Shown: in pieces, positions 1-64,000 of the stretch
How positions within the stretch are numbered: position 1 is the stretch's first letter
Layout: the number at the start of each line of letters is the position of its first letter
From: Euborellia annulipes
Lineage: Eukaryota; Arthropoda; Insecta; Dermaptera; Anisolabididae
NCBI GenBank assembly: GCA_023213315.1
Contig: JAKCPI010002524.1
Coordinates: 43,816 to 107,815 of the forward strand
Length of the DNA: 64,000 nucleotides
Direction of reading: 5' to 3'
Made by a program: the position numbers and the translations under genes
The notes under the pieces: generated by a model
The model's input: the letters and a program-made list of their open reading frames with translations, nothing else
What the model was told of the DNA's origin: nothing
Database searches by the model: none

Positions 1-1203
1 TTTTTGAGAATTTTTTCAAATTTTTGTACCCAACTAAAAAAAGTTATGGATTTTAAAAAAAAAAACTGCTCTTTTTTTTCAAAAAACTATAACTTATTTT
101 AAAATTGATATTTTGGAACCCCGCAAGGCTATAAAAATTTTGTTTTTTAATGTAGATTTCAGAAAAAAATACAAAAATTATTTTAAAAGCCCGGATATAT
201 GAAATATTTCTGTTTTTTTGAAAAAACCATAATTTTAGTCTGACCATTTTTTTTTTTTAATTAAAAAAAAACTTCAACTAATTCTACAATTATCCCCACT
301 AATTTCATGATGAGCCGATGATCGCTTCTAATATTTTTTTTTTTTTAGTTATAAAAAAATTTTTCTATTTTACACTATGAAATTTTTTCAGCTTTCGCGT
401 GAAACTTTAGAAGTTGAAAAATGATATTTTATTCGAAAATTTTAAGTCGGCATCTTACTAAAAATTGTTTTTTTTTTCAGTCTCGTACTTTACTGAAAAA
501 AAAAAAACATTTATTTGAAGGTTTAAACCAATGTAGATTCCGAATCAGATCAGACTAAAATTGATCTCAATTTGTGCAGAAAGAAAAACTCTGAAAAAAA
601 TCGCTATTAATAAACTCTAGAATCAATTTTTTTTTCCTCATTTTTTTAAACAAATGCTTAACAAGTTTCACTTCTCTTGTGTGTAAGTAGCTACGCTTTA
701 GTACAAAAAGAGAAAGATTTAACAACGTAAAATATTATCTAAGAATCGTTCGTTCTCTTTGACTACACTTTTATCTACTACTTCTTAGTTTGTAGTTTTT
801 TTTTTTTTTAACCACTTCTCTCTCTTGGCAAGGGCAACGCATGTATAATCAGAAGTTGAGAGGGAGAATAAAAAAAAAAGAGTATATGTGCTCTCTCTCT
901 CCTGCCCTTTTTGTCTTTTGGGAATTAAGAAGAGAGAGTGTCCTCTCGAGCGGCAAATGAGTCCTCCTCCTTATTCAGGAAGAAGGAAGAAGAAGAGATG
1001 CAGCCAACCGGAACTTGAAGAGTTTTTTTTTTTTTTTTTTTTTTTACCCCCTTCCCCCTAATACAGAGAATTTACATACACACACACACACACACACACA
1101 GATACACAAATCAAATAAAAGAAATAAGATGATTTTAATTTGTTTTTACTTGTATGGGCTTGGCGTTAAAGTCGCTTGTGTGACATAGTATTCTAGGAGT
1201 ATC
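1..1203. other. AT-rich non-coding stretch
   Basis: No gene is visible. The stretch is dominated by A and T homopolymers and has GA-rich patches near 890-990. A CA microsatellite lies at about 1078-1100. The short open frames here are low complexity, with no codon structure or family resemblance. Confidence 0.7.
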
Positions 1204-1571
1204 TACTAGGGTCCGACCGAAACAAGATTTTCAGCCGAAACCGAATATTCGGCCTCAATCTTAATTTTGGCCGAAACCAAAACTTGTATTTCCTATAAAA
1301 AATTATTATTATTTTACTTTTTTTTTTTTTTTTTTTTGAAATTTTTTCGAGCTGCGGAAAATTTTTTTTCCCCTCCCGTGAAAATCATTTTACCTTTTTT
1401 TTTTAGGGAGATTAAAAAATTTTTTCCGCACCTTTTCCACTTTTGCAAATAATTTGACCTTTTTTTTGCATGCAAGTCTCACCCATCTTTTCAGACTCAG
1501 GTTTCGGCCGGCCGAAACCAGGATTTCTGGCCGAAACTGGCCGAAACCGAATATTCCGTCGGTTCCTAGTA
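1204..1571. mobile_element. MITE-like element built of GGCCGAAACC repeats
   Basis: The two ends are imperfect inverted repeats: TACTAGGGTCCGACCGAA on the left, and on the right a sequence whose reverse complement reads TACTAGGAACCGACGGAA. Inside, GGCCGAAACC recurs on both strands, and the palindrome CCGAATATTCGG is present in whole or part near both ends. The middle is T-rich. There is no coding capacity and the superfamily is not recognised. The boundaries are inferred from the terminal repeats. Confidence 0.5.
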
Positions 1572-1598
1572 TCTTCTAAAGAACAAATCAGGGCTAAC

Positions 1599-2010
1599 AA
1601 TTTAAGTTAACACCGGGCGTGAAAATAAGCTTTTAATCAAAATCGGCCAAAGAGTACTAGTACTTTACTGATGTAGTTGATGTACTGATGTAGTTGTGTA
1701 CTGATGATGTTTTTCAGTTATTTTCGATTTTCTCAAAATTCGCTTAAACGATTTTTTTTTTTTGAAATTCATAAATCAATTATTTTTTAGATGCTCTTTA
1801 AAATGTATATTCTCATTTTGTCATTAAAATATTCTGAAGACCACTTGTCTCTTGTACTCCATAGGAAAGATAGGAGAAATGGTTGCCATGGTAACAAAAT
1901 ATAAATATTTTTCCATACTTATAAATTTTACATCTTGAATTCTAATATATCGGCGGAAATTAAATATATGTCGAAACAAAAAATCAGGTGCGACGGTCAC
2001 ACCAGATTAT
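1599..2010 (+). repeat. Rep-A copy, 5' truncated
   Basis: This matches the 3' half of the Rep-A family (best complete copy at 7259-7950). It keeps the block around AGTACTAGTACTTTACTGAT, the TTGCCATGGTAACAAAATAT block, and the CACACCAGATT end. It is diverged and lacks the leading ACTTTCTCTTACC terminus. Confidence 0.7.
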
Positions 2011-3930
2011 TATTTCTCTCTCGGCTACTGAGGCCATTTAGGGGTCTAACATATTTTGTATTTAATATTCCTTATACTGTTGGCAACTGGGAGACGGTCC
2101 ACAGGAGTTGGTTCCTCGGGCTACCTATTCGAGGTGACTTAAAAGAATCCATAGCAAATTGAATATTCATCAGCTGAAATTAGGAATAGTGAGAGATTTA
2201 ATTTCTTATATAATTCTTTAAAAATAGCAAGAATAACAACCAATGGCAGTATAATATTGCAGAAATAAAATAATAAACACTTGAAAGTCAAAGTACAAAT
2301 CTCTTTTTCCATCCCATTATGAGCGAAAGTTATCATGGCTGTTGTTTGATCTTTTTTCGGGATGGAAAACTACATTAAATGTCTGATCTGCTCGATAGTG
2401 GAGCCTTGAGATTAGGCAACCAAAATGCAGCTGTCGCAAGTGTTGTCTTTAAGCCCTCCTTTCACTGTGCGCCGACTGAATGAATGGCTTGACAGCCTGC
2501 AAGGCTTCTAGCAAAAAGCTTGACATTTTCATCTTGCGATAGTTCAGCAAGCTCTACCTACCACTTGCTGGCCAGCGTACTGAAGGCTAGCGTGGAAGGA
2601 AGCTCTGCGTCCTGCTTGGAGGCAAAATGTTCATGTTTGGCAGTCGATTCAGAGCTATTAAGAGACAAATAACGCAACGTTATAGTTTTGTTTTTAAATT
2701 GGGCAACTCTGGCTTACTTCAGTTTATCGAAATCTACAAATCTATTTGGAGGGAAATATTTCTGCTGATTCTTATTGTCTTTCTGTAGCAAGAAATCGTA
2801 GTGTGGCCATTAAATAATCTATGTTCAGCCGAAATGCTGTCACATATAGCATTGTGTTATTGACCCAACTGTTTTTAATAAGTATTTTGATAATCTACTT
2901 CTTTAACCATTGAAGTTTAACTTTTACGTAAACTTAATGATTTTTTGTTTCCAAAATATAATTCCATGAGATGAGAACCAAAAACAGGGCAGACAGATAC
3001 AAATTGAGGTAGAGGACAACCCTTTGACACTTAGATTATCGAAACGTCGGCTTCAAGTGCCATAAATAAAGAAATATATTTTGCTCTTTTTCTTATTAGA
3101 AGTTCTACTCATATTTATCTACCAAAAAATATTGCCAAATATAACGTTACAAGTTTATAAACAGATTTACCGAGAGAGCGCTAACCCTTTAAACCGAACA
3201 GAGCTAATTTTAATAAGTGGTTTAAAATAAAAAGAAGATTCTTTTGAAATACTTTTTTTTTTTTTTATTCTTCCCTCCAGCTCTCTTTAAATAAATATAT
3301 ATAAATTAAATGGAAGAGAGAAAAAAACGAACAAATCGAATTGAATTTGACAAATTACAAACACGCATACAATCTCATTAATTGTACACAATTCAATTTG
3401 CATTCTCATCTCTCTCTTTTAATATCGTTTTTTTTTTTTTTTTTTTTTTCATCTTAAAAAGTAGTAGTAGCTAAGAGAGTGAATTGGATGGAGAGAGGGA
3501 GGGGGGGGGGAGTGGCAAACATCTCATTCTATTATAACACCCAATTGAACTCAATTTTTTCGGGATCACTTTAGTCAGCCAAGTGTAACAGACAGAAGGG
3601 TGTGTGCTGTGCTGTGTTGTGCTGTGCTCGGAGTTCCTCCTCTTATCGATGAATTCTATACATTCATTGACACTCAATACTAGGATTAGATTTAAGAATT
3701 AAATCCTACATAAAGTGATCTGTTAATTATAAATTACTAGCTGCGAAGCCCAACTCGGGATTGAGATGCCCCCCCCCCCCCTCCATCTTCATGTCTGATT
3801 TTCTCAAAGCGAGTCTTTTCACTTCTTGGGATTTTTTTTTATTATTAGACATTCTAATGTTCGGTTTCATATTTCCAAGCATTCTCGTGAGGATCCCGTG
3901 AGAGCAGCATTATTTGATCCTCAGTCCAAC
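2011..3930. other. Non-coding stretch with a GC-richer block
   Basis: No gene is supported. A block at about 2380-2680 has clearly higher GC than its surroundings but has stops in all frames; it may be a decayed transposon gene. At 3028-3040 there is a lone GAAACGTCGG motif resembling the 3' half of the hammerhead elements, without the matching CUGANGA half. Poly-T, G-run and TGTGC microsatellite sequence fills 3420-3630. Confidence 0.5.
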
Positions 3931-4185
3931 CAGGGGCCGATTAAAGGGGGGAACGAGGGGGGCGATCGCCCCCCGAGAAGAAATTCAAAACGTTATAAAA
4001 ACTAGTAATCTAAAGAAATTATGATTTCCGCTCTTTAATTTCAATTGAATTTGTTACCAATCAATTTAAATAAATAGGAAATAGGTCTAAATGGCCATAG
4101 ATGCCCACAAAATCCTTAAATAAAAAAAAAATAAATAAAAAAAACCGCCCCCCCCCCCCGACAAAATTGCATTAATCCGCCCCTG
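3931..4185. mobile_element. hAT-type MITE with 8-bp target duplication
   Basis: The element begins CAGGGGCCGATTAA and ends with the near-perfect inverted repeat TTAATCCGCCCCTG. It is flanked on both sides by AGTCCAAC (3923-3930 and 4186-4193), an exact 8-bp target site duplication. CAG...CTG ends with 8-bp duplications are typical of the hAT superfamily. The 255-bp element has C-rich and G-rich runs just inside its ends and no coding capacity. A TCTAAATGGCC stretch resembling the shared SINE domain lies inside. Confidence 0.85.
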
Positions 4186-4383
4186 AGTCCAACGTCCTTA
4201 TCAAATACAAACTTCCGAAGGATTCAAGTATTTTTACTGCAGAATCGAGACTGTCAAATATTATATTCATTTAAATCTATTAAACTTCGCTATTTTGATG
4301 GATTCATTGAGTTGGAAGATTGCAGGATTTCAAAATTTGTCAAATAATCTATCAGAATCAATTGGAAAAAAAAAAAAGAATAG

Positions 4384-4424
4384 GAAAAGGATCTAAATGG
4401 CCTTAAATGCCGAAAATTGCCAAA
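4384..4424 (+). repeat. SINE tail fragment (shared domain)
   Basis: This short piece reads TCTAAATGGCCTTAAATGCC followed by GAAAA. It matches the domain shared by several SINE families in this window. No head is attached. Confidence 0.45.
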
Positions 4425-4430
4425 TCAAAA

Positions 4431-5137
4431 AAATCTGGCGTGACGGGTCGCACAGCATATAACTTTCTCTTACCTGCGGTTCTGTGCTTGAAACACCAGA
4501 TTTTTTGTGTCGACATATATTTAGTTTCTTAATAAATTTAAAATAAAAGATAAATCCTTATTTATTTCGCACTTTTTATTTCCATATATACAAAATTTCT
4601 TTGGGATATTTCGGCCGCATCACACAGCCAAGAAATTCAAAGTTGAAAAACGTCATATAATAAAATAAACCTGGTCGGCTCATCAGATATAAACTTTTCA
4701 AAAAATACATTTGTCAGCACCTCAACAACACTCGTTTGATTTGAGTTTCTTAGTTTCCGACAGTACGGTACTTTCGAATTCAAGATGTCAAATTTATAAT
4801 TATGGGAATATAGTTGGAGCAAATTTTGATAAAAAAACTTGAAAAAGTACATCAGTAAACTACTAGTAGTTTTTATCCGATTTTGATCAAAAGCTTATTT
4901 TCACGCCCTAGGTGGGTGTCTAACTTAAATATAGAATTTCAACCTTCTAGCTCAATTCCTTCATGCTTTAAATTGAACACACACAGACACACCCACACTC
5001 ACAGACAGACCACTTTTTTGGATTCAGGGGACCTCAAAACGTGAAGATCCATCAAAATCTCGACAGCGAATTTTTGACATGAATCCAATACTATATATAT
5101 ATATATATTACATATATACATAGGTAAGAGAAAGTAA
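4431..5137 (-). repeat. Rep-A copy with internal rearrangement
   Basis: In minus orientation this runs from the ACTTTCTCTTACC terminus (near 5137) to the CACACCAGATTTTT hairpin end (near 4431). The hairpin end is present, but a stretch of unrelated AT-rich DNA (about 4525-4745) separates it from the body. The gacagacagac block and the AGTACTAGTAG-like block are present. There is no coding potential. Confidence 0.75.
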
Positions 5138-5650
5138 AAAACAAAATAATCCGCTTATAGACTTTCAATGCCTTAAATGTTCACCTATATGAATATTTAA
5201 TTCCTCTTAAGTACACGCGTGTGCTCATGGGTATCATCATCATCATCATCATTGTCATTTTCTAACCAGCCCCCATTCTTTCTCCTTTTTTTTTTCATTC
5301 AATTAATTAATGGGAGTGATTTGTCACGTGTTTAAGGACACAAGCGTGCGTGAGTGAGTGCGTGCGTGTATTGCATGAATGTGCGTGTGTCTGTCTCTCT
5401 CCCTCTCCCCTCTTTGTATGTAGGTGGGGAGGGGGGGGTGGAATTGGATGAGGAGGTAATCCAATCAACTACTAGTCAACCGCCCGCCCGCTCTCGTCTC
5501 TTCACTTGCCTTCTTTCTTCTTCTTCTTTCGTGCTTCAGACCGCGACGGACGTCCGGACGCTTATTTTCTTCTATCAAAGGAGATTGCTATTTAATTGAA
5601 TATTATATAGAATAAAACAATATTCTTTATCACAATACTAAATTTTAATA
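5138..5650. other. Microsatellite-rich spacer
   Basis: This contains an ATC triplet run near 5230-5252, GTGCGTGCGTGT repeats near 5350-5390, and G-rich and CTT-rich tracts. No gene is visible. Confidence 0.6.
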
Positions 5651-6280
5651 TTAAGGGGGACCGGGAGCGAAGTAGTTAGGTATGTTTTTCCCGATAAGAT
5701 GGCGTTGTGTGTCATAAAAAGTATGACCAAAAAATCAAGTAATGCAAAAATTTGCCAAGAGATGTCAGAATGGTAGCTAATAATATTTAATGCATTTGGT
5801 TGATTTTCATTGATCTTTTAACAATAAATACTTTATAAATGTTTTTATATGGACCCTGTTATGCAATGGTGTGTCAAAGATCAAACATCGAGTTTTGAGA
5901 AAATCAACATAGAAGTTTTTTGTTTTCATTGGATTATATATAATTTTTGTTGTTAATTGTGCAAGTAAAATTAAATATAAATTTTTTTAGGACATATTTC
6001 ATAAAAAAATTCTATTAATTATAGCATTTGAAACAATATTGCGTGCTTAACTCAATTTTGAATTTTTTGGTCTTTGACACACCATTGCATAACAGGGTCC
6101 ATATACTATGTATCTTTTATAAAAGCATAAAAATATAGGCCAGATATACTCTATTAAGGAATCAGTCTGTTAGACTAGCCTGCCATCTATTGCAAGAATG
6201 CTGAACTAATTTGACATTTGATTTTTAAATAAATCATCTAAGCTTATTTTAAAAATTTCTTAATTAATATGTGATTTTTT
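5651..6280 (+). mobile_element. TTAA-flanked MITE copy 1, right end lost
   Basis: The left end, TTAA then GGGGGACCGGGAGCGAAG, matches the two complete copies at 24941-25562 and 28658-29274. The body matches as far as about 6277, after which the right half is missing. A second MITE (5850-6101) is inserted in it. TTAA target duplications occur in the piggyBac and Kolobok superfamilies; which one applies is not decided by the sequence. Confidence 0.75.
5850..6101. mobile_element. TA-flanked MITE (Tc1/mariner-like) in the TTAA MITE
   Basis: The ends are perfect inverted repeats of about 30 bp starting TGGACCCTGTTATGCAAT. The two other copies of the host MITE show the empty site, and comparison gives a 2-bp TA duplication. 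That points to the Tc1/mariner/pogo group. The interior is AT-rich and non-coding. A second, more diverged copy lies at 22411-22667. Confidence 0.85.
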
Positions 6281-6304
6281 GAAATTTGAAATAACCAGAG
6301 TTTA

Positions 6305-6367
6305 TCCTCGGGCTTGGCGTAGTTGGTAGCGCGTCTGCTTTGTATACCAAAGGTCGAGGGTTCAAAA
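6305..6367 (+). repeat. SINE-A head (tRNA-like), truncated
   Basis: The sequence carries a box A-like TGGCGTAGTTGGTAGCGC and a box B-like GGTTCAAAAC, as in the other SINE-A copies. It breaks off just after box B and joins a Rep-A scrap ending in CTGGTGTGACAG (6375-6424). Confidence 0.7.
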
Positions 6368-6424
6368 CTGAATACAGTATATCTCGACACAAAAAAATCC
6401 TGGTGTGACAGCACAGTACAGATT

Positions 6425-7258
6425 TTTTTTTATTAATTATGTGTTTAATAAATAATTGGGCATCACAATTATTTATTATTCATTGATTCCAATAATTATT
6501 GCTAATTGAATTGTAGAATTTGTTTGACAAGAGGGAGTCTCTCCCCCCCCCCACCCTCTCTTCTTTTCTATTTGATGGAAATTTATCTTAATTGAATTTC
6601 ATTGAAGCTTGTAAAAGAGGGAAGGACATCTTTGTTTGTACAATATATAGTCAAACAATCGACATGGAGGAGGGGGAGGGGGAGGGGAAAGGGTCATTTG
6701 AGTGGGAGGTTAAATCTTAACCCATATTGTACATATGCTGGTGCGGTTTTTGATTAGACTGTGTGGGTAAATAATCCATTAAAAGTGGTTCGAGTGGACC
6801 GTCTGTCGAATCTCTGTTTTTAAGAGTCTCTCTCTTTATAACAAATTGGTTGGGGTCTATTTTCGAAACGTATTTACTTTTATGATTCAGAAAATATCAA
6901 ATAACTACCCCTTTATTTATTTATTTACTTTTAAAATTTAATTTCTCTTTTCTTTAAATATATACCTAAAGGGGTATGCATTTTTTTCTGAATAATATTG
7001 CATGCCATACTTGTAATATAAAATTTTTTTGACGTAAAAAGGGTCCTAACCAAATGAATTTTATTTCAAAATTACTTGATCGTTTTGATTAAGGTCCCAT
7101 TTAATATCTAGTGCTTCCTTAGAGAAGTAAAAATAAATTTTTATTCAGTTCATACATTAAAAAGATGAAGATTTTCAGCATTTTTCTTTTAATCTACCAG
7201 AAAAAGAGAGAAAATTTAACAATTCAAATTTATTTTGTAGATAATACATCACTACAAC
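6425..7258. other. AT-rich spacer
   Basis: I see no gene or recognisable repeat. There are C-rich (6541-6552) and GGGGGA-rich (6665-6690) runs and long AT tracts. Confidence 0.55.
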
Positions 7259-7950
7259 TTTTACTTTCTCTTACCTATGTATATATGTAATATATATATA
7301 TAGAGAGAAAGTATTGGATTCATGTCAAAAAATTCGATGTCGAGATTTTGATGGATCTTCACGTTTTGAGGTCCCCTGAATCCAAAAAACTGGTTTTCGC
7401 GACATGGTCTGTCTGTCTGTGTGTCTGTCTGTGTGTCTGTGTGTGTGTGTGTCTGTGAACAAAATATCTCAAGAACGAAAAGAGCTAGGAGGTTGAAATT
7501 TTATATTTAAGTTAGGCACCCCCATGGGACGTGACACGAAGCTTTTGAACAAAATCGACCAAAAAGTACTAGTACTTTACTGATTCACTTTTTCAGTTTT
7601 TTTCGATTTTCTCAAAATTTGCTCCAACGATTTTTTTTTAAATTCAAAAATCAATTATTTTTTAGATTCTCTATAAAATGTATATTCTCATTTTGTCATT
7701 GAAATCTTCTGAAGACCACTTTACTCTTGTACTCCATAGAAAAGATAGGAGAAATGGTTGCCATGGTATCAAAATATAAATATTTTCCCATACTTATAAA
7801 TTTTACATCTTGAATTCAATTGTACCCTACTGTCGGAAACTAAATACATGTCGACACAAAAAATCTGGTGTGACAAGCACAGTGCACAACTTTCGATTAC
7901 CGAAGGTAAGAGAAAGTTGTGTGCTGTGCGCCAGTCACACCAGATTTTTT
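7259..7950 (+). repeat. Rep-A, full-length reference copy
   Basis: This is an unclassified high-copy element of about 690 bp. Order of parts: TTTTACTTTCTCTTACC terminus; TA-rich stretch; block with GAGGTCCCCTGAATCC; a GTCTGTCTGTC microsatellite; block with AAGTACTAGTACTTTACTGA; TTGCCATGGTATCAAAATAT block; and a final palindrome of about 95 bp (7857-7950). The arms of that palindrome are AATCTGGTGTGAC and its complement. The internal GGTAAGAGAAAGT of the palindrome is the inverse of the 5' terminus. No ORF of note. More than a dozen partial or full copies occur in this window. Confidence 0.8.
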
Positions 7951-8085
7951 ATTTGTAGTACTGACAGCTTCCGTTCAAAAAAAATAATTTTTATATCTCC
8001 CCACTACTCAAATATGATATGATCAGGCTTTAATATAAATATATATAGGAGTCACACTTTATTTTCCTGGAGTAAAAGAATTTAC

Positions 8086-8120
8086 AACGTTTCAGCCACT
8101 CATTCTGTGGCCTTCTTCAG
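8086..8120 (-). ncRNA. Hammerhead ribozyme-like core (P1 left)
   Basis: Read on the minus strand: CTGAAGA, then a helix II closed by GCCAC/GUGGC, then GAAACGTT. The conserved core bases are present and the cleavage triplet would be GUU. Known type I hammerheads of Penelope-like elements have such very short helix III. Activity is inferred, not shown. Confidence 0.6.
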
Positions 8121-8139
8121 GAACAATTCAGCTAAAATT

Positions 8140-8275
8140 ATAAAGGTCATTTAGACCACATTCCTATTTATTTCAAATCAAATGAAATAAATTTTTCTCG
8201 CTTAGGACGGGAAGCGTACCCGGGACCCTAGGCACTAGAAGCTAGTGTGTTCTCTCTGAGCCACGGGCCAAGGGC
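8140..8275 (-). repeat. SINE-C, tRNA-like head
   Basis: On the minus strand the unit starts GGCCCGTGGCTCAGAGAG, which holds a box A-like TGGCTCAGAGAG. A diverged box B follows around GGGTCCCGGGTACGC. An AAATAAATAGGAATGTGGTC tail and a TCTAAATGACC stretch related to the shared SINE domain come next. It is inserted in, or captured by, ribozyme palindrome P1. Not a tRNA gene: there is no cloverleaf with intact stems. Confidence 0.5.
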
Positions 8276-8302
8276 AAAAGGTTGTTACCTTTATAATCTT
8301 AG

Positions 8303-8337
8303 CTGAAGAAGGCGAGAGAATAAGTGGCCGAAACGTT
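8303..8337 (+). ncRNA. Hammerhead ribozyme-like core (P1 right)
   Basis: CTGAAGA at 8303-8309 and GAAACGTT at 8330-8337 bracket a weak helix II (GGC/GCC). It is the partner of the minus-strand core at 8086-8120. Confidence 0.6.
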
Positions 8338-8638
8338 GTAATTTTTACAAATAAACCACAGTTCTTTTTCTTCCTGTGAAATCCTAAAATAAACTTCAAA
8401 AAAACGAATTACAATAAAATCTCTCAAATGAAAAATAATTCAAATTCTTATATAAGAAAATTTATTTTTATGTTTTAATAAAATATCTAAATGGATATAT
8501 TACAATTGAAAAATTCTAATTTTCACAAACACAATTAAAAGATATGTATTTGTTGAGTGTGGAAGTGGCTGTGATTAATATCTTAAAAGAATGGCAGGAA
8601 GGAGCGTCTCCAAAACAATGAAACTCCCAGATATTCGC

Positions 8639-8673
8639 GACGTTTCGGTTCAAATTTATTTGACCATCATCAG
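8639..8673 (-). ncRNA. Hammerhead ribozyme-like core (P2 left)
   Basis: Minus strand: CTGATGA, an extra U, helix II GGU/ACC continuing CAAAU/AUUUG past a bulged A, then GAAACGTC. All conserved core positions are present. Confidence 0.7.
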
Positions 8674-8930
8674 GCAATCAGGAGTTGTCATATGTAAATT
8701 TGTATAAATATATTTATGCATATGTTGCTTTGGACTTGTTAATGACATTAAAATTTTGCTCATCTGCAATCGAAGGCTTAGATATGTGAGGAAGTAATTA
8801 CTTGCATTACTTCCTCACATATCTAAGCCTTCGATTGCAGATGAGCAAAATTTTAATGTCATTAACAAGTCCAAAGCAACATATGCATAAATATATTTAT
8901 ACAAATTTACATATGACAACTCCTGATTGC

Positions 8931-8965
8931 CTGATGATGGTCAAATAAATTTGGACCGAAACGTC
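8931..8965 (+). ncRNA. Hammerhead ribozyme-like core (P2 right)
   Basis: CTGATGA (8931-8937), one unpaired U, helix II GGUC/GACC with an 11-nt loop, and GAAACGTC (8958-8965). Helix I can form between TTGC just before the core and GCGAA after the cleavage site. The NUH triplet is GUC. This is one of the cleanest copies in the window. Confidence 0.75.
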
Positions 8966-9128
8966 GCGAATATCTGGGAGTTTCATTGTTTTGGAGACGC
9001 TCCTTCCTGGCTGCTACCTCCTGCCATTCTTTTAAGATAAAAGATATGTATGTATTTCTTAATAAACTTTATTAATAAATTGCACAACATTTTAGTATTT
9101 ATTTCATTTATTTATTACCCATTAGGCT

Positions 9129-9160
9129 GACATTTCGGTCTCGGTCGAGACCATCTTCAG
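9129..9160 (-). ncRNA. Hammerhead ribozyme-like core (P3 left)
   Basis: Minus strand: CTGAAGA, U, a perfect 6-bp helix II GGUCUC/GAGACC with a GACC loop, and GAAATGTC. Helix I can start with AGCU/AGC. The core is intact. Confidence 0.7.
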
Positions 9161-9210
9161 AGCTACAACATAGCAGGGATAAGGATATATTTTAAAATTA
9201 CATTGTAGCT

Positions 9211-9242
9211 CTGAAGATGGTCCCGACCTAGACCGAAACATC
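9211..9242 (+). ncRNA. Hammerhead ribozyme-like core (P3 right)
   Basis: CTGAAGA, U, helix II GGUC/GACC, GAAACATC. The cleavage triplet would be AUC, which is permitted by the NUH rule. Confidence 0.68.
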
Positions 9243-9278
9243 AGCCTAATAGGTATTAAATAAATGAAATAAATACTA

Positions 9279-9935
9279 GCTCCTTTTCTTTCTTCTTCCT
9301 TCTACTTTCAACATCTTCTATCCAGCTATAAATCTACTTTTCTCCACATAGTAGCTTATCTTCTTCATGCTTAATTTAATACTTTTTTGAACTAAAAACG
9401 TGTATTTTCATCAAATTTTTGACTCTATGTATTTATACTTAAGAAATATTGTTTTTTTTGCCGCCCCCTTTCTCATCTATAAATTTGACATTTGTTGTCC
9501 TGTCTAGCCCCTAACTAAGGGCTTTATTTCATTAATGTGTAAATAATCAATTAGTGACGCTCGACGTTCTCGTCGTCGTCGTTGTCGTTGTCGTTGTTGG
9601 CCTTTAGGGCTCAAAGACCAACTGGTCCATTCTCAAGTGTTTGCCTTTATGATTCAACTCGCCATCTGAGGAGGGAGAGCCCAGCTCGCCGCCAGTCCTT
9701 TTGCTTGCATTATTTCTTATTCTTTCTTTTCTATTTCACCCTTTATTTACATTTGGTTGAAATTAAAAAAAAAAAAGAAAAAAATAATAGTACTTGAAAA
9801 AGCACTTGTAATATTGTAAATATTACACCTCGAGAAAAAAAATTATAACATTTTCTGTTTTAAAGTTGAAATTTTATATTTAAGCTAGGCACCCAAGAGA
9901 AAGAAGTAAAAATGAAAATAACAATTTTAACAATG
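9279..9935. other. AT-rich spacer with CGT triplet run
   Basis: No gene. A GTCGTCGTTGTCGTTGTC-type triplet run lies at about 9570-9598, producing a spurious short frame. Ends in a scrap matching Rep-A (TTGAAATTTTATATTTAAGC at about 9866-9886). Confidence 0.55.
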
Positions 9936-10165
9936 CCCTCGGGCTTGGTAGCGCGCCTGCTTTGTATACCAAGGGTCGAGGGTTCGGATCCCAGGAGGTC
10001 CGATGATTTTATTTAAGCCATTTGGCTTAAATAGAAATGCCTGGGCCCCCAATAATATTTACAAATAACGAGTATCGTTTAAAGTCTTGAATGGCCTAAG
10101 ATGCCGAAAGGCCTGTGTGTACGTGTGGGTGAATAAGAAAAAAGTGTGAGTGTTAAAAAAAAAAT
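9936..10165 (+). repeat. SINE-A copy, near complete
   Basis: Head GCCCTCGGGCTTGG with part of box A deleted, box B-like GGTTCGGATCC, then a short palindrome from TTTAAGCC, then AATGGCCTAAGATGCCGAAA (shared domain), a GTGTGTG-rich region and a poly-A tail. This is the organisation of a tRNA-derived SINE transcribed by RNA polymerase III and moved by a LINE. Confidence 0.8.
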
Positions 10166-10233
10166 TAACAATAAATTATAATAAATAAATAGCCAAACAG
10201 CTATGTTTCTTTCTTTATTATAGAAACAACAGC

Positions 10234-10266
10234 GACGTTTCGGTCGACTATGCGACCATCTTCATG
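10234..10266 (-). ncRNA. Hammerhead-like core, one core base changed
   Basis: Minus strand: ATGAAGA in place of CTGAAGA, helix II GGUCG/CGACC, GAAACGTC. The change at the first core base should impair or abolish cleavage. Confidence 0.5.
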
Positions 10267-10315
10267 GCTATGGTTCAGACAACAGAAAAACCCTTTTCTG
10301 AAGTAAACGAAACCT

Positions 10316-10349
10316 GTATTTCAGTATGCCTAACGCAAACCATCCTCAG
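10316..10349 (-). ncRNA. Degenerate hammerhead-like core
   Basis: CTGAGGA is intact on the minus strand, but the last part reads GAAATACA, so the U of the NUH triplet is lost. Confidence 0.4.
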
Positions 10350-10403
10350 TGCATCAAATTATACGATTGTATAAAACGCTCCAGAATCGTATAATCCGAT
10401 GTA

Positions 10404-10438
10404 GTGAGGATGGTTTGCGTTAGGCATACCGAAATATC
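10404..10438 (+). ncRNA. Degenerate hammerhead-like core
   Basis: GTGAGGA (first base changed), helix II GGU-U-UGC/GCA-U-ACC with one U-U mismatch, then GAAATATC. Partner of the minus core at 10316-10349. Confidence 0.45.
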
Positions 10439-10560
10439 TGCAAATAAATTGTTTTAACGTGGAAAGCATTCTCTGGTTTTTTCTTCTCCATAACCTTAAA
10501 ATCCTTTTCTTTGAAAAACTGAAACCGGGTTCCATCTTAAAAAAAAGAAACATATCTGCT

Positions 10561-10860
10561 TGGCTTTTTATTTATTCTAATAAATTATAAGAAAAAGATT
10601 TATTTAAAATTAACATTCCGGCACATTTCGAATCGTGTCATCATCAAAAGAGATTTTACTATGCTTCTCCTTTTGTTTTATTTTCTTCCTGGCTGCATGT
10701 GACTATTGGTCATTATAGGTCTTCGGACCTTATGCACCCATTCACAAAAAAAAAAAAAAAAAATTTAGTGATGAAAAATCCTTCGGAAATTCACCAAGTA
10801 GGCCTAGTTTCGAATATCGGTCGCGCAAATAGTAAATTTATAATATATCAAAATGTATAA
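10561..10860. other. Decayed ribozyme element remnant and spacer
   Basis: A very degenerate motif (TTGATGA...GAAATGTG on the minus strand, about 10622-10657) is followed at 10688-10696 by CCTGGCTGC, the box shared by ribozyme elements. The rest is AT-rich with an A run near 10747-10764. Confidence 0.4.
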
Positions 10861-10864
10861 ATAT

Positions 10865-11040
10865 TTTTTTTTATATTTTCGGCATCAGATCCCGTCTCTA
10901 ATTATTTGATTAGAAGCCGTGTCGTATGAGACACGATGCAGACCCGGGACCTCTAGAACAAGAGACAACTGCTACTAGTTTTTCAAGGTCTTTTTCGGCA
11001 TCTGAGGCCATTTAGATTCCGACCCTATTTATTTCGTAAA
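10865..11040 (-). repeat. SINE-C-like copy, decayed
   Basis: On the minus strand this shows an AAATAGGGTCGGAATCTAAA then TGGCCTCAGATGCCGAAAAA arrangement (10990-11030) and a CCCGGGTCTGC patch. It matches the SINE-C tail and the shared domain; the head is not clear. Confidence 0.45.
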
Positions 11041-11068
11041 GATGATGGAGAAAATGGCTGTTTAATTT

Positions 11069-11411
11069 GATAAGGATAGCGAATAGCAGCTAGGAAAAAT
11101 CAAATCAGACAAAAAACTAGATCAGTTTTTATCAGATTTATTTGATCGTCGACGTTTCGGACGCCAGTCGCGCTCTTCCTCAGGACCTATGATCGATACA
11201 TGTACAATTATTATAAATCAACAGCAAAGCCATCATTTTTCTTCTCCCTCATTTTCCCTCTATACTTACAATCAATCGTCAATCAAATACAGATGGAGGT
11301 ATTTTTAGCGAAAACTGAAATCGTGTATGAAACAAAAATTTCAATATGCGAAATTTTGATCTAGTTTTTGTCTGATTTGATTTTTCCTGGCTGCTATTCG
11401 CTATCCTTATC
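11069..11411. mobile_element. Ribozyme palindrome P5, right core lost
   Basis: Outer arms GATAAGGATAGCGAATAGCA and the inverse at 11392-11411 match well. The left arm has an intact core on the minus strand (11151-11183); the right arm keeps CCTGGCTGC (11386-11394) but no plus-strand core. It is a one-ribozyme derivative. Confidence 0.7.
11151..11183 (-). ncRNA. Hammerhead ribozyme-like core (P5)
   Basis: Minus strand: CTGAGGA, A, helix II GAGCGC/GCGUCC with one mismatch, GAAACGTC. GUC/GAC can start helix I. The shared box appears, with one change, 57 nt downstream. Confidence 0.65.
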
Positions 11412-11433
11412 TATTTATTTCATTTGAGATAAA

Positions 11434-11689
11434 GTTGAGGGAGTCCCTCCTCAACTAGGACATCCTCCATAGCATAGAAGAGGTTGGATATAAGGAGCCG
11501 GTTGGAAGGATTAGTTCATCAGCTAGAGACGAAAGCAGGAGGAGGAGATAGAGATAAGAAATGATGTAACTTCACGGGGTGCCGGTAGATGGCTACGGCC
11601 AGAGGCCGGTTGGGTTTGTAGTGTGTGTCTTCGTGCACGAAAGCACCTCGGGTAAATAAACGGGGATCCCGATAGGAATTTCAAAATAA
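11434..11689 (+). repeat. Rep-B copy 1
   Basis: Family with the conserved stretch TAACTTCACGGGGTGCCGGT, then TAGATGGCTACGGCC, a hairpin around GTGCACGAAAGCACC, GGTAAATAAACGGGGATCCC and an ATTTCAAATAA-type 3' end. Other copies lie at 12481-12690, 13610-13866 and 42349-42518, with a diverged one near 21130-21240. It may be a SINE or a LINE 3' end; it has no clear box A/B and is not classified. Confidence 0.65.
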
Positions 11690-12480
11690 ATAAATAAATA
11701 AAGTCCTCACATGGGATCCAAAAGCGCTACTCTGTTATAAATTTATAAATAATGAACAAATGATGTAATATAATTCCAACAATTATTTAATCTGGAACGG
11801 GGAAAAAGGAATAAAACACTCAATTGAGTTTAAAAGAGAAGGGATGAGGAATTCTATTTGTAATTCAGATTAGAATTTATCCTTTTCAAATATAATATTA
11901 TTTTAAAGCATTTTAAAATAGAGAGAGAGAGAGGAAAAGAGGTTAAAGTCTTTAAAGAGAGAGAGAGAGAGAGAGAGTAAGTAGATGAATACACTTGTTG
12001 CATATTTAATAAATCCCTCTCTCTCTCTCTCTCTTCTCCAGCATCCATCTCTCTCTCATTTTTTACGCTGATGATAAAATTAATATTATTTTTAATATAG
12101 TGATAAATAGAGAGATTGAAAAAAAAAGAGAGAGATGTTGTTGTCTTCTGCTCCATCTATCTCTATCTCTCTATCCGATGGTTGGCTGGTATCAATTTAA
12201 TCGGGCAAATTGGCACCCCCACCCTTCAGAGTCTGTTTCCCTATCAGCACCGAACGATGTACATTTCATTTACTTAAATAACAACATCTCTCTCTCTCTC
12301 TCTCTTTTTTTCGTAGGGGGAATTTAATTGGAAAAGATTGAACTTAGAGAGAGAGAGAGAGAAAAAGAAAATCACTTAACACTATAGTTTTAAATGATAT
12401 TACTCAATCGCGAGAAATATAAGGGGATGGTAAATCCCTAAAGGTCAAACTATAACGTCTACTTGTTATATTATTTAAAT
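11690..12480. other. GA/CT microsatellite field
   Basis: GA and CT runs at about 11918-11978, 12015-12035, 12283-12305 and 12345-12362. The open frames across these runs are repeat artefacts. Confidence 0.7.
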
Positions 12481-12690
12481 CAAGGTGCTTTCGTGCACGG
12501 AAACACACACTTCAAACCTCTAGCCGTAGCCATCTACCGGCACCCCGTGAAGTTACATTATTTCCTATCTCTAACTCCTCATCCTGGTTTCGCCTCTAGC
12601 TAGTCTAATCCTTATTTCTGGTGTCTATTATCCAACCTCTTCTATGCTAGGAAGAATATCCTAGTTGAGGAGGGACTCCCTCAGCACCGT
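12481..12690 (-). repeat. Rep-B copy 2
   Basis: Minus-strand match to Rep-B copy 1, from the GTGCACGAAAGCACC hairpin region (diverged here) to the GAGGGAGTCCCTCCTCAACT start. Opposite in orientation to the copy about 1 kb to its left. Confidence 0.65.
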
Positions 12691-13012
12691 CGTGTAGCCT
12701 ACTCCTTTCGAAGAATTTGTCAATTAAGAAAAATAAATTTGCATTAGGAGCATCATTTAATTATTTATTTATTGTCATTTTTGGAACGTTTTACATTTAC
12801 ACTTTTTTTTTTTACAAAATTTTGATTTTAACTAATGCTAAGACTAAATAAAATATTTTAAAATATACTTTAAAATCCTGAGCTTGAGGGATTTTCTTAA
12901 ATTTTATTTAAGGTCTTTTTCGGCATCGAAGACCATTTATACCCCCCCCCCCTCCCGAGATTTGAAATACTTTTTTATTTTTAATGAAAAAAAAGAAATT
13001 AATGGCTGAGTG
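12691..13012. other. AT-rich spacer with SINE scrap
   Basis: AT-rich DNA. At about 12910-12945 the minus strand carries a version of the shared SINE domain (ATGGTCTTCGATGCCGAAAA), next to a C run at 12942-12951. Confidence 0.45.
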
Positions 13013-13018
13013 AGAAAT

Positions 13019-13080
13019 AACAGGAACAGGTAGATGAAGGCTGTTCTTTGCTGCATGTCTTCATCTACCTGTTCCTGTTT
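13019..13080. repeat. Small perfect hairpin, 20-21 bp stem
   Basis: ACAGGAACAGGTAGATGAAG is followed after a 19-nt loop by its exact inverse (13059-13080). Length and shape resemble a miRNA precursor, but a tiny MITE relic is equally possible. Nothing else in the window matches the arm. Confidence 0.6.
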
Positions 13081-13124
13081 ATTTTTAATGTAAAATTTTA
13101 AAAATTTGATTTGTATTTATATTC

Positions 13125-13318
13125 TAGCAAACAAGTGGTACAGAATACGCCTTTAAATTACCGAAATTAAGAAAAAATTGTGTACTGTGCGACCAGTCAC
13201 ACCAGATCACCCCCCCGGGGGGCCCTCCCAAGAAACACCTCTGGATCCGCCACTGATATATGTATATATATATATATATCCAGAACATTTAATATATATA
13301 TATATATATATATATATG
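13125..13318 (+). repeat. Rep-A 3' scrap, hAT-like end and TA microsatellite
   Basis: 13125-13207 matches the Rep-A 3' end (CAGTCACACCAGAT). Next to it 13208-13255 is a GC-rich piece ending GGATCCGCCACTG, which looks like one hAT-type MITE terminus without its partner. 13256-13318 is a TA microsatellite. Confidence 0.5.
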
Positions 13319-13320
13319 TT

Positions 13321-13455
13321 GGAGTCAGGGCATTCTTATTTAAGCCATTTGATATCCAAATGGCTTAAATAAAATCATCGGACCGCCTGGGATCCGAACC
13401 CTCGACCCTTGGTATACAAAGCAGGCGCGCTACCAACTACGTCAAGCCCGAGGGC
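13321..13455 (-). repeat. SINE-A copy, 3' truncated
   Basis: Minus strand: CCCTCGGGCTTGACGTAGTT, box B-like GGTTCGGATCC, then the TTTAAGCC palindrome; the tail is missing. Confidence 0.75.
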
Positions 13456-13479
13456 GATTTTTTATTAAATAAGAAAATA

Positions 13480-13609
13480 TTTAAAATGTAAGCAAATTCT
13501 CAAGCAGGCACTGGATTGGAATTTTGGGTCTCACCACAATAGCCCCCAGGCAACTCTACGAGGAGAGGGAGTTGGTGTGACATCCCGTCCTGTGGAAGGG
13601 ACTTGAAGA
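13480..13609 (+). other. Rep-H scrap and spacer
   Basis: A short match to the Rep-H family (TCTCAAGCAGGCACTGGATT at 13499-13518) is followed by GC-richer unclassified sequence leading into Rep-B copy 3. Confidence 0.4.
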
Positions 13610-13866
13610 AGGTTCCCTCTCAATGATGCATTCTTCAAAAGGAGTCGGTGCTCCTCAAACTAGGACATACCCCCCTCGCATAGAAGAGGTTGGATAAAAG
13701 GAACCAGAATTAAGGATTAGTTCACTGGCTATAAGTTATAGATAGAAAATAATGTAACTTCACGGGGTGCCGGTAGATGGCTACGGCCAGAGACCGGTTG
13801 GGTTTGAGGTGTGTGTCTCCGTGCATCTCGTGTAAATAAACGGGGATCCCGGTAGGAATTTCAAAT
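13610..13866 (+). repeat. Rep-B copy 3
   Basis: Same order as Rep-B copy 1, with the GTGCACGAAAGCACC hairpin partly deleted. Confidence 0.65.
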
Positions 13867-14591
13867 AATAATATTTATTTAAATGAAGTGAGTAATTATC
13901 ATAAATCAAGTTAAAATGTAATTCTAGACAACAAGCCAGCGTCTTGTTTAATCAAATGAAATGTATTATATAAGCTGGCTGCTATTGATATCCTCCAAGG
14001 CCATATGGCACTCTGATAAAAATCTTGGAACAAGGGAGGAGGAACGGCTCTCTAGTCATGCAACTGAGCCAGCCAACTGTCAAATGTACTGACCCTTGAC
14101 GATCTTTTACTTCTACTCATCCATTCACTTTAAATTTAATGTCATAACACCTGTTTGGTCTTGTTTGTGGTGGTGACGTAAAGACACTTTGATCGTAATA
14201 AATAATTAGTTTATTAGTTAGAGAGTGCGTGTTGTTTATCTTGTATTCTAAATCAACCACCAAGAGATGTGTGTGTGTGTTCATCAACTCATTAGTCTAA
14301 CTAGAAGTCATTGTATTTTTTTTTTTTCACTAACAACAATTGATTTTTTTTTTTGTTTCGATCTTCTTACAATTCAGGAATATTATTCCCTCGATTGATC
14401 ATTGTTTTCTATTAAAATTTGGATTATTATTATAGAACGGATTTGTTAATACAGTAATATCAAGTGTTGCCGAACTTTTATCCCTAAAGGGCAATTTATT
14501 CTGTAAAATACACACTGTACAAAAAATTTTCAATCGTTTCCAATATACTTTTTGTGCTTAAAATTTAATATACCTAGTTTGTGACATTGTC
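13867..14591. other. AT-rich spacer
   Basis: No gene or complete element. A CTGGCTGCTATTG stretch near 13976 resembles the outer end of ribozyme elements, but no core is nearby. There are T runs near 14318-14328 and 14346-14355. Confidence 0.5.
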
Positions 14592-15006
14592 AGGTCTCTC
14601 GTCTTTTCTGTCGCGCTTTATGTCTTCGAAACATGGACCCTAAAGAAAAACAACTATGACCGAATAAACGCCTTCAAGATGTGGTGCTGGGGGAGGATGC
14701 TAAGAGTCCCGTGGACGGCTCGCCGAACCAATAAATCCATTTTAGAGGAGGTTCACGCGGACCGGCGTCTTTCCGAGGTGATACTCAAGAGGGTCGTTAA
14801 ATACTTCGGTCAGGTTACTCGGTTTGACACCGGGCTTAGAGAAGATAATCATGCAGGGTAAAGTGGAGGTCAAAAGAAGAGGCAGATCACTAGCAAGATG
14901 GACGGATCAAATAAAGGCCCAACTTGGCACACTTCATGCTGCTACAACGATGGCCAGGAGCAGATCACTTGCAAGAACTGGGGCTGTGAGAGTATGGAAG
15001 AAATGA
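14592..15006 (+). pseudogene. LINE ORF2 C-terminal fragment (RTE-like)
   Basis: One frame (14592-14861) encodes a peptide containing ALYVFETWTLKK, FKMWCWGRMLRVPW, NKSILEEV and a KRVVKYFGQV-like motif. A second frame (from 14824) continues with QGKVEVKRRGR, ARWTDQIK and LHAATTMARSR. This is the typical order of the region after the reverse transcriptase palm in RTE/CR1-like non-LTR elements. The frame change shows a frameshift. The 5' portion and any poly-A tail are not recognised. It is a dead 5'-truncated copy. Confidence 0.8.
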
Positions 15007-15192
15007 GGATCACGACTCCTCTGAAAAAAAAATACGATTTAGTAAAGAAAATATGAATAAAATTTTAGTAGCTTAAAAAAAAGTATGAAATTTTTACTAA
15101 AGTAACTAAACGAGATAGTAAAGGCATCGTACAAATTCATATATGAAGAAAAGAAACCAAGAGCTCGAGTTCAAACCTCTCGAGAGGCCGAT
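15007..15192. other. Short AT-rich spacer
   Basis: Follows the LINE fragment. It is A-rich at first and may include the decayed LINE 3' end; nothing else is recognisable. Confidence 0.4.
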
Positions 15193-15345
15193 TTTTACTT
15201 TCTCTTACCTATATTTGTTAATATATATATAGAGAAAGTATTGAATTCATGTCAAAAATTCGATGTCGAGATTTTGATGGATATACACATTTTGAGGTCC
15301 CCTGAATTCAAGAAAGTGGTTTTTGCGACATGGTCTGTCTTTTTT
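15193..15345 (+). repeat. Rep-A copy, 5' part
   Basis: Starts TTTTTACTTTCTCTTACC and runs to the GACATGGTCTGTCT block, where a LINE chimera interrupts it. The Rep-A 3' part resumes at 15946; about 300 bp of the Rep-A middle is missing, so this was not a clean insertion. Confidence 0.75.
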
Positions 15346-15932
15346 TTTTCTCTGGGTAGGTGGAAATCTTCTTAGACGCTCTGAAACTCAGCAGTGCGTG
15401 GGATTCTTACCCAGTAAAACCAGCTCCCTAATGTCCAGCGGCCCTTTCAATCCTCCAACGGGACCACCGTTAGGTATTGCATCATAGCAAGAGACATTAG
15501 CTATTGCTTTTCCGCCAATATGAGGATGTCTCCTTCTTCACTGATTTTCTTCCGATTGATTTCTCTCTCGCTCCAGTCGTCTAAGCTTCTTCATCAGAAT
15601 AGCCGAGAAGCTTTTGACCGCACTCCAATTTTCCCTCTGATTTTAGCATGTGGATTACCAGGTTTTCGGGTGTTGCATTCTCCCCAAAATGCCGAGCAAG
15701 GACCTCGCGTTCTCCGCGCAATAAAAGAAGGTAAGGCATGCTCCACGTCTTCGGTGTTTTTGCATACCGGGCACAGTGGATCCTCCTCCAGTTTAAAACG
15801 ATATATGTATGCCCGGAAGCATCCATGATCGGATAAAACTTGGCTCATATAAAAGTCCACTTCGCCGTTGCTGTCTTTTTGCGACTTTTGATATACGAGG
15901 TTAGCACACCAACACCTACACCAGGCCCCGAG
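15346..15932 (-). mobile_element. SINE-A head fused to LINE ORF2 3' end, with poly-A
   Basis: Read on the minus strand, it opens with the SINE-A head (GCCCTCGGGGCCTGGTGTAG, then TGCTAACCTCGTATA). It then passes, without the SINE body, into a LINE ORF2 C-terminal region encoding YMSQVLSDHGCFRAYIYRF, DPLCPVCKN and DVEHALPSF. That is the CCHC-type zinc motif after the RNase H domain in R1/Jockey-like LINEs. It ends in a run of nine or more A (about 15346-15354). A frame stays open from 15950 to 15594 across the junction. The structure looks like a template-switch retrocopy. Confidence 0.7.
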
Positions 15933-15945
15933 GGCACTCTTGTAC

Positions 15946-16135
15946 TTCATAGTAAAGGTTGTAGAAATGGTTGTTATAGTAACAAAATATAAATATTTTC
16001 CTCTTTATAATTTGTATATCTTGAATTCTAATATATCGGCGGAAACTAAATATATCTCGACACAAAAAAATCTTGTGTGCTTGTTACCAAAGATAAGAGA
16101 AAGTTGTGTGCTGTGCGACTAGTCACACCAGATTT
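15946..16135 (+). repeat. Rep-A copy, 3' part
   Basis: Continues the Rep-A copy broken at 15345. It has the TTGTTATAGTAACAAAATAT block and the final CTAGTCACACCAGATTTTT. Confidence 0.75.
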
Positions 16136-16805
16136 TTATATTTTGTACCATTTTTCGAAAAATTTAAGAGTCATTGTATTTTTATTTTCATTATATGTCT
16201 TCGTTTTCATAATATTCAACCTATTTTATTTATTTTTTTTTTATCTATCGTAAAAAAAAGGTTATTTTTTTAATACACTCACAGACGGTGCGTTAGGCAA
16301 TTATATATTAGCTTTAAAAGTTAGTCAAAGTGAGTGAATGAAGAAGAAGAAGGCAGGAAGAGGGGAGGGGGGGGGGGTAAAAAGGCTTAAAAAAAGCACG
16401 TGCAAAAGCATTTATCCCCCCCTCTCTTAAGAAGAAGAAGAAGAGTCAGTCAACGTGCAATGTGCACACCCATATAACAAAAAAAAAAACCCTTTTTGCA
16501 GTCCCTCCCACTACGTCTCTTTTTTGAAGAGAACGACGGCCTCAAATGCACGTGAAATGAATAATAAACTTGGATTGGTGTAAGGAGGAGAAAAAAAAAA
16601 AAAAAAAAGAAGAAGAAAGATTGGCTCAAAATGAGTTTAGCGTATAAAACGTATTAGAGGCAAAAAGAGAGAGAAAAAGAGTTAAGTAACCAAAAAGGGG
16701 ATATTAACAAGTTTTATTAAATAAAAAAATAATTTTGTTTACTCTAATAATTATGAAAAAATTGATTCAAAGTATTTATTTGCCTGTTGCTTCACTTCTA
16801 ATTAA
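16136..16805. other. Purine-rich simple-sequence spacer
   Basis: GAA and AAG triplet tracts (16340-16450), an A run at about 16590-16608 and a G run near 16368-16377. No gene. Confidence 0.6.
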
Positions 16806-16935
16806 CTAGCTATTCCTCCATGGGCGTAACTAGGGGGGTGCCAGGGGGGGAAAGCTCCCTGCTCCAAGAAAAATTGAGAAAATATGAAGCTTTCCAGGCC
16901 CCCCGGAGGATAGCTGGTCCTATGCCCCCCAAATT
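16806..16935. repeat. Possible hAT-like MITE fragment
   Basis: GGGCGTAACTAGGGGGGTGC and the C-rich CAGGCCCCCCGG stretch resemble the GC-rich termini of the hAT-type MITE at 47226-47615. No target duplication can be identified. Confidence 0.35.
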
Positions 16936-17224
16936 ACAAAAATATCCTTAGACAGCTAATTATAGGTGAATAAAATCATTTTTTTTTATCGTAGCTTAGA
17001 CGTGTTCTGGTTTATTATACCAATGATTTGCTAACTGCTGGGTAAATTTGCTAGTTGACTAGATGTGAAGCAACTGGCCCTAAGAATAGTATCAGAGGGG
17101 GTATTCTTAAAGATAAGTCAGCCCTCTTCCCAAAAAAAAAATTTTCCTTAAAATATAGTGTATTTTTAAAAATTTATAAAAAATTTTTGGGGGGGGGGGG
17201 GGGGTTAAAAAAAATATAAAAAAA
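16936..17224. other. AT-rich spacer with G and A runs
   Basis: No gene. A G run at about 17189-17204 and an A run at 17219-17231. Confidence 0.5.
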
Positions 17225-17549
17225 AAAAAAAATAATAGTGGAGTGTCCATATGTATGTATGTCTGTCTGTCCGTCCGTCTGTCACTCTCTGTTTGTCCAA
17301 CTTCCCGTTGGAATTTCGAAACGAAATTTTGCAGTCTTATAAAGGACGTTATGGAGAGACCAGGAAAAATACTCGGATCCCGAAATTCCTATAACTTTTT
17401 GAGTTATTAATCCTTAAAGTTACGATTTCTCTCATTGGAAATGTATAGAGAAATATCTATGTATTCTTTGCATTTATATATATTCTATGAATGTAAACAA
17501 ATCCTCAAGCAGGCACTGGATTGGAATACGTAGCAATAATTTTCGTTTC
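17225..17549 (+). repeat. Rep-H copy 1, interrupted by SINE-A
   Basis: Family with a TGTCTGTCTGTCCGTCCGTC block, CCCGAAATTCCTATAACTTT, AAATGTATAGAGAAATAT, and CAAGCAGGCACTGGATTGGA. Other copies lie at 46148-46450 (plus) and 23885-24070 (minus). A GGCGGGCCCGAACCAGCTGG end, present in the 46-kb copy directly after the body, appears here at 17808-17827, beyond the SINE. Some Helitron families look similar at the 5' end, but no CTRR end with hairpin is seen. Confidence 0.55.
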
Positions 17550-17806
17550 GCCCTCGGGGCTTGGTGTAGAGGTTAGCGTGCTAACCTCGTATACCAAACG
17601 TCGCGGGTTCGGACCCCAGGCAGTCTGATGATTTTATTTAAGCCAATTTGATACCAAATGGCTTAAATAAGAATGCTTGGACCCCAAATAAATATATATT
17701 ATTAAATAACGGTTATCGTAAAAGTCTTAAATGGCCGAAGTTGCCGAAAAGACTGTGTGAATGTGTGTGTGAATGAGAAAAAGTGTGAATGTTTAAAAAA
17801 AAAAAA
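17550..17806 (+). repeat. SINE-A copy, near complete
   Basis: Head GCCCTCGGGGCTTGGTGTAG, box B-like GGTTCGGACCC, TTTAAGCC palindrome, shared domain AAATGGCCGAAGTTGCCGAA, GTGTGTGTGAATGAG and poly-A. It sits inside Rep-H copy 1. Confidence 0.8.
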
Positions 17807-17827
17807 GAAGGCGGGCCCGAACCAGCT

Positions 17828-18547
17828 GGAGGGGATCCAGGGGGCCTACTTAGTTTTATAATAAAAACGAAACGTCATGAAAATTCAAAAAAAATTTACA
17901 ATAATAATAGAAATTTTGATATTTGACCGTGCTGGCCACATCAGTTTTTTTTTCTCCCCTAATTATACAATATATTTTTTTATTTTATAATTATTACGCA
18001 AAATACGCAAGCTTAATAAATATAATGATGATAGGTTCGTGTTAATTTATCCCAATCATGGACACAACAAATTTGCATATTTCACATATTTATTTGCATA
18101 CACACACACACACACACACCCAGACATGTATTATCAGGGAGAGAGAGAGAGAGATCATTCGCGAACCAGGGAAAATCCCAATAATAATATTGATCCAATT
18201 TCTACCCTTTTTGCCCCCCCCCTCCCCCCACCCTGCTCTACTCCTACCCCATAGCGCGTCAAACCTAATTTTCTACCTGTACTAAAATAGTAATAAAATA
18301 AATGTTTTCCAATTAGCAATTTTATTTAGAGCTATTGTCATAGTATTATCATCATAGAAACAAAAGCGAGTTAATATTAAATTTTTTTTTTTTTTTTACA
18401 TTTTAGTGGAAATTTATTAATTAGGTGACGTCATATGCGTCTTCTTATTACATAAAGGCTGAATTTTTTTACAATAATATTTTATATCTCTAGGAGTCAA
18501 AATTATAAACATAAATTTTCATTTTGTTATCTGTTCTGCCTTCGAAT
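17828..18547. other. AT-rich spacer with CA and GA runs
   Basis: CA run at about 18099-18118 and GA run at about 18137-18152. No gene. The two short overlapping frames here are microsatellite artefacts. Confidence 0.6.
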
Positions 18548-19046
18548 TTTTACTTTCTCTTACCTATGTATATATGTAATATATATAGAAAGTATTGGAT
18601 TCATGTCAAAAATTCGATGTCGAGAATTTGATGGATTTACACGTTTTGAGGTCCCTTGAATCCAAAAAAGTGGTTTTCGTGACATGTTCTGTCTGTCTGT
18701 GAAGAAAATATCTCAAGAATGAAAAGAGCTATGAGGTTGAAATTTTATATTTAAGTTAGCCACCCCCCTGGCACGTGACACGAAGCTTTTGAACAAAGTC
18801 AGCCAAAAAGTACTACTAGTACTTTACTGATTAAATTTTCACGTTTTTTTTTTTACTTTTTCAAAATCGCTCAACGATTTTGATAAAAATTCATAAATAT
18901 ATTATTTTTTAGATGCTCTTTAAAATTTATATTCTCATTTTGGTCTAAAAATTGTTTGAAGCACACTTTACTCTTGTACTTCATAGTAAAGATAGGAGAA
19001 ATGGTTGCGATGGTAACAAAATCTAAATATTTTTAGTAGAAGAATT
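18548..19046 (+). repeat. Rep-A copy, 5' part
   Basis: Complete from TTTTTACTTTCTCTTACC to the TTGCGATGGTAACAAAATCT block. Interrupted by ribozyme palindrome P6; resumes at 19312. Confidence 0.8.
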
Positions 19047-19138
19047 TCGATGGCTTACATGTGAGTGGTAATTATTAGGATTAGGAAGATGTATGGCAGC
19101 CAGCAAATGATAAAAAAAAACTCTATTTGATTATGGTC

Positions 19139-19171
19139 GACGTTTCGGGATCACCTCGACCCCATCTTCAG
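19139..19171 (-). ncRNA. Hammerhead ribozyme-like core (P6 left)
   Basis: Minus strand: CTGAAGA, U, a 6-bp helix II GGGGUC/GAUCCC, GAAACGTC. The core is intact. Confidence 0.7.
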
Positions 19172-19219
19172 GGCGATAAACTCTAAGCATCTAAATCTAA
19201 GTAACAACAGTTTACAGTC

Positions 19220-19252
19220 CTGAAGATGGGATCGACGTGATCCCGGAACGTC
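19220..19252 (+). ncRNA. Hammerhead-like core with GGAA (P6 right)
   Basis: CTGAAGA, U, perfect helix II GGGAUC/GAUCCC, then GGAACGTC. The GAAA is changed to GGAA, which should disable it, while the left partner remains intact. Confidence 0.55.
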
Positions 19253-19311
19253 GACGATAATCAAATAGTTTCTTTATCACTTGCTGGCTGCCATACATCT
19301 TCCTAATTCTT

Positions 19312-19472
19312 ACAAATATTTTCCCATACTTATAAATTTTACATCTTGAAATTCGAATGTATCGTACTCTCGGAAACTAACCATATGTTGACACAAAAAA
19401 TCTGGAGTGACAAACTTTCGATTACCGATGGTAAGAAAAAGTTTTGTGCTGTTCAACCAATGACACCAGATT
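19312..19472 (+). repeat. Rep-A copy, 3' part
   Basis: Resumes with AAATATTTTCCCATACTTAT and ends with the CCAATGACACCAGATTTTT hairpin arm. Confidence 0.8.
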
Positions 19473-19964
19473 TTTTTTATTTTTAAAGTTATATAGTTAT
19501 TAATACCATAATATAGATATTTGACACTAATAATGGACGAAAGATTTTGATCTCATATGGAAATAAGAATACAAATAAATGTTAAGGAAAAAAGAAATTT
19601 TAAATTGATTTATAGATCAATTTTGGTTTGCAAAAATAAATAGAGAAAGAGAAGTGGATGCGGGCTCTCTCGTTCGAGGGCGATAACTCTAGTGACCACA
19701 GAGAGTTGATGCCTTTTGTGCCTGGAACCTTTCAGGTAAAGGAAAGATCCTACACATCCACACATATAGATATGGATATTGTCTGTCTGAAAATAAAATT
19801 TATGATTTTCTTTTTTTTGGAATCTAAGGTTATTCAGATTTATACAAATAACTTAATTTTCAAGTCCTGAAGAGAGAGAGAGTTGGGGGGGGGGGAGGGG
19901 GTATATTGAATTTTTTTTGGGGGGTGGTTCTTTAAATATCCCTCTCCTCCATACACAAAAATAT
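19473..19964. other. AT-rich spacer with GA and G runs
   Basis: No gene. A GAGAGAGAG run at about 19870-19882 and G runs at 19885-19925. A 70-codon frame starting near 19658 has no recognisable features. Confidence 0.55.
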
Positions 19965-20400
19965 TTTTAAAATACCGTATATCCCTGAACCCCAAGGCCC
20001 CGAGGTCTCTCAAAGGGAAATTTTCATTAAATTTTGTTTTTACTTGAGCCCCAAGGGCCGGGGCCTCTCAAAGGGAAATTTTTATTAAATTTTCTTTTTT
20101 TATCTAAATTTTCCCATTTTTATTGAGCCCTGAGGGCCCCGGGGCCTTTCAAAGGGAAATTTTTATTAAATTTTCTTTTTTTATCTAAATTTTCCCATTT
20201 TTATTGAGCCCTGAGGGCCCCGGGGCCTCTCAAAGGGAAATTTTCATTAAATTTTGTTAGAGCCGAGGCCTTCAAAGGAATAAATTTTTTTTTTGGCTGG
20301 GGCGAAGGGAAATTTTCATAAATTTTTTTTTTATAAATATATGGGGGCTATGCGTGGGGCGGGGCGGACCCCCCCTCGCCCCCCCTTCGGTACCCACTGC
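19965..20400. repeat. Tandem repeat of a GC/AT mosaic unit
   Basis: Four copies of a unit of about 60-82 bp containing AGGGCCCCGGGGCCTCTCAA and AGGGAAATTTTCATTAAATT occur between 19986 and 20270, followed by decayed units and a CG-rich end. The unit resembles the interior of the hAT-type MITE at 47226-47615, so this may be an internally amplified relative. Confidence 0.65.
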
Positions 20401-20459
20401 CTGAAGCGAATCTTTTACATCTCCACTCTTTTACATGTTCCAAGATAATAATACTTATT

Positions 20460-20660
20460 TTAAGGAAGGATGTGTAAATGCAGGCAGCCAGAAATAAAAA
20501 CGCTCTCAATTCCCTTTGAATGTCCAGACGTTTCGGGCAAAATTTATTCGCCCATCCTCAGTGAACTATTCTAGTTGGAGAGAGTTAAGTCTCCTTTGGT
20601 ATACTTAGTTCTACTACGTATTCTATTTAATGTAACCATATGATGATAAATGAGTTCTTT
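20460..20660. mobile_element. Single-ribozyme element P7
   Basis: Contains one intact minus-strand core (20527-20561) with the inverted box GCAGCCAG at 20484-20491, 36 nt past the cleavage site. No plus-strand partner is visible. Confidence 0.6.
20527..20561 (-). ncRNA. Hammerhead ribozyme-like core (P7)
   Basis: Minus strand: CTGAGGA, U, helix II GGGCGAA/UUUUGCCC (one wobble), GAAACGTC. Helix I GUUCA/UGGAC pairs over 5 bp. One of the best candidates. Confidence 0.72.
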
Positions 20661-20710
20661 GTTATTAAAACTTTTTGCTATTTTCATAGTCAAGATATAA
20701 TCAAGTAATC

Positions 20711-20910
20711 GCGTCGCTGGTTCGGACCCCGATGATTTTATTTAAGCCATTTGGATATCAAATGGCTTAAATAGAAATGCCTGGATCCCCAATAGATATT
20801 ATAAATAATAACAGTTATCGTCAAAGTGTTATACGGCCTAAGTTGCCGAAAAGACTGTGTGTATGAGTGTGAGTGTGAATGAGAAAAAAGTGTGTTTTTT
20901 TATTAAAAAA
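20711..20910 (+). repeat. SINE-A copy, 5' truncated
   Basis: Starts at box B (GGTTCGGACCCC), keeps the TTTAAGCC palindrome, the shared domain (ACGGCCTAAGTTGCCGAAAA) and the GTGTGAATGAGAAAAAAGTG tail. Confidence 0.75.
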
Positions 20911-21759
20911 AATGTATATTCTTATTTTTATTTTAACATATTTAAAAAAAGTAAAAATTACAATCATTAAATCTCATAATTATAATTCTATAATTATTGA
21001 TATATATTAAATTTTATTATTGTTTTATTTCAAAAAGAAAGTTTATTAAATAAATGAGAGGGTGAAAGGAGGAGATACCAGTCCCGAAAGGGACTGATTT
21101 TTGGGGAGTAGGGAGGTGAAGGGCCTCTCACTCCCAATATTGGAACCGGGTTAATGGCAATTACGCTAGATACCGGTACTTGGGTTTGGTGCGTGCCTCC
21201 GTGCACGATGCACCAGGGGTAAATAACCGGGGAATGATTTTTTTGTAGGTATTGAGGGTTTTTATGCCGTAATTATTAAATAAATTGGTAGTTAACTTAT
21301 ATTAACATTATAATAATATAAGAAAAAAATTAAATATCTCAAATTTATTTAATACCAAGCAATGAATTAAAAGAGACGAAATTTAATAAGTCTCTCTTAC
21401 TCTTTTCGTCATCAACATCATCATCATCAATAGCAGGCATTCCAGAAGCTGCTGCTATTTAAATGACAAACAGCCAACTCTCTCCTTCATAATTGTAATT
21501 AATAATTATCCTTCCCTTCTTAAGAATCAATGACCCACTTGTGCATCGGATAGCACATTAATTATTTTTTTTTTTTTTTTTTTATCTAACATCATCACAA
21601 ATAATAAATCGCAAAGGGCATCTGTAATGAATTTTTGAGATTAAGTATTTAGTTCTATTAATAGGGGTAGCACCAAAAAATATTTTTTTCTTAATTTATT
21701 TATTTTAATATGGTTTTGTAGTTACAGGTGGCTGGTTACTCGTAAAGGATTTTCCGTGT
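20911..21759. other. AT-rich spacer with diverged Rep-B
   Basis: Includes a diverged Rep-B-like stretch at about 21130-21240 (CGTGCACGATGCACC, GGTAAATAACCGGGG), a T run near 21566-21583 and AT-rich filler. No gene. Confidence 0.5.
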
Positions 21760-22191
21760 GGATTGGAGATTGAAACCAACGATGAGGTTGAATAATAAAT
21801 TTTATTTAGGCCAACTGTGTACATTTTTGTTCAATTTCGGCAAAAAACAGTCAAATATTTAAAATTAGAAACAGATAATTATAATACATTCGTGACAATT
21901 GTCTAACGACGTTACCTGGCAATAAAATGTCTCTCATATTTTGTTTGTCAAAGTTCTGAACATGAGTTTTTTACACATCAACTCAAACGTCGTTAAGCAA
22001 TTGTCACGAATGTATTATAATTATCTGTTTCTAATTTGAAATATTTGACTGGCTTTTGCCGAAATTGAACAAAAATGTACACAGTTGGCCTAAATAAAAT
22101 TTATTATTCAACAGATACGAGTAGGATGGCAGCCAGGAAAGAAATCAGACAAAGATTTAATCAATCTTTTTATAATTTCATTTCGATTGGC

Positions 22192-22224
22192 GACGTTTCG
22201 GACGCAAATTGCGCCCTTCCTCAG
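22192..22224 (-). ncRNA. Hammerhead ribozyme-like core (P8 left)
   Basis: Minus strand: CTGAGGA, A, 7-bp helix II GGGCGCA/UGCGUCC with one wobble, GAAACGTC. Helix I GAUUGUC/GCCAAUC pairs at 6 of 7 positions. Confidence 0.75.
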
Positions 22225-22265
22225 GACAATCGATAGTTAATAAAAATACAAAACTCTCGATTGTC

Positions 22266-22299
22266 CTGAGGAAAGAGCGCGATTTGCGTCCGAAACGTC
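22266..22299 (+). ncRNA. Hammerhead ribozyme-like core (P8 right)
   Basis: CTGAGGA, then helix II around GAGCGC/GCGUCC with one mismatch, then GAAACGTC. Helix I CGAUUGUC/GGCAAUCG forms 8 bp with one wobble, which strongly supports a folded ribozyme. Confidence 0.75.
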
Positions 22300-22410
22300 G
22301 GCAATCGAAATAAAATTAGGTAAAGATTGATTAAATTTTTGTCTGATTTCTTTCCTGGCTGCCATCCTACTCGTGTCTGTTAATAGTTCAGCCATCATCT
22401 CAATATTATA

Positions 22411-22667
22411 TGGACCCTGTTACGCTTTAGTGTGTCAAGCGCCAGCTACCGAGATTTGAGAAAATTAACATTAAAGTTTTTTGTTTTCATTGGATTATAT
22501 ATAATTTTTTTTGTCAATTGTGCAAGTAACATTAAATATAAATTTTTTTAGGACATACGATATCTCATAAAAAATACTATTGATTAAAGCATTTGAAACA
22601 ATATTCCGTGCTTAACTCAATTTTTAATTTTTTTGGCGCTTGAGACACTAATGCGTAACAGGGTCGA
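22411..22667. mobile_element. TA-type MITE, second copy
   Basis: Matches the MITE at 5850-6101 in terminal repeats (TGGACCCTGTTACGC; the right end reads GTAACAGGGTCGA) and in the interior. The right flank no longer shows a TA duplication. Confidence 0.75.
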
Positions 22668-22820
22668 TTTATTATTCAACCTCATCGTTGGTTTAAATCT
22701 CCAATGCACCCGGAAAACAGGAAAATCCTTGACCAGTAACCACCTTATAACTGCAAAACCATATTATTATATAAACTCGTCTTCTTTCAGTTTTAAAATA
22801 TTTATTTTATTTGAAAATGT

Positions 22821-22853
22821 GACGTTTCGGTTTTATGCTTGAACCATCCTCAG
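22821..22853 (-). ncRNA. Hammerhead ribozyme-like core (P9 left)
   Basis: Minus strand: CTGAGGA, U, helix II GGUU/AACC, GAAACGTC. Helix I pairing is poor. Confidence 0.6.
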
Positions 22854-22879
22854 AGCTGACACACTTATAAAGACCAGCT

Positions 22880-22912
22880 TTGAGAATGGTTCAAACATAG
22901 AATCGAAACGTC
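22880..22912 (+). ncRNA. Degenerate hammerhead-like core (P9 right)
   Basis: TTGAGAA replaces CTGAGGA; helix II GGUUC/GAAUC and GAAACGTC remain. Confidence 0.5.
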
Positions 22913-22935
22913 ACCTTTTCAAATAAAATAAATAA

Positions 22936-23884
22936 AGAAAAAAATATGTATTTCCTCATTTTTGTGCTAACATCTATTATATTATCACAGCTATACAAAA
23001 TTTTGTTCATAACTTGAGAAACTCGAAAAGATTTAATCCAGGTGATGATGGTTCTAAATGAATATTAAGATGCGAATTTTTACACCCCTGAGCGATAAAA
23101 TTTTTTTTCATTATTAAATAGTGTAAAATAAAATTTTTGTAAAGTTTAAAACATTTTATTTTGTGATAGCGGTGGTAAAATAATGGCGGCGATGTTTTCA
23201 TTGATTGGGAGGGAAAGAGGGGGGTGTCACTCCCCCCCTACCCCCCCTAATACACTCATATATATAGCCCTTTGGTTTGGTTTGCCCGAATCACGCGTGT
23301 CACGGTTGCAATGTTAAAGTGCATGCATGCATGTGCATTTTAATTTCATTGCCAATGAATAAATAATCATCCCAATTGGAACAGCCTCCCCCCTCCTCCC
23401 CCTCCATTCCCACTCCCTCTCTCTCGCTCTCTCTATAACCATACAAAACCAAATTCGTTTTTACCCTTTTGTCCCATCACAATCCCCACCCCTCCTCGCT
23501 CTTTATCATTATTTGTATTTTTAGAATTTATTTGTATTTAGAAAAAAATATTTTAATATCATTAAAAAGAGATGTAAGATTTAATACTTCTTATCTCGAA
23601 ACAGTATTTTCAACCAATTTAGTAACCGTATAAACAAGAATGGCGAAAGAGACCTTAAAACAAATTAAAAAAAGCCTTTATATAAATGAAATGTGTCTAT
23701 TCTTCGCAAAAAGTAGGAAAGAATGTACAGTAGCGCCCCGCTCTCACTGTGGATGTTCTTGACATTAAACATTTTAATAATGGTTATTTCTCCATATTTA
23801 AGAAAAAAAATGGCGACATTTGTTTACATTCTGATGAATATAAACAAATTGAGAGGTTAAAAGAGGTTAAGTTATTTCTCCATA
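22936..23884. other. Spacer with pyrimidine-rich runs
   Basis: AT-rich, with C-rich runs at 23233-23248 and CT-rich stretches at 23385-23435. No gene is visible. Confidence 0.55.
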
Positions 23885-24070
23885 TTTAAGAAAAACCAGT
23901 GCCTGCTTGAGGATTTGTTTGCATTCATGGAATACACAAATGCAAAGAATACATAAATATATCTCTATACATTTCCTATGGGAAAAATCGTAACTTTAAG
24001 AATTAATAACTCAAAAATTGGAAGTGCTAGGGACCAAAAGGTATTTTTCCCTGAACCAGTTTTTTATGCT
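23885..24070 (-). repeat. Rep-H fragment
   Basis: Minus-strand match to Rep-H: TCCTCAAGCAGGCACTGG, AAATGTATAGAGATATATTT and part of the middle. Confidence 0.65.
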
Positions 24071-24285
24071 GAATACGTATATGTAATTATTATTTTCCTA
24101 CGAATAATTACAATATTTTAAATGTTTTTTGATAAGATTGTTTAGGGCATTTGAAAGCTTTTAAAAGCAGATATTACTGTGTTGGATGCTTAGCACTTGC
24201 TTTAGAATAGAATTTCAATAAAATACTAGAATTCGAAAGATTTGAATGTTAAAAAAGAGGCAGAGTGTATAAAAAAATGTTCACA

Positions 24286-24317
24286 AACGATTCGGCATCT
24301 ATTTATGCTTTCTTCAG
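24286..24317 (-). ncRNA. Degenerate hammerhead-like core
   Basis: Minus strand: CTGAAGA, helix II GCAU/AUGC, then GAATCGTT. The GAAA is altered to GAAU. No partner is seen. Confidence 0.4.
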
Positions 24318-24936
24318 GTCTCCCAGGGGTTCGTGTATTTGTTTTGAATTTTTTTAAATTTTTTAATTAATTAGCATTTAATTAACAAAAGACTCAAAAA
24401 TCAAATATTTCTTTATTAAAATTTGAACAAAATTAAATTATAAACTCAATTATTTTAAATAACGAAATAATTTTTTGGAAGTGAAATTTTTTTGTTACGT
24501 CTCATGCTCTCAAATAATAATAAATTTTATTTAGATATTAAAATATCAGTATTTTGTTATGGTATATGTTATCTTAACAATCCTAAATGTATTTTTTTTT
24601 CCTGGATCAAATCAGATGTGAATATATTCTCTGATTGCCCACCCACACTCTCTGTATGTGAAGCAAATGACTTAATTTGAATGCTGTTAGAGAAGTTGCT
24701 GTTGCAATTCTCTTAAGGAATCATCCTCCACTATCTCCTACACGCCTAACGGGGCAACTCAATTATTGTTATTATTATTATTATTTTTTAACCTTACTTG
24801 GAATATATTAGAATTGTAGAAATTCAATTTAAATAAAATATATGATGTGATAAGAGTGTAGAAATTAAATCTTTATCTCAGAGATCCATGGAATGTGAAA
24901 ATGAAACTTGATAGAAAGGAAAAAAATTGAAAAGAT
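24318..24936. other. AT-rich spacer
   Basis: No gene or element recognised. Confidence 0.55.
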
Positions 24937-24940
24937 TTAA

Positions 24941-25562
24941 GGGGCAACAGGAGCGAAGTGGTTACGCATGTTTTTCCCGATAAGATGGCGTAGTGTGTCA
25001 TAAAAAGTATGCCCAAAAAATCAAGTAATTCAAAAATTTGCCAAGAGATGTCAGAATGGTAGCTAATAATATTTAATGCATTTGGTTGATTTTCATTGAT
25101 CTTTTAACAATAAATACTTTATAAATGTTATTATATATTATGTATCTTTTATAAAAGCATAAAAATATATAAATATAGGCCAGTTATAGGTATACCGGTC
25201 TGTTAGACTAGCCTGCCATCTATTGCAAGAATGCTGAACTAATTTGACAGTTGATTTTTAAATAAATCATCTAAGATTATTTTAAAAATTTCTTAATTAA
25301 TATGTGATTAATAATAACAATAAATTCATTTTTAAATTTAAAAAAAATTAAAGATTATTGGGACAGATTGTTTTTTTGTATTTGCTTGATAACAAAAAAA
25401 TTAATTACGATAATTTTTTAATAAGTCATTAAACAAATTATAGCTCGATGTCCCAATAATCTCTTATGAATTTAATTCATTTAAAAAAAAACCGCATTGA
25501 AAAATTCCTTATAATAGTCTAGTTTTTTTTTAAGTACGTTTAGACGTCGCTCCTGAAACCCC
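24941..25562 (+). mobile_element. TTAA-flanked MITE copy 2, complete
   Basis: Flanked by TTAA (24937-24940 and 25563-25566). Ends are inverted repeats GGGGCAACAGGAGCGA and, on the inverse of the right end, GGGGTTTCAGGAGCGA. An inner inverted pair, AGATTATTGGGACA and its inverse (about 25344 and 25456), may be a second element fused in. About 620 bp, no ORF. Superfamily piggyBac or Kolobok by target site only. Confidence 0.85.
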
Positions 25563-25566
25563 TTAA

Positions 25567-26249
25567 GCTTTATTTTTAATAAAAATTAATTTTTTCATTA
25601 AAACAAGAATATTTCAGATTTATTTATATAAAAAAAATAAAATCTGGTGTAGCTAAGAGCACATCACACATCTCCGCTTATAATATTTCACCTGGCTACA
25701 TTTATTCGATGGGTGACTGACTTTTATAGGAGGTTCAGGTGGCTGGACACCTTTCTTGTAAATTGTTTATCAATTTCCTATATCATAGATTATAGTTTGG
25801 GCAGGAGGAATAGAGAGAGGGAGAGGGAGAGCTGAGAGAGAGGGTGGAGTGTGATTGAATTAATAGACGCCCATCTAGTTATGCATATACTAGAGATAGG
25901 GGATAGGAGGGATCGGAGACTATCTAGCCAAGGGCTGTAATCCATCCATGCAGCGTCCTAATTGACTGACGTGGCAGCCAAGAGGGCGTGAGGCTATGGG
26001 CATGCATGCATAATGCTACCACTTCTCTTAAGGGAGATTAATTGATTAGTATAATATCTTAGCACAAATAAATTTTAAACAAATATCTCAAGTTCTGGCT
26101 GAATGGCGATCTTTACGAAATTGAAAATAGTCCTTATTTCTCAAAAATCTTTAATCTCGTTAATCCATTTAGGTATTTGACAAGATGCAATTATCAAATC
26201 CATTTTCTCTATCAACATTGAATAAGAGGTTATAAATCAAATATCATTG
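25567..26249. other. Spacer with GA run
   Basis: AT-rich, with a GAGAGAGGGAGAGGGAGAG run at about 25810-25850 and a GC-richer patch around 25930-26000. No gene. Confidence 0.55.
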
Positions 26250-26690
26250 TGTGGTTTTATGAAACCACGATGCAAGTGAAACTTTTTTTTCGGATCGTAG
26301 GCGTTTAACTGAAAATTTTCAGAAAATTATTCAATTAAGGGTATTAAAATCGCGTTTTTAATCTTAACTTAATAATTGGAAAATGGGAAATCAATAGATG
26401 CATGTTAAAAACTGAGAACAATATTTATTTAGCAAATGAAGATTTGAATCATTTTAAATTATTTTAAAAATTATATTTTATCAATTTAAACATTGAATAA
26501 TTAAATCTCACAATTATTTTTTTTATAATTCGTCATATTTATTAAATTTCAACTTTCGTTATGTACTGTGCTCAATTACTTATTAATTGTTGTAGTTCCG
26601 ATTGTTATATGATAAATGTTATGTTGTTATGAGCGTTGGATTAAATAAACACGCATTTTCTGATTTCCTAATCTTTCTATTTATTACATT
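26250..26690 (+). mobile_element. LTR of a Ty3-type element
   Basis: Begins TGTGGTTTTATGAAACCACG, a small hairpin at a TG start, and runs to TTATTACA, immediately followed by TTTGGCGACGAGGATGGGA. TGGCGAC is a familiar primer-binding-site start in arthropod Ty3/gypsy elements. An inverted, 3'-truncated relative lies at 42000-42330. A TATA-like or poly-A signal (AATAAA) occurs at about 26643. Confidence 0.6.
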
Positions 26691-26708
26691 TGGCGACGAG
26701 GATGGGAT
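26691..26708 (+). promoter_or_regulatory. Primer-binding site of the Ty3-type element
   Basis: TTTGGCGACGAGGATGGG directly after the LTR end. The TGG start pairs with a tRNA CCA end. The sequence then jumps into an inverted RT fragment, so the element is rearranged. Confidence 0.6.
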
Positions 26709-26961
26709 TTCTAAAATCTTTTATGGCTTGAACTTTACTAATATCTGCTTTTACCCCTTTAGGTGTTAAAATATGACCGAGATATTTAATTTCATTCAAA
26801 CATATTTCACATTTATTTTTATTCAATTTAATTCCTTTTTCTTTTAATACGCTTCTTACTTTTTCAAGTCGCTTATCATGTTCATCTTTAGTTCTACCAT
26901 ATATTAAAATATCATCAATATAGACAAAAGATCCTTCACAATTTTGTAATATTTGACTCAT
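26703..26961 (-). pseudogene. Ty3-type reverse transcriptase fragment
   Basis: The minus-strand frame encodes about 86 residues with the catalytic FVYIDDILIYG motif, then KLNKNKCEICLNEIKYLGH and GVKADISKVQAIKDF. That order (YIDD box, then palm and thumb) is standard for Ty3/gypsy RT. No start or end of the protein is present. It is inverted relative to the LTR and to the integrase piece beside it. Confidence 0.85.
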
Positions 26962-26989
26962 AACCCTTTGAAAAATTTCAGGTGCATTT

Positions 26990-27425
26990 GTGAAATATTA
27001 GATGTAAATTGCCAACCTTTCAGGAAGAACCTGATATAAGGATTGATGAGGATATAAGGGAGAAGGATTGGAATGAGAAAATGAAAGGGAAAGAAAATTA
27101 CGATAAAAGGAGACAAGCGAGAGAATCTGAAATAAAAGAAGGGGGATTCGGTTTTAGTGAGACAGTCCAGGGATAGCAAATTAAAAACGGAATTTGGAAA
27201 AGAACCTTGGACCGTAGTCGGAAAAGAAGGAAGTGAAGTCACCATACGAGGCCCAGAAGGTCTTAACAACTTTTGTTAAGAAGTTCAAGGAGGAAAATGA
27301 AGAAAACTATAGGGAAGAGGAGGAAAAGGAAATTACTCAAAATAATGGAAATGACATTAGGATGGAGAATGAGAGTTCAGGAGAAAGGAAATTTAAAAGA
27401 AGAGAAAGCGGAAGAATAAAGAAAA
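26990..27425 (+). pseudogene. Ty3-type integrase C-terminal fragment
   Basis: Three frames together show the tail of a Ty3 integrase: LPTFQEEPDIRIDEDIREKD, YDKRRQARESEIKEG, then GDSVLVRQSRDSKLKTEF and EPWTVVGKEGSEVTIRG, then TTFVKKFKEENEE. Two frameshifts break it. The charged tail (RKFKRRESGRIKK-like) and purine-rich DNA before 27425 would precede the 3' LTR. Confidence 0.75.
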
Positions 27426-27530
27426 TTGTCACGGGCTTGTGACGTCATGGCTGTAGCGTCACGGCCTTTGACATCACGGCTTGTAACGCGACATGCTGAT
27501 AGAAGAGCGAAAAAATTTGAGACCATCAAA
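27426..27530 (+). repeat. GTCACGGCC / TGACGTCA repeat block of the Ty3 element
   Basis: Imperfect tandem repeats of GTCACGGCCTNTGACGTCA followed by AACGCGACATGCTGATAGAA. The same block occurs inverted at 41900-42005, next to LTR sequence. Probably the start of a 3' LTR or its leader; it contains CRE-like TGACGTCA palindromes. Confidence 0.6.
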
Positions 27531-27595
27531 ATTGAAGTTTCACTTTTCTGAGTTATTATATAAACGTGAGAAAATATTTTCACTTACAGAATTTT

Positions 27596-27833
27596 ACTTT
27601 CTCTTACCTACATACCAATATAATAAAAAGTATTGGATTCATGTCAAGAATTTAAAATCTGGTGTGACCGGTCCCACAGCACACAACCTTCCCCTACCTT
27701 TGGCAATATAAAGTTGTGTTCTGTGCTTGTCACACCAGACTTTTTGGTTTCGGCATATATTTAGTTTCTGACAGTACATTCGGGGTTCAGGCATTTCTAT
27801 TTAAGCCGTCTGGTATCCAAATGGCTTAAATAA
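27596..27833 (+). repeat. Rep-A ends joined, and SINE-A scrap
   Basis: A Rep-A 5' terminus (TTTTACTTTCTCTTACC) of about 60 bp is directly followed by a Rep-A hairpin end (AATCTGGTGTGACC...GTCACACCAGAC). 27785-27833 is a minus-strand SINE-A scrap with the TTTAAGCC palindrome. Confidence 0.6.
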
Positions 27834-28336
27834 ACAGAAGCTAGAACAACGAAAAAGTTTTTTTTTTTTTTTTTTTTAATATTTATATGGTCTCCGAAGG
27901 TGTTTAGAACTTTAAAACAAGTCATCTAATAATCGTGGATAAAAATGAAATCTTTTAGGCAAGTTGTTTAATAATTAAATAGAGTGTCTTTTTCAAAGGG
28001 TAGTTAATTAATTCAACAAGAGACTATTTGTATCCCCTCCCTCTTTCTCTCTCTTTGGATCTCAATCTATCTTTCACGTTGATAGAGAAGAGAGAGAGAG
28101 AGAGAGAAGAGGTTGCCTTGGTCATTTCATCTCTCTCTCAAGGAAAAGGAAAGGAGAAGAAGACGCAAGCGCCCTTTTGCCCTAGCTGACCAACCAACCC
28201 ACCCACCCACCCAAAAACACATCTTGGTAGCCTATGGCAACCAGCCAGCTAGCCTGGTCGGCTATCGACGCAACCCGCACCAACCGAGATAGCCAACACA
28301 ATATTATTGCAAAAATCACAGTCTTTATATTGATAT
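27834..28336. other. Simple-sequence spacer
   Basis: T run at 27860-27878, GA run at 28088-28106, CCCA repeats at 28197-28212. Frames here are artefacts. Confidence 0.55.
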
Positions 28337-28560
28337 TACTATTAAAAAAAATCTGGTGTGACTGGTCGCTTAGCACACACATTTCTCTTATCTGTGGTAA
28401 AAGAAAGTTGTGTATTGTGCTTGTCACACCACATTTTTTGTGTCGAGATATATTTAGTTTCAGCTAATATATTAGAATTCAATCTGGTGTGACTGTCGCA
28501 CAGCGCACAACTTTCTCTTACCTTCGATAATCGAAAGTTGTGTACTGTGCTATAATTAAA
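28337..28560 (-). repeat. Two partial Rep-A hairpin ends
   Basis: A complete hairpin end (AATCTGGTGTGACTGGTCGC ... TGTCACACCACATT) and a second hairpin start (AATCTGGTGTGACTGTCGCA) are joined by a short Rep-A piece. No Rep-A body. Confidence 0.65.
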
Positions 28561-28657
28561 AATTCCCATAATAATATGAATCCAATTCTCTCTATATATT
28601 TACTTATATAGATAATAGAATGTAAAACTAATTTCGGAGAGAGACAGGTCAAGTTAA

Positions 28658-29274
28658 GGGGGTTCAGGAGCGACGTCTAAACGTACTTTAAAAAAAACTA
28701 GACTATTATAAGAAATTTTTTAATGCGGTTTTTTTTTAAATGAATTAAATTCATAAGAGATTATTGGGACATCGAGCTATAATTTTTTTAATGACTTATT
28801 AAAAAATTATCGTAATTAATTTTTTTGTTATCAAGCAAATACAAAAAAACAATCTGTCCCAATAATCTTTAATTTTTTTTTTTAAATTTAAAAATGAATT
28901 TATTGTTATTATTAATCACATATTAATTAAGAAATTTTTAAAATAAGATTAGATGATTTATTTAAAAACCAACTGTCAAATTAGTTCAGCATTCTTGCAA
29001 TAGATGGCAGGCTAGTCTAACAGCCTATCCCCTTTTGGCCTATATTTATATATTTTTATGCTTTTATAAAAGATACATAATATATAATAACATTTATAAA
29101 GTATTTATTGTTAAAAGATCAATGAAAATCAACCAAATGCATTAAATATTATTAGCTACCATTCTGACATCTCTTGGCAATTTTTTGATTTACTTGATTT
29201 TTTGGGCTTACTTTTTATGACACACAACGCCATCTTATGAAAAACATGCGTAACACTTTCGCTCCCGTTCCCTC
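28658..29274 (-). mobile_element. TTAA-flanked MITE copy 3, complete
   Basis: Inverse orientation to copy 2, with TTAA at 28654-28657 and 29275-29278. Same terminal repeats (GGGGGTTCAGGAGCGACG at the left) and the same inner TTATTGGGACA pair. Very similar to copy 2 along its whole length. Confidence 0.85.
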
Positions 29275-29278
29275 TTAA

Positions 29279-29762
29279 CGAGAACAGAGAAATATCAAAG
29301 ATTAAGTTACAATGCCTTGTAATATAAGATTGTAAAAATAAAAAAAATATTGTGATAAATCAAATTAAATAAAAAATACAAAAGTCTATTTATATTTATA
29401 ATATATAGAGAGGCCCTATTTTTTCGTAATCATAAATTCGGTAGTCGTTCGTCTGTTTAAGTTATGAGCCATTCATATTGAGAGAGAGAGAGAGAGTATT
29501 CATACACACACACACACACGCACATACAGACAGACAGACATTGCTCGGATATAGATTCAAATGGGTCCTCTCTCTTGTTTTGTTTCTAATTTATAGCTTT
29601 ATTGCATACGGATGGAAACTGCAACTGATTTACACGAGATAAACACACAGTGAAAAATAAAAACAAAGAGTGAGTGAGACATTTAAGAATCATATAAAGA
29701 ACTTTTTAATAAATGGTTTATTCGATAATTGCTTTATAGGTAAACTGTATATTCCTTATCCA
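29279..29762. other. AT-rich spacer with GA, CA and GACA runs
   Basis: GA run at 29480-29496, CA run at 29503-29520 and GACA repeats at 29527-29541. No gene. Confidence 0.55.
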
Positions 29763-30186
29763 GGTCTATTCTCTAAAAACAGACGTTAAAATTTAAAATA
29801 AACAAATGGGTGTTAAAAAGTAATGTAAAAAATCAGCGTTAAAAAATGCTATTCAAAATCACTTCCTTGCCTCAAATAGCTATTCTGTAAACAAAAACTT
29901 TAAAGCCAAAGCGTTAACATTTAGTAAATAGTGTTAAAAATTAATGCCATGTCTAGGGGGTGCCTTTAATATTTTAACGTCGTGTTTAAAATAAACATGG
30001 CGTCCTTAACCTAAAAAGTAAGGTTATGATTTTTTGATAGCTTTGAAACAAAAGCAACATGTTAACGTCGCTGTTAAAACTTTGTTTAGAGAATAGCATT
30101 TTTTTTAACGCTGATTGTTTTTACATTACTTTTTAACACCCATTTGTTTATTTTAAATTTTAACGCCTGTTTTTAGAGAATAGACC
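29763..30186. mobile_element. Foldback MITE with about 95-bp inverted arms
   Basis: Starts GGTCTATTCTCTAAAAACAG and ends with its near-perfect inverse; arms continue through AAATGGGTGTTAAAAAGTAA. GTTAAAA-type heptamers recur throughout. Target duplication not clear. Non-coding and unclassified. Confidence 0.75.
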
Positions 30187-30555
30187 TAATCATGCTTTTT
30201 ATATAAACACTTGCTTTGATGATGGGGTCTAACTTCATGGGCGTGATTGTATGTGTTTCTAACTTCATTGCATATAAAACTTCACGTAGTGAATGGGACA
30301 GGTACTCTATCTGTGCTACGGCCCGGTGACTCTTTGATTATCGGTTAATGGAGGACCTTTGTGCCTCAACGTTGTATCTTATACAATTTTTACCCGAAAA
30401 CAAGTAATTTTATTTAAAAAATCTGAATCGACTGCTTTATCAAATTATTTTAATAGAAAAAAAAGATTCCCCTTCCAGAAATCAGCAATTTAAATAAAAG
30501 GAATCGTTTAAAATCGAATAACTTACACTTTTTAAAATTTTTTTCACAAAACATC
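30187..30555. other. AT-rich spacer
   Basis: No gene or recognised repeat. Confidence 0.5.
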
Positions 30556-31024
30556 TTATCTATATATCAATATGATAATATAGAAAGTATTGGTTTCATA
30601 TTAAAAATATTCGATATTGATGGAAATATACGTTTTGAGGTTCCCTGAGTCCGAAAAAGTGGGTCTGTCTGTGAACAAAATATCTCAAAAACGAAATGAG
30701 CTAGGAGGTTGAAATTTTATATTTAAGTTAGGCACCCCCATGGGACGTGACACGAAGCTTTTGAACAAAATCAGCCAAAGAGTACTAGTACTTTACTGAT
30801 GCATTTTTTCAATTTTTTTCGTTTTTCTCTAAATTCACTATAACGATTTTGATTAAAATTCAAAAATCAACTATTTTTTAGATGCCCTTTAATATGTATA
30901 TTCTCATTTTGTCATTGAAATCTTCTGAAGACACACTTTACTCTTGTAATTCTTAGGAAAGATAAGAGAAATGGTTGTCATGGTAACAAAATATAAATAT
31001 TTTCTCATGTTTATAAATTTGACT
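30556..31024 (+). repeat. Rep-A copy, 3' truncated
   Basis: Diverged 5' end, then the GGCACCCCCATGGGACGTGA and AGTACTAGTACTTTACTGAT blocks up to TTGTCATGGTAACAAAATAT, then cut off next to SINE-A. Confidence 0.75.
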
Positions 31025-31039
31025 TGTAGGCCCCGGGCT

Positions 31040-31315
31040 GCCCTCGGGGCATGGCGTAGAGGTTAGCGTGCTAACCTCATATACCAAACGTCGCGGGTTC
31101 GGACCTCAGGCAGTCCGATGATTTTATTTAAGCCAATTGGATACCAAATGGCTTAAATAAGAATGCCTGGACCCCATATATGTATATTAATCTCTATAAC
31201 GGATATCGTAAAAGTCTTAAATGGCCTAAGATGCCGAAAAGACTGTGTGAATGTGTGTGTGAGTGTGAGTGTGAATGAGAAAAAAGTGTGAATGTTTAAA
31301 AAAAAAAAAAAAAAA
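31040..31315 (+). repeat. SINE-A copy, complete
   Basis: Head GCCCTCGGGGCATGGCGTAG, box B-like GGTTCGGACCTC, TTTAAGCC palindrome, AAATGGCCTAAGATGCCGAA, GTGTGTGTGAGTGTGAG, and a poly-A tail. Directly followed by a second SINE-A. Confidence 0.85.
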
Positions 31316-31544
31316 GGCCCCGGGCTTGGCGTAGTTGGTAGCACGCCTGCCTTGTATACCAAGGGTCGGGGACAATCCGATGATTTTATTTAAGCCATTT
31401 CGTTAAATAATAATGCCTGGACCCAAATATATATATTTTCATAATAACGGTTATCGTTTAAAGTCTTGCCGAAAAGACTGTGTATATGTGTGTGAATATG
31501 AGTGTGAATGGAAAAAAAGTGTAAGTGTTTAAAAAAAAAAAAAA
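31316..31544 (+). repeat. SINE-A copy, tandem neighbour
   Basis: Head CCCCGGGCTTGGCGTAGTTG; box B, part of the palindrome and the AAATGGCC motif of the shared domain are deleted; tail and poly-A present. Confidence 0.8.
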
Positions 31545-31554
31545 TTTATTGTAA

Positions 31555-31655
31555 ATATGTTCTATCGGAAACTAAATATACAAAAATTGGTGTGATAGCA
31601 CCATCACACAACATTCGATTACCAAAATTAAGAAAAAGTTGTGTTCAGTGTGGTC
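31555..31655 (+). repeat. Rep-A hairpin-end scrap
   Basis: ATCGGAAACTAAATATACAA followed by a diverged hairpin end (ATTGGTGTGATAGCA). Confidence 0.5.
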
Positions 31656-32377
31656 TGTTTTATTTTAACACAGAATTACATCAGAATTTGAAACCAAATA
31701 GCATATAAAGGAAATATTCTTAAAAAAATATGTAGGGCCTATAATAAAATAAAAGGCAAGTTTCTGAATTCACTTCTCACACCTGACCTTTAAGCATCTG
31801 TTGACAATTTGTTTAAACAAATTCCAAGAAAAACTTGACAAATTTTTGTGGGTTTGAACGAACGAGAGTGTGTGTGTGTGTGTGTGTGTGTATCTGTTGC
31901 GTCTGGACCACGCGTGTTGTTTTTAACGCCTTATGAAGAAGAAGGTCTTAAGTGTGTTGTCATGTCTCATCGCCTTTCTCTCTCTCTCATTTCCACACCC
32001 AGATAGAAAAAAAAAATATATAAGTCTGTCTGTCTTTGTGCGAAACGACGAATGACTTCCCGCCTGTCCGTCCATCTGACCACCAAATGATGATGCTGAC
32101 CTCAAAATTAACTCTCTCCCAGATGAGATGAGACATTTATAAATGACAGGTCAAAGAAAGAAGAGAGAGAGAGAGAGAGAGCTAGATCGATGGATATTTA
32201 TAATAATAAAGTTTAAATATTTCCTAAATAACAAATACTACTCTTTTTTTTTTTTATTTAAAAATTACTCTAATTCACTAGTATTACTTCTATTTGATTT
32301 TTGTTGTTGTTGTTCAAGATTTGAATATTATAATTTAATGTATTATTATTATTTATGATTGTATTTTTTACATCAGG
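31656..32377. other. Spacer with TG and GA runs
   Basis: TG run at 31869-31891, GA run at 32164-32181, TTG triplets near 32302. No gene. Confidence 0.55.
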
Positions 32378-32875
32378 CTGGTCCTTATTTAGGACTTTTT
32401 CGACCCTGCACAGTGGTTCCAAATCCCGAAAACCTGGTCAAAGGTCAAAAATGTTATTTAATCTCTTTGAAATTCAGTACAATAGGGTTTTTTAGGTCGC
32501 TGATTTTGAATTTGATATTATTTTTTCAAAAAAAAAAAAAAAAAAATGATGCTCCTATAATTTAACTATCAAATTTTATTGCATTTTTTTACAAAGCCCC
32601 ATTCGACGAAATTAAAATAACCAAAAACTCAAGGAAATGGAGAGCGATTGAAAATGATGCTTATTTGCGTTTGGCGCGAGCTCCCGATTGTTGTCATAAA
32701 TGCTTAGATTCAAATAGATTTTGAGAGCCAGATATGTGCATGACTTTCGAAAACTGTCGTTTTTAACAGTAAATATTCTAATAAAACTATTTAAGGGCTT
32801 AACAAATTGAAACTTTATTTTTGGACTTTTGGGTTCGTTTTCCGGATTTGGAACCACTGTGCCCTGGTCCTAAAT
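32378..32875. mobile_element. Palindromic element, left half of a nested set
   Basis: Arms GGCTGGTCCTTATTTAGGAC, then CACAGTGGTTCCAAATCC, with the inverse at about 32835-32875. Non-coding middle. Shares its right arm with the next palindrome. Confidence 0.55.
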
Positions 32876-33762
32876 CGGTTCCAAATATATATAAAAAAAA
32901 AATTCCTGCCAAATTTCAGATCTTAATATTAATATTAACCCGGCCCCCCACGACAGCCAAAGTTAAAAGTTAAATGAAAATAATATCACAAAGGGCCTAA
33001 TTGGACTAAGTGTGTTCCCTCTCTGGGAACGGCCACTTCAACCTAACCTAACAGTTAAATCGAAATAACATGGGAAAAGTTCTTTTGTGACTTTAAAATT
33101 TTTTAACTCTTTTTTTTTTTTTTAACATTCACACTTTTTTCTCATTCACACTCACACTCACACACACATTCACACAGTCTTTTTGGCAACTTAGGCCATT
33201 TAAGACTTTAGACGATAACCGTTGTAATTAATATATATATTGTGGGTTCAGGCATTTCTATTTAAGCCATCTGGTATCCAAATGGCTTAAATAAAATCAT
33301 CGGACTGCCTGGGTCCGAACCCGCGACGTTTGGTATAGGAGGTACGCACGCTACCTACTACGCCAAACTCGGGGGCTTCTAACTCTTTAACAGAACAACT
33401 TCTTGGTAAGGCTATAACACATTCTTATAGAAAATTCAAAGATTTACAAAAAAGGTCTCCTATGATTTTTGCGTTATTCTTCTGGTTCAAAAGTTATTCA
33501 AGGTCAAAGTTGAAGTTATAATCAATTTCATAACGCAAAAATCATAGGATACCTTTTTTGTAGAGCGTAAAATTTTCTATAGGAATGTGTTATGGTTAAG
33601 ACCAAGAAGTTGCTCCGTTGATAAGTTAGAAAATTTTAAAGACACAAAAAAACTTTTCCCATGTTATTTTCATTTAAAATTTTGGCCCCCGTGGGGATTG
33701 AAATTTGGCAGGAATTTTTTTTTTTTTTAAATATATTTGGAACCGATTTAAGACTAGAGTCA
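32868..33762. mobile_element. Large palindrome interrupted by SINE-A
   Basis: Outer arms CTAAATCGGTTCCAAATATA and AATTCCTGCCAAATTTCA have inverses at 33690-33762. Inner inverted pair CCTATGATTTTTGCGTTAT (about 33460) and its inverse (about 33530). The insertion at 33110-33376 is a SINE-A. Class unknown. Confidence 0.6.
33110..33376 (-). repeat. SINE-A copy, complete
   Basis: Minus strand from GCCCCCGAGTTTGGCGTAGT at 33376 to a poly-A tail (poly-T at 33110-33124 on plus). Box B is GGTTCGGACCC. A TCTAACTC-like sequence flanks both sides, a likely target duplication. Confidence 0.8.
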
Positions 33763-33766
33763 AAAA

Positions 33767-33890
33767 AATCTGGTGTGACTGGCGCACACCACACAACTTT
33801 CTCTTACCCTTCGGTAAGAGAAAGTTGTGCACCGTGCTGGTCACACCAGATTTTTTGTGTCGAGATATATTTAGTTTCCGATAGCACCTT
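33767..33890 (-). repeat. Rep-A hairpin end only
   Basis: Perfect-looking AATCTGGTGTGACTGG ... CACACCAGATTTTT hairpin with an inner ACTTTCTCTTACCC/GGTAAGAGAAAGT pair, followed by the ATATATTTAGTTTCCGATAG block. Confidence 0.75.
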
Positions 33891-34226
33891 AGTTTCAAAC
33901 TTGCATTTTAAATGTTGACTGCTTGAAATAAACTATGGTTATTTTTCAAAATTTTAATCTCATATTTGGACATTTTATACACAATATAGAATCGTAAATA
34001 AATACAAAATTTCATAAGAATTGGAAAAAAAAATTTTAAATGCGTAAAAAGTTCCAAAGGGGACCCCTTTTGAATCGAAATTAACATACAAATCCCTATA
34101 GGAAATTAACATTAGGCCTATGAGAGAAGGCGGAGAGACAGGCGATAATGTTTGCAAGTGAGGAGAGAGAGAGAGAGAGAGAGTGATATATGTTTTCCCG
34201 GAAACAATTAAAGACAGAAATAAAAT
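33891..34226. other. AT-rich spacer with GA run
   Basis: GA run at 34159-34182. No gene. Confidence 0.5.
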
Positions 34227-35167
34227 AAAAAAAAATCTGGTGTGACTGGCGCACAGCACACAACTTTCTCTTACCTTCGGTAATCGAAAGTTGTGTACTG
34301 TGCTTGTCACACCAGATTTTTTGTGTCGACATGTATTTAGTTTCCGACAGTAGGGTACAATTGAATTCAAGATGTAAAATTTTTATTTTATTTTTTTTTT
34401 TTTTAAAGTCATTTCGGCTGCAGAGGTCATTTGACTTATATAAATATTTATTATTTATTTAAATACATGTATCGATGGCTTCCGGCGGGCGTTCAATGGT
34501 CTTGTTTTTCGGGGGCCACCTATCCCGATTTTCAGCACCACTTGGCGTTGCTTAACAATGATGATCTTGGTGGCTGTTGTTCTTTCTTCTTGCCAGGCCC
34601 GCCGGCATGTAAAATTTATAAGTATGGGAAAATATTTATATTTTGATACCATGGCAACCATTTCTCCTATCTTTTCTATGGAGTACAAGAGTAAAGTGGT
34701 CTTCAGAAGATTTCAATGACAAAATGAGAATATACATTTTATAGAGAATCTAAAAAATAATTGATTTTTGAATTTTAAAAAAAATCGTTGGAGCAAATTT
34801 TGAGAAAATCGAAAAAAACTGAAAAAGTGAATCAGTAAAGTACTAGTACTTTTTGGTCGATTTTGTTCAAAAGCTTCGTGTCACGTCCCATGGGGTGCCT
34901 AGCTTAAATATAAAATTTCAACTTCCTAGGTCTTCCTTCGTTCTTGAGATATCTTGTTCACAGACACACAGACAGACAGACACACAGACAGACAGACACA
35001 CAGACACACAGACAGACAGACCATGTCGCGAAAACCACTTTTTTGGATTCAGGAGACCTCAAAACGTGAAGATCCATCAAAATCTCGACATCGAATTTTT
35101 GACATGAATCCAATACTTTCTCTCTATATATATATTACATATATACATAGGTAAGAGAAAGTAAAAA
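34227..35167 (-). repeat. Rep-A copy, full length, with 5S-like SINE inside
   Basis: Runs from the hairpin end (34227) to TTTTTACTTTCTCTTACC (35167, minus strand). Interrupted at 34383-34606. A CAGACAGACAGACACACAGA microsatellite spans 34960-35022. Removing the insert restores the family sequence. Confidence 0.85.
34383..34606 (-). mobile_element. 5S rRNA-derived SINE (SINE3-like) with 11-bp duplication
   Basis: Read on the minus strand it contains GTTAAGCAACGCCAAGTGGT and then CGGGATAGGTGGCCCCCGA. These match in order the internal promoter part of 5S rRNA (GTTAAGCAACG..., GGATGGGTGACCGCC). Downstream come AAATGACCTCTGCAGCCGAA (a form of the shared SINE domain) and a poly-A tail. ATGTAAAATTT is repeated on both sides, an 11-bp target duplication in Rep-A. 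It is not a 5S gene: the rest diverges. Confidence 0.7.
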
Positions 35168-35221
35168 TGGGAATTTAAATAATAATTGATTTTTAATCTA
35201 ATAAAAAGAAAAAGATTTAAA

Positions 35222-35698
35222 TTCCGTTACCATGGCAACCAGTTCTATCTTTCCTATGAAGAACAAGAGTAAAGTGGTCTTCAGAAGATTTCAACGGCAA
35301 AATGAGAATATACATTTTAAAGAGCATCTAAAAAATAGTTGATTTATGAATTTAAAAAAAATCCTTGGAGGGAATTTTGAGAAAATCGAAAAAAACTGAA
35401 AAAGTACATCAGTAAAGTACTAGTACTTTTTGGCCGATTTTGTTCAAAAGCTTATTTTGAGATTCTTCAAAGGTACTTAAGTTAAATATAAAATTTCAAC
35501 CCGGTAGCTCAACTCCTTCATGCTAAAAATCTGTCCACACACACACACACACACACAGACCAATTTTCGGGACCCACTTTTTTGGACTCAGGGGACCTCA
35601 AAACATGTATATCCATCAAAATCTGGACATCGAATTTTTGACATGATCGCAATACTTTCTCTCTCTATATATTTCATATATAGGGTATGAGAAAGTAA
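35222..35698 (-). repeat. Rep-A copy, 3' end missing
   Basis: Minus-strand Rep-A body from GGGTATGAGAAAGTAAAA to TACCATGGCAACCAGTTCTA. The hairpin end is absent. It is close in form to the 36-37 kb copy. Confidence 0.7.
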
Positions 35699-36312
35699 AA
35701 GGACCATAAAGTTTGTAATATTAAATTGAAAAAAATTGTGTGTTTATAGAAACAAAAAGCAAAATAATTCACCAGAAAAAAAAAGAAAATTTTCCTCTGG
35801 CTGTTTATACAGTAGGCCTATTATTATTTTTCTTCCAAATAAATAATACGATTGACACCCTCATCGTTGCTGGCTGGTGGAAAATTTTAGTCGAAAGGTG
35901 GAAATTGAATGAAATGCATATATTGAGAGAATGAATGTGTTGGTTTGGTGGATGGGGGGGGGGGGGGGGGGTTGGTGCAAAATCAAGTTATCTAACACAC
36001 ACCAACAGACACATATATTTTATGTGTGTGTGTGTTTCACAAATTGGAACTAATAAAGCTTTAAAAATAAAAATATAACCACGATATGTGTGTGGCGACG
36101 ACTGCCTATGCATGCATGCACATGCATGCATGCATGAGATCATCATTATCATCAGCATCATCGAATTCAATCAAATTAAATCATGCTGAACAATAATAAT
36201 AGGAATAGTTGCAACTTTTTTTCTTTTTTTTTAATTCTTGAATGAAATAGAAAAGGGAATAAAATTTTATTACGAAAATCTATATTAGCGAAATTTAAGG
36301 AACAAACAATAT
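35699..36312. other. Spacer with G run and TG/GCAT repeats
   Basis: G run at 35954-35972, TGTGTGTG at 36020-36032, ATGCATGCATGC at 36110-36133. No gene. Confidence 0.55.
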
Positions 36313-37145
36313 ATGGTGTGACTGGTCGCACAGCACACAACTTTCTCATACCTTTGGTAATTGGAAGTATTGTACTCAGCTGTCACATCAGATTATCTTA
36401 TGCCGAAATATATTTATTTTCCCATAGCACCTTAGTTCCAAATTCGACCACTTGTGTTTCATAGATGGCTCTGAGCTACGATCCTAATTGGAAAAATATC
36501 TGATCTACATCAGTAAACTGTACTTCTTATACGTTTTAGGAAAAAACTTATTAATGTACTTTTTAAAGAACATCTAAAAAATTGTTGATTTATGAATTTT
36601 AATCAAAATCGTTTGAACGAATTTTGAGAAATTCGAAAAAAAATTAAATAAGTACATAAGTAAAGTGTACTTCAAATGCGTTTTACGAAAAACTTATAAA
36701 TATTCTTTTTAAAGAACATCTAAAAAATAGTTGAATTATGAATTTTAATCAAAATCATTCTAGTGAATTTTGAGAAATTCGAAAAAAACTGAAAAAGTAC
36801 ATCAGTAAAGTGTACTTCAAACAATTTCCACGAAAAATTTCACTGATATACTTTTTAAAGAACATTTAAAAAATAGTTGATTTATGAATTTTAATCAAAA
36901 TTGTTCTAGTGAGTTTTGAGAAATTTGAAAAAAACCTAAAAAAGTACATCAGTAAAGTAATAGTACTCTTTGGCCGATTTTGTTCAAAAGCTTATTTTAA
37001 CTGTCCGAGAGGGTACCTAACTTAAATATATAATTTCAATCTCGTAGCTCATTTCCTTCATATCTTAAATCATCACACACATAGACAGACCGGAAGCCCG
37101 AATTTTTGACTTGTTAATCGCAATACTTTCTCACTAAATATAAGT
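36313..37145 (-). repeat. Rep-A copy with internal 146-bp tandem triplication
   Basis: Diverged Rep-A, hairpin end at 36313-36405. The body segment containing AAAGAACATCTAAAAAATAG and AAAAGTACATCAGTAAAGT is repeated: AAAGAACAT recurs at 36565, 36711 and 36857, exactly 146 bp apart. Ends near CAATACTTTCTCACT (37130) without the usual terminus. Confidence 0.75.
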
Positions 37146-38100
37146 GAAAAAACTAAAGAGTCGTCTGAAAGGATATTTACTACTGAGATTGAATTTTCAC
37201 TTGATCTCTAATGATCTTGTCCTGATACGTTCCACACGCTTGGTTCCCGTCACCACCCATCCGCATTGTTTGTTCCTGACACGCCCTTAAGGAGTGTTTT
37301 CTTATCTATTTGCATCCAAATTTATCGAATTATTATTTTTTTTTTCGTAATTAAAGTGTCTTTTTTTTAAATATATTGATTAAAACGTGTGGAGGGGGTG
37401 GACAATAAATTGAACGCCCAGCGCGTGTTATAAATATAATATAAAGGGACATTTGCAACATGACTTTTCGACTTTTTTTTTGTCCCAATACCCAGGTCAG
37501 CAATTTTCACATTTGATAATAGATAGATAGAATCCACCCTTCTTTTTTTAGGGTAGGCGAACGAACAGATTCCCCATTCCGTTTTTTTTTTTTTTTTTTC
37601 AATCCACCCTCCCATTGCTGAACATTTGAGATTATTTAAAAAAAAAAAGAGTAAATAGCAGAGTTTGTGATCTCTTCATTTAACCGACAATCATTTGCCT
37701 GACAAATAAATAACCAAGGATCCCTCAGATGCTCAATTATCTGGACTCGACGACGTTAGTTTTTTTTTTTTTTTTTTTTAATCCTGACCACTTTAAAACT
37801 GTGAGTTCTTTAGAGAATTAGTAAATAGACAAAAATTCAATAGTTCTTTTTCGACGGCCTTCGCACCCAGCCAGAGGGGCTCAGGCCCACCCTTGTCTTG
37901 CCTTAATCAAGTACCCCAATTTTTCAAACTACTTGTTTCAATTAGAAATATATTTCTAGCTTATTGAAAAATAAATAAACACTCTCACTTCTCTTAAAAA
38001 TAGTTAGAGGAAGGTGTGCAAATATAGAAACCCTGTTTTATTTTTTGTTATAACTCGTTTATTTACCAATGGAATTTTTCTAATTTCTAGGAATAACTTC
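37146..38100. other. AT-rich spacer
   Basis: T runs at 37580-37600 and 37760-37780; no gene. A short frame at 37367-37615 has no recognised motif. Confidence 0.5.
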
Positions 38101-38102
38101 TA

Positions 38103-38740
38103 AAATATGCCTTGAGGTCCCCTGAATACAAACAAGTGGTTTTCGCAACTTGGTCTGTCTGTGTGTGTCTGTGTTCAATTTTAAGCAAGGAATTGAGCTA
38201 GGAGGTTGAAATTTTATATTTAAGTTAGGCACCCCTCTGAGGCGTGAAAAAAAAGTTTTTAATCAAAATCGGCCAAAGAGTACTAATACTTTTTTTTTCA
38301 GTGTTTTTTTTTTTTTTTTTTTTAATGTTTTCTCAAAATTCGCTCCAACGATTTTAATTAAAATTCAAAAATCAATTATTTTTAGATGCCCTTTAAAATA
38401 TATTGATATATTCTCATTTTGCCTTATTCTGAAGACAACTTTATATTTATTTATATTTACGAATTTTGTATTAAAATTATTTTTTATTTCAAGGAAAAAA
38501 AAATTTTATTTTATTTGTTTTTATTTCTCTTTAAAATTTGTCCACTTTAAGCTTCTTGGAGAAGGGGGGTTCTCCCCCCCTCCCGGGTGTTCATAAAACT
38601 TTTGGGCCCCCCCCCCCCAAGCAGAAATCCTGGCTACGCTACTGTATTCTTACTTATAAATTTTACATCTTGAATTCTAATATATCGGCGGAAACTTAAT
38701 ATATTTCGACACGAAAAATCTGGTGAGACAGTCACACCAG
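38103..38740 (+). repeat. Rep-A copy with foreign insert
   Basis: Rep-A body 38103-38440 and hairpin end 38650-38740 (AATCTGGTGAGACAGTCACACCAGATTTT). Between them is a piece with C runs ending GGCTACGCTACTG, resembling one end of a hAT-type MITE. Confidence 0.65.
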
Positions 38741-38756
38741 ATTTTCATTAATATGT

Positions 38757-38990
38757 TCACTTGCGAAAGTCATTGTCACACTCAACGTACAAAGTATGGC
38801 ACCAAGGCTCACAAAGCAAGCAATTAATCCAAAGTTCCCTTGGAACATCATTTCAAAAAAGTTCTTCACAAAAAATGCAGAGAGCGTCATCCTCTTCTGC
38901 TGGTATTTCACCCACTTCCACATTAAGAGCATCAGCATCACCATATTGGACTGAAGTTAAAATTACTCTTCCTTTTGCAAACTAGGAATT
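38757..38990 (-). pseudogene. Transposase C-terminal zinc-finger relic (pogo/Tigger-like)
   Basis: In two minus-strand frames joined at a T-run frameshift the peptide reads EEDDALCIFCEELF, then WINCLLCEPWCHTLC. The CxxC ... WIxCxxCxxWxHxxC pattern is the PHD/RING-like finger found at the C-terminus of many pogo/Tigger-type DDE transposases. The DDE domain is absent. It could instead be a relic of another PHD-finger gene. Confidence 0.5.
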
Positions 38991-39106
38991 TACTTGATAG
39001 AACCATATTGTAGCGTATTTTTTGCTTAACAATAACTGCCTAAGCTCTAAGGAATAGGTGGGTAGAATAAGTGATTAAATATTTTTTTAAAACGTTTGAA
39101 AAATCT

Positions 39107-39786
39107 AAAAATCTGGTGTGACTGGCGCAGCCACAACTTTCTCTTACCTTCAGTAATCGAAAGTTGTGTACTGTGCTTGTCGCACCAGATTTTTTGTGTC
39201 GACATGTATTTAGTTTCCGACAGTAGGGTACAAATGAATTCAAGATGTAAAATTTATAAGTATGGGAAAATATTTATATTTTGATACCATGGCAACCATT
39301 TCTCCTATCTTTTCTATGGAGTACAAGAGTAAAGTGGTCTTCAGAAGATTTCAATCACAAAATGAGAATATACATTTTATAGATAATCCAAAAAATAATT
39401 AATTTTTGAATTTAAAAAAATCGTTGGAGCAAATTTTGAGAAAATCGAAAAAACTGAAAAAGTGAATCAGTAAAGTGCTAGTACTTTTTGGTCGATTTTG
39501 TTCAAAAGCTTCGTGTCACGTCCCATGGGGGTGCCTAACTTAAATATAAAATTTCAGCTTCCTAGCTCTTTTCGTTCTTGAGATATTTTGTTCACAGACA
39601 CACAGACAGCACACACACACACACACACACACAGACAGACCATGTCGCGAAAACCACTTTTTTGGATTCAGGGGACCTCAAAACGTGAAGATCCATCAAA
39701 ATCTCGACATCAATTTTTGACATGAATCCAATACTTTCTCTCTATATATATATTACATATATACATAGGTAAGAGAAAGTAAAAAA
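39107..39786 (-). repeat. Rep-A, full-length copy
   Basis: Complete minus-strand copy from hairpin end (39107) to TTTTTACTTTCTCTTACC (39786), uninterrupted, with an ACACACAC run at 39609-39632. A good partner to 7259-7950 for defining the consensus. Confidence 0.85.
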
Positions 39787-40517
39787 CCTTCAACAAAATC
39801 TATTTCACAGACAATAAACCACGAGGTGACTGTCAGCCCTACTGGCTTATTACAGAAATACAGTAAGAATTTAATTACAGCACCTCTCAAGCCCTACAGG
39901 GCACGTTTCCACATTACCAGCAGCTTCCATGATTGCACCGCTTCCTCTATATATTTATTTCTCAGATTAAATGGGACATACATAATAAACACTGATTTTG
40001 TTTTTGAATTAATAAAGAGAAAATTTAATCTTCACCCATTTTAATATACCTACGTATCTATCAACCCCAATTTTTTTTTTTTTTTTTTTTCAATTTTGAA
40101 AATTAAATTTATTTCTTTGCGTCAATAAATTTTTATTTTTAATGCTTTTAGTTTATATATATTATATTTTATATAGCTCTCTCTCTCTCTTCGTTTCCTA
40201 TATATTTTAGTACTTGTGCCGGAATGGGCCTAGAGAGGGGGAGGGGGGAGGTTGAATCGTGATGTTTTATGATTGATGTATATAAAAGGTTTTACCGATA
40301 CCACTGACGCCTCAGTCACCTCCCCCTCCATCAAAAACGGACCATGATTGAAATAAATTATATCTCTCTCTCAGTCTCTCTCTTCAAACATACATTGATT
40401 GAGGGGGGAAATTTTTTTAAAAATTTAAATAATTCTGTTATACAAATTAATTACAAAAGTGAAGGTTGAATTTTTTTTTTTTTTTTTTTTACAGGTAGGC
40501 CTATCATTAATTATTAT
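39787..40517. other. AT-rich spacer
   Basis: A 72-codon frame at 39826-40044 shows no recognisable motif. T runs at 40071-40090 and 40469-40490; CT run at 40177-40190. Confidence 0.5.
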
Positions 40518-41030
40518 AGCTGTGCTTGTCACACCAGATTTTTTTGGTGTCGAGATATATTCAGTTTCCGCCGATATATTAGAATTCAAGATGTAAAATG
40601 TGAAAATATTTATATTTTGTTACCATGGCAACCATTTCTCCTATCATTCCTATGAAGTACAAGAGTAAAGTGGTCTTCAAAAGATTTCAATGGCAAAATG
40701 AGAACATACATTTTAAAGAGCATCTAAAAAATAATTGATTTTTGAATTTTAATCAAAATTGTTGGAGCGAATTTTGAGAAAATCGAAAAAAACTGAAAAA
40801 GTACATCAGTAAAGTACTAGTACTCTTTGGCCGATTTTGTTCAAAAACTTCGTGTTAGGTCCCATGGGGGTGCCTAACTTAAATATAAAATTTCAACCTC
40901 GTAGCTCTTTTCGTTCTTGAGATATTTTGTTCACAGACAGACAGATCATGTACCGAAAACGACTTTTTTAAATTCAGGGGATCTCGAAACGTGTATATCC
41001 ATCAAAATCTCAACATCGAAAATCAAGTTC
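40518..41030 (-). repeat. Rep-A copy, 5' terminus missing
   Basis: Hairpin end and body present; it breaks off after the ATCTCAACATCGAAA block before the TTACC terminus. Confidence 0.75.
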
Positions 41031-41077
41031 TGAAATTATTTAAATTTCACCTTGTCAACTAGACTTTAATATAAGTC

Positions 41078-41111
41078 CTGAAGATGGGTGACATTTTGCC
41101 CTCGAAATGGT
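41078..41111 (+). ncRNA. Degenerate hammerhead-like core
   Basis: CTGAAGA is intact; helix II GGG/CCC; GAAATGGT lacks the expected NUH form. Confidence 0.35.
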
Positions 41112-41161
41112 GAAAACTAGATAAAGGCTAGTTGTAATAAAATTTTTATTATAATACATTC

Positions 41162-41194
41162 TTGTGGAAGGACACAATTGACGTCCGAAACGTT
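41162..41194 (+). ncRNA. Degenerate hammerhead-like core
   Basis: TTGTGGA in place of CTGAGGA, helix II GGAC/GUCC, GAAACGTT. Lies 50 bp after another degenerate core. Confidence 0.4.
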
Positions 41195-41899
41195 CTACCA
41201 ATGGACCTGGACCTAAATTCAATTGTTTTATTAAAAAAAATTCTCTTTTGTTGAGTTGTTTAATAATTGCTAGTCAAATAACATGTCGCTTCCAAGCGTT
41301 TTAATTATAAGGGCCGTAATGTGGTGAATGAGGTGAAATCCACTGAGGAAGGAGTGTATTTTCAATTTTTGAAGAAATTTTATAAAAAATTTTTAATTAA
41401 AATATGCCAAGTATATTTTTAGAAAAAAAAAGTAAAAGTCTTTCAATGTTTAATCCTAGAGTACGCCATTGATTTAGAAAAAAAAAATTTTTTTGTTTGT
41501 AGATGTATATTCGTTTTCACTTTCTGATCGATTGTAGTTTATAAAAGAAATAGAAGGGCGGAAGAGAGAAAGAGGAACGGAGGGAGTTCGAGTTGGATCC
41601 ATTCCTACCAGCTGACATTTACACACACACACACACACTTATAAGTGTCAAGTGTGCCTGCCACGTGAAGGCACTTTAAATAAGCAGCATCATATTATTA
41701 AGTGTTCAGATAAAATATTATCTCTGAAAGCCGTTTAATAATAATTCTTTCTTTTCTTTACACACATTTTAAAAGAAAATTTAATTTTTATTAACTAATG
41801 AAATTATAACTCGGTATTTTGGGACTAGTCGGCGCAAGGACTGAGCCTCATCCCCGATCTTTCGAAGTAAAAAATTATTATTAAAGTGGAACTTTTATT
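41195..41899. other. AT-rich spacer
   Basis: CA run at 41622-41638. No gene. Confidence 0.5.
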
Positions 41900-42330
41900 T
41901 GATGGCCTCAAATTTTTTCGCTCTTCTATCAGCATGTCGCGTTACAGGCCGTGACGTCAAAGGCCGTGACGCTTCAAGCCATGACGTCACAGGCCGTGAC
42001 GACAAAAATAAGAAAGTTGAAATTTAATATATATGACGAATTATAAAAAAATAATTGTGAGATTTAATTACTCAATTTTTAAATTGATAAAATATAATTT
42101 TTAAAATAATTTAAAATGATTCAAATCTTCAATTGATAAATAAATATTGTTCTCAGTTTTTAACATGCGCCTATTGATTTTCCATTATCATTCCCATTTT
42201 CCAATTATTCAGTTAAGATTAAAAACGCGATTTTAATACCCTTAATTGAATAATTTTCTGAAAATTTTCAGTTAAACGCCTACGATCCGAAAAAAAAGTT
42301 TCACTTGCATCGTGGTTTCATAAAACCACA
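41900..42330 (-). mobile_element. LTR fragment of the 26-kb Ty3-type element
   Basis: Minus-strand match to 26250-26545 (TTTTATGAAACCACGATGCA start near 42325) joined to the GTCACGGCC/TGACGTCA block (41905-42005) seen at 27426-27530. No coding part, so a solo or truncated LTR. Confidence 0.65.
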
Positions 42331-42348
42331 CAATGATTTTTTAATATT

Positions 42349-42518
42349 TGAAATTCGTATCGGGATCCCCGTTTATTTGCCCAAGGTGCTTTCGTGCACG
42401 AAGACACACACCTCAAACCCAACCGGTCTCTGGCCGTAGTCTTCTACCGGCATCCCATGAAGTTACATTATTTCCTATCTCTAACTCCTCCTCCTGCTTT
42501 CGTCTCTGTTTATATTGA
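42349..42518 (-). repeat. Rep-B copy 4
   Basis: Minus-strand copy with GGGATCCCCGTTTATTTGCC, the GTGCTTTCGTGCACGAAG hairpin and CCGGCATCCCATGAAGTTAC. Confidence 0.7.
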
Positions 42519-43585
42519 CTAGCTATTAAACAGAGGGTTAATTGACAAAACTCCATCGTTTTCAAATAAAGCTCTACCTAGTTAATTTATAATTTCTAAA
42601 ATTGTGAAATAATAATGGAGTATATAAAAAAAAAAAAAAAAAAAAAACATCTAACGATTTATTGTTAAAATAAAAAATTCAAAAAGAGTAGAAACTAAAC
42701 GATATTATAGGTTATAAAAAAAAAATAAGTTTCGAAATTTGTAGATTAGATATTCAATAAAAAAAAATTGAATTTTAATTTCCCTACGTCTCAAGAGAGA
42801 TAGAGAAAATGGATCACTTAAAAGATTGGCAAGAATCGAAATAATAAAAAAAATAAATAAAAGGGGGCGCGTTTGTAGGATTGTAAAAAGTATATACGTA
42901 TATACACACGGGGGGAGTAATAAACAAAATGTAGTTAAATGTTTTATTATATCAATATAATATTTATTTATAGAAATGAATTTTAATTGTTGAATAGAAC
43001 GAACGTCTTTGGAATAACAAAAATTTTCTTTTTGTTTCAGGTAAATTTCATTTTCTCATCTTCTTGTGTCATTTGCGAATCGGTGAGTTCGATAATTTTT
43101 TATACGGTGGTTGTAGAAATATTATTGTTGGAGTAGCGAGGTACGCATTGCTGTTGGATTCGTTAAATCAAATTGGTGACTTTTTTTAGTAATTTTTGAG
43201 GTTTATTTAATTGATGGAAAATGTGGCTGTGAAGAGTTGACGAGATGTGATGTGGAGAAAAGAGGGCGTTATTGAATAAACCGACTCCTTTTAAGAGCAT
43301 CTAAAAAATAAATGGTCGGACCTAAGCCGAGCGCACAACTTTGCCCACCCAATATTTTTATTTTCTTTTGGCTATTGGCCAGTTTCCAAAAATACATTAT
43401 AGTATAAAAAGTTTATATAATACATTAATATCAAAAAATTTGGTACAAGCAAGATTCCAAAATTAAATATCTCAGGAAAAAAAAAAAAAAAAAAAAAAAA
43501 CATTAATACAAAACTAAAAATAACACAAATACAAAATTTATTTGTTATGATAAAATTTTGATAAATTTTCAAATTTAATTTTTTT
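42519..43585. other. AT-rich spacer
   Basis: A runs at 42628-42647 and 43477-43500. No gene visible. Confidence 0.55.
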
Positions 43586-43918
43586 GCCCTCGGGGCTTGG
43601 TGTAGGGATTAGCGTGCTAACCAAAACCCACACACATACACATAGTCTTTTCGGCAACTTAGGCCTTATAAGACTTTAAACGGTACTGTTTAATGTATCT
43701 ATTGGGGGTCCAGGCATTCTTATTTAAGCCATTTGGTACCCAAATGGCTTAAATAAAATCATCGGACTGCCTGAGATCCGAACCCGCAACTCTTGGTATA
43801 CAAGGCCAGCAACGCTAACCCCTACACCAAGCCCCGAGGACCAAATTTAAATAATTTATAAACAAATTTATTGCTCTCGGGCTTGGTGTAGTTGGTAGCG
43901 CGCCTGCCTTGTATACCA
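43586..43918. repeat. Three SINE-A pieces in a cluster
   Basis: 43586-43622 is a plus-strand head, cut before box B. 43623-43840 is a minus-strand copy with head, box B (GGTTCGGATCTC inverse form), palindrome and shared domain. 43872-43918 is another plus-strand head. Repeated insertion near existing SINEs is evident. Confidence 0.75.
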
Positions 43919-44209
43919 GAAGAAAAAATATTGCCCTCCCCCCTTTAGAGCGCCCCCTAATGGTCTGATGTTTACTAAAAGGTTTTCAGTTCTTGGCCTC
44001 TACCCCTAGTTTATGTGTGGAAAATTTCAAAACAATTGAATGAATAGTTTTTGAGATTTCGTTGACGAAAAAAAATTACCACAGACACCCATCATTCCAA
44101 AAAATACTTAAATAGATTCATGAGACCTCAAAACACATTTTGGCACCTTCAATTCAATTTCAATTTTTTTTTACGTACATTAACTTTCCCTGTCCAACCT
44201 ACGGTTGTT
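43919..44209. other. Unclassified spacer
   Basis: Contains AATTGAATGAATAGTTTTTG-type sequence that may be an old relative of Rep-A, but I cannot support it. No gene. Confidence 0.35.
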
Positions 44210-44560
44210 GGTTGATTTGTCAATTTTAGACAAAATGGTTGGAGCGAATTTTGAGAAAATCGAAAAATAAACTGTAATAGTACCTCAGTTAAAGTACTAG
44301 TAGTTTTTGGCCGATTTTGTTTAAAAGCTTATTTTCACGACTTCGGGGGGGGGTGTTTAACTTAAATATAAAATTCCAGCCTCGTAGCTCATTTCCTTCA
44401 TGCTTAAAATTGAACACACACACACGGACCAAGTTGCGGAAACCATGGACTCAAGGGACCTTAAAACGTGTATATCCATCAAAATCTCGACACCGAATTT
44501 TTGACATGATCGCAATACTTTCTCTATAAATTTCATAAATAGGGTAAGAGAAATTAAAAG
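44210..44560 (-). repeat. Rep-A copy, 5' half
   Basis: Minus strand from GGGTAAGAGAAATTAAAA (44560) to GGTTGGAGCGAATTTTGAGA (44238). The hairpin end is missing. Confidence 0.65.
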
Positions 44561-45448
44561 TTGTGGACCATAAAAAAAAAAGAAATTTTACATATTTTTA
44601 TTTTAGAAATAAAATTTTCCAAAATAATTGAGTAATTTTGTTTTTTTTTTTATATATATATATAAATTTGCATGAATTAAAAAAGGGCTATATTATCAAC
44701 GTCACGATGATGACGATGATGATCATCATCATCAGCCAACCGCTGGTATTTTGGTATATAAATCACATAGCGGGCCAATGGGTTGAGTCCCCCCCCCCTA
44801 CACGGGGTTCATTGGTTTGGTTCATTTTATCCCCCCAATGTGTATGTGAAAGAGAGAGAGAGAGAGAGAGATAGACACCATTGGTTTTATAAACGGCCCT
44901 TTGGATGCGAAAAAATTCACACACACAGAGAGATAGATACAAACGGACATTCAAGGGTGGTAGTGGGGGTGGATGGTTTATTTATTTTGATGACCACAAT
45001 TATCGTCAGTGGCGCCCCGGAGCTTTAAAATTGGATCCGATTTGCCTCTCCAAAACGAGGTAGCTCTATTATCATCTATGATTCACGGATAACGACATTT
45101 GACACCGAACCCCCTCCCTCTCCCCCCCTTGCACCCCTTTAGCATTCAACCACTGCCATTCTCTCTATTTATTATTATGTTGTTATGTTGCTAAAACAAA
45201 TTTATAATTCGAGAGAGAGAGAGAGAGGGCAAAAAAAAAATTGGTGTGAGTGAGTTATTAATTAAGTTAATTATTTATTTAAAGTTTTCAATTAAAAAAC
45301 AAAAAAAAAAACATACAAGATTTTTTTTTTAAATTTAATAATATTATTAGAAAATGTTTTGAAGCTCCTTAGCTGAAAGCAAAAACGTTTTTGACTAATC
45401 GTGCCTGAAACTGTTTTTTTTTTCAATGCTTTTCTATGGGCCAACGTA
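44561..45448. other. Microsatellite-rich spacer
   Basis: GAT/ATC triplets at 44706-44735, GA run at 44849-44871, GA run at 45212-45227. No gene. Confidence 0.6.
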
Positions 45449-45655
45449 CAGTGAGGGACAATATTAAGTTCCATCCATGGTTTTCTACTTGTGATTATTT
45501 CATTGTTTTTAAAAAAATTTATATATTTTTTAATGGAAACTTTCATGGTTCAAACCTAAAAAATTTCCAATAAAGATTTTCATTTTTATTTATAAAAACA
45601 ATGAAATAATACAAATTGAAAAAGAATGGGTGGGGGTTAATATTGACCCTCACTG
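45449..45655. mobile_element. Tc1/mariner-like MITE, 207 bp
   Basis: Ends CAGTGAGGGACAATATTAA and, inverted, TTAATATTGACCCTCACTG, flanked by TA on both sides (45447-45448, 45656-45657). Inner arms also pair (TTATTTCATTGTTTTTA and its inverse). CAGTG starts and TA duplications are typical of Tc1/mariner. Confidence 0.85.
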
Positions 45656-45786
45656 TACACCGAGGAGGTAAAACACAATTGAGCATGATTCGACATCATT
45701 GAATTTAATATGATCTGATTAAAATCTATAATCAGGAAACCGAAGGAGATTAAATAAAAAACATTTTATTTTATTTTTTACTTGCC

Positions 45787-45819
45787 GACGTTTCGGTCGT
45801 CTGTCACGACCTTCATCAG
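45787..45819 (-). ncRNA. Hammerhead ribozyme-like core (P10 left)
   Basis: Minus strand: CTGATGA, A, perfect 6-bp helix II GGUCGU/ACGACC with GACAG loop, GAAACGTC. Helix I UUGCC/GGCAA pairs perfectly. Best-looking copy in the window. Confidence 0.78.
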
Positions 45820-46003
45820 GGCAAATAATTGTCAACAATACACGATCTTAGGTATTTTGATGTTTACTATAATCATATACAATTTTTGTTTTTTTAATTT
45901 TTATATGGTATATAAATTATCATTTACTTGCTTGGGATCTTGGATTCAATGAATCACACATGAAAATACCTAAGATCGTGTATTGTTGACAATTAAAATT
46001 GCA

Positions 46004-46036
46004 CTGATGAAGGTCGTGACAGACGACCGAAACGTC
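46004..46036 (+). ncRNA. Hammerhead ribozyme-like core (P10 right)
   Basis: CTGATGA, A, GGUCGU/ACGACC, GAAACGTC, identical to its partner. Helix I UUGC/GCAA has one mismatch at its first pair. Confidence 0.76.
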
Positions 46037-46147
46037 GGCAAGTGAAAAAATTAAATAAAAGATTTTTTTATTTTAATCTCCTGGCTGCAAAGTTCCTTCG
46101 GTTTTCTGATTAAATCTCCACAGCCATAACACATTAAATTAAAATCT

Positions 46148-46450
46148 ATCTATATATATAATTCGCTAATGTCCGTCTGTCTGTCACGCTTCGTTCATAG
46201 GAATTTAGAAACGAAATTTGTTAGGCTTAAAGAGGATTTTCTAGAGATTTCAGGAAAATTATTTTCATCCCGAAATTCCTATAACTTTTTGAGTTATTAA
46301 TTCCTAAATTTACAATTTCTCCCATAGGAAATGTATAGAGAAAGATTTATGTATTCTTAATGAATGTAAACAAATCACTCAAGCAAGCACTAGATTGGAA
46401 TAGGCAAGGGTTCGTCGCAGGCGGGCCCGAGCCAGCTGGTGGGTGTCCCG
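46148..46450 (+). repeat. Rep-H copy 2
   Basis: TATATATAATTCGCTAATGT, GTCCGTCTGTCTGTCACG, CCCGAAATTCCTATAACTTT, AAGCAAGCACTAGATTGGAA, then GGCGGGCCCGAGCCAGCTGG. Uninterrupted, so it defines the family better than the 17-kb copy. Confidence 0.6.
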
Positions 46451-47149
46451 AGTAAAAAATGATCGAGGGATACACACGCCCGCAGCAGGTCTGCATAGTG
46501 AACCTAGAGGGATACACACGCCCGCACCAGGGACACACATTTTTCTTCTGGTCACTTTCGATCTACTGTGTGTGTCCATGGTGTGGACGTGTATATATCC
46601 CTTAAAGTTCTCTAGTTAAACTAAATTTCTCTTCACTTTGTTAAGTTCCTATCATTTTTTCCCCCTGAAATCTTATATGCCTAGTATTATTATTATTATT
46701 TATTTTTTTGTTCACCCGGAGGCGATGCGCAGATGGTGAGAAATAAACGGAGAGAGAGAGAGAGAGTAAAATGCATCAACCAGCAGTAGCAGCCAAGTCT
46801 TTAGGCCCTCGGGGTTGATATTTAACTTTATTACCCTAAAGAAGGAGATAAGGGAGAAGGGAGGGCAGGGCACCTCTCTCTCTCTCTCTCTCTTGTCTTT
46901 CAGACCATGTGTGTCCATCTATGTTTAAGGGAAATCGGATTAACTGCAATTTTAGGGGTGTAAATGCATGACACTCTCTCTCTTTTCAAGATTCTCATCA
47001 ATTTTATATACTGTATAGGATATTAAAATTCGAGCTTTGTCTTTGTCTTTGTCTTTGTTTATATCCGAAATAGAAGATAAACTTGAGGGTCGGTCGTTTT
47101 TAAAGTGTTCTTTTTAAGGATGTCCCTTAACTCAAGCTCATTTTCGGAT
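46451..47149. other. Spacer with short direct repeat and GA/CT runs
   Basis: GGGATACACACGCCCGCA occurs twice (about 46467 and 46510). GA run at 46750-46768, CT run at 46873-46893, and a CTTTGT hexamer repeat at 47036-47060. No gene. Confidence 0.5.
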
Positions 47150-47165
47150 ACCACCTCCTGAAGAC

Positions 47166-47198
47166 AACGTTTCAACCGCTTATCGCGTTCATCATCAG
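47166..47198 (-). ncRNA. Hammerhead ribozyme-like core (P11 left)
   Basis: Minus strand: CTGATGA, U, G, helix II AACGC/GCGGUU with a bulge, GAAACGTT. Confidence 0.6.
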
Positions 47199-47225
47199 TA
47201 CCTTTTGTTGACCTTAGGGCCTGAT

Positions 47226-47615
47226 CAGAGGCGTAACGTATTTTAGCTGGGCCCCCCGCAACCTTTTTTTCGCTCGGACGTATATAAGGAGGCAGAGGGC
47301 CCCCGCCCCCAAATTTTTCAAATCTATATACATATATACGGGTATAAGGCTAATTTCTAAATTTTTGTTTGAAAAAGCGCTTCGTATAAATAAAAGCAAT
47401 AAAAACATGAAAAAATATATTAATATTTAAGCACTTTTTTAAATAAAAGTTTTGTCTTTGAGAGGGCCCCGGGCCCCTTGGGCTCAGGTGAAAACGGAAA
47501 AATGATAACTTATATTATAAAAGGAAAAAAAGAATATATCATTTTTTCATGGCCTTGAAAGCCCGGCCCCCCCCCCCGCATTGCGGGGTTTGCGGGGGTG
47601 TACGTTACGCCACTG
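47226..47615. mobile_element. hAT-type MITE with 8-bp duplication GGCCTGAT
   Basis: Ends CAGAGGCGTAACGTA and TACGTTACGCCACTG are inverted repeats with one mismatch. Exact 8-bp duplication GGCCTGAT at 47218-47225 and 47616-47623. The 390-bp interior contains GGCCCCGGGCCCCTTGGG and AT-rich sequence like the tandem repeat at 19965-20400. Confidence 0.9.
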
Positions 47616-47618
47616 GGC

Positions 47619-47651
47619 CTGATGATAAGCTCGATGAGCGTTCGAAACGTC
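47619..47651 (+). ncRNA. Hammerhead ribozyme-like core (P11 right)
   Basis: CTGATGA is partly made of the MITE target duplication. Helix II is imperfect, AA-GCUC/GAGC-UU; GAAACGTC follows. Confidence 0.6.
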
Positions 47652-47891
47652 GACAGAGAAAATAGAAATTTTGTTTTTTGTTGACTGCCTCTGATTATCT
47701 CCTGAATAGAGTAACTAATCAGCCATTTCCAATTATAAATGTTAATGAATGCAAAATTTGAAACATATTTCGGAGTGCCGAGTTAAAAAGTTTATACAAA
47801 TTTACAAATGTCCCTGTATATATATTTTGTTTGATGTATCACTGCGTGAAATATGTTGATTTTTGATATGTATGAATAATGTTTATAAGCC

Positions 47892-47925
47892 CTGAAGATG
47901 GGTTTAAATGTAAGCGAAACACTTC
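47892..47925 (+). ncRNA. Degenerate hammerhead-like core
   Basis: CTGAAGA is intact, GAAACACT lacks the U of NUH, helix II weak. Confidence 0.35.
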
Positions 47926-48340
47926 AAAGCGCTGAGGCTTATAAAAAAAAAGTCTCTACAATATAAAAAACAAGGTTGAACCCCTCAAAATCTCGAGACA
48001 AGTAGCCAGACATGCAATCCGGGCTGCATACAAAAGCATCGCAGGCGCAAATCTAGTGAATAGATTCCTTGAGGCACCTATTGTTTGCGTTTTTTTTTTT
48101 ATTGTACAGTTGATGTCAGAGCCCAGTTTATTTATAAATAAGAATTGGACCACAGGATAGAGTATCGCGGCGTTGAAAGAATCTACTAAATACATTAGAT
48201 GAAATTGTACTGCCCTGAGTCAATTATCATAATAGGCACAAAAAAAAAAAAATAATATATATATATATATTGTACTGGTGGTAGAAGAAGAAAAAAATGA
48301 TTTTCATTCTGTAAAAATTTTTAAAAATTGATTGTTGAAC
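47926..48340. other. AT-rich spacer
   Basis: TA microsatellite at 48255-48270, T run near 48091-48100. No gene. Confidence 0.45.
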
Positions 48341-48460
48341 TATATTTATAAAAGAAAATGTTTCGTTGTCTATAGCTCCGAGGATGGCTTTGACAAAAGC
48401 CGATACGTCAGCTGTTAAAATATATTTTTAAAGAAAAAATTTTGGCTGCGTTTTCTCTTG
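48341..48460 (+). mobile_element. Single-ribozyme remnant P12
   Basis: Core at 48378-48409 and TTTGGCTGC at 48441-48449 give the same order and spacing as the better copies; no minus-strand partner. The remnant follows the usual pattern of a ribozyme then the box 32 nt after the cleavage site. Confidence 0.55.
48378..48409 (+). ncRNA. Degenerate hammerhead-like core with good stems
   Basis: CCGAGGA and GATACGTC each differ from the core at one base. Helix II GGCUUU/AAAGCC is perfect and helix I AUAGCU/AGCUGU pairs over 6 bp with one wobble. The stems are kept while the core is mutated. Confidence 0.55.
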
Positions 48461-48533
48461 ACTTTCGTTCATTCCTGATACAAATTCCACCAGCCATAAA
48501 ATACCCTTATACTAAAGAATCTACTGTACGACT

Positions 48534-48937
48534 AAAGGCGGTAATACACACTTAACTGCAAACTTGACAAGCATGCACGTGTAATCTTTTTTGAACAAGC
48601 AAACTGTATGAGAATTTTGCGCAAGCATTTTAATTGTGCAAGCCGCTTGATTGAATTTAATCATACACAAGCATATTTTCTCAAGCAAAACTCTCCGCCA
48701 TTTTATAGACGTCTTGACATTTGATATTTATTTAATATATATTAATTCATTTAAAATTTCAATATTTATTCTGTCTCTGTTTAAAGCAAGTGAGTATTTC
48801 TTAATAACCTTCCGAGTTTGACATTTTTAGGTTAATTTTCGGCATAAGCTGTTGCTTGCACAAGCATGCTTGTGTCGAAGGGAATTTGTGCATGCTGGTA
48901 CAAAAAGATTGCACCTGCATGCTTGTCAAGTCGCCTT
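48534..48937. mobile_element. Foldback MITE with AAGCATGC repeats, copy 1
   Basis: Ends AAAGGCGGTAATACAC and CGCCTT; inner arms AACTTGACAAGCATGCA and inverse, CTTGCACAAGCATGCTTG palindrome. A second copy in inverse orientation is at 54648-55083. No ORF. Confidence 0.7.
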
Positions 48938-49611
48938 AACAGACTAAATTGAAAATAATATTTTTCTAAAAGACTATTACAAAAAAAAAAAAAAGTATTG
49001 TCACCACTCCAAGAGTTTATAAAATTATCTTATTTTCTTAATGAGATTAAAAAAAAAATTCAATTTATAACGTAAATTAACATTCTATAATTCCTCTTCT
49101 CTCCCTTATTTTGTTGTTACGTTAAGGATAAAGGTAATTAATTACATTATTAGATTCCTAGTTAACAATGATTCAATTATATCCCTTGAAGGGGTGGGGG
49201 GTTTGCAACCTCAAGTCGATGTCACCACCACCACCATCTCTCTCTCTCTTGGGCTAAATTAATATTGAAAAGAGATCAGCCAATCTAATTTCTCTTTCTC
49301 TTTCCAATTGGATTATGTAATTATTAAAAAAAAAAGAGAGGAATTCCCTTCTGTGAGGACAATGCTATTAACCAAAGGCGTAATTAATATTTTTCAATCA
49401 TGACATACATCATTTGTCATTGAGACTTGATTTATCTTTTGGATATCAAATTTCAGTCAGAGAAAATTTTATTTACAAGATGTATGGTTAGAACGCATTT
49501 TTAACGTACTTCTTACTGTAATTAAACAGGGCCGGGACCTCACAAAAAAGACTTTATGAGAGGTTCAAAGCAAAAGTGGACCAAGTCCAAAAATAAACAA
49601 TTTTCTTATTA
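48938..49611. other. AT-rich spacer
   Basis: A run near 48980-48994, CT run at 49237-49250. No gene. Confidence 0.5.
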
Positions 49612-50138
49612 CTTTCTCTTACCTCTATATATGTCAATATATAGAGAGAGAAAGTATTGGATTCATGTCAAAAATTCGATATCGAGATTTTGATGGATCT
49701 TCACGTTTTGAGGTCCCCTGAATCCAAAAAAGTGGTTTTCGCGACATGGTCTGTCTGTCTGTCTGTGTGTGTGTGTGTTTCAATTTAAAGCATGAAGGAA
49801 TTGAGCTAGGACGTTGAAATTTTATATTTTAGTTAGGCACCCCCTGGGACCGTGATACGAAGCTTTTGATCAAAATCGACCAAAGAGTACTAGTGGCTAC
49901 TTTACTGATGCACTTTTTCAGTTTTTTTTTTTTTTTTTTTTTTTTCAATTTTCTCTAAATTCGCTCTAACGATTTTTTTTTTTACTTCAAAAATCAATTA
50001 TTTTTTAGATTCTCTTTAAAATGTACATTCTCATTTTGTGATTGAAATCTTCTGAAGACCACTTTACTCTTGTACTCCATAGAAAAGATAGGAGAAATGG
50101 TTACCATGGTAACAAAATATAAATATTTTCCCATGTTA
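49612..50138 (+). repeat. Rep-A copy, 5' part
   Basis: TTACTTTCTCTTACCTCTAT to CCCATGTTATA, followed by an inserted SINE-A. Resumes at 50413. Confidence 0.8.
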
Positions 50139-50412
50139 TATTTTTTTTTTTTTTTTAAACATTCACACTTTTTTCTCACACTCACACTCACACACACATT
50201 CACACAGTCTTTTCGGCAACTTAGGCCATTTAAGACTTTAGACGATAAGCGTTATTTATTAATTTATCTATTATTGGGGTCCAGGCATTCTTATTTAAGC
50301 CATCTGGTATCCAAATGGCTTAAATAAAATCATCGGACTGCCTGGGGTCCGAACCCGCGACGTTTGGTATATGAGGTTAGCACGCTAACCTCTACCCCAG
50401 GCCCCCGAGGCG
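50139..50412 (-). repeat. SINE-A copy inserted in Rep-A
   Basis: Minus strand: GCCTCGGGGGCCTGGGGTAG head at 50412, box B GGTTCGGACCCC, TTTAAGCC palindrome, AAATGGCCTAAGTTGCCGAA, poly-A at the left. TTCCCATNNTATA occurs on both sides, consistent with a target duplication of about 13 bp. Confidence 0.85.
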
Positions 50413-50535
50413 CTTCCCATACTATAAATTTTGCATCTTGAATTCTAATATATCGGCAGAAACTAAATATATGTCGACATAAAAAATCTGATGTCACAAT
50501 CACAGAACACAACTTTCGATTACCGAAGGTAATTT
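50413..50535 (+). repeat. Rep-A copy, 3' part
   Basis: Resumes with TTCCCATACTATAAATTTTG and ends in a partial hairpin (AATCTGATGTCACAATCACA). Confidence 0.75.
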
Positions 50536-51321
50536 TTCAGAAAATTTGTGAGTGAGCAAAAAATGATTCCCCCCTGAATTAAATAATAAATAATTTATTA
50601 ATGTGTTCATAGAGATAAAACAACCCCTCCAGGAAATGGCTAATTTATTTATTTATGATATCATTTAACGGGTTTAATAATTCAAATAATAAATAAATAT
50701 AAATAATAAATGATTTGCTATTCTATAATAAATTAACCTGCTTGCCATTACGAAATAATTTCTTAATTATTCTCCCTACCAGGTTTCATTCTAGTGTATT
50801 ATAGTGTATATAATATATAAAAAATCTCATTTTTAGAAATCTATATATAGAGTGGGCCAAACATCCAAACCCGGGATCTCCAGGCCACCGGGCTAGTTCG
50901 ATTCCATGTTCTTTGTTTATAATATCCAATACATACAGCATATCTCGAAAACTTTATCTAATAAAAATATGACAAGGAATTATTGAAGCCGGCAAATACA
51001 ATAGAAAAAAAAACATCCATTTTTCTGTACATGGAATCCAGTAATGACCCACCTGAACATCTGGATCATAGAAATTCATTCCCTCTCAATCTACAGTGCA
51101 TTAATTTAACTAAACTTCCGTTCCCCACGAAATGGATCTTTTGAAATTCACATTAAACTAGGTGAGAGATCAGAGAAAATAAATATAATATATACCGAAA
51201 TATTTTTAAAAAATTCTAATGGGGCATATTATCTTAAACTCCTCCTGAATCGTTCAAATATCTAGCTGATGAACTAATCCTATGTCTAGTTCCTTTTCTA
51301 ATATTCTTATTTATATTTGTT
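50536..51321. other. AT-rich spacer
   Basis: Contains an isolated AGTTCGATTCC at 50892 that resembles box B, but no box A. No gene. Confidence 0.5.
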
Positions 51322-51870
51322 AAAAAATCTGGTGTGACTGTCGCCCAGCTCACAACTTTCTCTTACCTTAGGTAATCGAAAGTTGTGTTCTGTGCTTGTC
51401 ACACCAGATTTTTTGTGTCGACATATATTTAGTTTCCGCCTGATATATTAGAATTCAAGATGTAAAATTTATAAGTATGGGAAAATATTTATATTTTGTT
51501 ACCATGGCAACCATTTCTCCTATTCTTCTCTATGAAGTACAAGAGTAAAGTGGGCTTCAGAAGATTTCAATGACAAAATGAGAATATACATTTTAAAGAG
51601 CATCTAAAAAATAGTTGATTTATGAATTTAAAAAAAAATCCATGGAGCGAATTTTGAGAAAATCGAAAAAAAACTGAAAAAGTACATCAGTAAAGTACTA
51701 GTAGTTTTTGACCGATTTTGATCAAAAGCTTATTTTCACGCTCTAGATGAGTGTCTAACTTAAATATAAAATTTCAACCTCCTAGCTCAATTCTTCATGC
51801 TTTAAATTGAACCCAGACAGACAGACCATGTCGCGATTAACATATACATATAGGTAAGAGAAAGTAAAAA
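51322..51870 (-). repeat. Rep-A, nearly complete copy
   Basis: Hairpin end at 51322 to TACTTTCTCTTACC at 51866. The segment with GAGGTCCCCTGAATCC is deleted, making it shorter (about 550 bp) than the reference. Confidence 0.8.
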
Positions 51871-53159
51871 GCCGGTATATGATATTTTTGTTGTTTTATT
51901 AAGTTAAAGATTTCGTCTTTTAATTCATAAAAAATCGTTTAATGAGATTTATCGATAGGAATAAAAAAAAAAAAAATCTCCCCATCAGAGAGTATTTTTT
52001 TATACGACAAGAAAAGTAGCAGCCAGTCAGAGGGGGTTGACTTTTAGGTGGGGGAGGGGGCGGGGGGGGGGGCAATTTGCTTCGCTCGAGTCGAGTTGAT
52101 CAAATTAGCTTTTAGTAGGCAAACGCAAGCAGAGAGAAGCAAGAATCCCACCACCACCCCTTTGTTTTAAGCTCGTTACAATACAAGCCTTTATTACATG
52201 GCTTTCTGAATAAGTAGAGACGGAGCCTTGCTTGCTTGCTTGCTGCCAACTTGACAACATATACAAAAAAAAAAAAATTGCCATGCTTCATTACAATTTT
52301 GTCTCTCCATCAGAGTAGAAAAAAATTCAATTTTTTTTTTTTTTCAACATCTAAAATTAGACTAATTGTTTCTTTCTTTTGATTGGTTGGCGTTGATAAT
52401 AAAAATGAAAATTAGATTAGTGGAGAGGGAGGAAAAAAAAAGAAAGAGGAAGGGGGTAATTTCAGAAATAAAAAAAAAATTCTACACTATAAGGGTGTTA
52501 AAAATTTATTAAAATACCGTAATTAACGTGATATTTAATCAATAACGTCATTTTTTTTTTTAATTAAAAAACATTATTTAAATTTTTTTTTTTAATAAAG
52601 ACCGGTAATTAATTTGATTCATTAAATAAATTTCTCATTTGACTTTGAAGTATCATTTTTATTCTTAATAATGTAATTAAATTATTATTATTAGTATTAT
52701 TATTATAAAAAATAATTAATGTTAAATTTAATTTGTTCAAGCGATAATCTATTATTATCAGTGAAATTATCGTTTAGGACGGGAAGCAAAGTAATGGCTA
52801 AGCAAGAGGAGATGTATTAAAATAATTCAAGTTAGTAAATTAATACTATTTCATACTCATGTTATTAAATCATCTGCCTGATTTTTAGTCTATTTATTTT
52901 TTGAATAATTAAATAATATCCTGGTTCATGTAAATAAAAATAATTTAAAAGAAAAAGCGATTCTAAATGTCTTCAGATGCCGAAAATAATAAAATAAAAA
53001 GAAATATATAGGTCTATATAAATATAGAATTTAATTATTTTAAGAATAATTAATCAATTGTTATTCATTGTTGAAAATAAAATTTATTAATTATTCTTTG
53101 CTTTCAACGTAATAAATATAAAATATGAAATACAAAATATGAAGCTTCTAGGTTATGTT
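51871..53159. other. AT-rich spacer with SINE-C scraps
   Basis: CCACCACC and GCTTGCTTGCTT runs; GGGGG runs near 52045-52070. TTTAGGACGGGAAGC at 52769 and TCTAAATGTCTTCAGATGCC at 52963 are SINE-C-like. No gene. Confidence 0.45.
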
Positions 53160-53440
53160 TATGCCCTCGGGGGGGGGGGGAGGGGGTGGGGGTGCTCCCC
53201 TCTTCCACCCGCGGCGGGGGTGGGCCCCCCCCGCCCGGTGAGGTTTTTTTTTACCCCCATATTCAATAAAATGTGTATGAAAAAGGCCCGGAACCCATAT
53301 TTGTTTATTTTTTATTAACGATAAATTTTAAAATGTCTTGTGTGGTGTGAGATGGGGAGAAGAGTGTGTGGGTGTGTGTGTGGGTGTGGGTGTGAGAGAG
53401 GGAAAAGTGTTTGTTTAAAAAAAAAAAAAAAAAAAAAAGG
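53160..53440 (+). repeat. Decayed SINE-A
   Basis: GCCCTCGGGGGGGGG start, GTGTGTGGGTGTGTGTGTGG region and a poly-A tail of about 22 A remain; boxes A and B are unrecognisable. Confidence 0.4.
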
Positions 53441-54422
53441 TTATGTTTATAATTGAAGAAGCTCTACAAGAAAGTTTCTATTTTAGGTGAAGTTTAAAAA
53501 TAGTTAAAAAAACAATTTTGAAAAATGAGAATTTTTGTATCAACTAAAAATAATATAAAATTTAAAAAATATGCTTTGAGTCTGACTAGATAGTATAACG
53601 ACAGCTAAAAGGAAGAAATAATTGATATAGACCTACTTATTTAAAAATAATTTATCAGAAATCTAATAGTATTAAATAATAAATATTATTGTTGGTCGAT
53701 AATTGTTGTTATTCATTGTTTGAAAAAAAAATTTATTAATTATTCTTTGCTTTCAACATAATTAAATAATAATCTTGAAAAATATCATTATCTAAATTAG
53801 CAAAGATAAGTCCAACGAGATATAATTAATTTTTACTTCTAAATATGTGTTTTTGTTGATAAATATATATATATCAACAAAAACATACATAGGTCTTTAA
53901 TTCGGTTGATTTTTTGAATTGATTTAATTATTGCGTGTTATTTATTCTTTGTTTATTGTTTATACAAATAATTAGCCATCTATTTAATTTGTATATTTAA
54001 ATTTTTTCTAGGGGAATTAGCGTCTTGTGTGAGTTGATGTTGGTATTAGTGTGTGTCTGCAGCAAGCAAGCAACCAGTCCCTGCGGTATTGACTAGCCGC
54101 CTCCTCTCTCTCTCTCTCTCTCTTGGGTGCAACAGAGACATCCTCTATATCTCTCTCTCTCTTTCTCTCTCCCTGATGCCCTTCAGGGAAGTCGTCGTCG
54201 TCAGCCCTTAAGAAAGCATAGGGAGAGAAAGAGAAGAGAGAGAGAGAGAGTCTCAAGCAGTCGATATTCGTTCCCTAGAGGGTAAGGGCTGGGCGCTAGC
54301 GCTCGCGCCCCTTGGGGCCAACTCAGCACCACCAACCACCCCTACCTCCACCACCTCTACTACTAGCTATATATATATATACCGTACACTTCTCCTTCTT
54401 TCTACAAAAAAAAAGAACAGTT
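53441..54422. other. Spacer with TA and GA/CT runs
   Basis: TATATATA palindrome at 53866-53876; CT runs at 54107-54124 and 54151-54170; GA run at 54234-54251. The 79-codon frame here is a repeat artefact. Confidence 0.6.
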
Positions 54423-55297
54423 GCCAACTTAAGATCATATAAAAAACTAACTAACAATTGCATTAGCTAATTTTCACAAGTTTTTTTTTTTAACTATTTT
54501 ATTTTATTTATATCAAAAAAAAAACTTCATTTTTGAAAAAAAAAAATAAATAAAAGAGAAATTAAAAATCCTACAAATATTATTTTAGAATTAGGCGTTA
54601 CACGATCATTAATAATGTTTTGATAATGACATGAAAGATGATCGTGTAAAGGCGGTTTAACACGTAACTGTAAACTTGACAAGCATGCATGTGCAATCTT
54701 TTTGAACCAGCATGCACAAATTCCCTTCGGCACCATAGGGCACAAGCTTATGCCGAAAAATAACCTAAAAATGTCAAATTTGGAAGGTTATTTACACGAA
54801 GATAACAAGAAATATTCATTTGCTTTAAACAGACACGTAATATGATATTGTAATTGTAATATACTATATTAAATAAATATCAAATGGGAAGACGTCTATA
54901 AAATGGCGGTAGAAGTTCTTGTTTGAGCAAATATGCTTGTTCATGATTAAAATTCAATCGAGCATCAAGCGGCTTGCACAATTAAAATGCTTGCGCAAAC
55001 ATCTCCTACAGACGGGAGAGTTTGCTTGTACAAAAAGATTGCACATGCATGCTTGTCAAGTTTGCAGTTACGTGTGAAGGCGCTCACGTGCATAAAGCAT
55101 TAAAGAATTTCTTTAAATTTAAAATAATATTTGTTAAATTTTTAATTTCTCTTTATTTTTTTCAAAAATTTGTTCATCTTTTGGGGTTTTTTTGGAAATA
55201 AAAAAAAAAAAAAAAAAAAATGGTTAAAAAAAAGCTTGTGAAAATTAGCTAATGCAATGCAATTATTAGTTAGTTTTTTATATGATCTTAAATTGGC
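54423..55297. mobile_element. Outer foldback element containing another foldback
   Basis: Arms GCCAACTTAAGATCATATAA, CATTAGCTAATTTTCACAAG and their inverses at 55228-55297. Inside, 54648-55083 is a copy of the AAGCATGC foldback. Inner arms of the outer element also pair (GAGAAATTAAAAATCCTAC and AAATTTTTAATTTCTC). Confidence 0.75.
54648..55083. mobile_element. Foldback MITE with AAGCATGC repeats, copy 2
   Basis: Inverse orientation relative to 48534-48937; ends AAAGGCGGTTTAACACGTAA and TTACGTGTGAAGGCGC. Same internal landmarks (ATTAAAATGCTTGCGC, GACGTCTATAAAATGGCGG). Confidence 0.75.
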
Positions 55298-58200
55298 TTA
55301 AAATTTTATAATTTCCTCGTTGCTTAGAAAATTTCTCTGGCATTAGATGAAAGTTCAAGCTCTAAATTCACCATTTTTTTTTTTAACAAATTATTAATGT
55401 TATTTTATTAATGGCGGCTCGTGGTTTGTAGATAATTAAATAATATTTTAAAAAAGTTAATTTAAAAATTAAATTTCTTTTTTTTTTGCGTTAAATAAAT
55501 ATTATTTAAAAAAAAAGAAAGAAAAAGAAAGAAAATGGAGTGTAAAAGTATTTTGCAAGCTTTATATAGGGATAAAATAAAAAGAAGAAAAAGTGGTTTA
55601 AATAAAAACACGTTTTATAAAATATTCTTCAAGTATGGTTACTTAAAAAAAAAAAATAATATTATCTTAATTAAAGAGAAAAAAAGAGAGAGGAAGTTGC
55701 TTTTTTTTATTTTATTACAAAAGTAAATATTAATCAATTTTAGTGATGGGAATATTCACACTTTGGTGAAAGTTTGTTTACACTCATATTATTAACACTT
55801 TCAAAATTTATTACTATTCAAAATTTCTATTTGGTTTATAATCAATTCAAAATTAATTCCAATTTTTCCGCGTCTTGGTTCTTTTAAAAAAACGAAATAA
55901 GAATAATTAAATTGCTTGTCGCTAGAATGCGTTAATATCTCTAATTAGGTATTGGGTACCTATATTAAATAATTTTATTTAATTAATAAATACAAAATTA
56001 TATTGATGAACAATATTTAAATAAATTCTTTTATTATTTTTCAATTCATTTGGTCCAATAAAATGAATTTATTAATCTCTCTATCATTTAAATTTAAGAA
56101 TATTTTGATCCATAAGTGATGACGTCACATTGGCGTTCTGGCTGGCTTGCTAGCGAAGAAGACGGGGAGCTTATCATTCATTCAATTCATGGCCACGCAC
56201 ACCTCGAGGATCTCTCTGTTTTGCTGCAACGAGCTCTTGGCTTTTACATGGCGGATTGATTTTGAAAATCATCATAAACCACACCACAACTCGTCTTCTT
56301 ATAGGACAATTTAACCGAATAAGAAGAAGTATACTATTTAACTTGTGCACAAGAAAGAATTTGGCATTCATTTTCCTTCACACGGACTCCAATCGCCATC
56401 AAGGACTTGGGCCAACGCCATAGAACAACTTTCGCTACACGCAAGTTATGTTATAAATTATTAATTCAATTGAGATCTCATAATTTGGAACAATCTTAAA
56501 ACTTTCAAATAAACATTTCAACTTTAATCTAGTCATAATCTTGAGCTCAGAATATTAATATTCATATAAATAAGTCTATTCTAGTCATTTGAATTTCTTA
56601 TCAGTTAACGAATAAAAATTAATTTTCACTCATAATATATTAAATAATTAAATCTAAATTTAATCCAAATTTAATATTAATAATAATTAATTCTCATAAT
56701 CACAATAAATCAATTTTTTGAATTTAATTTTTTTTCGATAATCAATTTTTATAATCAAATTAAATTGAACCAACCCAATTGGAATTCCAAGAAATTAACT
56801 TTACTGATAAAAAATATAAAAACGCAAACACCTGGCCACCATTAATAATTGTAAAAATAGGAAAGACGACAGATAAAAAATAATTCTAGGAAATGAATAA
56901 AACGTAATTGCATAAAGATATAATTGATTAATTTTATTTAAATTTTTTTTATTATACATAAAAGAAATAGAAAAATAATTTTTCTGGATCCAAAATTATT
57001 TAAATACAAAATTTCGAATTTCCAAAATTTCTTTTTTTAATTCAGAGCCGAAAATCCAGGAACAATCTGGAATAAAGAAATAAAGAAAATTAAATCATTG
57101 AATAAATTTTTTTATAAATTATTATTTTTGAAGCTAGCTAACTTTAGTCAAATTGCCTTTTTTTGAATTAACTATTTTATTGAAATTGAAACTAAATAAA
57201 CCCAAATAAATAATTAAACAATTCACTTTGATAATCACTCATTTAAATAAAACTGGTGTACAGATAGCTGCCGTCAGCCCATGATACATATTTTGCACAA
57301 GGATCACTGAAACCAAAGAGTTATCAAATCCAAATAATAAGCATCTATGGTATCGAAGACCGCATTTAGCTTCTTACAACCAACTCTCTCAATCCCTTAT
57401 TATATTGCCTCTGTGGCCACATAAACAAAACTCAATTTTCAAATATAAAATAAATTCACTTTAGGCTGAAACGACAAAGTTTGTCGAATCCAAGAATAAT
57501 AATAAATAGATATTTGGTCAGATTTACTAATAATCATTTCTAATCAATCATCTGAATCACTAATAACAAAAGAAGAGTTTAATGATTTTAATTCTCTTTA
57601 TAAAAAAAAAAATCATTTTTTAATAATAATAAATTTTTTTTATAAAACTTTTCTTTATGTGATAAAAGTTTGAATATATATATATATATATCTTTGTGAA
57701 CAGCTGATTTATCAACTAGATGCCAATTTTCTCATCCATAATAAAAAAAAAAATCTTTCTGTGATATTTTTTTTATCTGTCTTCTCGCCAATAACTGACA
57801 AATTAGAATATTAATTATTTTTAGCAGACAAACAATTCCACTTTGTCAAGGCAAGAGGAGACTTTATCAAAAGTCGTCAAGAGGAGCTGAACCTATTCAG
57901 CATTTTTGTAATTCTTAAATTCGTTCTTTTTAAATTAAACCATATTACTATAAATTTATTTATTGACTATTTATTTCAAAATTTCTCATTCAATTTCGAA
58001 ATTTCAGATAATTTTCTTTTAGCATTTATAACCATAAAAATTTGGGGACTTGAAATTTCTCGACAATCGTTTTTCGGCAATCGGACCAAACAAATAAAGA
58101 AATCTTTCAGCGCCCTTCGATTTTAAGAGGAATTTGGAAGGGTAAAGCGAAGCAATCCTGAGTCTGGAGGTGAGTTCGTCCATCCCCACCCTTTCCCGAA

Positions 58201-58359
58201 CTTACTCCCAGCGTGAATCGATCTTAGGGAACTTCCCCAACCCTAGGTGAGTTTCATTATATGGTGGAGGAGCTGGGATAGATTGGATTAACAAAAACGA
58301 CTGTTAATCGAGTTTTTTCCCACTCTCTACTCACAAATTTAACATAAAATTTTTTTTTA
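55298..58359. other. AT-rich region upstream of the gag-like ORF
   Basis: No clear gene. From about 56117 (TGATGACGTCACATTGGCGT) the composition becomes less repetitive and may include the LTR and leader of the plus-strand element. TTTGGGGACTTGAAATTTC at 58042 starts like a primer-binding site, but I cannot confirm it. Two GGTGAGT splice-donor-like sites lie near 58169 and 58246. Confidence 0.4.
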
Positions 58360-59442
58360 ATGGGTCATAGATTGAGGTCAAGGCAGGTTCCCCTCAATTT
58401 GGATCCTCAGGCTCAATCAACCATGGCTGAGCCTGTGGACCAAACACCCCCAACACCAGGACATTATCCCACGAGCGATGATGGGGATGAGGTGTGTACG
58501 GATGAGGGTGCCGTAGGGTATACTCTCCATCCGGATACACTTCCTTCTCATCATCCTCCGGTGATAAGGGATGAGTCTCCTTCCCCTCCTCCTCCCATAA
58601 TGGCGCCCATGCCAATTAGTTTCGATCTGCAAGCTATGTTGGCCGCCATTTCCGAAAAATTAGATACACAAACCCAGAAATTAGATACACAAACCCAGAA
58701 ATTAGATACACAAACCCAGAAATTAGATACACAAACTCAAAAATTAAATCAACAGATCCTAAAGTCAGATGAACGGCACCAACATATGACCAAAGAATTA
58801 GGTCAACAAACTAAAATTTTAGAAAGTCAAATACAAAATCTTGATAAAAAATTATATAAAAAATTAGACGAAATCAAAACTGATTTTTACCATGAGATCC
58901 AAAGTCTAAACCTGCGAATTGATTCGTCTAACAAACGAATTGATACCGTAGTTGAAACGTACAGTGATCAATTAGAAAAATATAATAGGGAATTCGATGA
59001 GCGAATGAGAGTCCAGGAAGGTTCCATTGTTACCATACAGGGTGAGGTAAATTCTCATAATAGGGAAATTAAATCTATTAGGGATAATCAGAGTAAATTG
59101 GCACATACTGTTAACATCAATTTAGAACATCATAAAACTGGTCAAAGTCAACTAGAAAGTCTTATTGGAAATAAATACGATTCTCTCAAAAACACTATAG
59201 AAAATCAGAATAAAAAGTTAAAATTTTTAGAGGAGGGTAATCCGGAAATAGGTTCTAAAGAACTATTTGGATCAATCGGATTTTCTCCAAACAAAAATTC
59301 AAGAAGATTTTTTTGGTTTTTGGGCGTAACGGGCTTAAGCCAGGTTAACGTCCAAGTGGGAAAATCAAAATGCGACATAGACACATATATTTTAAAAATG
59401 GAAATTTATTATAGGTATTTATATAAAAATAATGATAAGTGA
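58360..59442 (+). CDS. gag-like coiled-coil protein of an LTR retrotransposon (partial)
   Basis: A 360-codon frame. Residues 1-90 are acidic and proline-rich, including PSPPPPIMAP. Residues 101-128 are four exact copies of LDTQTQK, a heptad, followed by long coiled coil to about residue 290 (TKELGQQTKILESQIQNLDK and similar). The N-terminus MGHRLRSRQVP is typical of gag in some Ty3 families. The capsid and zinc-knuckle regions are missing: after about residue 300 (SKELFGSIGFSPN) the sequence looks non-coding. Role by analogy: assembly of retrotransposon particles. The first ATG is used because no better start exists. Function is inferred from shape and neighbours. Confidence 0.6.
   Translation: MGHRLRSRQVPLNLDPQAQSTMAEPVDQTPPTPGHYPTSDDGDEVCTDEGAVGYTLHPDTLPSHHPPVIRDESPSPPPPIMAPMPISFDLQAMLAAISEKLDTQTQKLDTQTQKLDTQTQKLDTQTQKLNQQILKSDERHQHMTKELGQQTKILESQIQNLDKKLYKKLDEIKTDFYHEIQSLNLRIDSSNKRIDTVVETYSDQLEKYNREFDERMRVQEGSIVTIQGEVNSHNREIKSIRDNQSKLAHTVNINLEHHKTGQSQLESLIGNKYDSLKNTIENQNKKLKFLEEGNPEIGSKELFGSIGFSPNKNSRRFFWFLGVTGLSQVNVQVGKSKCDIDTYILKMEIYYRYLYKNNDK
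58660..58743 (+). repeat. 21-bp tandem repeat encoding heptads
   Basis: Four copies of TTAGATACACAAACCCAGAA plus one base, nearly identical at the DNA level. Each adds exactly one heptad, keeping the coiled coil in register. Confidence 0.9.
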
Positions 59443-59845
59443 TTTTTAATTAGTTGGCGACAAATTTAGAATTTTTTTTTTCTTTTTCTTTCTTTGATAA
59501 TATAAAAAAAATTATTATAAGCTTAATATAAAAAAAAATATTTATTGATAGTGTGTTAACAATAGATAATTAAAAAAAGGTAAAAAAAAATTAGGTTAGA
59601 TCTCTGAAGTTCAATTACCTTAATTAAACGCGTTTAATTTTACAGTTAAAAAAAAATAATTGATTTGATAGAATGATATTACATAATTAAGAAAAAAAAG
59701 TATTTGAGTCCATTTATAATGTATAAATTCTCGAAATTGCAAATTTTATTTTATTTTAATTAACATCGTCTATATAATTATTTTTATAATGAATTAATTT
59801 TCTCTTTTTTTTTTTTTTTGATTAATTATTAATAGATAGCAGGGT
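59443..59845. other. AT-rich stretch
   Basis: Between the gag-like frame and the presumed LTR. No gene; probably contains the junction between two elements or rearranged halves. Confidence 0.4.
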
Positions 59846-60388
59846 TGGTTTCTCGAGGGGCGGGAGTATATCTCGTTGGACTGGTATGAGGTAGTCCACG
59901 CAGAACAATGTGGTATTTAACATATATGTGTGTATGCAGCGGGATGCTGTTTCGCACTCCGAGTAGCAATAATGGATTTATTATTGTTATTAGAGGGCCA
60001 ACGAAAAAATATATTCGGGCGCCTTCGAAATGTCGATATAAATATAGACGATACTAAAAACTGATCGAGATAATAAGGCAAAAATTAATCATAATTTATT
60101 TTTTTTTTTTCAATAAAAAAATGATTTTCATTTACTCACCGGTACGTCATCTAAAAGGCATATAACCCCAAACGGCAGTGATTGCGGTACGAGGTGAATT
60201 TCCGGTACGGGATCAATTTTCGGAAAAGAGAGAGATTATAAAAAAAATCTCTCTTTGTCTCTCGATATGAAAATGATAAAAATAATTTTTCTATTTCTAT
60301 GATGGGAGGGGGGACTAGCTTCCCGAACAGCCTTCAGGTGTCAGCACCTCACAGCTGAAAATCGGTGGCGCGAAATATTCACGGTACA
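59846..60388 (-). mobile_element. Probable 3' LTR of the minus-strand Ty3 element
   Basis: On the minus strand it begins TGTACCGTGAATATTTCGCG directly after a polypurine tract. The far end is uncertain; 59846 is chosen because the inverse reads ...GAAACCA, a CA end. The second LTR would lie beyond 64000, so it cannot be matched here. Confidence 0.5.
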
Positions 60389-60397
60389 CCTCCCCCC
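60389..60397 (-). promoter_or_regulatory. Polypurine tract
   Basis: GGGGGGAGG on the minus strand, between the pol stop and a TG-starting LTR. This is the usual place for the plus-strand primer of reverse transcription. Confidence 0.65.
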
Positions 60398-60421
60398 AGC
60401 GCCATAGTTCTTCGCCTAAAG

Positions 60422-63361
60422 CTATGACAAATAGTGCTTAAGCTTGGAAGAATGCCAACAACCTAACGACTTTCCATTCTGATCCTGCAAACGACAACTA
60501 CCATTGGGACTGACCGATACTATCTCATACGGGCCCTCGTATTTCGGGAATAATTTAGAAGCGACTCCTTCCCCTGCACTAGATTGATAGAAAGTCTTCT
60601 TAAGGACCTTATCGCCTGTTTTAAAAGGATTTGGTCTTCTCCTTAAGTTGTACCTGGTTTTCTGACTTTGACTGGCTTTCAGGACATTCTCTTCGACCAT
60701 ATGAAACAATTCTTTTAATTTTTTCATCCGTACAACCCATTTATTTCGCGATTCGGAAATTTCTTCCAAGTTTGAGTTCTCGCCAGCTTCAAACTTTGCT
60801 TTCAGAGAAGTCCCCAGCCTCAGTTCTCTCCCGAAATTCAAAAATGCTGGTGAAAACTTTGTCGACTCTTGCTTGACTGAGTTTAGTGCTAACTGAAGTT
60901 CCCCTAAATAATTGTCCCATTGCTTATGGTGACTTCCCACATAAGCAGTAATAAGTTGCTTGATGTTCCGATTAGAACGCTCAACTGGGTTAGCTTGTGA
61001 GTGGTAATACGGCGTCCTTGCTAACGCGATATTACAAGCTTTCGCCAGAGAATCAATCAGCTTGCTAGTGAAATTTGATCCGTTATCTGTAATAAGTGTC
61101 AATGGTGTTCCATATCTATTTAGAATAGTCGAACGAAATTTCTTAGCTATTACCTCCGACGTAGCTCTCCTAATGGGAACCAACTCGACCCAGCGAGTGA
61201 ACACATCCTGGAATACGAGAAGATATACATTTCCATCCGAGCTTCTCGGGTATGGCCCCATCAAATCCGTAGAGACGAACTGCCAAGGGGATTGGACATA
61301 TCTGTCATTCATTAGCCCTGTAGGTGGTGTGTTTGCCGATTTTACCCTTTGACAAACTTCACAAGTCCTCACGTATCGTAGGATGTCTTGATACATTGAA
61401 GGCCAGTAATAGCTCCTTGCAATCCTCCAATGCGTCTTAGCTACGCCTAAATGTCCAGCTTCTGGTACATCATGACATTCGTGGAGTATGCTATTTCTCA
61501 ATAATTTTGGTACGACTAACTTCCACCTTTCGTTCGTTTCTTCCAGTTCTCCCTTCACAGGATTAATCCTGTGGAAATATAGTTGACCATTTCTCACCTG
61601 CCAATCTGGGTGGTCACCTGGATTCTTCTTCACATGAGATAGCTTATGCTCATACCAGGGATCCTGGTTAGCTTGGTCCTGCGATTTTGAGGTGTCGAGA
61701 GAAGCCACAGTGTCGTTTTCGGGAATTCTGGATAGCGCGTCAGCAACCGAATTGTTAGACCCTTTACGATAGATTACTTCAAAGTCGTACTGTTGAAGTT
61801 GGAGGGACCACCTGGCTAGGCGTCCGGTGGGGTCTTTAAGGCTCAGCAACCATCGAAGACTAGCGTGGTCCGTAATCACTGTAAAGTGATAGCCCTCTAA
61901 ATAATGACGATGCAAATTAATTCCCCACAAGACGGCTAAACATTCTTTTTCGGTTACCGAATAGTTTTGTTCACTGCTATTAAGCGTTCGTGAGCTGTAA
62001 GCGATTACCCTCTCTTGTCCTTCTTGCACCTGGGTGAGGACTGCCCCCAGGCCAACATTACTAGCATCGGTATTTAGTATAAAAGGTAGTGAAAAATCTG
62101 GACGAGCCAGCACTGGCGGCGAAGTGAGCATCTCTTTCAACTTTGAAAAGGCTTCGACTTGAGGCTGCGCCCACTTCCATCTAACATTCTTTTTCAGCAA
62201 ATGTGTAAGAGGTGATGCCAGGGTGGAAAAGTCCTTAACGAATCTTCGATACCAACTTGCCATCCCCAGGAATCGCCTCAGAGTTCTTTGATTGTGAGGG
62301 GCAGGGAACTCCAATACCGATTCTACTCTCCCTGGATCGGCACACATGCCATTTTCGTTCACAAGGTAGCCCAGATATCTAACTTCTGAACATCCAAACT
62401 CGGATTTTTCCTCGTTTATCTTCAAACCAGCCGTTTTAAGTCTCCGAAATACCTCTCCCAACATCCGAAGGTGGGTGGGGAAATCGGGAGTGCATATCAA
62501 TAAATCATCAAGGTAAACCACCACATACGGTAATAATTCGGGTCCAAAGACCTGGTCAGCCAAACGTTGAAAAGTAGCGGGACTACCAGTGAGGCCAAAA
62601 GGCATTACGGTGAATCGATAGAGTCCCCTACCTGGCACGATGAACGAAGTAACGTCTTTGCTGTTCTCGTCCGCTAATGGGACCTGCAAGAATGCCTGCT
62701 TTAAATCTATTTTCGATAGATATTTAGCCTGGTGCAAACTATCCAAAAGCTGCGACATATTTGGCATGGGATAAGAGTCTTTTTTCGAGACTAAATTAAC
62801 TTTCCGATAATCTACACAAAATCTGTATTTGTCATCCCTTTTAACCATTACCACGGGAGAAGACCACTCGGCATGGCTCGGTTCTACCAAGCCATCTTCT
62901 AAGAACCTATCTAATTCTTTGTACATCGCTTCAAGAACTACTGGTGAGTATTTATAAGCCTTAATCTTGATAGGTCTAGCGTTACCAACTTCTATTTTGT
63001 GGGTGATTAGTGTTGTCCTTCCCCGGGAATTCCGTAATGAATCTAACCCACTCTTAACGGTTATATCTAACATTTTCCTCTCTTTAGATCCTAAAATTTG
63101 TATTCCGGAAATATTATTATTTACTTCGGAGTTTCTTAAAGGGTTTGGAGAGAAAGGATGTCTGATTAAAGGTGTGTCTTGAAACCACCAGGTTGAATCT
63201 GGGCCCATGTTTAATCCCATCCTAATTATACTATCCAAACCGAGGATAACTGGAACTGTTAGGGTGGGTAGAAGATACAGAGTCATAGTGAACTCTCTTC
63301 CACCCAATTTTACCATCACCACATATGCCCTATCAATGGTGCATGTCTCTCCATTAGCCAC
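60422..63361 (-). CDS. pol: Ty3-type pol polyprotein: protease end, RT, RNase H, integrase
   Basis: 979 codons without a stop. Residues 1-50: protease C-terminus (VILGLDSI). RT about 140-340: KIDLKQAF (D219), PFGLTGSPATFQ, and YLDD at 283-286. RNase H about 420-545: NTDAS (D432), TEKE (E471), TDHA (D498), ADALSR (D541). Integrase: H630/H637 and C667/C670 zinc site; catalytic D699, D759, E794 (35 residues apart, as in D,D35E). C-terminal GPY module at 943-945. All catalytic residues are present, so the copy is young or under selection. The frame opens with GTG; the real upstream protease is in another frame (63362-63530). Confidence 0.92.
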   Translation of the reverse strand: MANGETCTIDRAYVVMVKLGGREFTMTLYLLPTLTVPVILGLDSIIRMGLNMGPDSTWWFQDTPLIRHPFSPNPLRNSEVNNNISGIQILGSKERKMLDITVKSGLDSLRNSRGRTTLITHKIEVGNARPIKIKAYKYSPVVLEAMYKELDRFLEDGLVEPSHAEWSSPVVMVKRDDKYRFCVDYRKVNLVSKKDSYPMPNMSQLLDSLHQAKYLSKIDLKQAFLQVPLADENSKDVTSFIVPGRGLYRFTVMPFGLTGSPATFQRLADQVFGPELLPYVVVYLDDLLICTPDFPTHLRMLGEVFRRLKTAGLKINEEKSEFGCSEVRYLGYLVNENGMCADPGRVESVLEFPAPHNQRTLRRFLGMASWYRRFVKDFSTLASPLTHLLKKNVRWKWAQPQVEAFSKLKEMLTSPPVLARPDFSLPFILNTDASNVGLGAVLTQVQEGQERVIAYSSRTLNSSEQNYSVTEKECLAVLWGINLHRHYLEGYHFTVITDHASLRWLLSLKDPTGRLARWSLQLQQYDFEVIYRKGSNNSVADALSRIPENDTVASLDTSKSQDQANQDPWYEHKLSHVKKNPGDHPDWQVRNGQLYFHRINPVKGELEETNERWKLVVPKLLRNSILHECHDVPEAGHLGVAKTHWRIARSYYWPSMYQDILRYVRTCEVCQRVKSANTPPTGLMNDRYVQSPWQFVSTDLMGPYPRSSDGNVYLLVFQDVFTRWVELVPIRRATSEVIAKKFRSTILNRYGTPLTLITDNGSNFTSKLIDSLAKACNIALARTPYYHSQANPVERSNRNIKQLITAYVGSHHKQWDNYLGELQLALNSVKQESTKFSPAFLNFGRELRLGTSLKAKFEAGENSNLEEISESRNKWVVRMKKLKELFHMVEENVLKASQSQKTRYNLRRRPNPFKTGDKVLKKTFYQSSAGEGVASKLFPKYEGPYEIVSVSPNGSCRLQDQNGKSLGCWHSSKLKHYLS

Positions 63362-63530
63362 TAGAGCAGAAAAAAGGGGTTATAGGGACTTGGTCATAAA
63401 TCCATCCTCTGATATTAACCAATCCCTCCTCACCTATGTAGGATTTACTAGAGCCGGTATCGACCAAGGCCCCACACACTCCCTAGAAGCTTCACAGCAT
63501 CTGAATTAAATTCCCTGAAGAGAAACGAAC
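63362..63530 (-). pseudogene. Protease start of the same pol, in a shifted frame
   Basis: Read on the minus strand: DAVKLLGVCGALVDTGSSKS, then YIGEEGLVNIRGWIYDQVP. ALVDTGSS is the retropepsin active site. This frame hits a stop just past the T6 run (CCCCTTTTTTCTGC) where the pol frame takes over. A one-base length change in that run, or sequencing error, would explain it. Confidence 0.7.
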
Positions 63531-63611
63531 CATTTCTCTAGCATTGTATTATGTGGCAAAAAGTTCTCCTCGTTATCCCCTTGAGTCGGTACCTATTTCC
63601 GGAGTCCTTAA

Positions 63612-63809
63612 TTACTTACTGAGGTTCGAGTGACTATTTCCCTCCTCTCTCAGTTTCCTGATACATTTTGGAGTTAGACGCCACCCTTTCTCCTGCTTTT
63701 CCACATCTATAAATAGAATATCATAATTTCTCGTGTTGAGGGCACTTGCTATAGACATGAGGACTTTACAGTTCCAGCAATCGACTAGGTCTACTGATTG
63801 TTCCCCCAT
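63612..63809 (-). pseudogene. Probable gag C-terminal (nucleocapsid) remnant
   Basis: A 65-codon minus-strand frame with VDCWNCKVL and a later GWRLTPKCIRKLREEGN. Order and spacing suggest a diverged zinc-knuckle end of gag, upstream of protease as expected. The second knuckle is incomplete. Could be chance. Confidence 0.35.
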
Positions 63810-64000
63810 CTCAACTGAAGATCATATGTAATCTATTTTGAGTCTCCTTTAAGTTGAAGACTGGAGATTTATAATCTGTTTTTGGAGTCTTGGTTGCACT
63901 AAATGAGTCTCCTTGAATTGCCTAACTTAGTGTCCATACCGACACTATGGGTAGTATCTAAAAGATGTCAACACGTTTGGCCTACTGTCTTCACTCCATC
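63810..64000. other. Window edge, probably decayed gag
   Basis: Lies where gag capsid would be on the minus strand, but stops interrupt every frame. Confidence 0.35.

Follow-up and report, generated by a model that had tools for sequence, protein, structure and literature searches.

Inverted pairs of minimal hammerhead-like motifs in an Euborellia annulipes contig point to probable Penelope-derived palindromic elements

Minimal type I hammerheads are said to have been found dispersed in metazoan genomes and PLEs by Cervera and de la Pena in 2014 and by Lunse et al. in 2017. Thousands of minimal hammerheads have been reported in animal genomes, and the available part of PMC7761336 gives their role as unknown. 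For Penelope, the available text of PMC3846280 describes inverted head-to-head pLTRs, duplications of 8-10 bp in several copies, and a 31-bp tail that is optionally present on one of the inverted pLTRs. According to the accessible sections of PMC11167929, the Anolis Penelope protein acts on both target strands, which it cleaves and extends, starts reverse transcription at two adjacent sites bounding the tail, and helps its own hammerhead. As far as these portions go, the insertion of Penelope is unsettled between self-priming, the model put forward in PMC3846280, and a model in which both target strands act as primers (PMC11167929).

The window analyzed here is a stretch of 64,000 nucleotides from E. 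annulipes, of which a 40-kb region contains a real hammerhead-like motif. The first-pass annotation had counted 16 intact cores and about ten degenerate ones. The order of CTGANGA, stem region, GAAA and NNUH was confirmed at 16/16 coordinates, and the covariance search recovered all 16 sites together with four more, at 10234-10265(-), 19220(+), 22880(+) and 48378-48409(+). Five marginal copies (10325-, 10392+, 41066+, 41166+ and 47880+) had E values of 0.017-0.035 with the covariance models; 41066 and 41166 lie in direct order. The count is accordingly revised to 20 supported copies, two of them weakly, and five marginal ones. The strict pattern CTGANGAWGG-N6-18-CCGAAACGTC, which was picked after the copies had been viewed, occurred eight times in the window and in 0 of 100 dinucleotide shuffles. 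A scan requiring at least four contiguous helix II pairs returned 11 sites, compared with a mean of 0.54 and a maximum of 4 in 100 Markov sequences; among the 16 listed cores, 8303, 8639, 11151, 22266, 47166 and 47619 failed this requirement and the other ten passed.

CTGANGA was exact in 17/20 copies and GAAA in 18/20, and the final three bases were compatible with NUH in all 20. Between A9 and helix II, a single extra base was present in every copy (13 T, 7 A), with an additional A in copy 22266, so that helix II directly followed A9 in 0/20 copies, and none of the 16 listed copies had a canonical core. The extra base is absent from the earlier description. Most copies (18/20) contain a bare ACGT palindrome (ACGU in RNA), which is lost in 9129 and 9211. 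No internal helix III was found in any of the 20 copies, and GAAACGUC leaves no loop; helix III would therefore be possible only between two copies, that is, in a dimer. With the extra base and no internal helix III, "intact hammerhead" is an overstatement. Likewise, the "very short helix III" that had been assigned is not present, while the type I layout, with helix I open to the flanks, was borne out. One extra base, A or U, between A9 and 10.1 is also a reported feature of the CChMVd (+) hammerhead, for which De la Pena and Flores reportedly described an extra base at position 10 in 2001; unlike the copies here, it is said to be a viroid ribozyme with its own helix III.

Rfam detected no hammerhead in the window at gathering thresholds, and none among the 80 matches listed at E<=10. 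When 45740-45860 was searched, the sole hammerhead match was RF00008, which scored 13.4 bits where the gathering score is 48.5. This miss says little, because eight viral-contig loci with similar extra-U cores (putative ribozymes) likewise gave no Rfam hammerhead at gathering thresholds.

Helices I and II are backed by covariation across elements. The helix II sequence had been described as variable with pairing kept, and pairing was indeed retained for the most part: when one copy was taken from each of 11 elements, 92.7% of helix II cells and 61.4% of helix I cells were paired, and the covariation score was 0.547 against 0.235 after shuffling, with 0/500 shuffles as high and slid registers at 0.225 or less. 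When all 19 aligned copies were used, two of five covariation measures were weaker (88/500 and 33/500 shuffles as high). Helix I alone gave 60/96 pairs against a shuffle mean of 45 (5/5000 as high). When a model was trained on either half of the region, it retrieved 8/8 or 10/12 copies of the opposite half at E<=1.8e-4. The weak copies 47166 and 47619 reached only E=0.0021 and E=0.0043 with model R3, whose training set excluded both. The MFE fold showed helix I, of 3 or more bp, in 8/20 copies and helix II in 13/20; helix II is disturbed in 47619 and 8303.

Fourteen of the 20 copies form seven inverted pairs with the RNA 3' ends outward, an arrangement that the first-pass annotation had overlooked. 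The elements and remaining copies are as follows, in positions of the window.

8550..9037: palindromic element P8639, hammerheads 8639-8673(-) and 8931-8965(+); arms by alignment 8579-8798 and 8806-9039, with one mismatch, one 14-nt gap and a 7-nt centre; candidate target duplication TAAAAGATATGTAT, left copy 8536..8549 and right copy 9038-9051; 31-nt tail 8550..8580(-) on the left arm only, containing CAGCCA, with the TGGCTG strand missing from this tailed arm
45730..46137: palindromic element P45787, hammerheads 45787-45819(-) and 46004-46036(+); candidate duplication ATTAAAATCTAT, 45718-45729 and 46138-46149; 3' hairpin TGGCTG...CAGCCA 46082..46126(+), z -2.61; 26-nt tail 46112-46137, right arm only
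11036..11410: element P11063, long left arm with hammerhead 11151-11183(-); right arm 11357-11410, 5'-truncated and without hammerhead; candidate duplication CTATTTATTTC, 11025-11035 and 11411-11421; tail 11036-11069
19034..19313: palindromic element P19139, hammerheads 19139-19171(-) and 19220-19252(+, GGAA variant); 9-bp candidate duplication AAATATTTT, within chance; tail 19034-19073
22113..22405: palindromic element P22192, hammerheads 22192-22224(-) and 22266-22299(+); tail from 22379; 3' hairpin TGGCTG...CAGCCA 22356..22394(+), z -1.95; candidate duplication TTTATTATTCAAC, 22100-22112 and 22668-22680, spotted by eye, with another MITE-like element (about 22406-22667) nested between its two copies
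10182..10578: inverted-repeat element P10265, left arm with hammerhead-like copy 10234-10265(-, ATGAAGA); AT-rich 12-bp direct repeat AATAAATTATAA, 10170-10181 and 10579-10590; neither arm with an AGCCA tail
9093..9278: palindromic element P9129, hammerheads 9129-9160(-) and 9211-9242(+), both without the ACGT palindrome
22799..22934: palindromic element P22821, hammerheads 22821-22853(-) and 22880-22912(+, degenerate core)
8058..8355: inverted pair P8086, hammerheads 8086-8120(-) and 8303-8337(+)
20527..20561(-): single hammerhead-like copy, MFE helix I 5 bp and helix II 6 bp; no partner arm found
47166..47198(-): weak copy within a 96-codon open frame; no palindrome between it and 47619
47619..47651(+): weak copy with the disturbed helix II; CAGCCA 68 nt downstream
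48378..48409(+): hammerhead-like copy, CCGAGGA...GATACGTC, absent from the 16 listed; 3' hairpin TGGCTG...CAGCCA 48443-48496
45446-45658 and 22406-22668: other MITE-like palindromes of the window

Candidate direct repeats of 14, 12, 11, 13, 9 and 12 bp were found at the ends of six elements, and none at the ends of P8086, P9129 and P22821. In a chance check, a 14-bp repeat arose in 7 of 2000 random 60x60 spots, and the 9-bp duplication of P19139 was reached in 113/2000. AGCCA lies 68-91 nt past GUC in 7/20 copies. The exact TGGCTG...CAGCCA arrangement occurs at three sites, a number reached in 0/100 shuffles; the proposed 3' hairpin was predicted to fold in only 3/6 tails tested.

The looks of these palindromes, and the other MITE-like palindromes in the same window, would also suit fold-back DNA transposons (MITEs), in which a transposase would mobilize the motif as a terminal inverted repeat and the resemblance to hammerheads would be incidental. 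This is very improbable, since the candidate duplications range in length from 9 to 14 bp, the arm termini are not identical (the outer ends being unlike in 5/6 elements with candidate duplications), the arms of one element are very unequal, and both helices, I and II, show covariation from element to element. Metazoan non-LTR retrozymes, spread via small circular RNAs, are also short and protein-less and have type I hammerhead motifs, as described in the available part of PMC7229834. There, however, retrozymes are direct tandem repeats, many with an internal helix III, whereas the motifs here lack internal helix III and stand mostly in inverted pairs, and Tandem Repeats Finder gave no array across the 20 supported copies. 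An origin of these elements as retrozymes is thus most improbable.

The closer match is with Penelope/Poseidon-type elements (Adineta vaga Pen2a and relatives, PMC3846280; Anolis PAc, PMC11167929). In the available text of these sources, such elements likewise have head-to-head inverted pLTRs, short duplications, an optional tail of ~31 bp on one inverted pLTR, an AT-rich target, a hammerhead in the pLTR region, and priming downstream of the hammerhead. The differences are that the candidate duplications here are 9-14 bp rather than 8-10 bp, that the whole insert consists of two arms, and that an RT or GIY-YIG frame is missing. The minimal type I hammerheads of metazoan genomes and PLEs, as far as PMC7761336 was available, share the type I layout, the lack of helix III and the expected dimer action; unlike those dispersed motifs, the ones here are mostly in inverted-pair elements, several with candidate target duplications. 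A Pfam scan of 100 of the 104 window frames of at least 70 aa found no Penelope-type GIY-YIG frame, and RVT_1 was detected in two of the scanned frames, namely a Ty3/gypsy frame and the fragment 26680-26997. With no Penelope protein in the scanned frames, kinship is argued from architecture instead of from a gene, and with no RT/GIY-YIG frame the elements would be non-autonomous relatives at most. Searches for relatives outside the window gave nothing beyond two bacterial chance matches. The earlier reading as non-autonomous Penelope-like relatives with type I hammerheads is backed by the inverted arms, the one-arm tails and the short candidate duplications, and Penelope-type identity is likely. 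This kind of element is already known; the useful part is the one-tail pattern together with the 3' hairpin.

We regard the elements as probably inverted pLTR pairs that derive from Penelope, lack ORFs and carry minimal type I hammerheads; they may have been produced by priming on both target strands. Each element would be a head-to-head junction of two copies of the 3' part of one RNA (pseudo-LTR plus minimal type I hammerhead), which would place an RNA 3' end at either outer end. A Penelope-type protein encoded elsewhere in the genome may bind the RNA 3' region and cut the two strands of an AT-rich target at points about 9-14 bp from each other; the DNA 3' ends freed in this way would each prime one copy of the RNA. 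Copying would usually start 3' of the CAGCCA strand for the long tailed arm and about 10 nt 5' of it for the short arm, and both copies would cross the hammerhead before meeting at the centre. For the two-strand priming itself, we consider the chances even.

The outer ends of the arms bear on this point. Five of the six elements with candidate duplications have exactly one arm with a 26-40-nt AGCCA tail, and their tailless arm ends 10, 10, 10, 18 and 11 nt before AGCCA. Were the palindrome instead made by self-priming, with one cDNA (or antisense RNA) folding back, being copied head to head and then inserting, an arm copied from the other would be expected to share its outer end, which is not the case in these five; P11063, moreover, pairs one long arm with one 5'-truncated arm. 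The centres, which are small (7 nt in P8639), and the close identity of the arms agree with such fold-back copying, as does the sixth element, P10265, in which both tailless arms end at about the same point. Inner arm ends that often lie close together, as self-priming also predicts, speak against two-strand priming, and the authors of PMC3846280, in the text available, argue for self-priming from palindromes at inverted junctions. We consider self-priming unlikely. A strict order of one long and one short arm is not predicted by the Anolis system, because its start sites did not differ between strands in the accessible part of PMC11167929.

Since helix III could form only as ACGU:ACGU between two copies, any cleavage would require tandem or intermolecular pairs, and it would probably be protein-assisted. 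The hammerhead-like fold may instead have ceased to be a ribozyme and persist in the Penelope RNA as a structure for protein binding or priming, a reading that fits either insertion model and is possible, though somewhat unlikely. The retained core bases argue against such a loss of function, as does the viroid hammerhead, which an extra U at this place reportedly speeds up according to De la Pena and Flores (2001). The absence of helix III and the extra core base in all copies fit it, and in 6/6 predicted folds of whole-palindrome transcripts 28-35 nt of each sense core were paired to the antisense core. The available sections of PMC11167929 point the same way, in that the Anolis hammerhead shows no activity unless protein is present, mutants of its core remain able to insert in vitro, and reads ending at the predicted cleavage site were not seen.

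A broader proposal, which we hold to be doubtful, is that the orphan minimal hammerheads of animal genomes are mostly arms of self-standing palindromic Penelope parasites, each palindrome recording an ordered two-ended target-primed insertion with an outer start on one strand and an inner start on the other, flanking the CAGCCA strand of the 3' hairpin. For annotation, some such "MITEs" may be Penelope-derived palindromes, and Rfam models miss these ribozyme-like motifs. The ORF-less palindromes would represent inserts in their simplest form, in which the tail-bearing arm and the stop point of the other arm would be a readable record of the priming events. A one-tail pattern that held across the whole genome would favor two priming events over fold-back copying; and if ordered two-ended insertion is true, the pattern could be read from genomes and would settle how Penelope elements insert.

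The first-pass annotation of this AT-rich, repeat-rich window of probable animal DNA had claimed sixteen intact hammerhead-like cores and about ten degenerate ones. CTGANGA, a stem region, GAAA and NNUH were found in this order at all 16 coordinates claimed. A strict pattern, defined post hoc with the copies already known, gave 8 matches in the window versus 0 in 100 shuffles, and a scan requiring four or more consecutive pairs in helix II returned 11 sites (mean 0.54, maximum 4 in 100 Markov sequences) and was passed by 10 of the 16 claimed sites. A covariance search with models built from the window's own elements yielded significant matches: model R1, built from 11 elements, recovered 20 copies at E<=3.4e-5, 11 of them its training set, plus 5 marginal ones. 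The presence of the motif was therefore upheld, and its count was revised by the covariance models to 20 supported copies (2 weakly) and 5 marginal ones. In held-out tests, model R2, trained on six elements from 19-48 kb, recovered 8/8 copies of 8-12 kb at E<=1.1e-4, with its first match outside the counted copies at E=0.0077, and model R3, trained on five elements from 8-12 kb, recovered 10 of the 12 copies of 19-48 kb at E<=1.8e-4 and gave weaker values for 47166 (E=0.0021) and 47619 (E=0.0043); the two halves are partly dependent, the related arms 11151 and 22192 being split between them.

Other repeats and frames observed in the window
5846-6105 and 22406-22668, copies of a MITE-like palindrome GGACCCTG...CAGGGTCC; one lies within a repeat (empty site near 25133), and the tail of the inverted-repeat element P22192 is interrupted by the other
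7259-7950, 34607-35166, 39107-39784 and others, family of dispersed repeats, up to ~690 bp, at most 95% alike
20037-20255, 81-bp tandem repeat, 2.7 copies
41066-41194 (+), pair of marginal motif matches with the same orientation, spaced by ~100 nt, perhaps a direct tandem
45446-45658, palindrome ACAGTGAGGG...CCCTCACTGT, Tc1/mariner-MITE-like by look only
47062-47349 (-), 96-codon open frame spanning the weak copy 47166; a homologue search with the 96-aa frame found none
60425-63379 (-), open 985-codon Ty3/gypsy pol frame with RT, RNase H and integrase

Helix II had been noted to differ between elements while keeping its pairing, and this was borne out, with 92.7% of cells paired when one copy per element was taken (11 elements); the corresponding value for helix I was 61.4%. 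The covariation score of these 11 elements was 0.547 versus 0.235 for shuffled alignments, and 0 of 500 shuffles, which ignore the relatedness of copies, were as high; sliding the registers along the alignment gave at most 0.225. With all 19 aligned copies, 0 of 500 shuffles were as high on three measures, and 88 and 33 on two. Shuffling helix I strands among 12 families, again without preserving relatedness, gave a mean of 45 pairs versus the 60/96 observed, and 5 of 5000 shuffles were as high.

In layout the motif is a minimal type I hammerhead, from which it departs in two respects. An extra base stands between A9 and helix II in 20/20 copies (13 T, 7 A), and A9, the extra T and G spell ATG in 12 of the 20. 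De la Pena and Flores are said to have described in 2001 an extra A at the same place in CChMVd (+), where U reportedly increases the rate. Helix III is absent, there being no room for one in GAAACGUC. The self-complementary ACGU is present in 18/20 copies and, as there is no internal helix III, a 4-bp helix III would be possible only between two copies.

Rfam did not pick up the window copies as hammerheads. Viral contigs also carried, at 16 loci, hammerhead-like cores in which A9 is followed by the same extra base, such as CTGATGATGGCC...GGCCGAAACGTC, and none of the 8 tested reached the Rfam hammerhead gathering score; since these extra-U cores were likewise missed, the Rfam silence is of little weight. 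Helix II of the 16 viral loci comprises 5-7 contiguous pairs in 14 and 2 pairs in the other two. R1 matched 15/16 of them (E 1.2e-5 to 0.0092; L016 just 0.8) and is thus not specific to the elements of the window; these matches are owed mostly to core and helix II, and the loci were not counted as relatives. Two arm-pattern matches in genome contigs (L017 and L018) were set aside as bacterial DNA, chance by look, and relatives of the window elements were not found in the viral-contig and genome-contig collections searched.

Fourteen of the 20 copies make up seven inverted pairs in which the RNA 3' ends face outward, and an eighth inverted repeat carries a fifteenth copy, 11151, on one of its arms. 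Copies 47166 and 47619 were rejected as one palindrome, their alignment being just 32 nt. Candidate target duplications were found for six elements.

Inverted-repeat elements with direct repeats
P8639, 14 bp flanking; ~220-nt arms that differ by one mismatch and a 14-nt gap, 7-nt centre
P45787, 12 bp flanking
P11063, 11 bp flanking; one long and one truncated arm
P10265, 12 bp flanking, AT-rich
P22192, 13 bp, found by eye; a MITE-like element is nested between arm and repeat
P19139, 9 bp flanking

When 60x60 flanks were compared at 2000 random window spots, at least 9, 11, 12 and 14 bp were shared 113, 29, 18 and 7 times, respectively, so the 9-bp repeat of P19139 is not significant alone. No duplication was found at the element ends of P8086, P9129 and P22821. 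Hammerhead palindromes were not described in the titles and abstract openings searched, the likeliest sources (Cervera 2014, Lunse 2017, Arkhipova 2017) lying outside that search, and we do not claim that they are unpublished.

In five of the six elements with candidate duplications, one arm was longer by 31, 26, 34, 40 and at least 27 nt, and this extension, or tail, contained AGCCA, while the opposite arm ended 10, 10, 10, 18 and 11 nt short of the place of AGCCA. P10265 was the exception, both arms being tailless. If each arm chose independently, the probability of at least 5/6 one-tailed elements would be at most 0.11, which suggests, but does not show, an ordered mechanism; the near-constant stop of the short arm is a stronger point than this count. 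AGCCA was located 68-91 nt after GUC, the predicted cleavage-site triplet, in 7/20 copies, and within 160 nt of it in 9/20 versus 14% of random stretches; AGCCA near 9129 and 22192 lies outside the arm and was not counted.

An upstream TGGCTG could pair with CAGCCA as a 3' hairpin. The exact TGGCTG...CAGCCA occurred at three places, each downstream of a motif copy, and 0 of 100 shuffles had three. Among six tails folded, the prediction gave this hairpin for P45787 (z -2.61) and P22192 (z -1.95) and, one pair shorter, for P19139 (z -1.66), and did not for the other three. A 14-15-nt TGGCTG stretch bounded by TCC repeats was carried by one arm but not the other, at about 9005-9018 in P8639, where the arm lacking it is the tailed one, and at about 46081-46095 in P45787. 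A TGGCTG-like pairing in P22821 has its 3' strand within another repeat and is probably a chance match, and a compensatory-looking TAGCT/AGCTA pair in P9129, spotted post hoc, was not counted.

The annotation had also proposed non-autonomous relatives of Penelope elements. Among the 100 of 104 window frames scanned, GIY-YIG was absent and RVT_1 occurred in just two, the Ty3/gypsy frame and a fragment, so strict Penelope membership fails on this protein feature. Of 1469 matches to the Ty3/gypsy frame, the 120 listed reached up to 80% identity; the mirid bugs Nesidiocoris tenuis and Lygus hesperus were highest of those named (63-64%), and a pseudoscorpion relative had 43% identity with a better E-value than the mirids. 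The mirid matches hint at an arthropod source, a true bug being no more than a guess.

As described in PMC3846280, a typical Penelope has two direct pseudo-LTRs (pLTRs) and an adjacent inverted one, head-to-head being the commonest orientation; 8-10-bp duplications accompany several copies and are absent in others, a characteristic 31-bp tail is optional on one of the inverted pLTRs, and junction palindromes are interpreted by the authors as self-priming. Fold-back copying could likewise yield the palindromes of the window, and the closeness of the inner arm ends and the about equal outer ends of P10265 are in its favour, but the outer ends are unequal in 5/6 elements and P11063 pairs a long with a truncated arm, and it is less favoured. 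We favour two primings, one on each target strand, which would use the same kind of RNA. In PMC11167929, a Penelope protein is shown to cleave both strands of its target and to extend them, starting at two adjacent sites whose spacing equals the tail, with no strand difference seen there, and the Penelope hammerhead cleaves only with protein. In whole-palindrome transcripts of the window elements, 28-35 nt of the sense core were paired with the antisense core in 6/6 predicted folds, so that single-arm transcripts, or those of other copies, would be required for cleavage.

Minimal hammerheads are dispersed by thousands in animal genomes with no known role, as stated in PMC7761336. In the one window examined, the architecture of these elements fits ORF-less Penelope relatives, and on architecture the reading that they work like Penelope holds.
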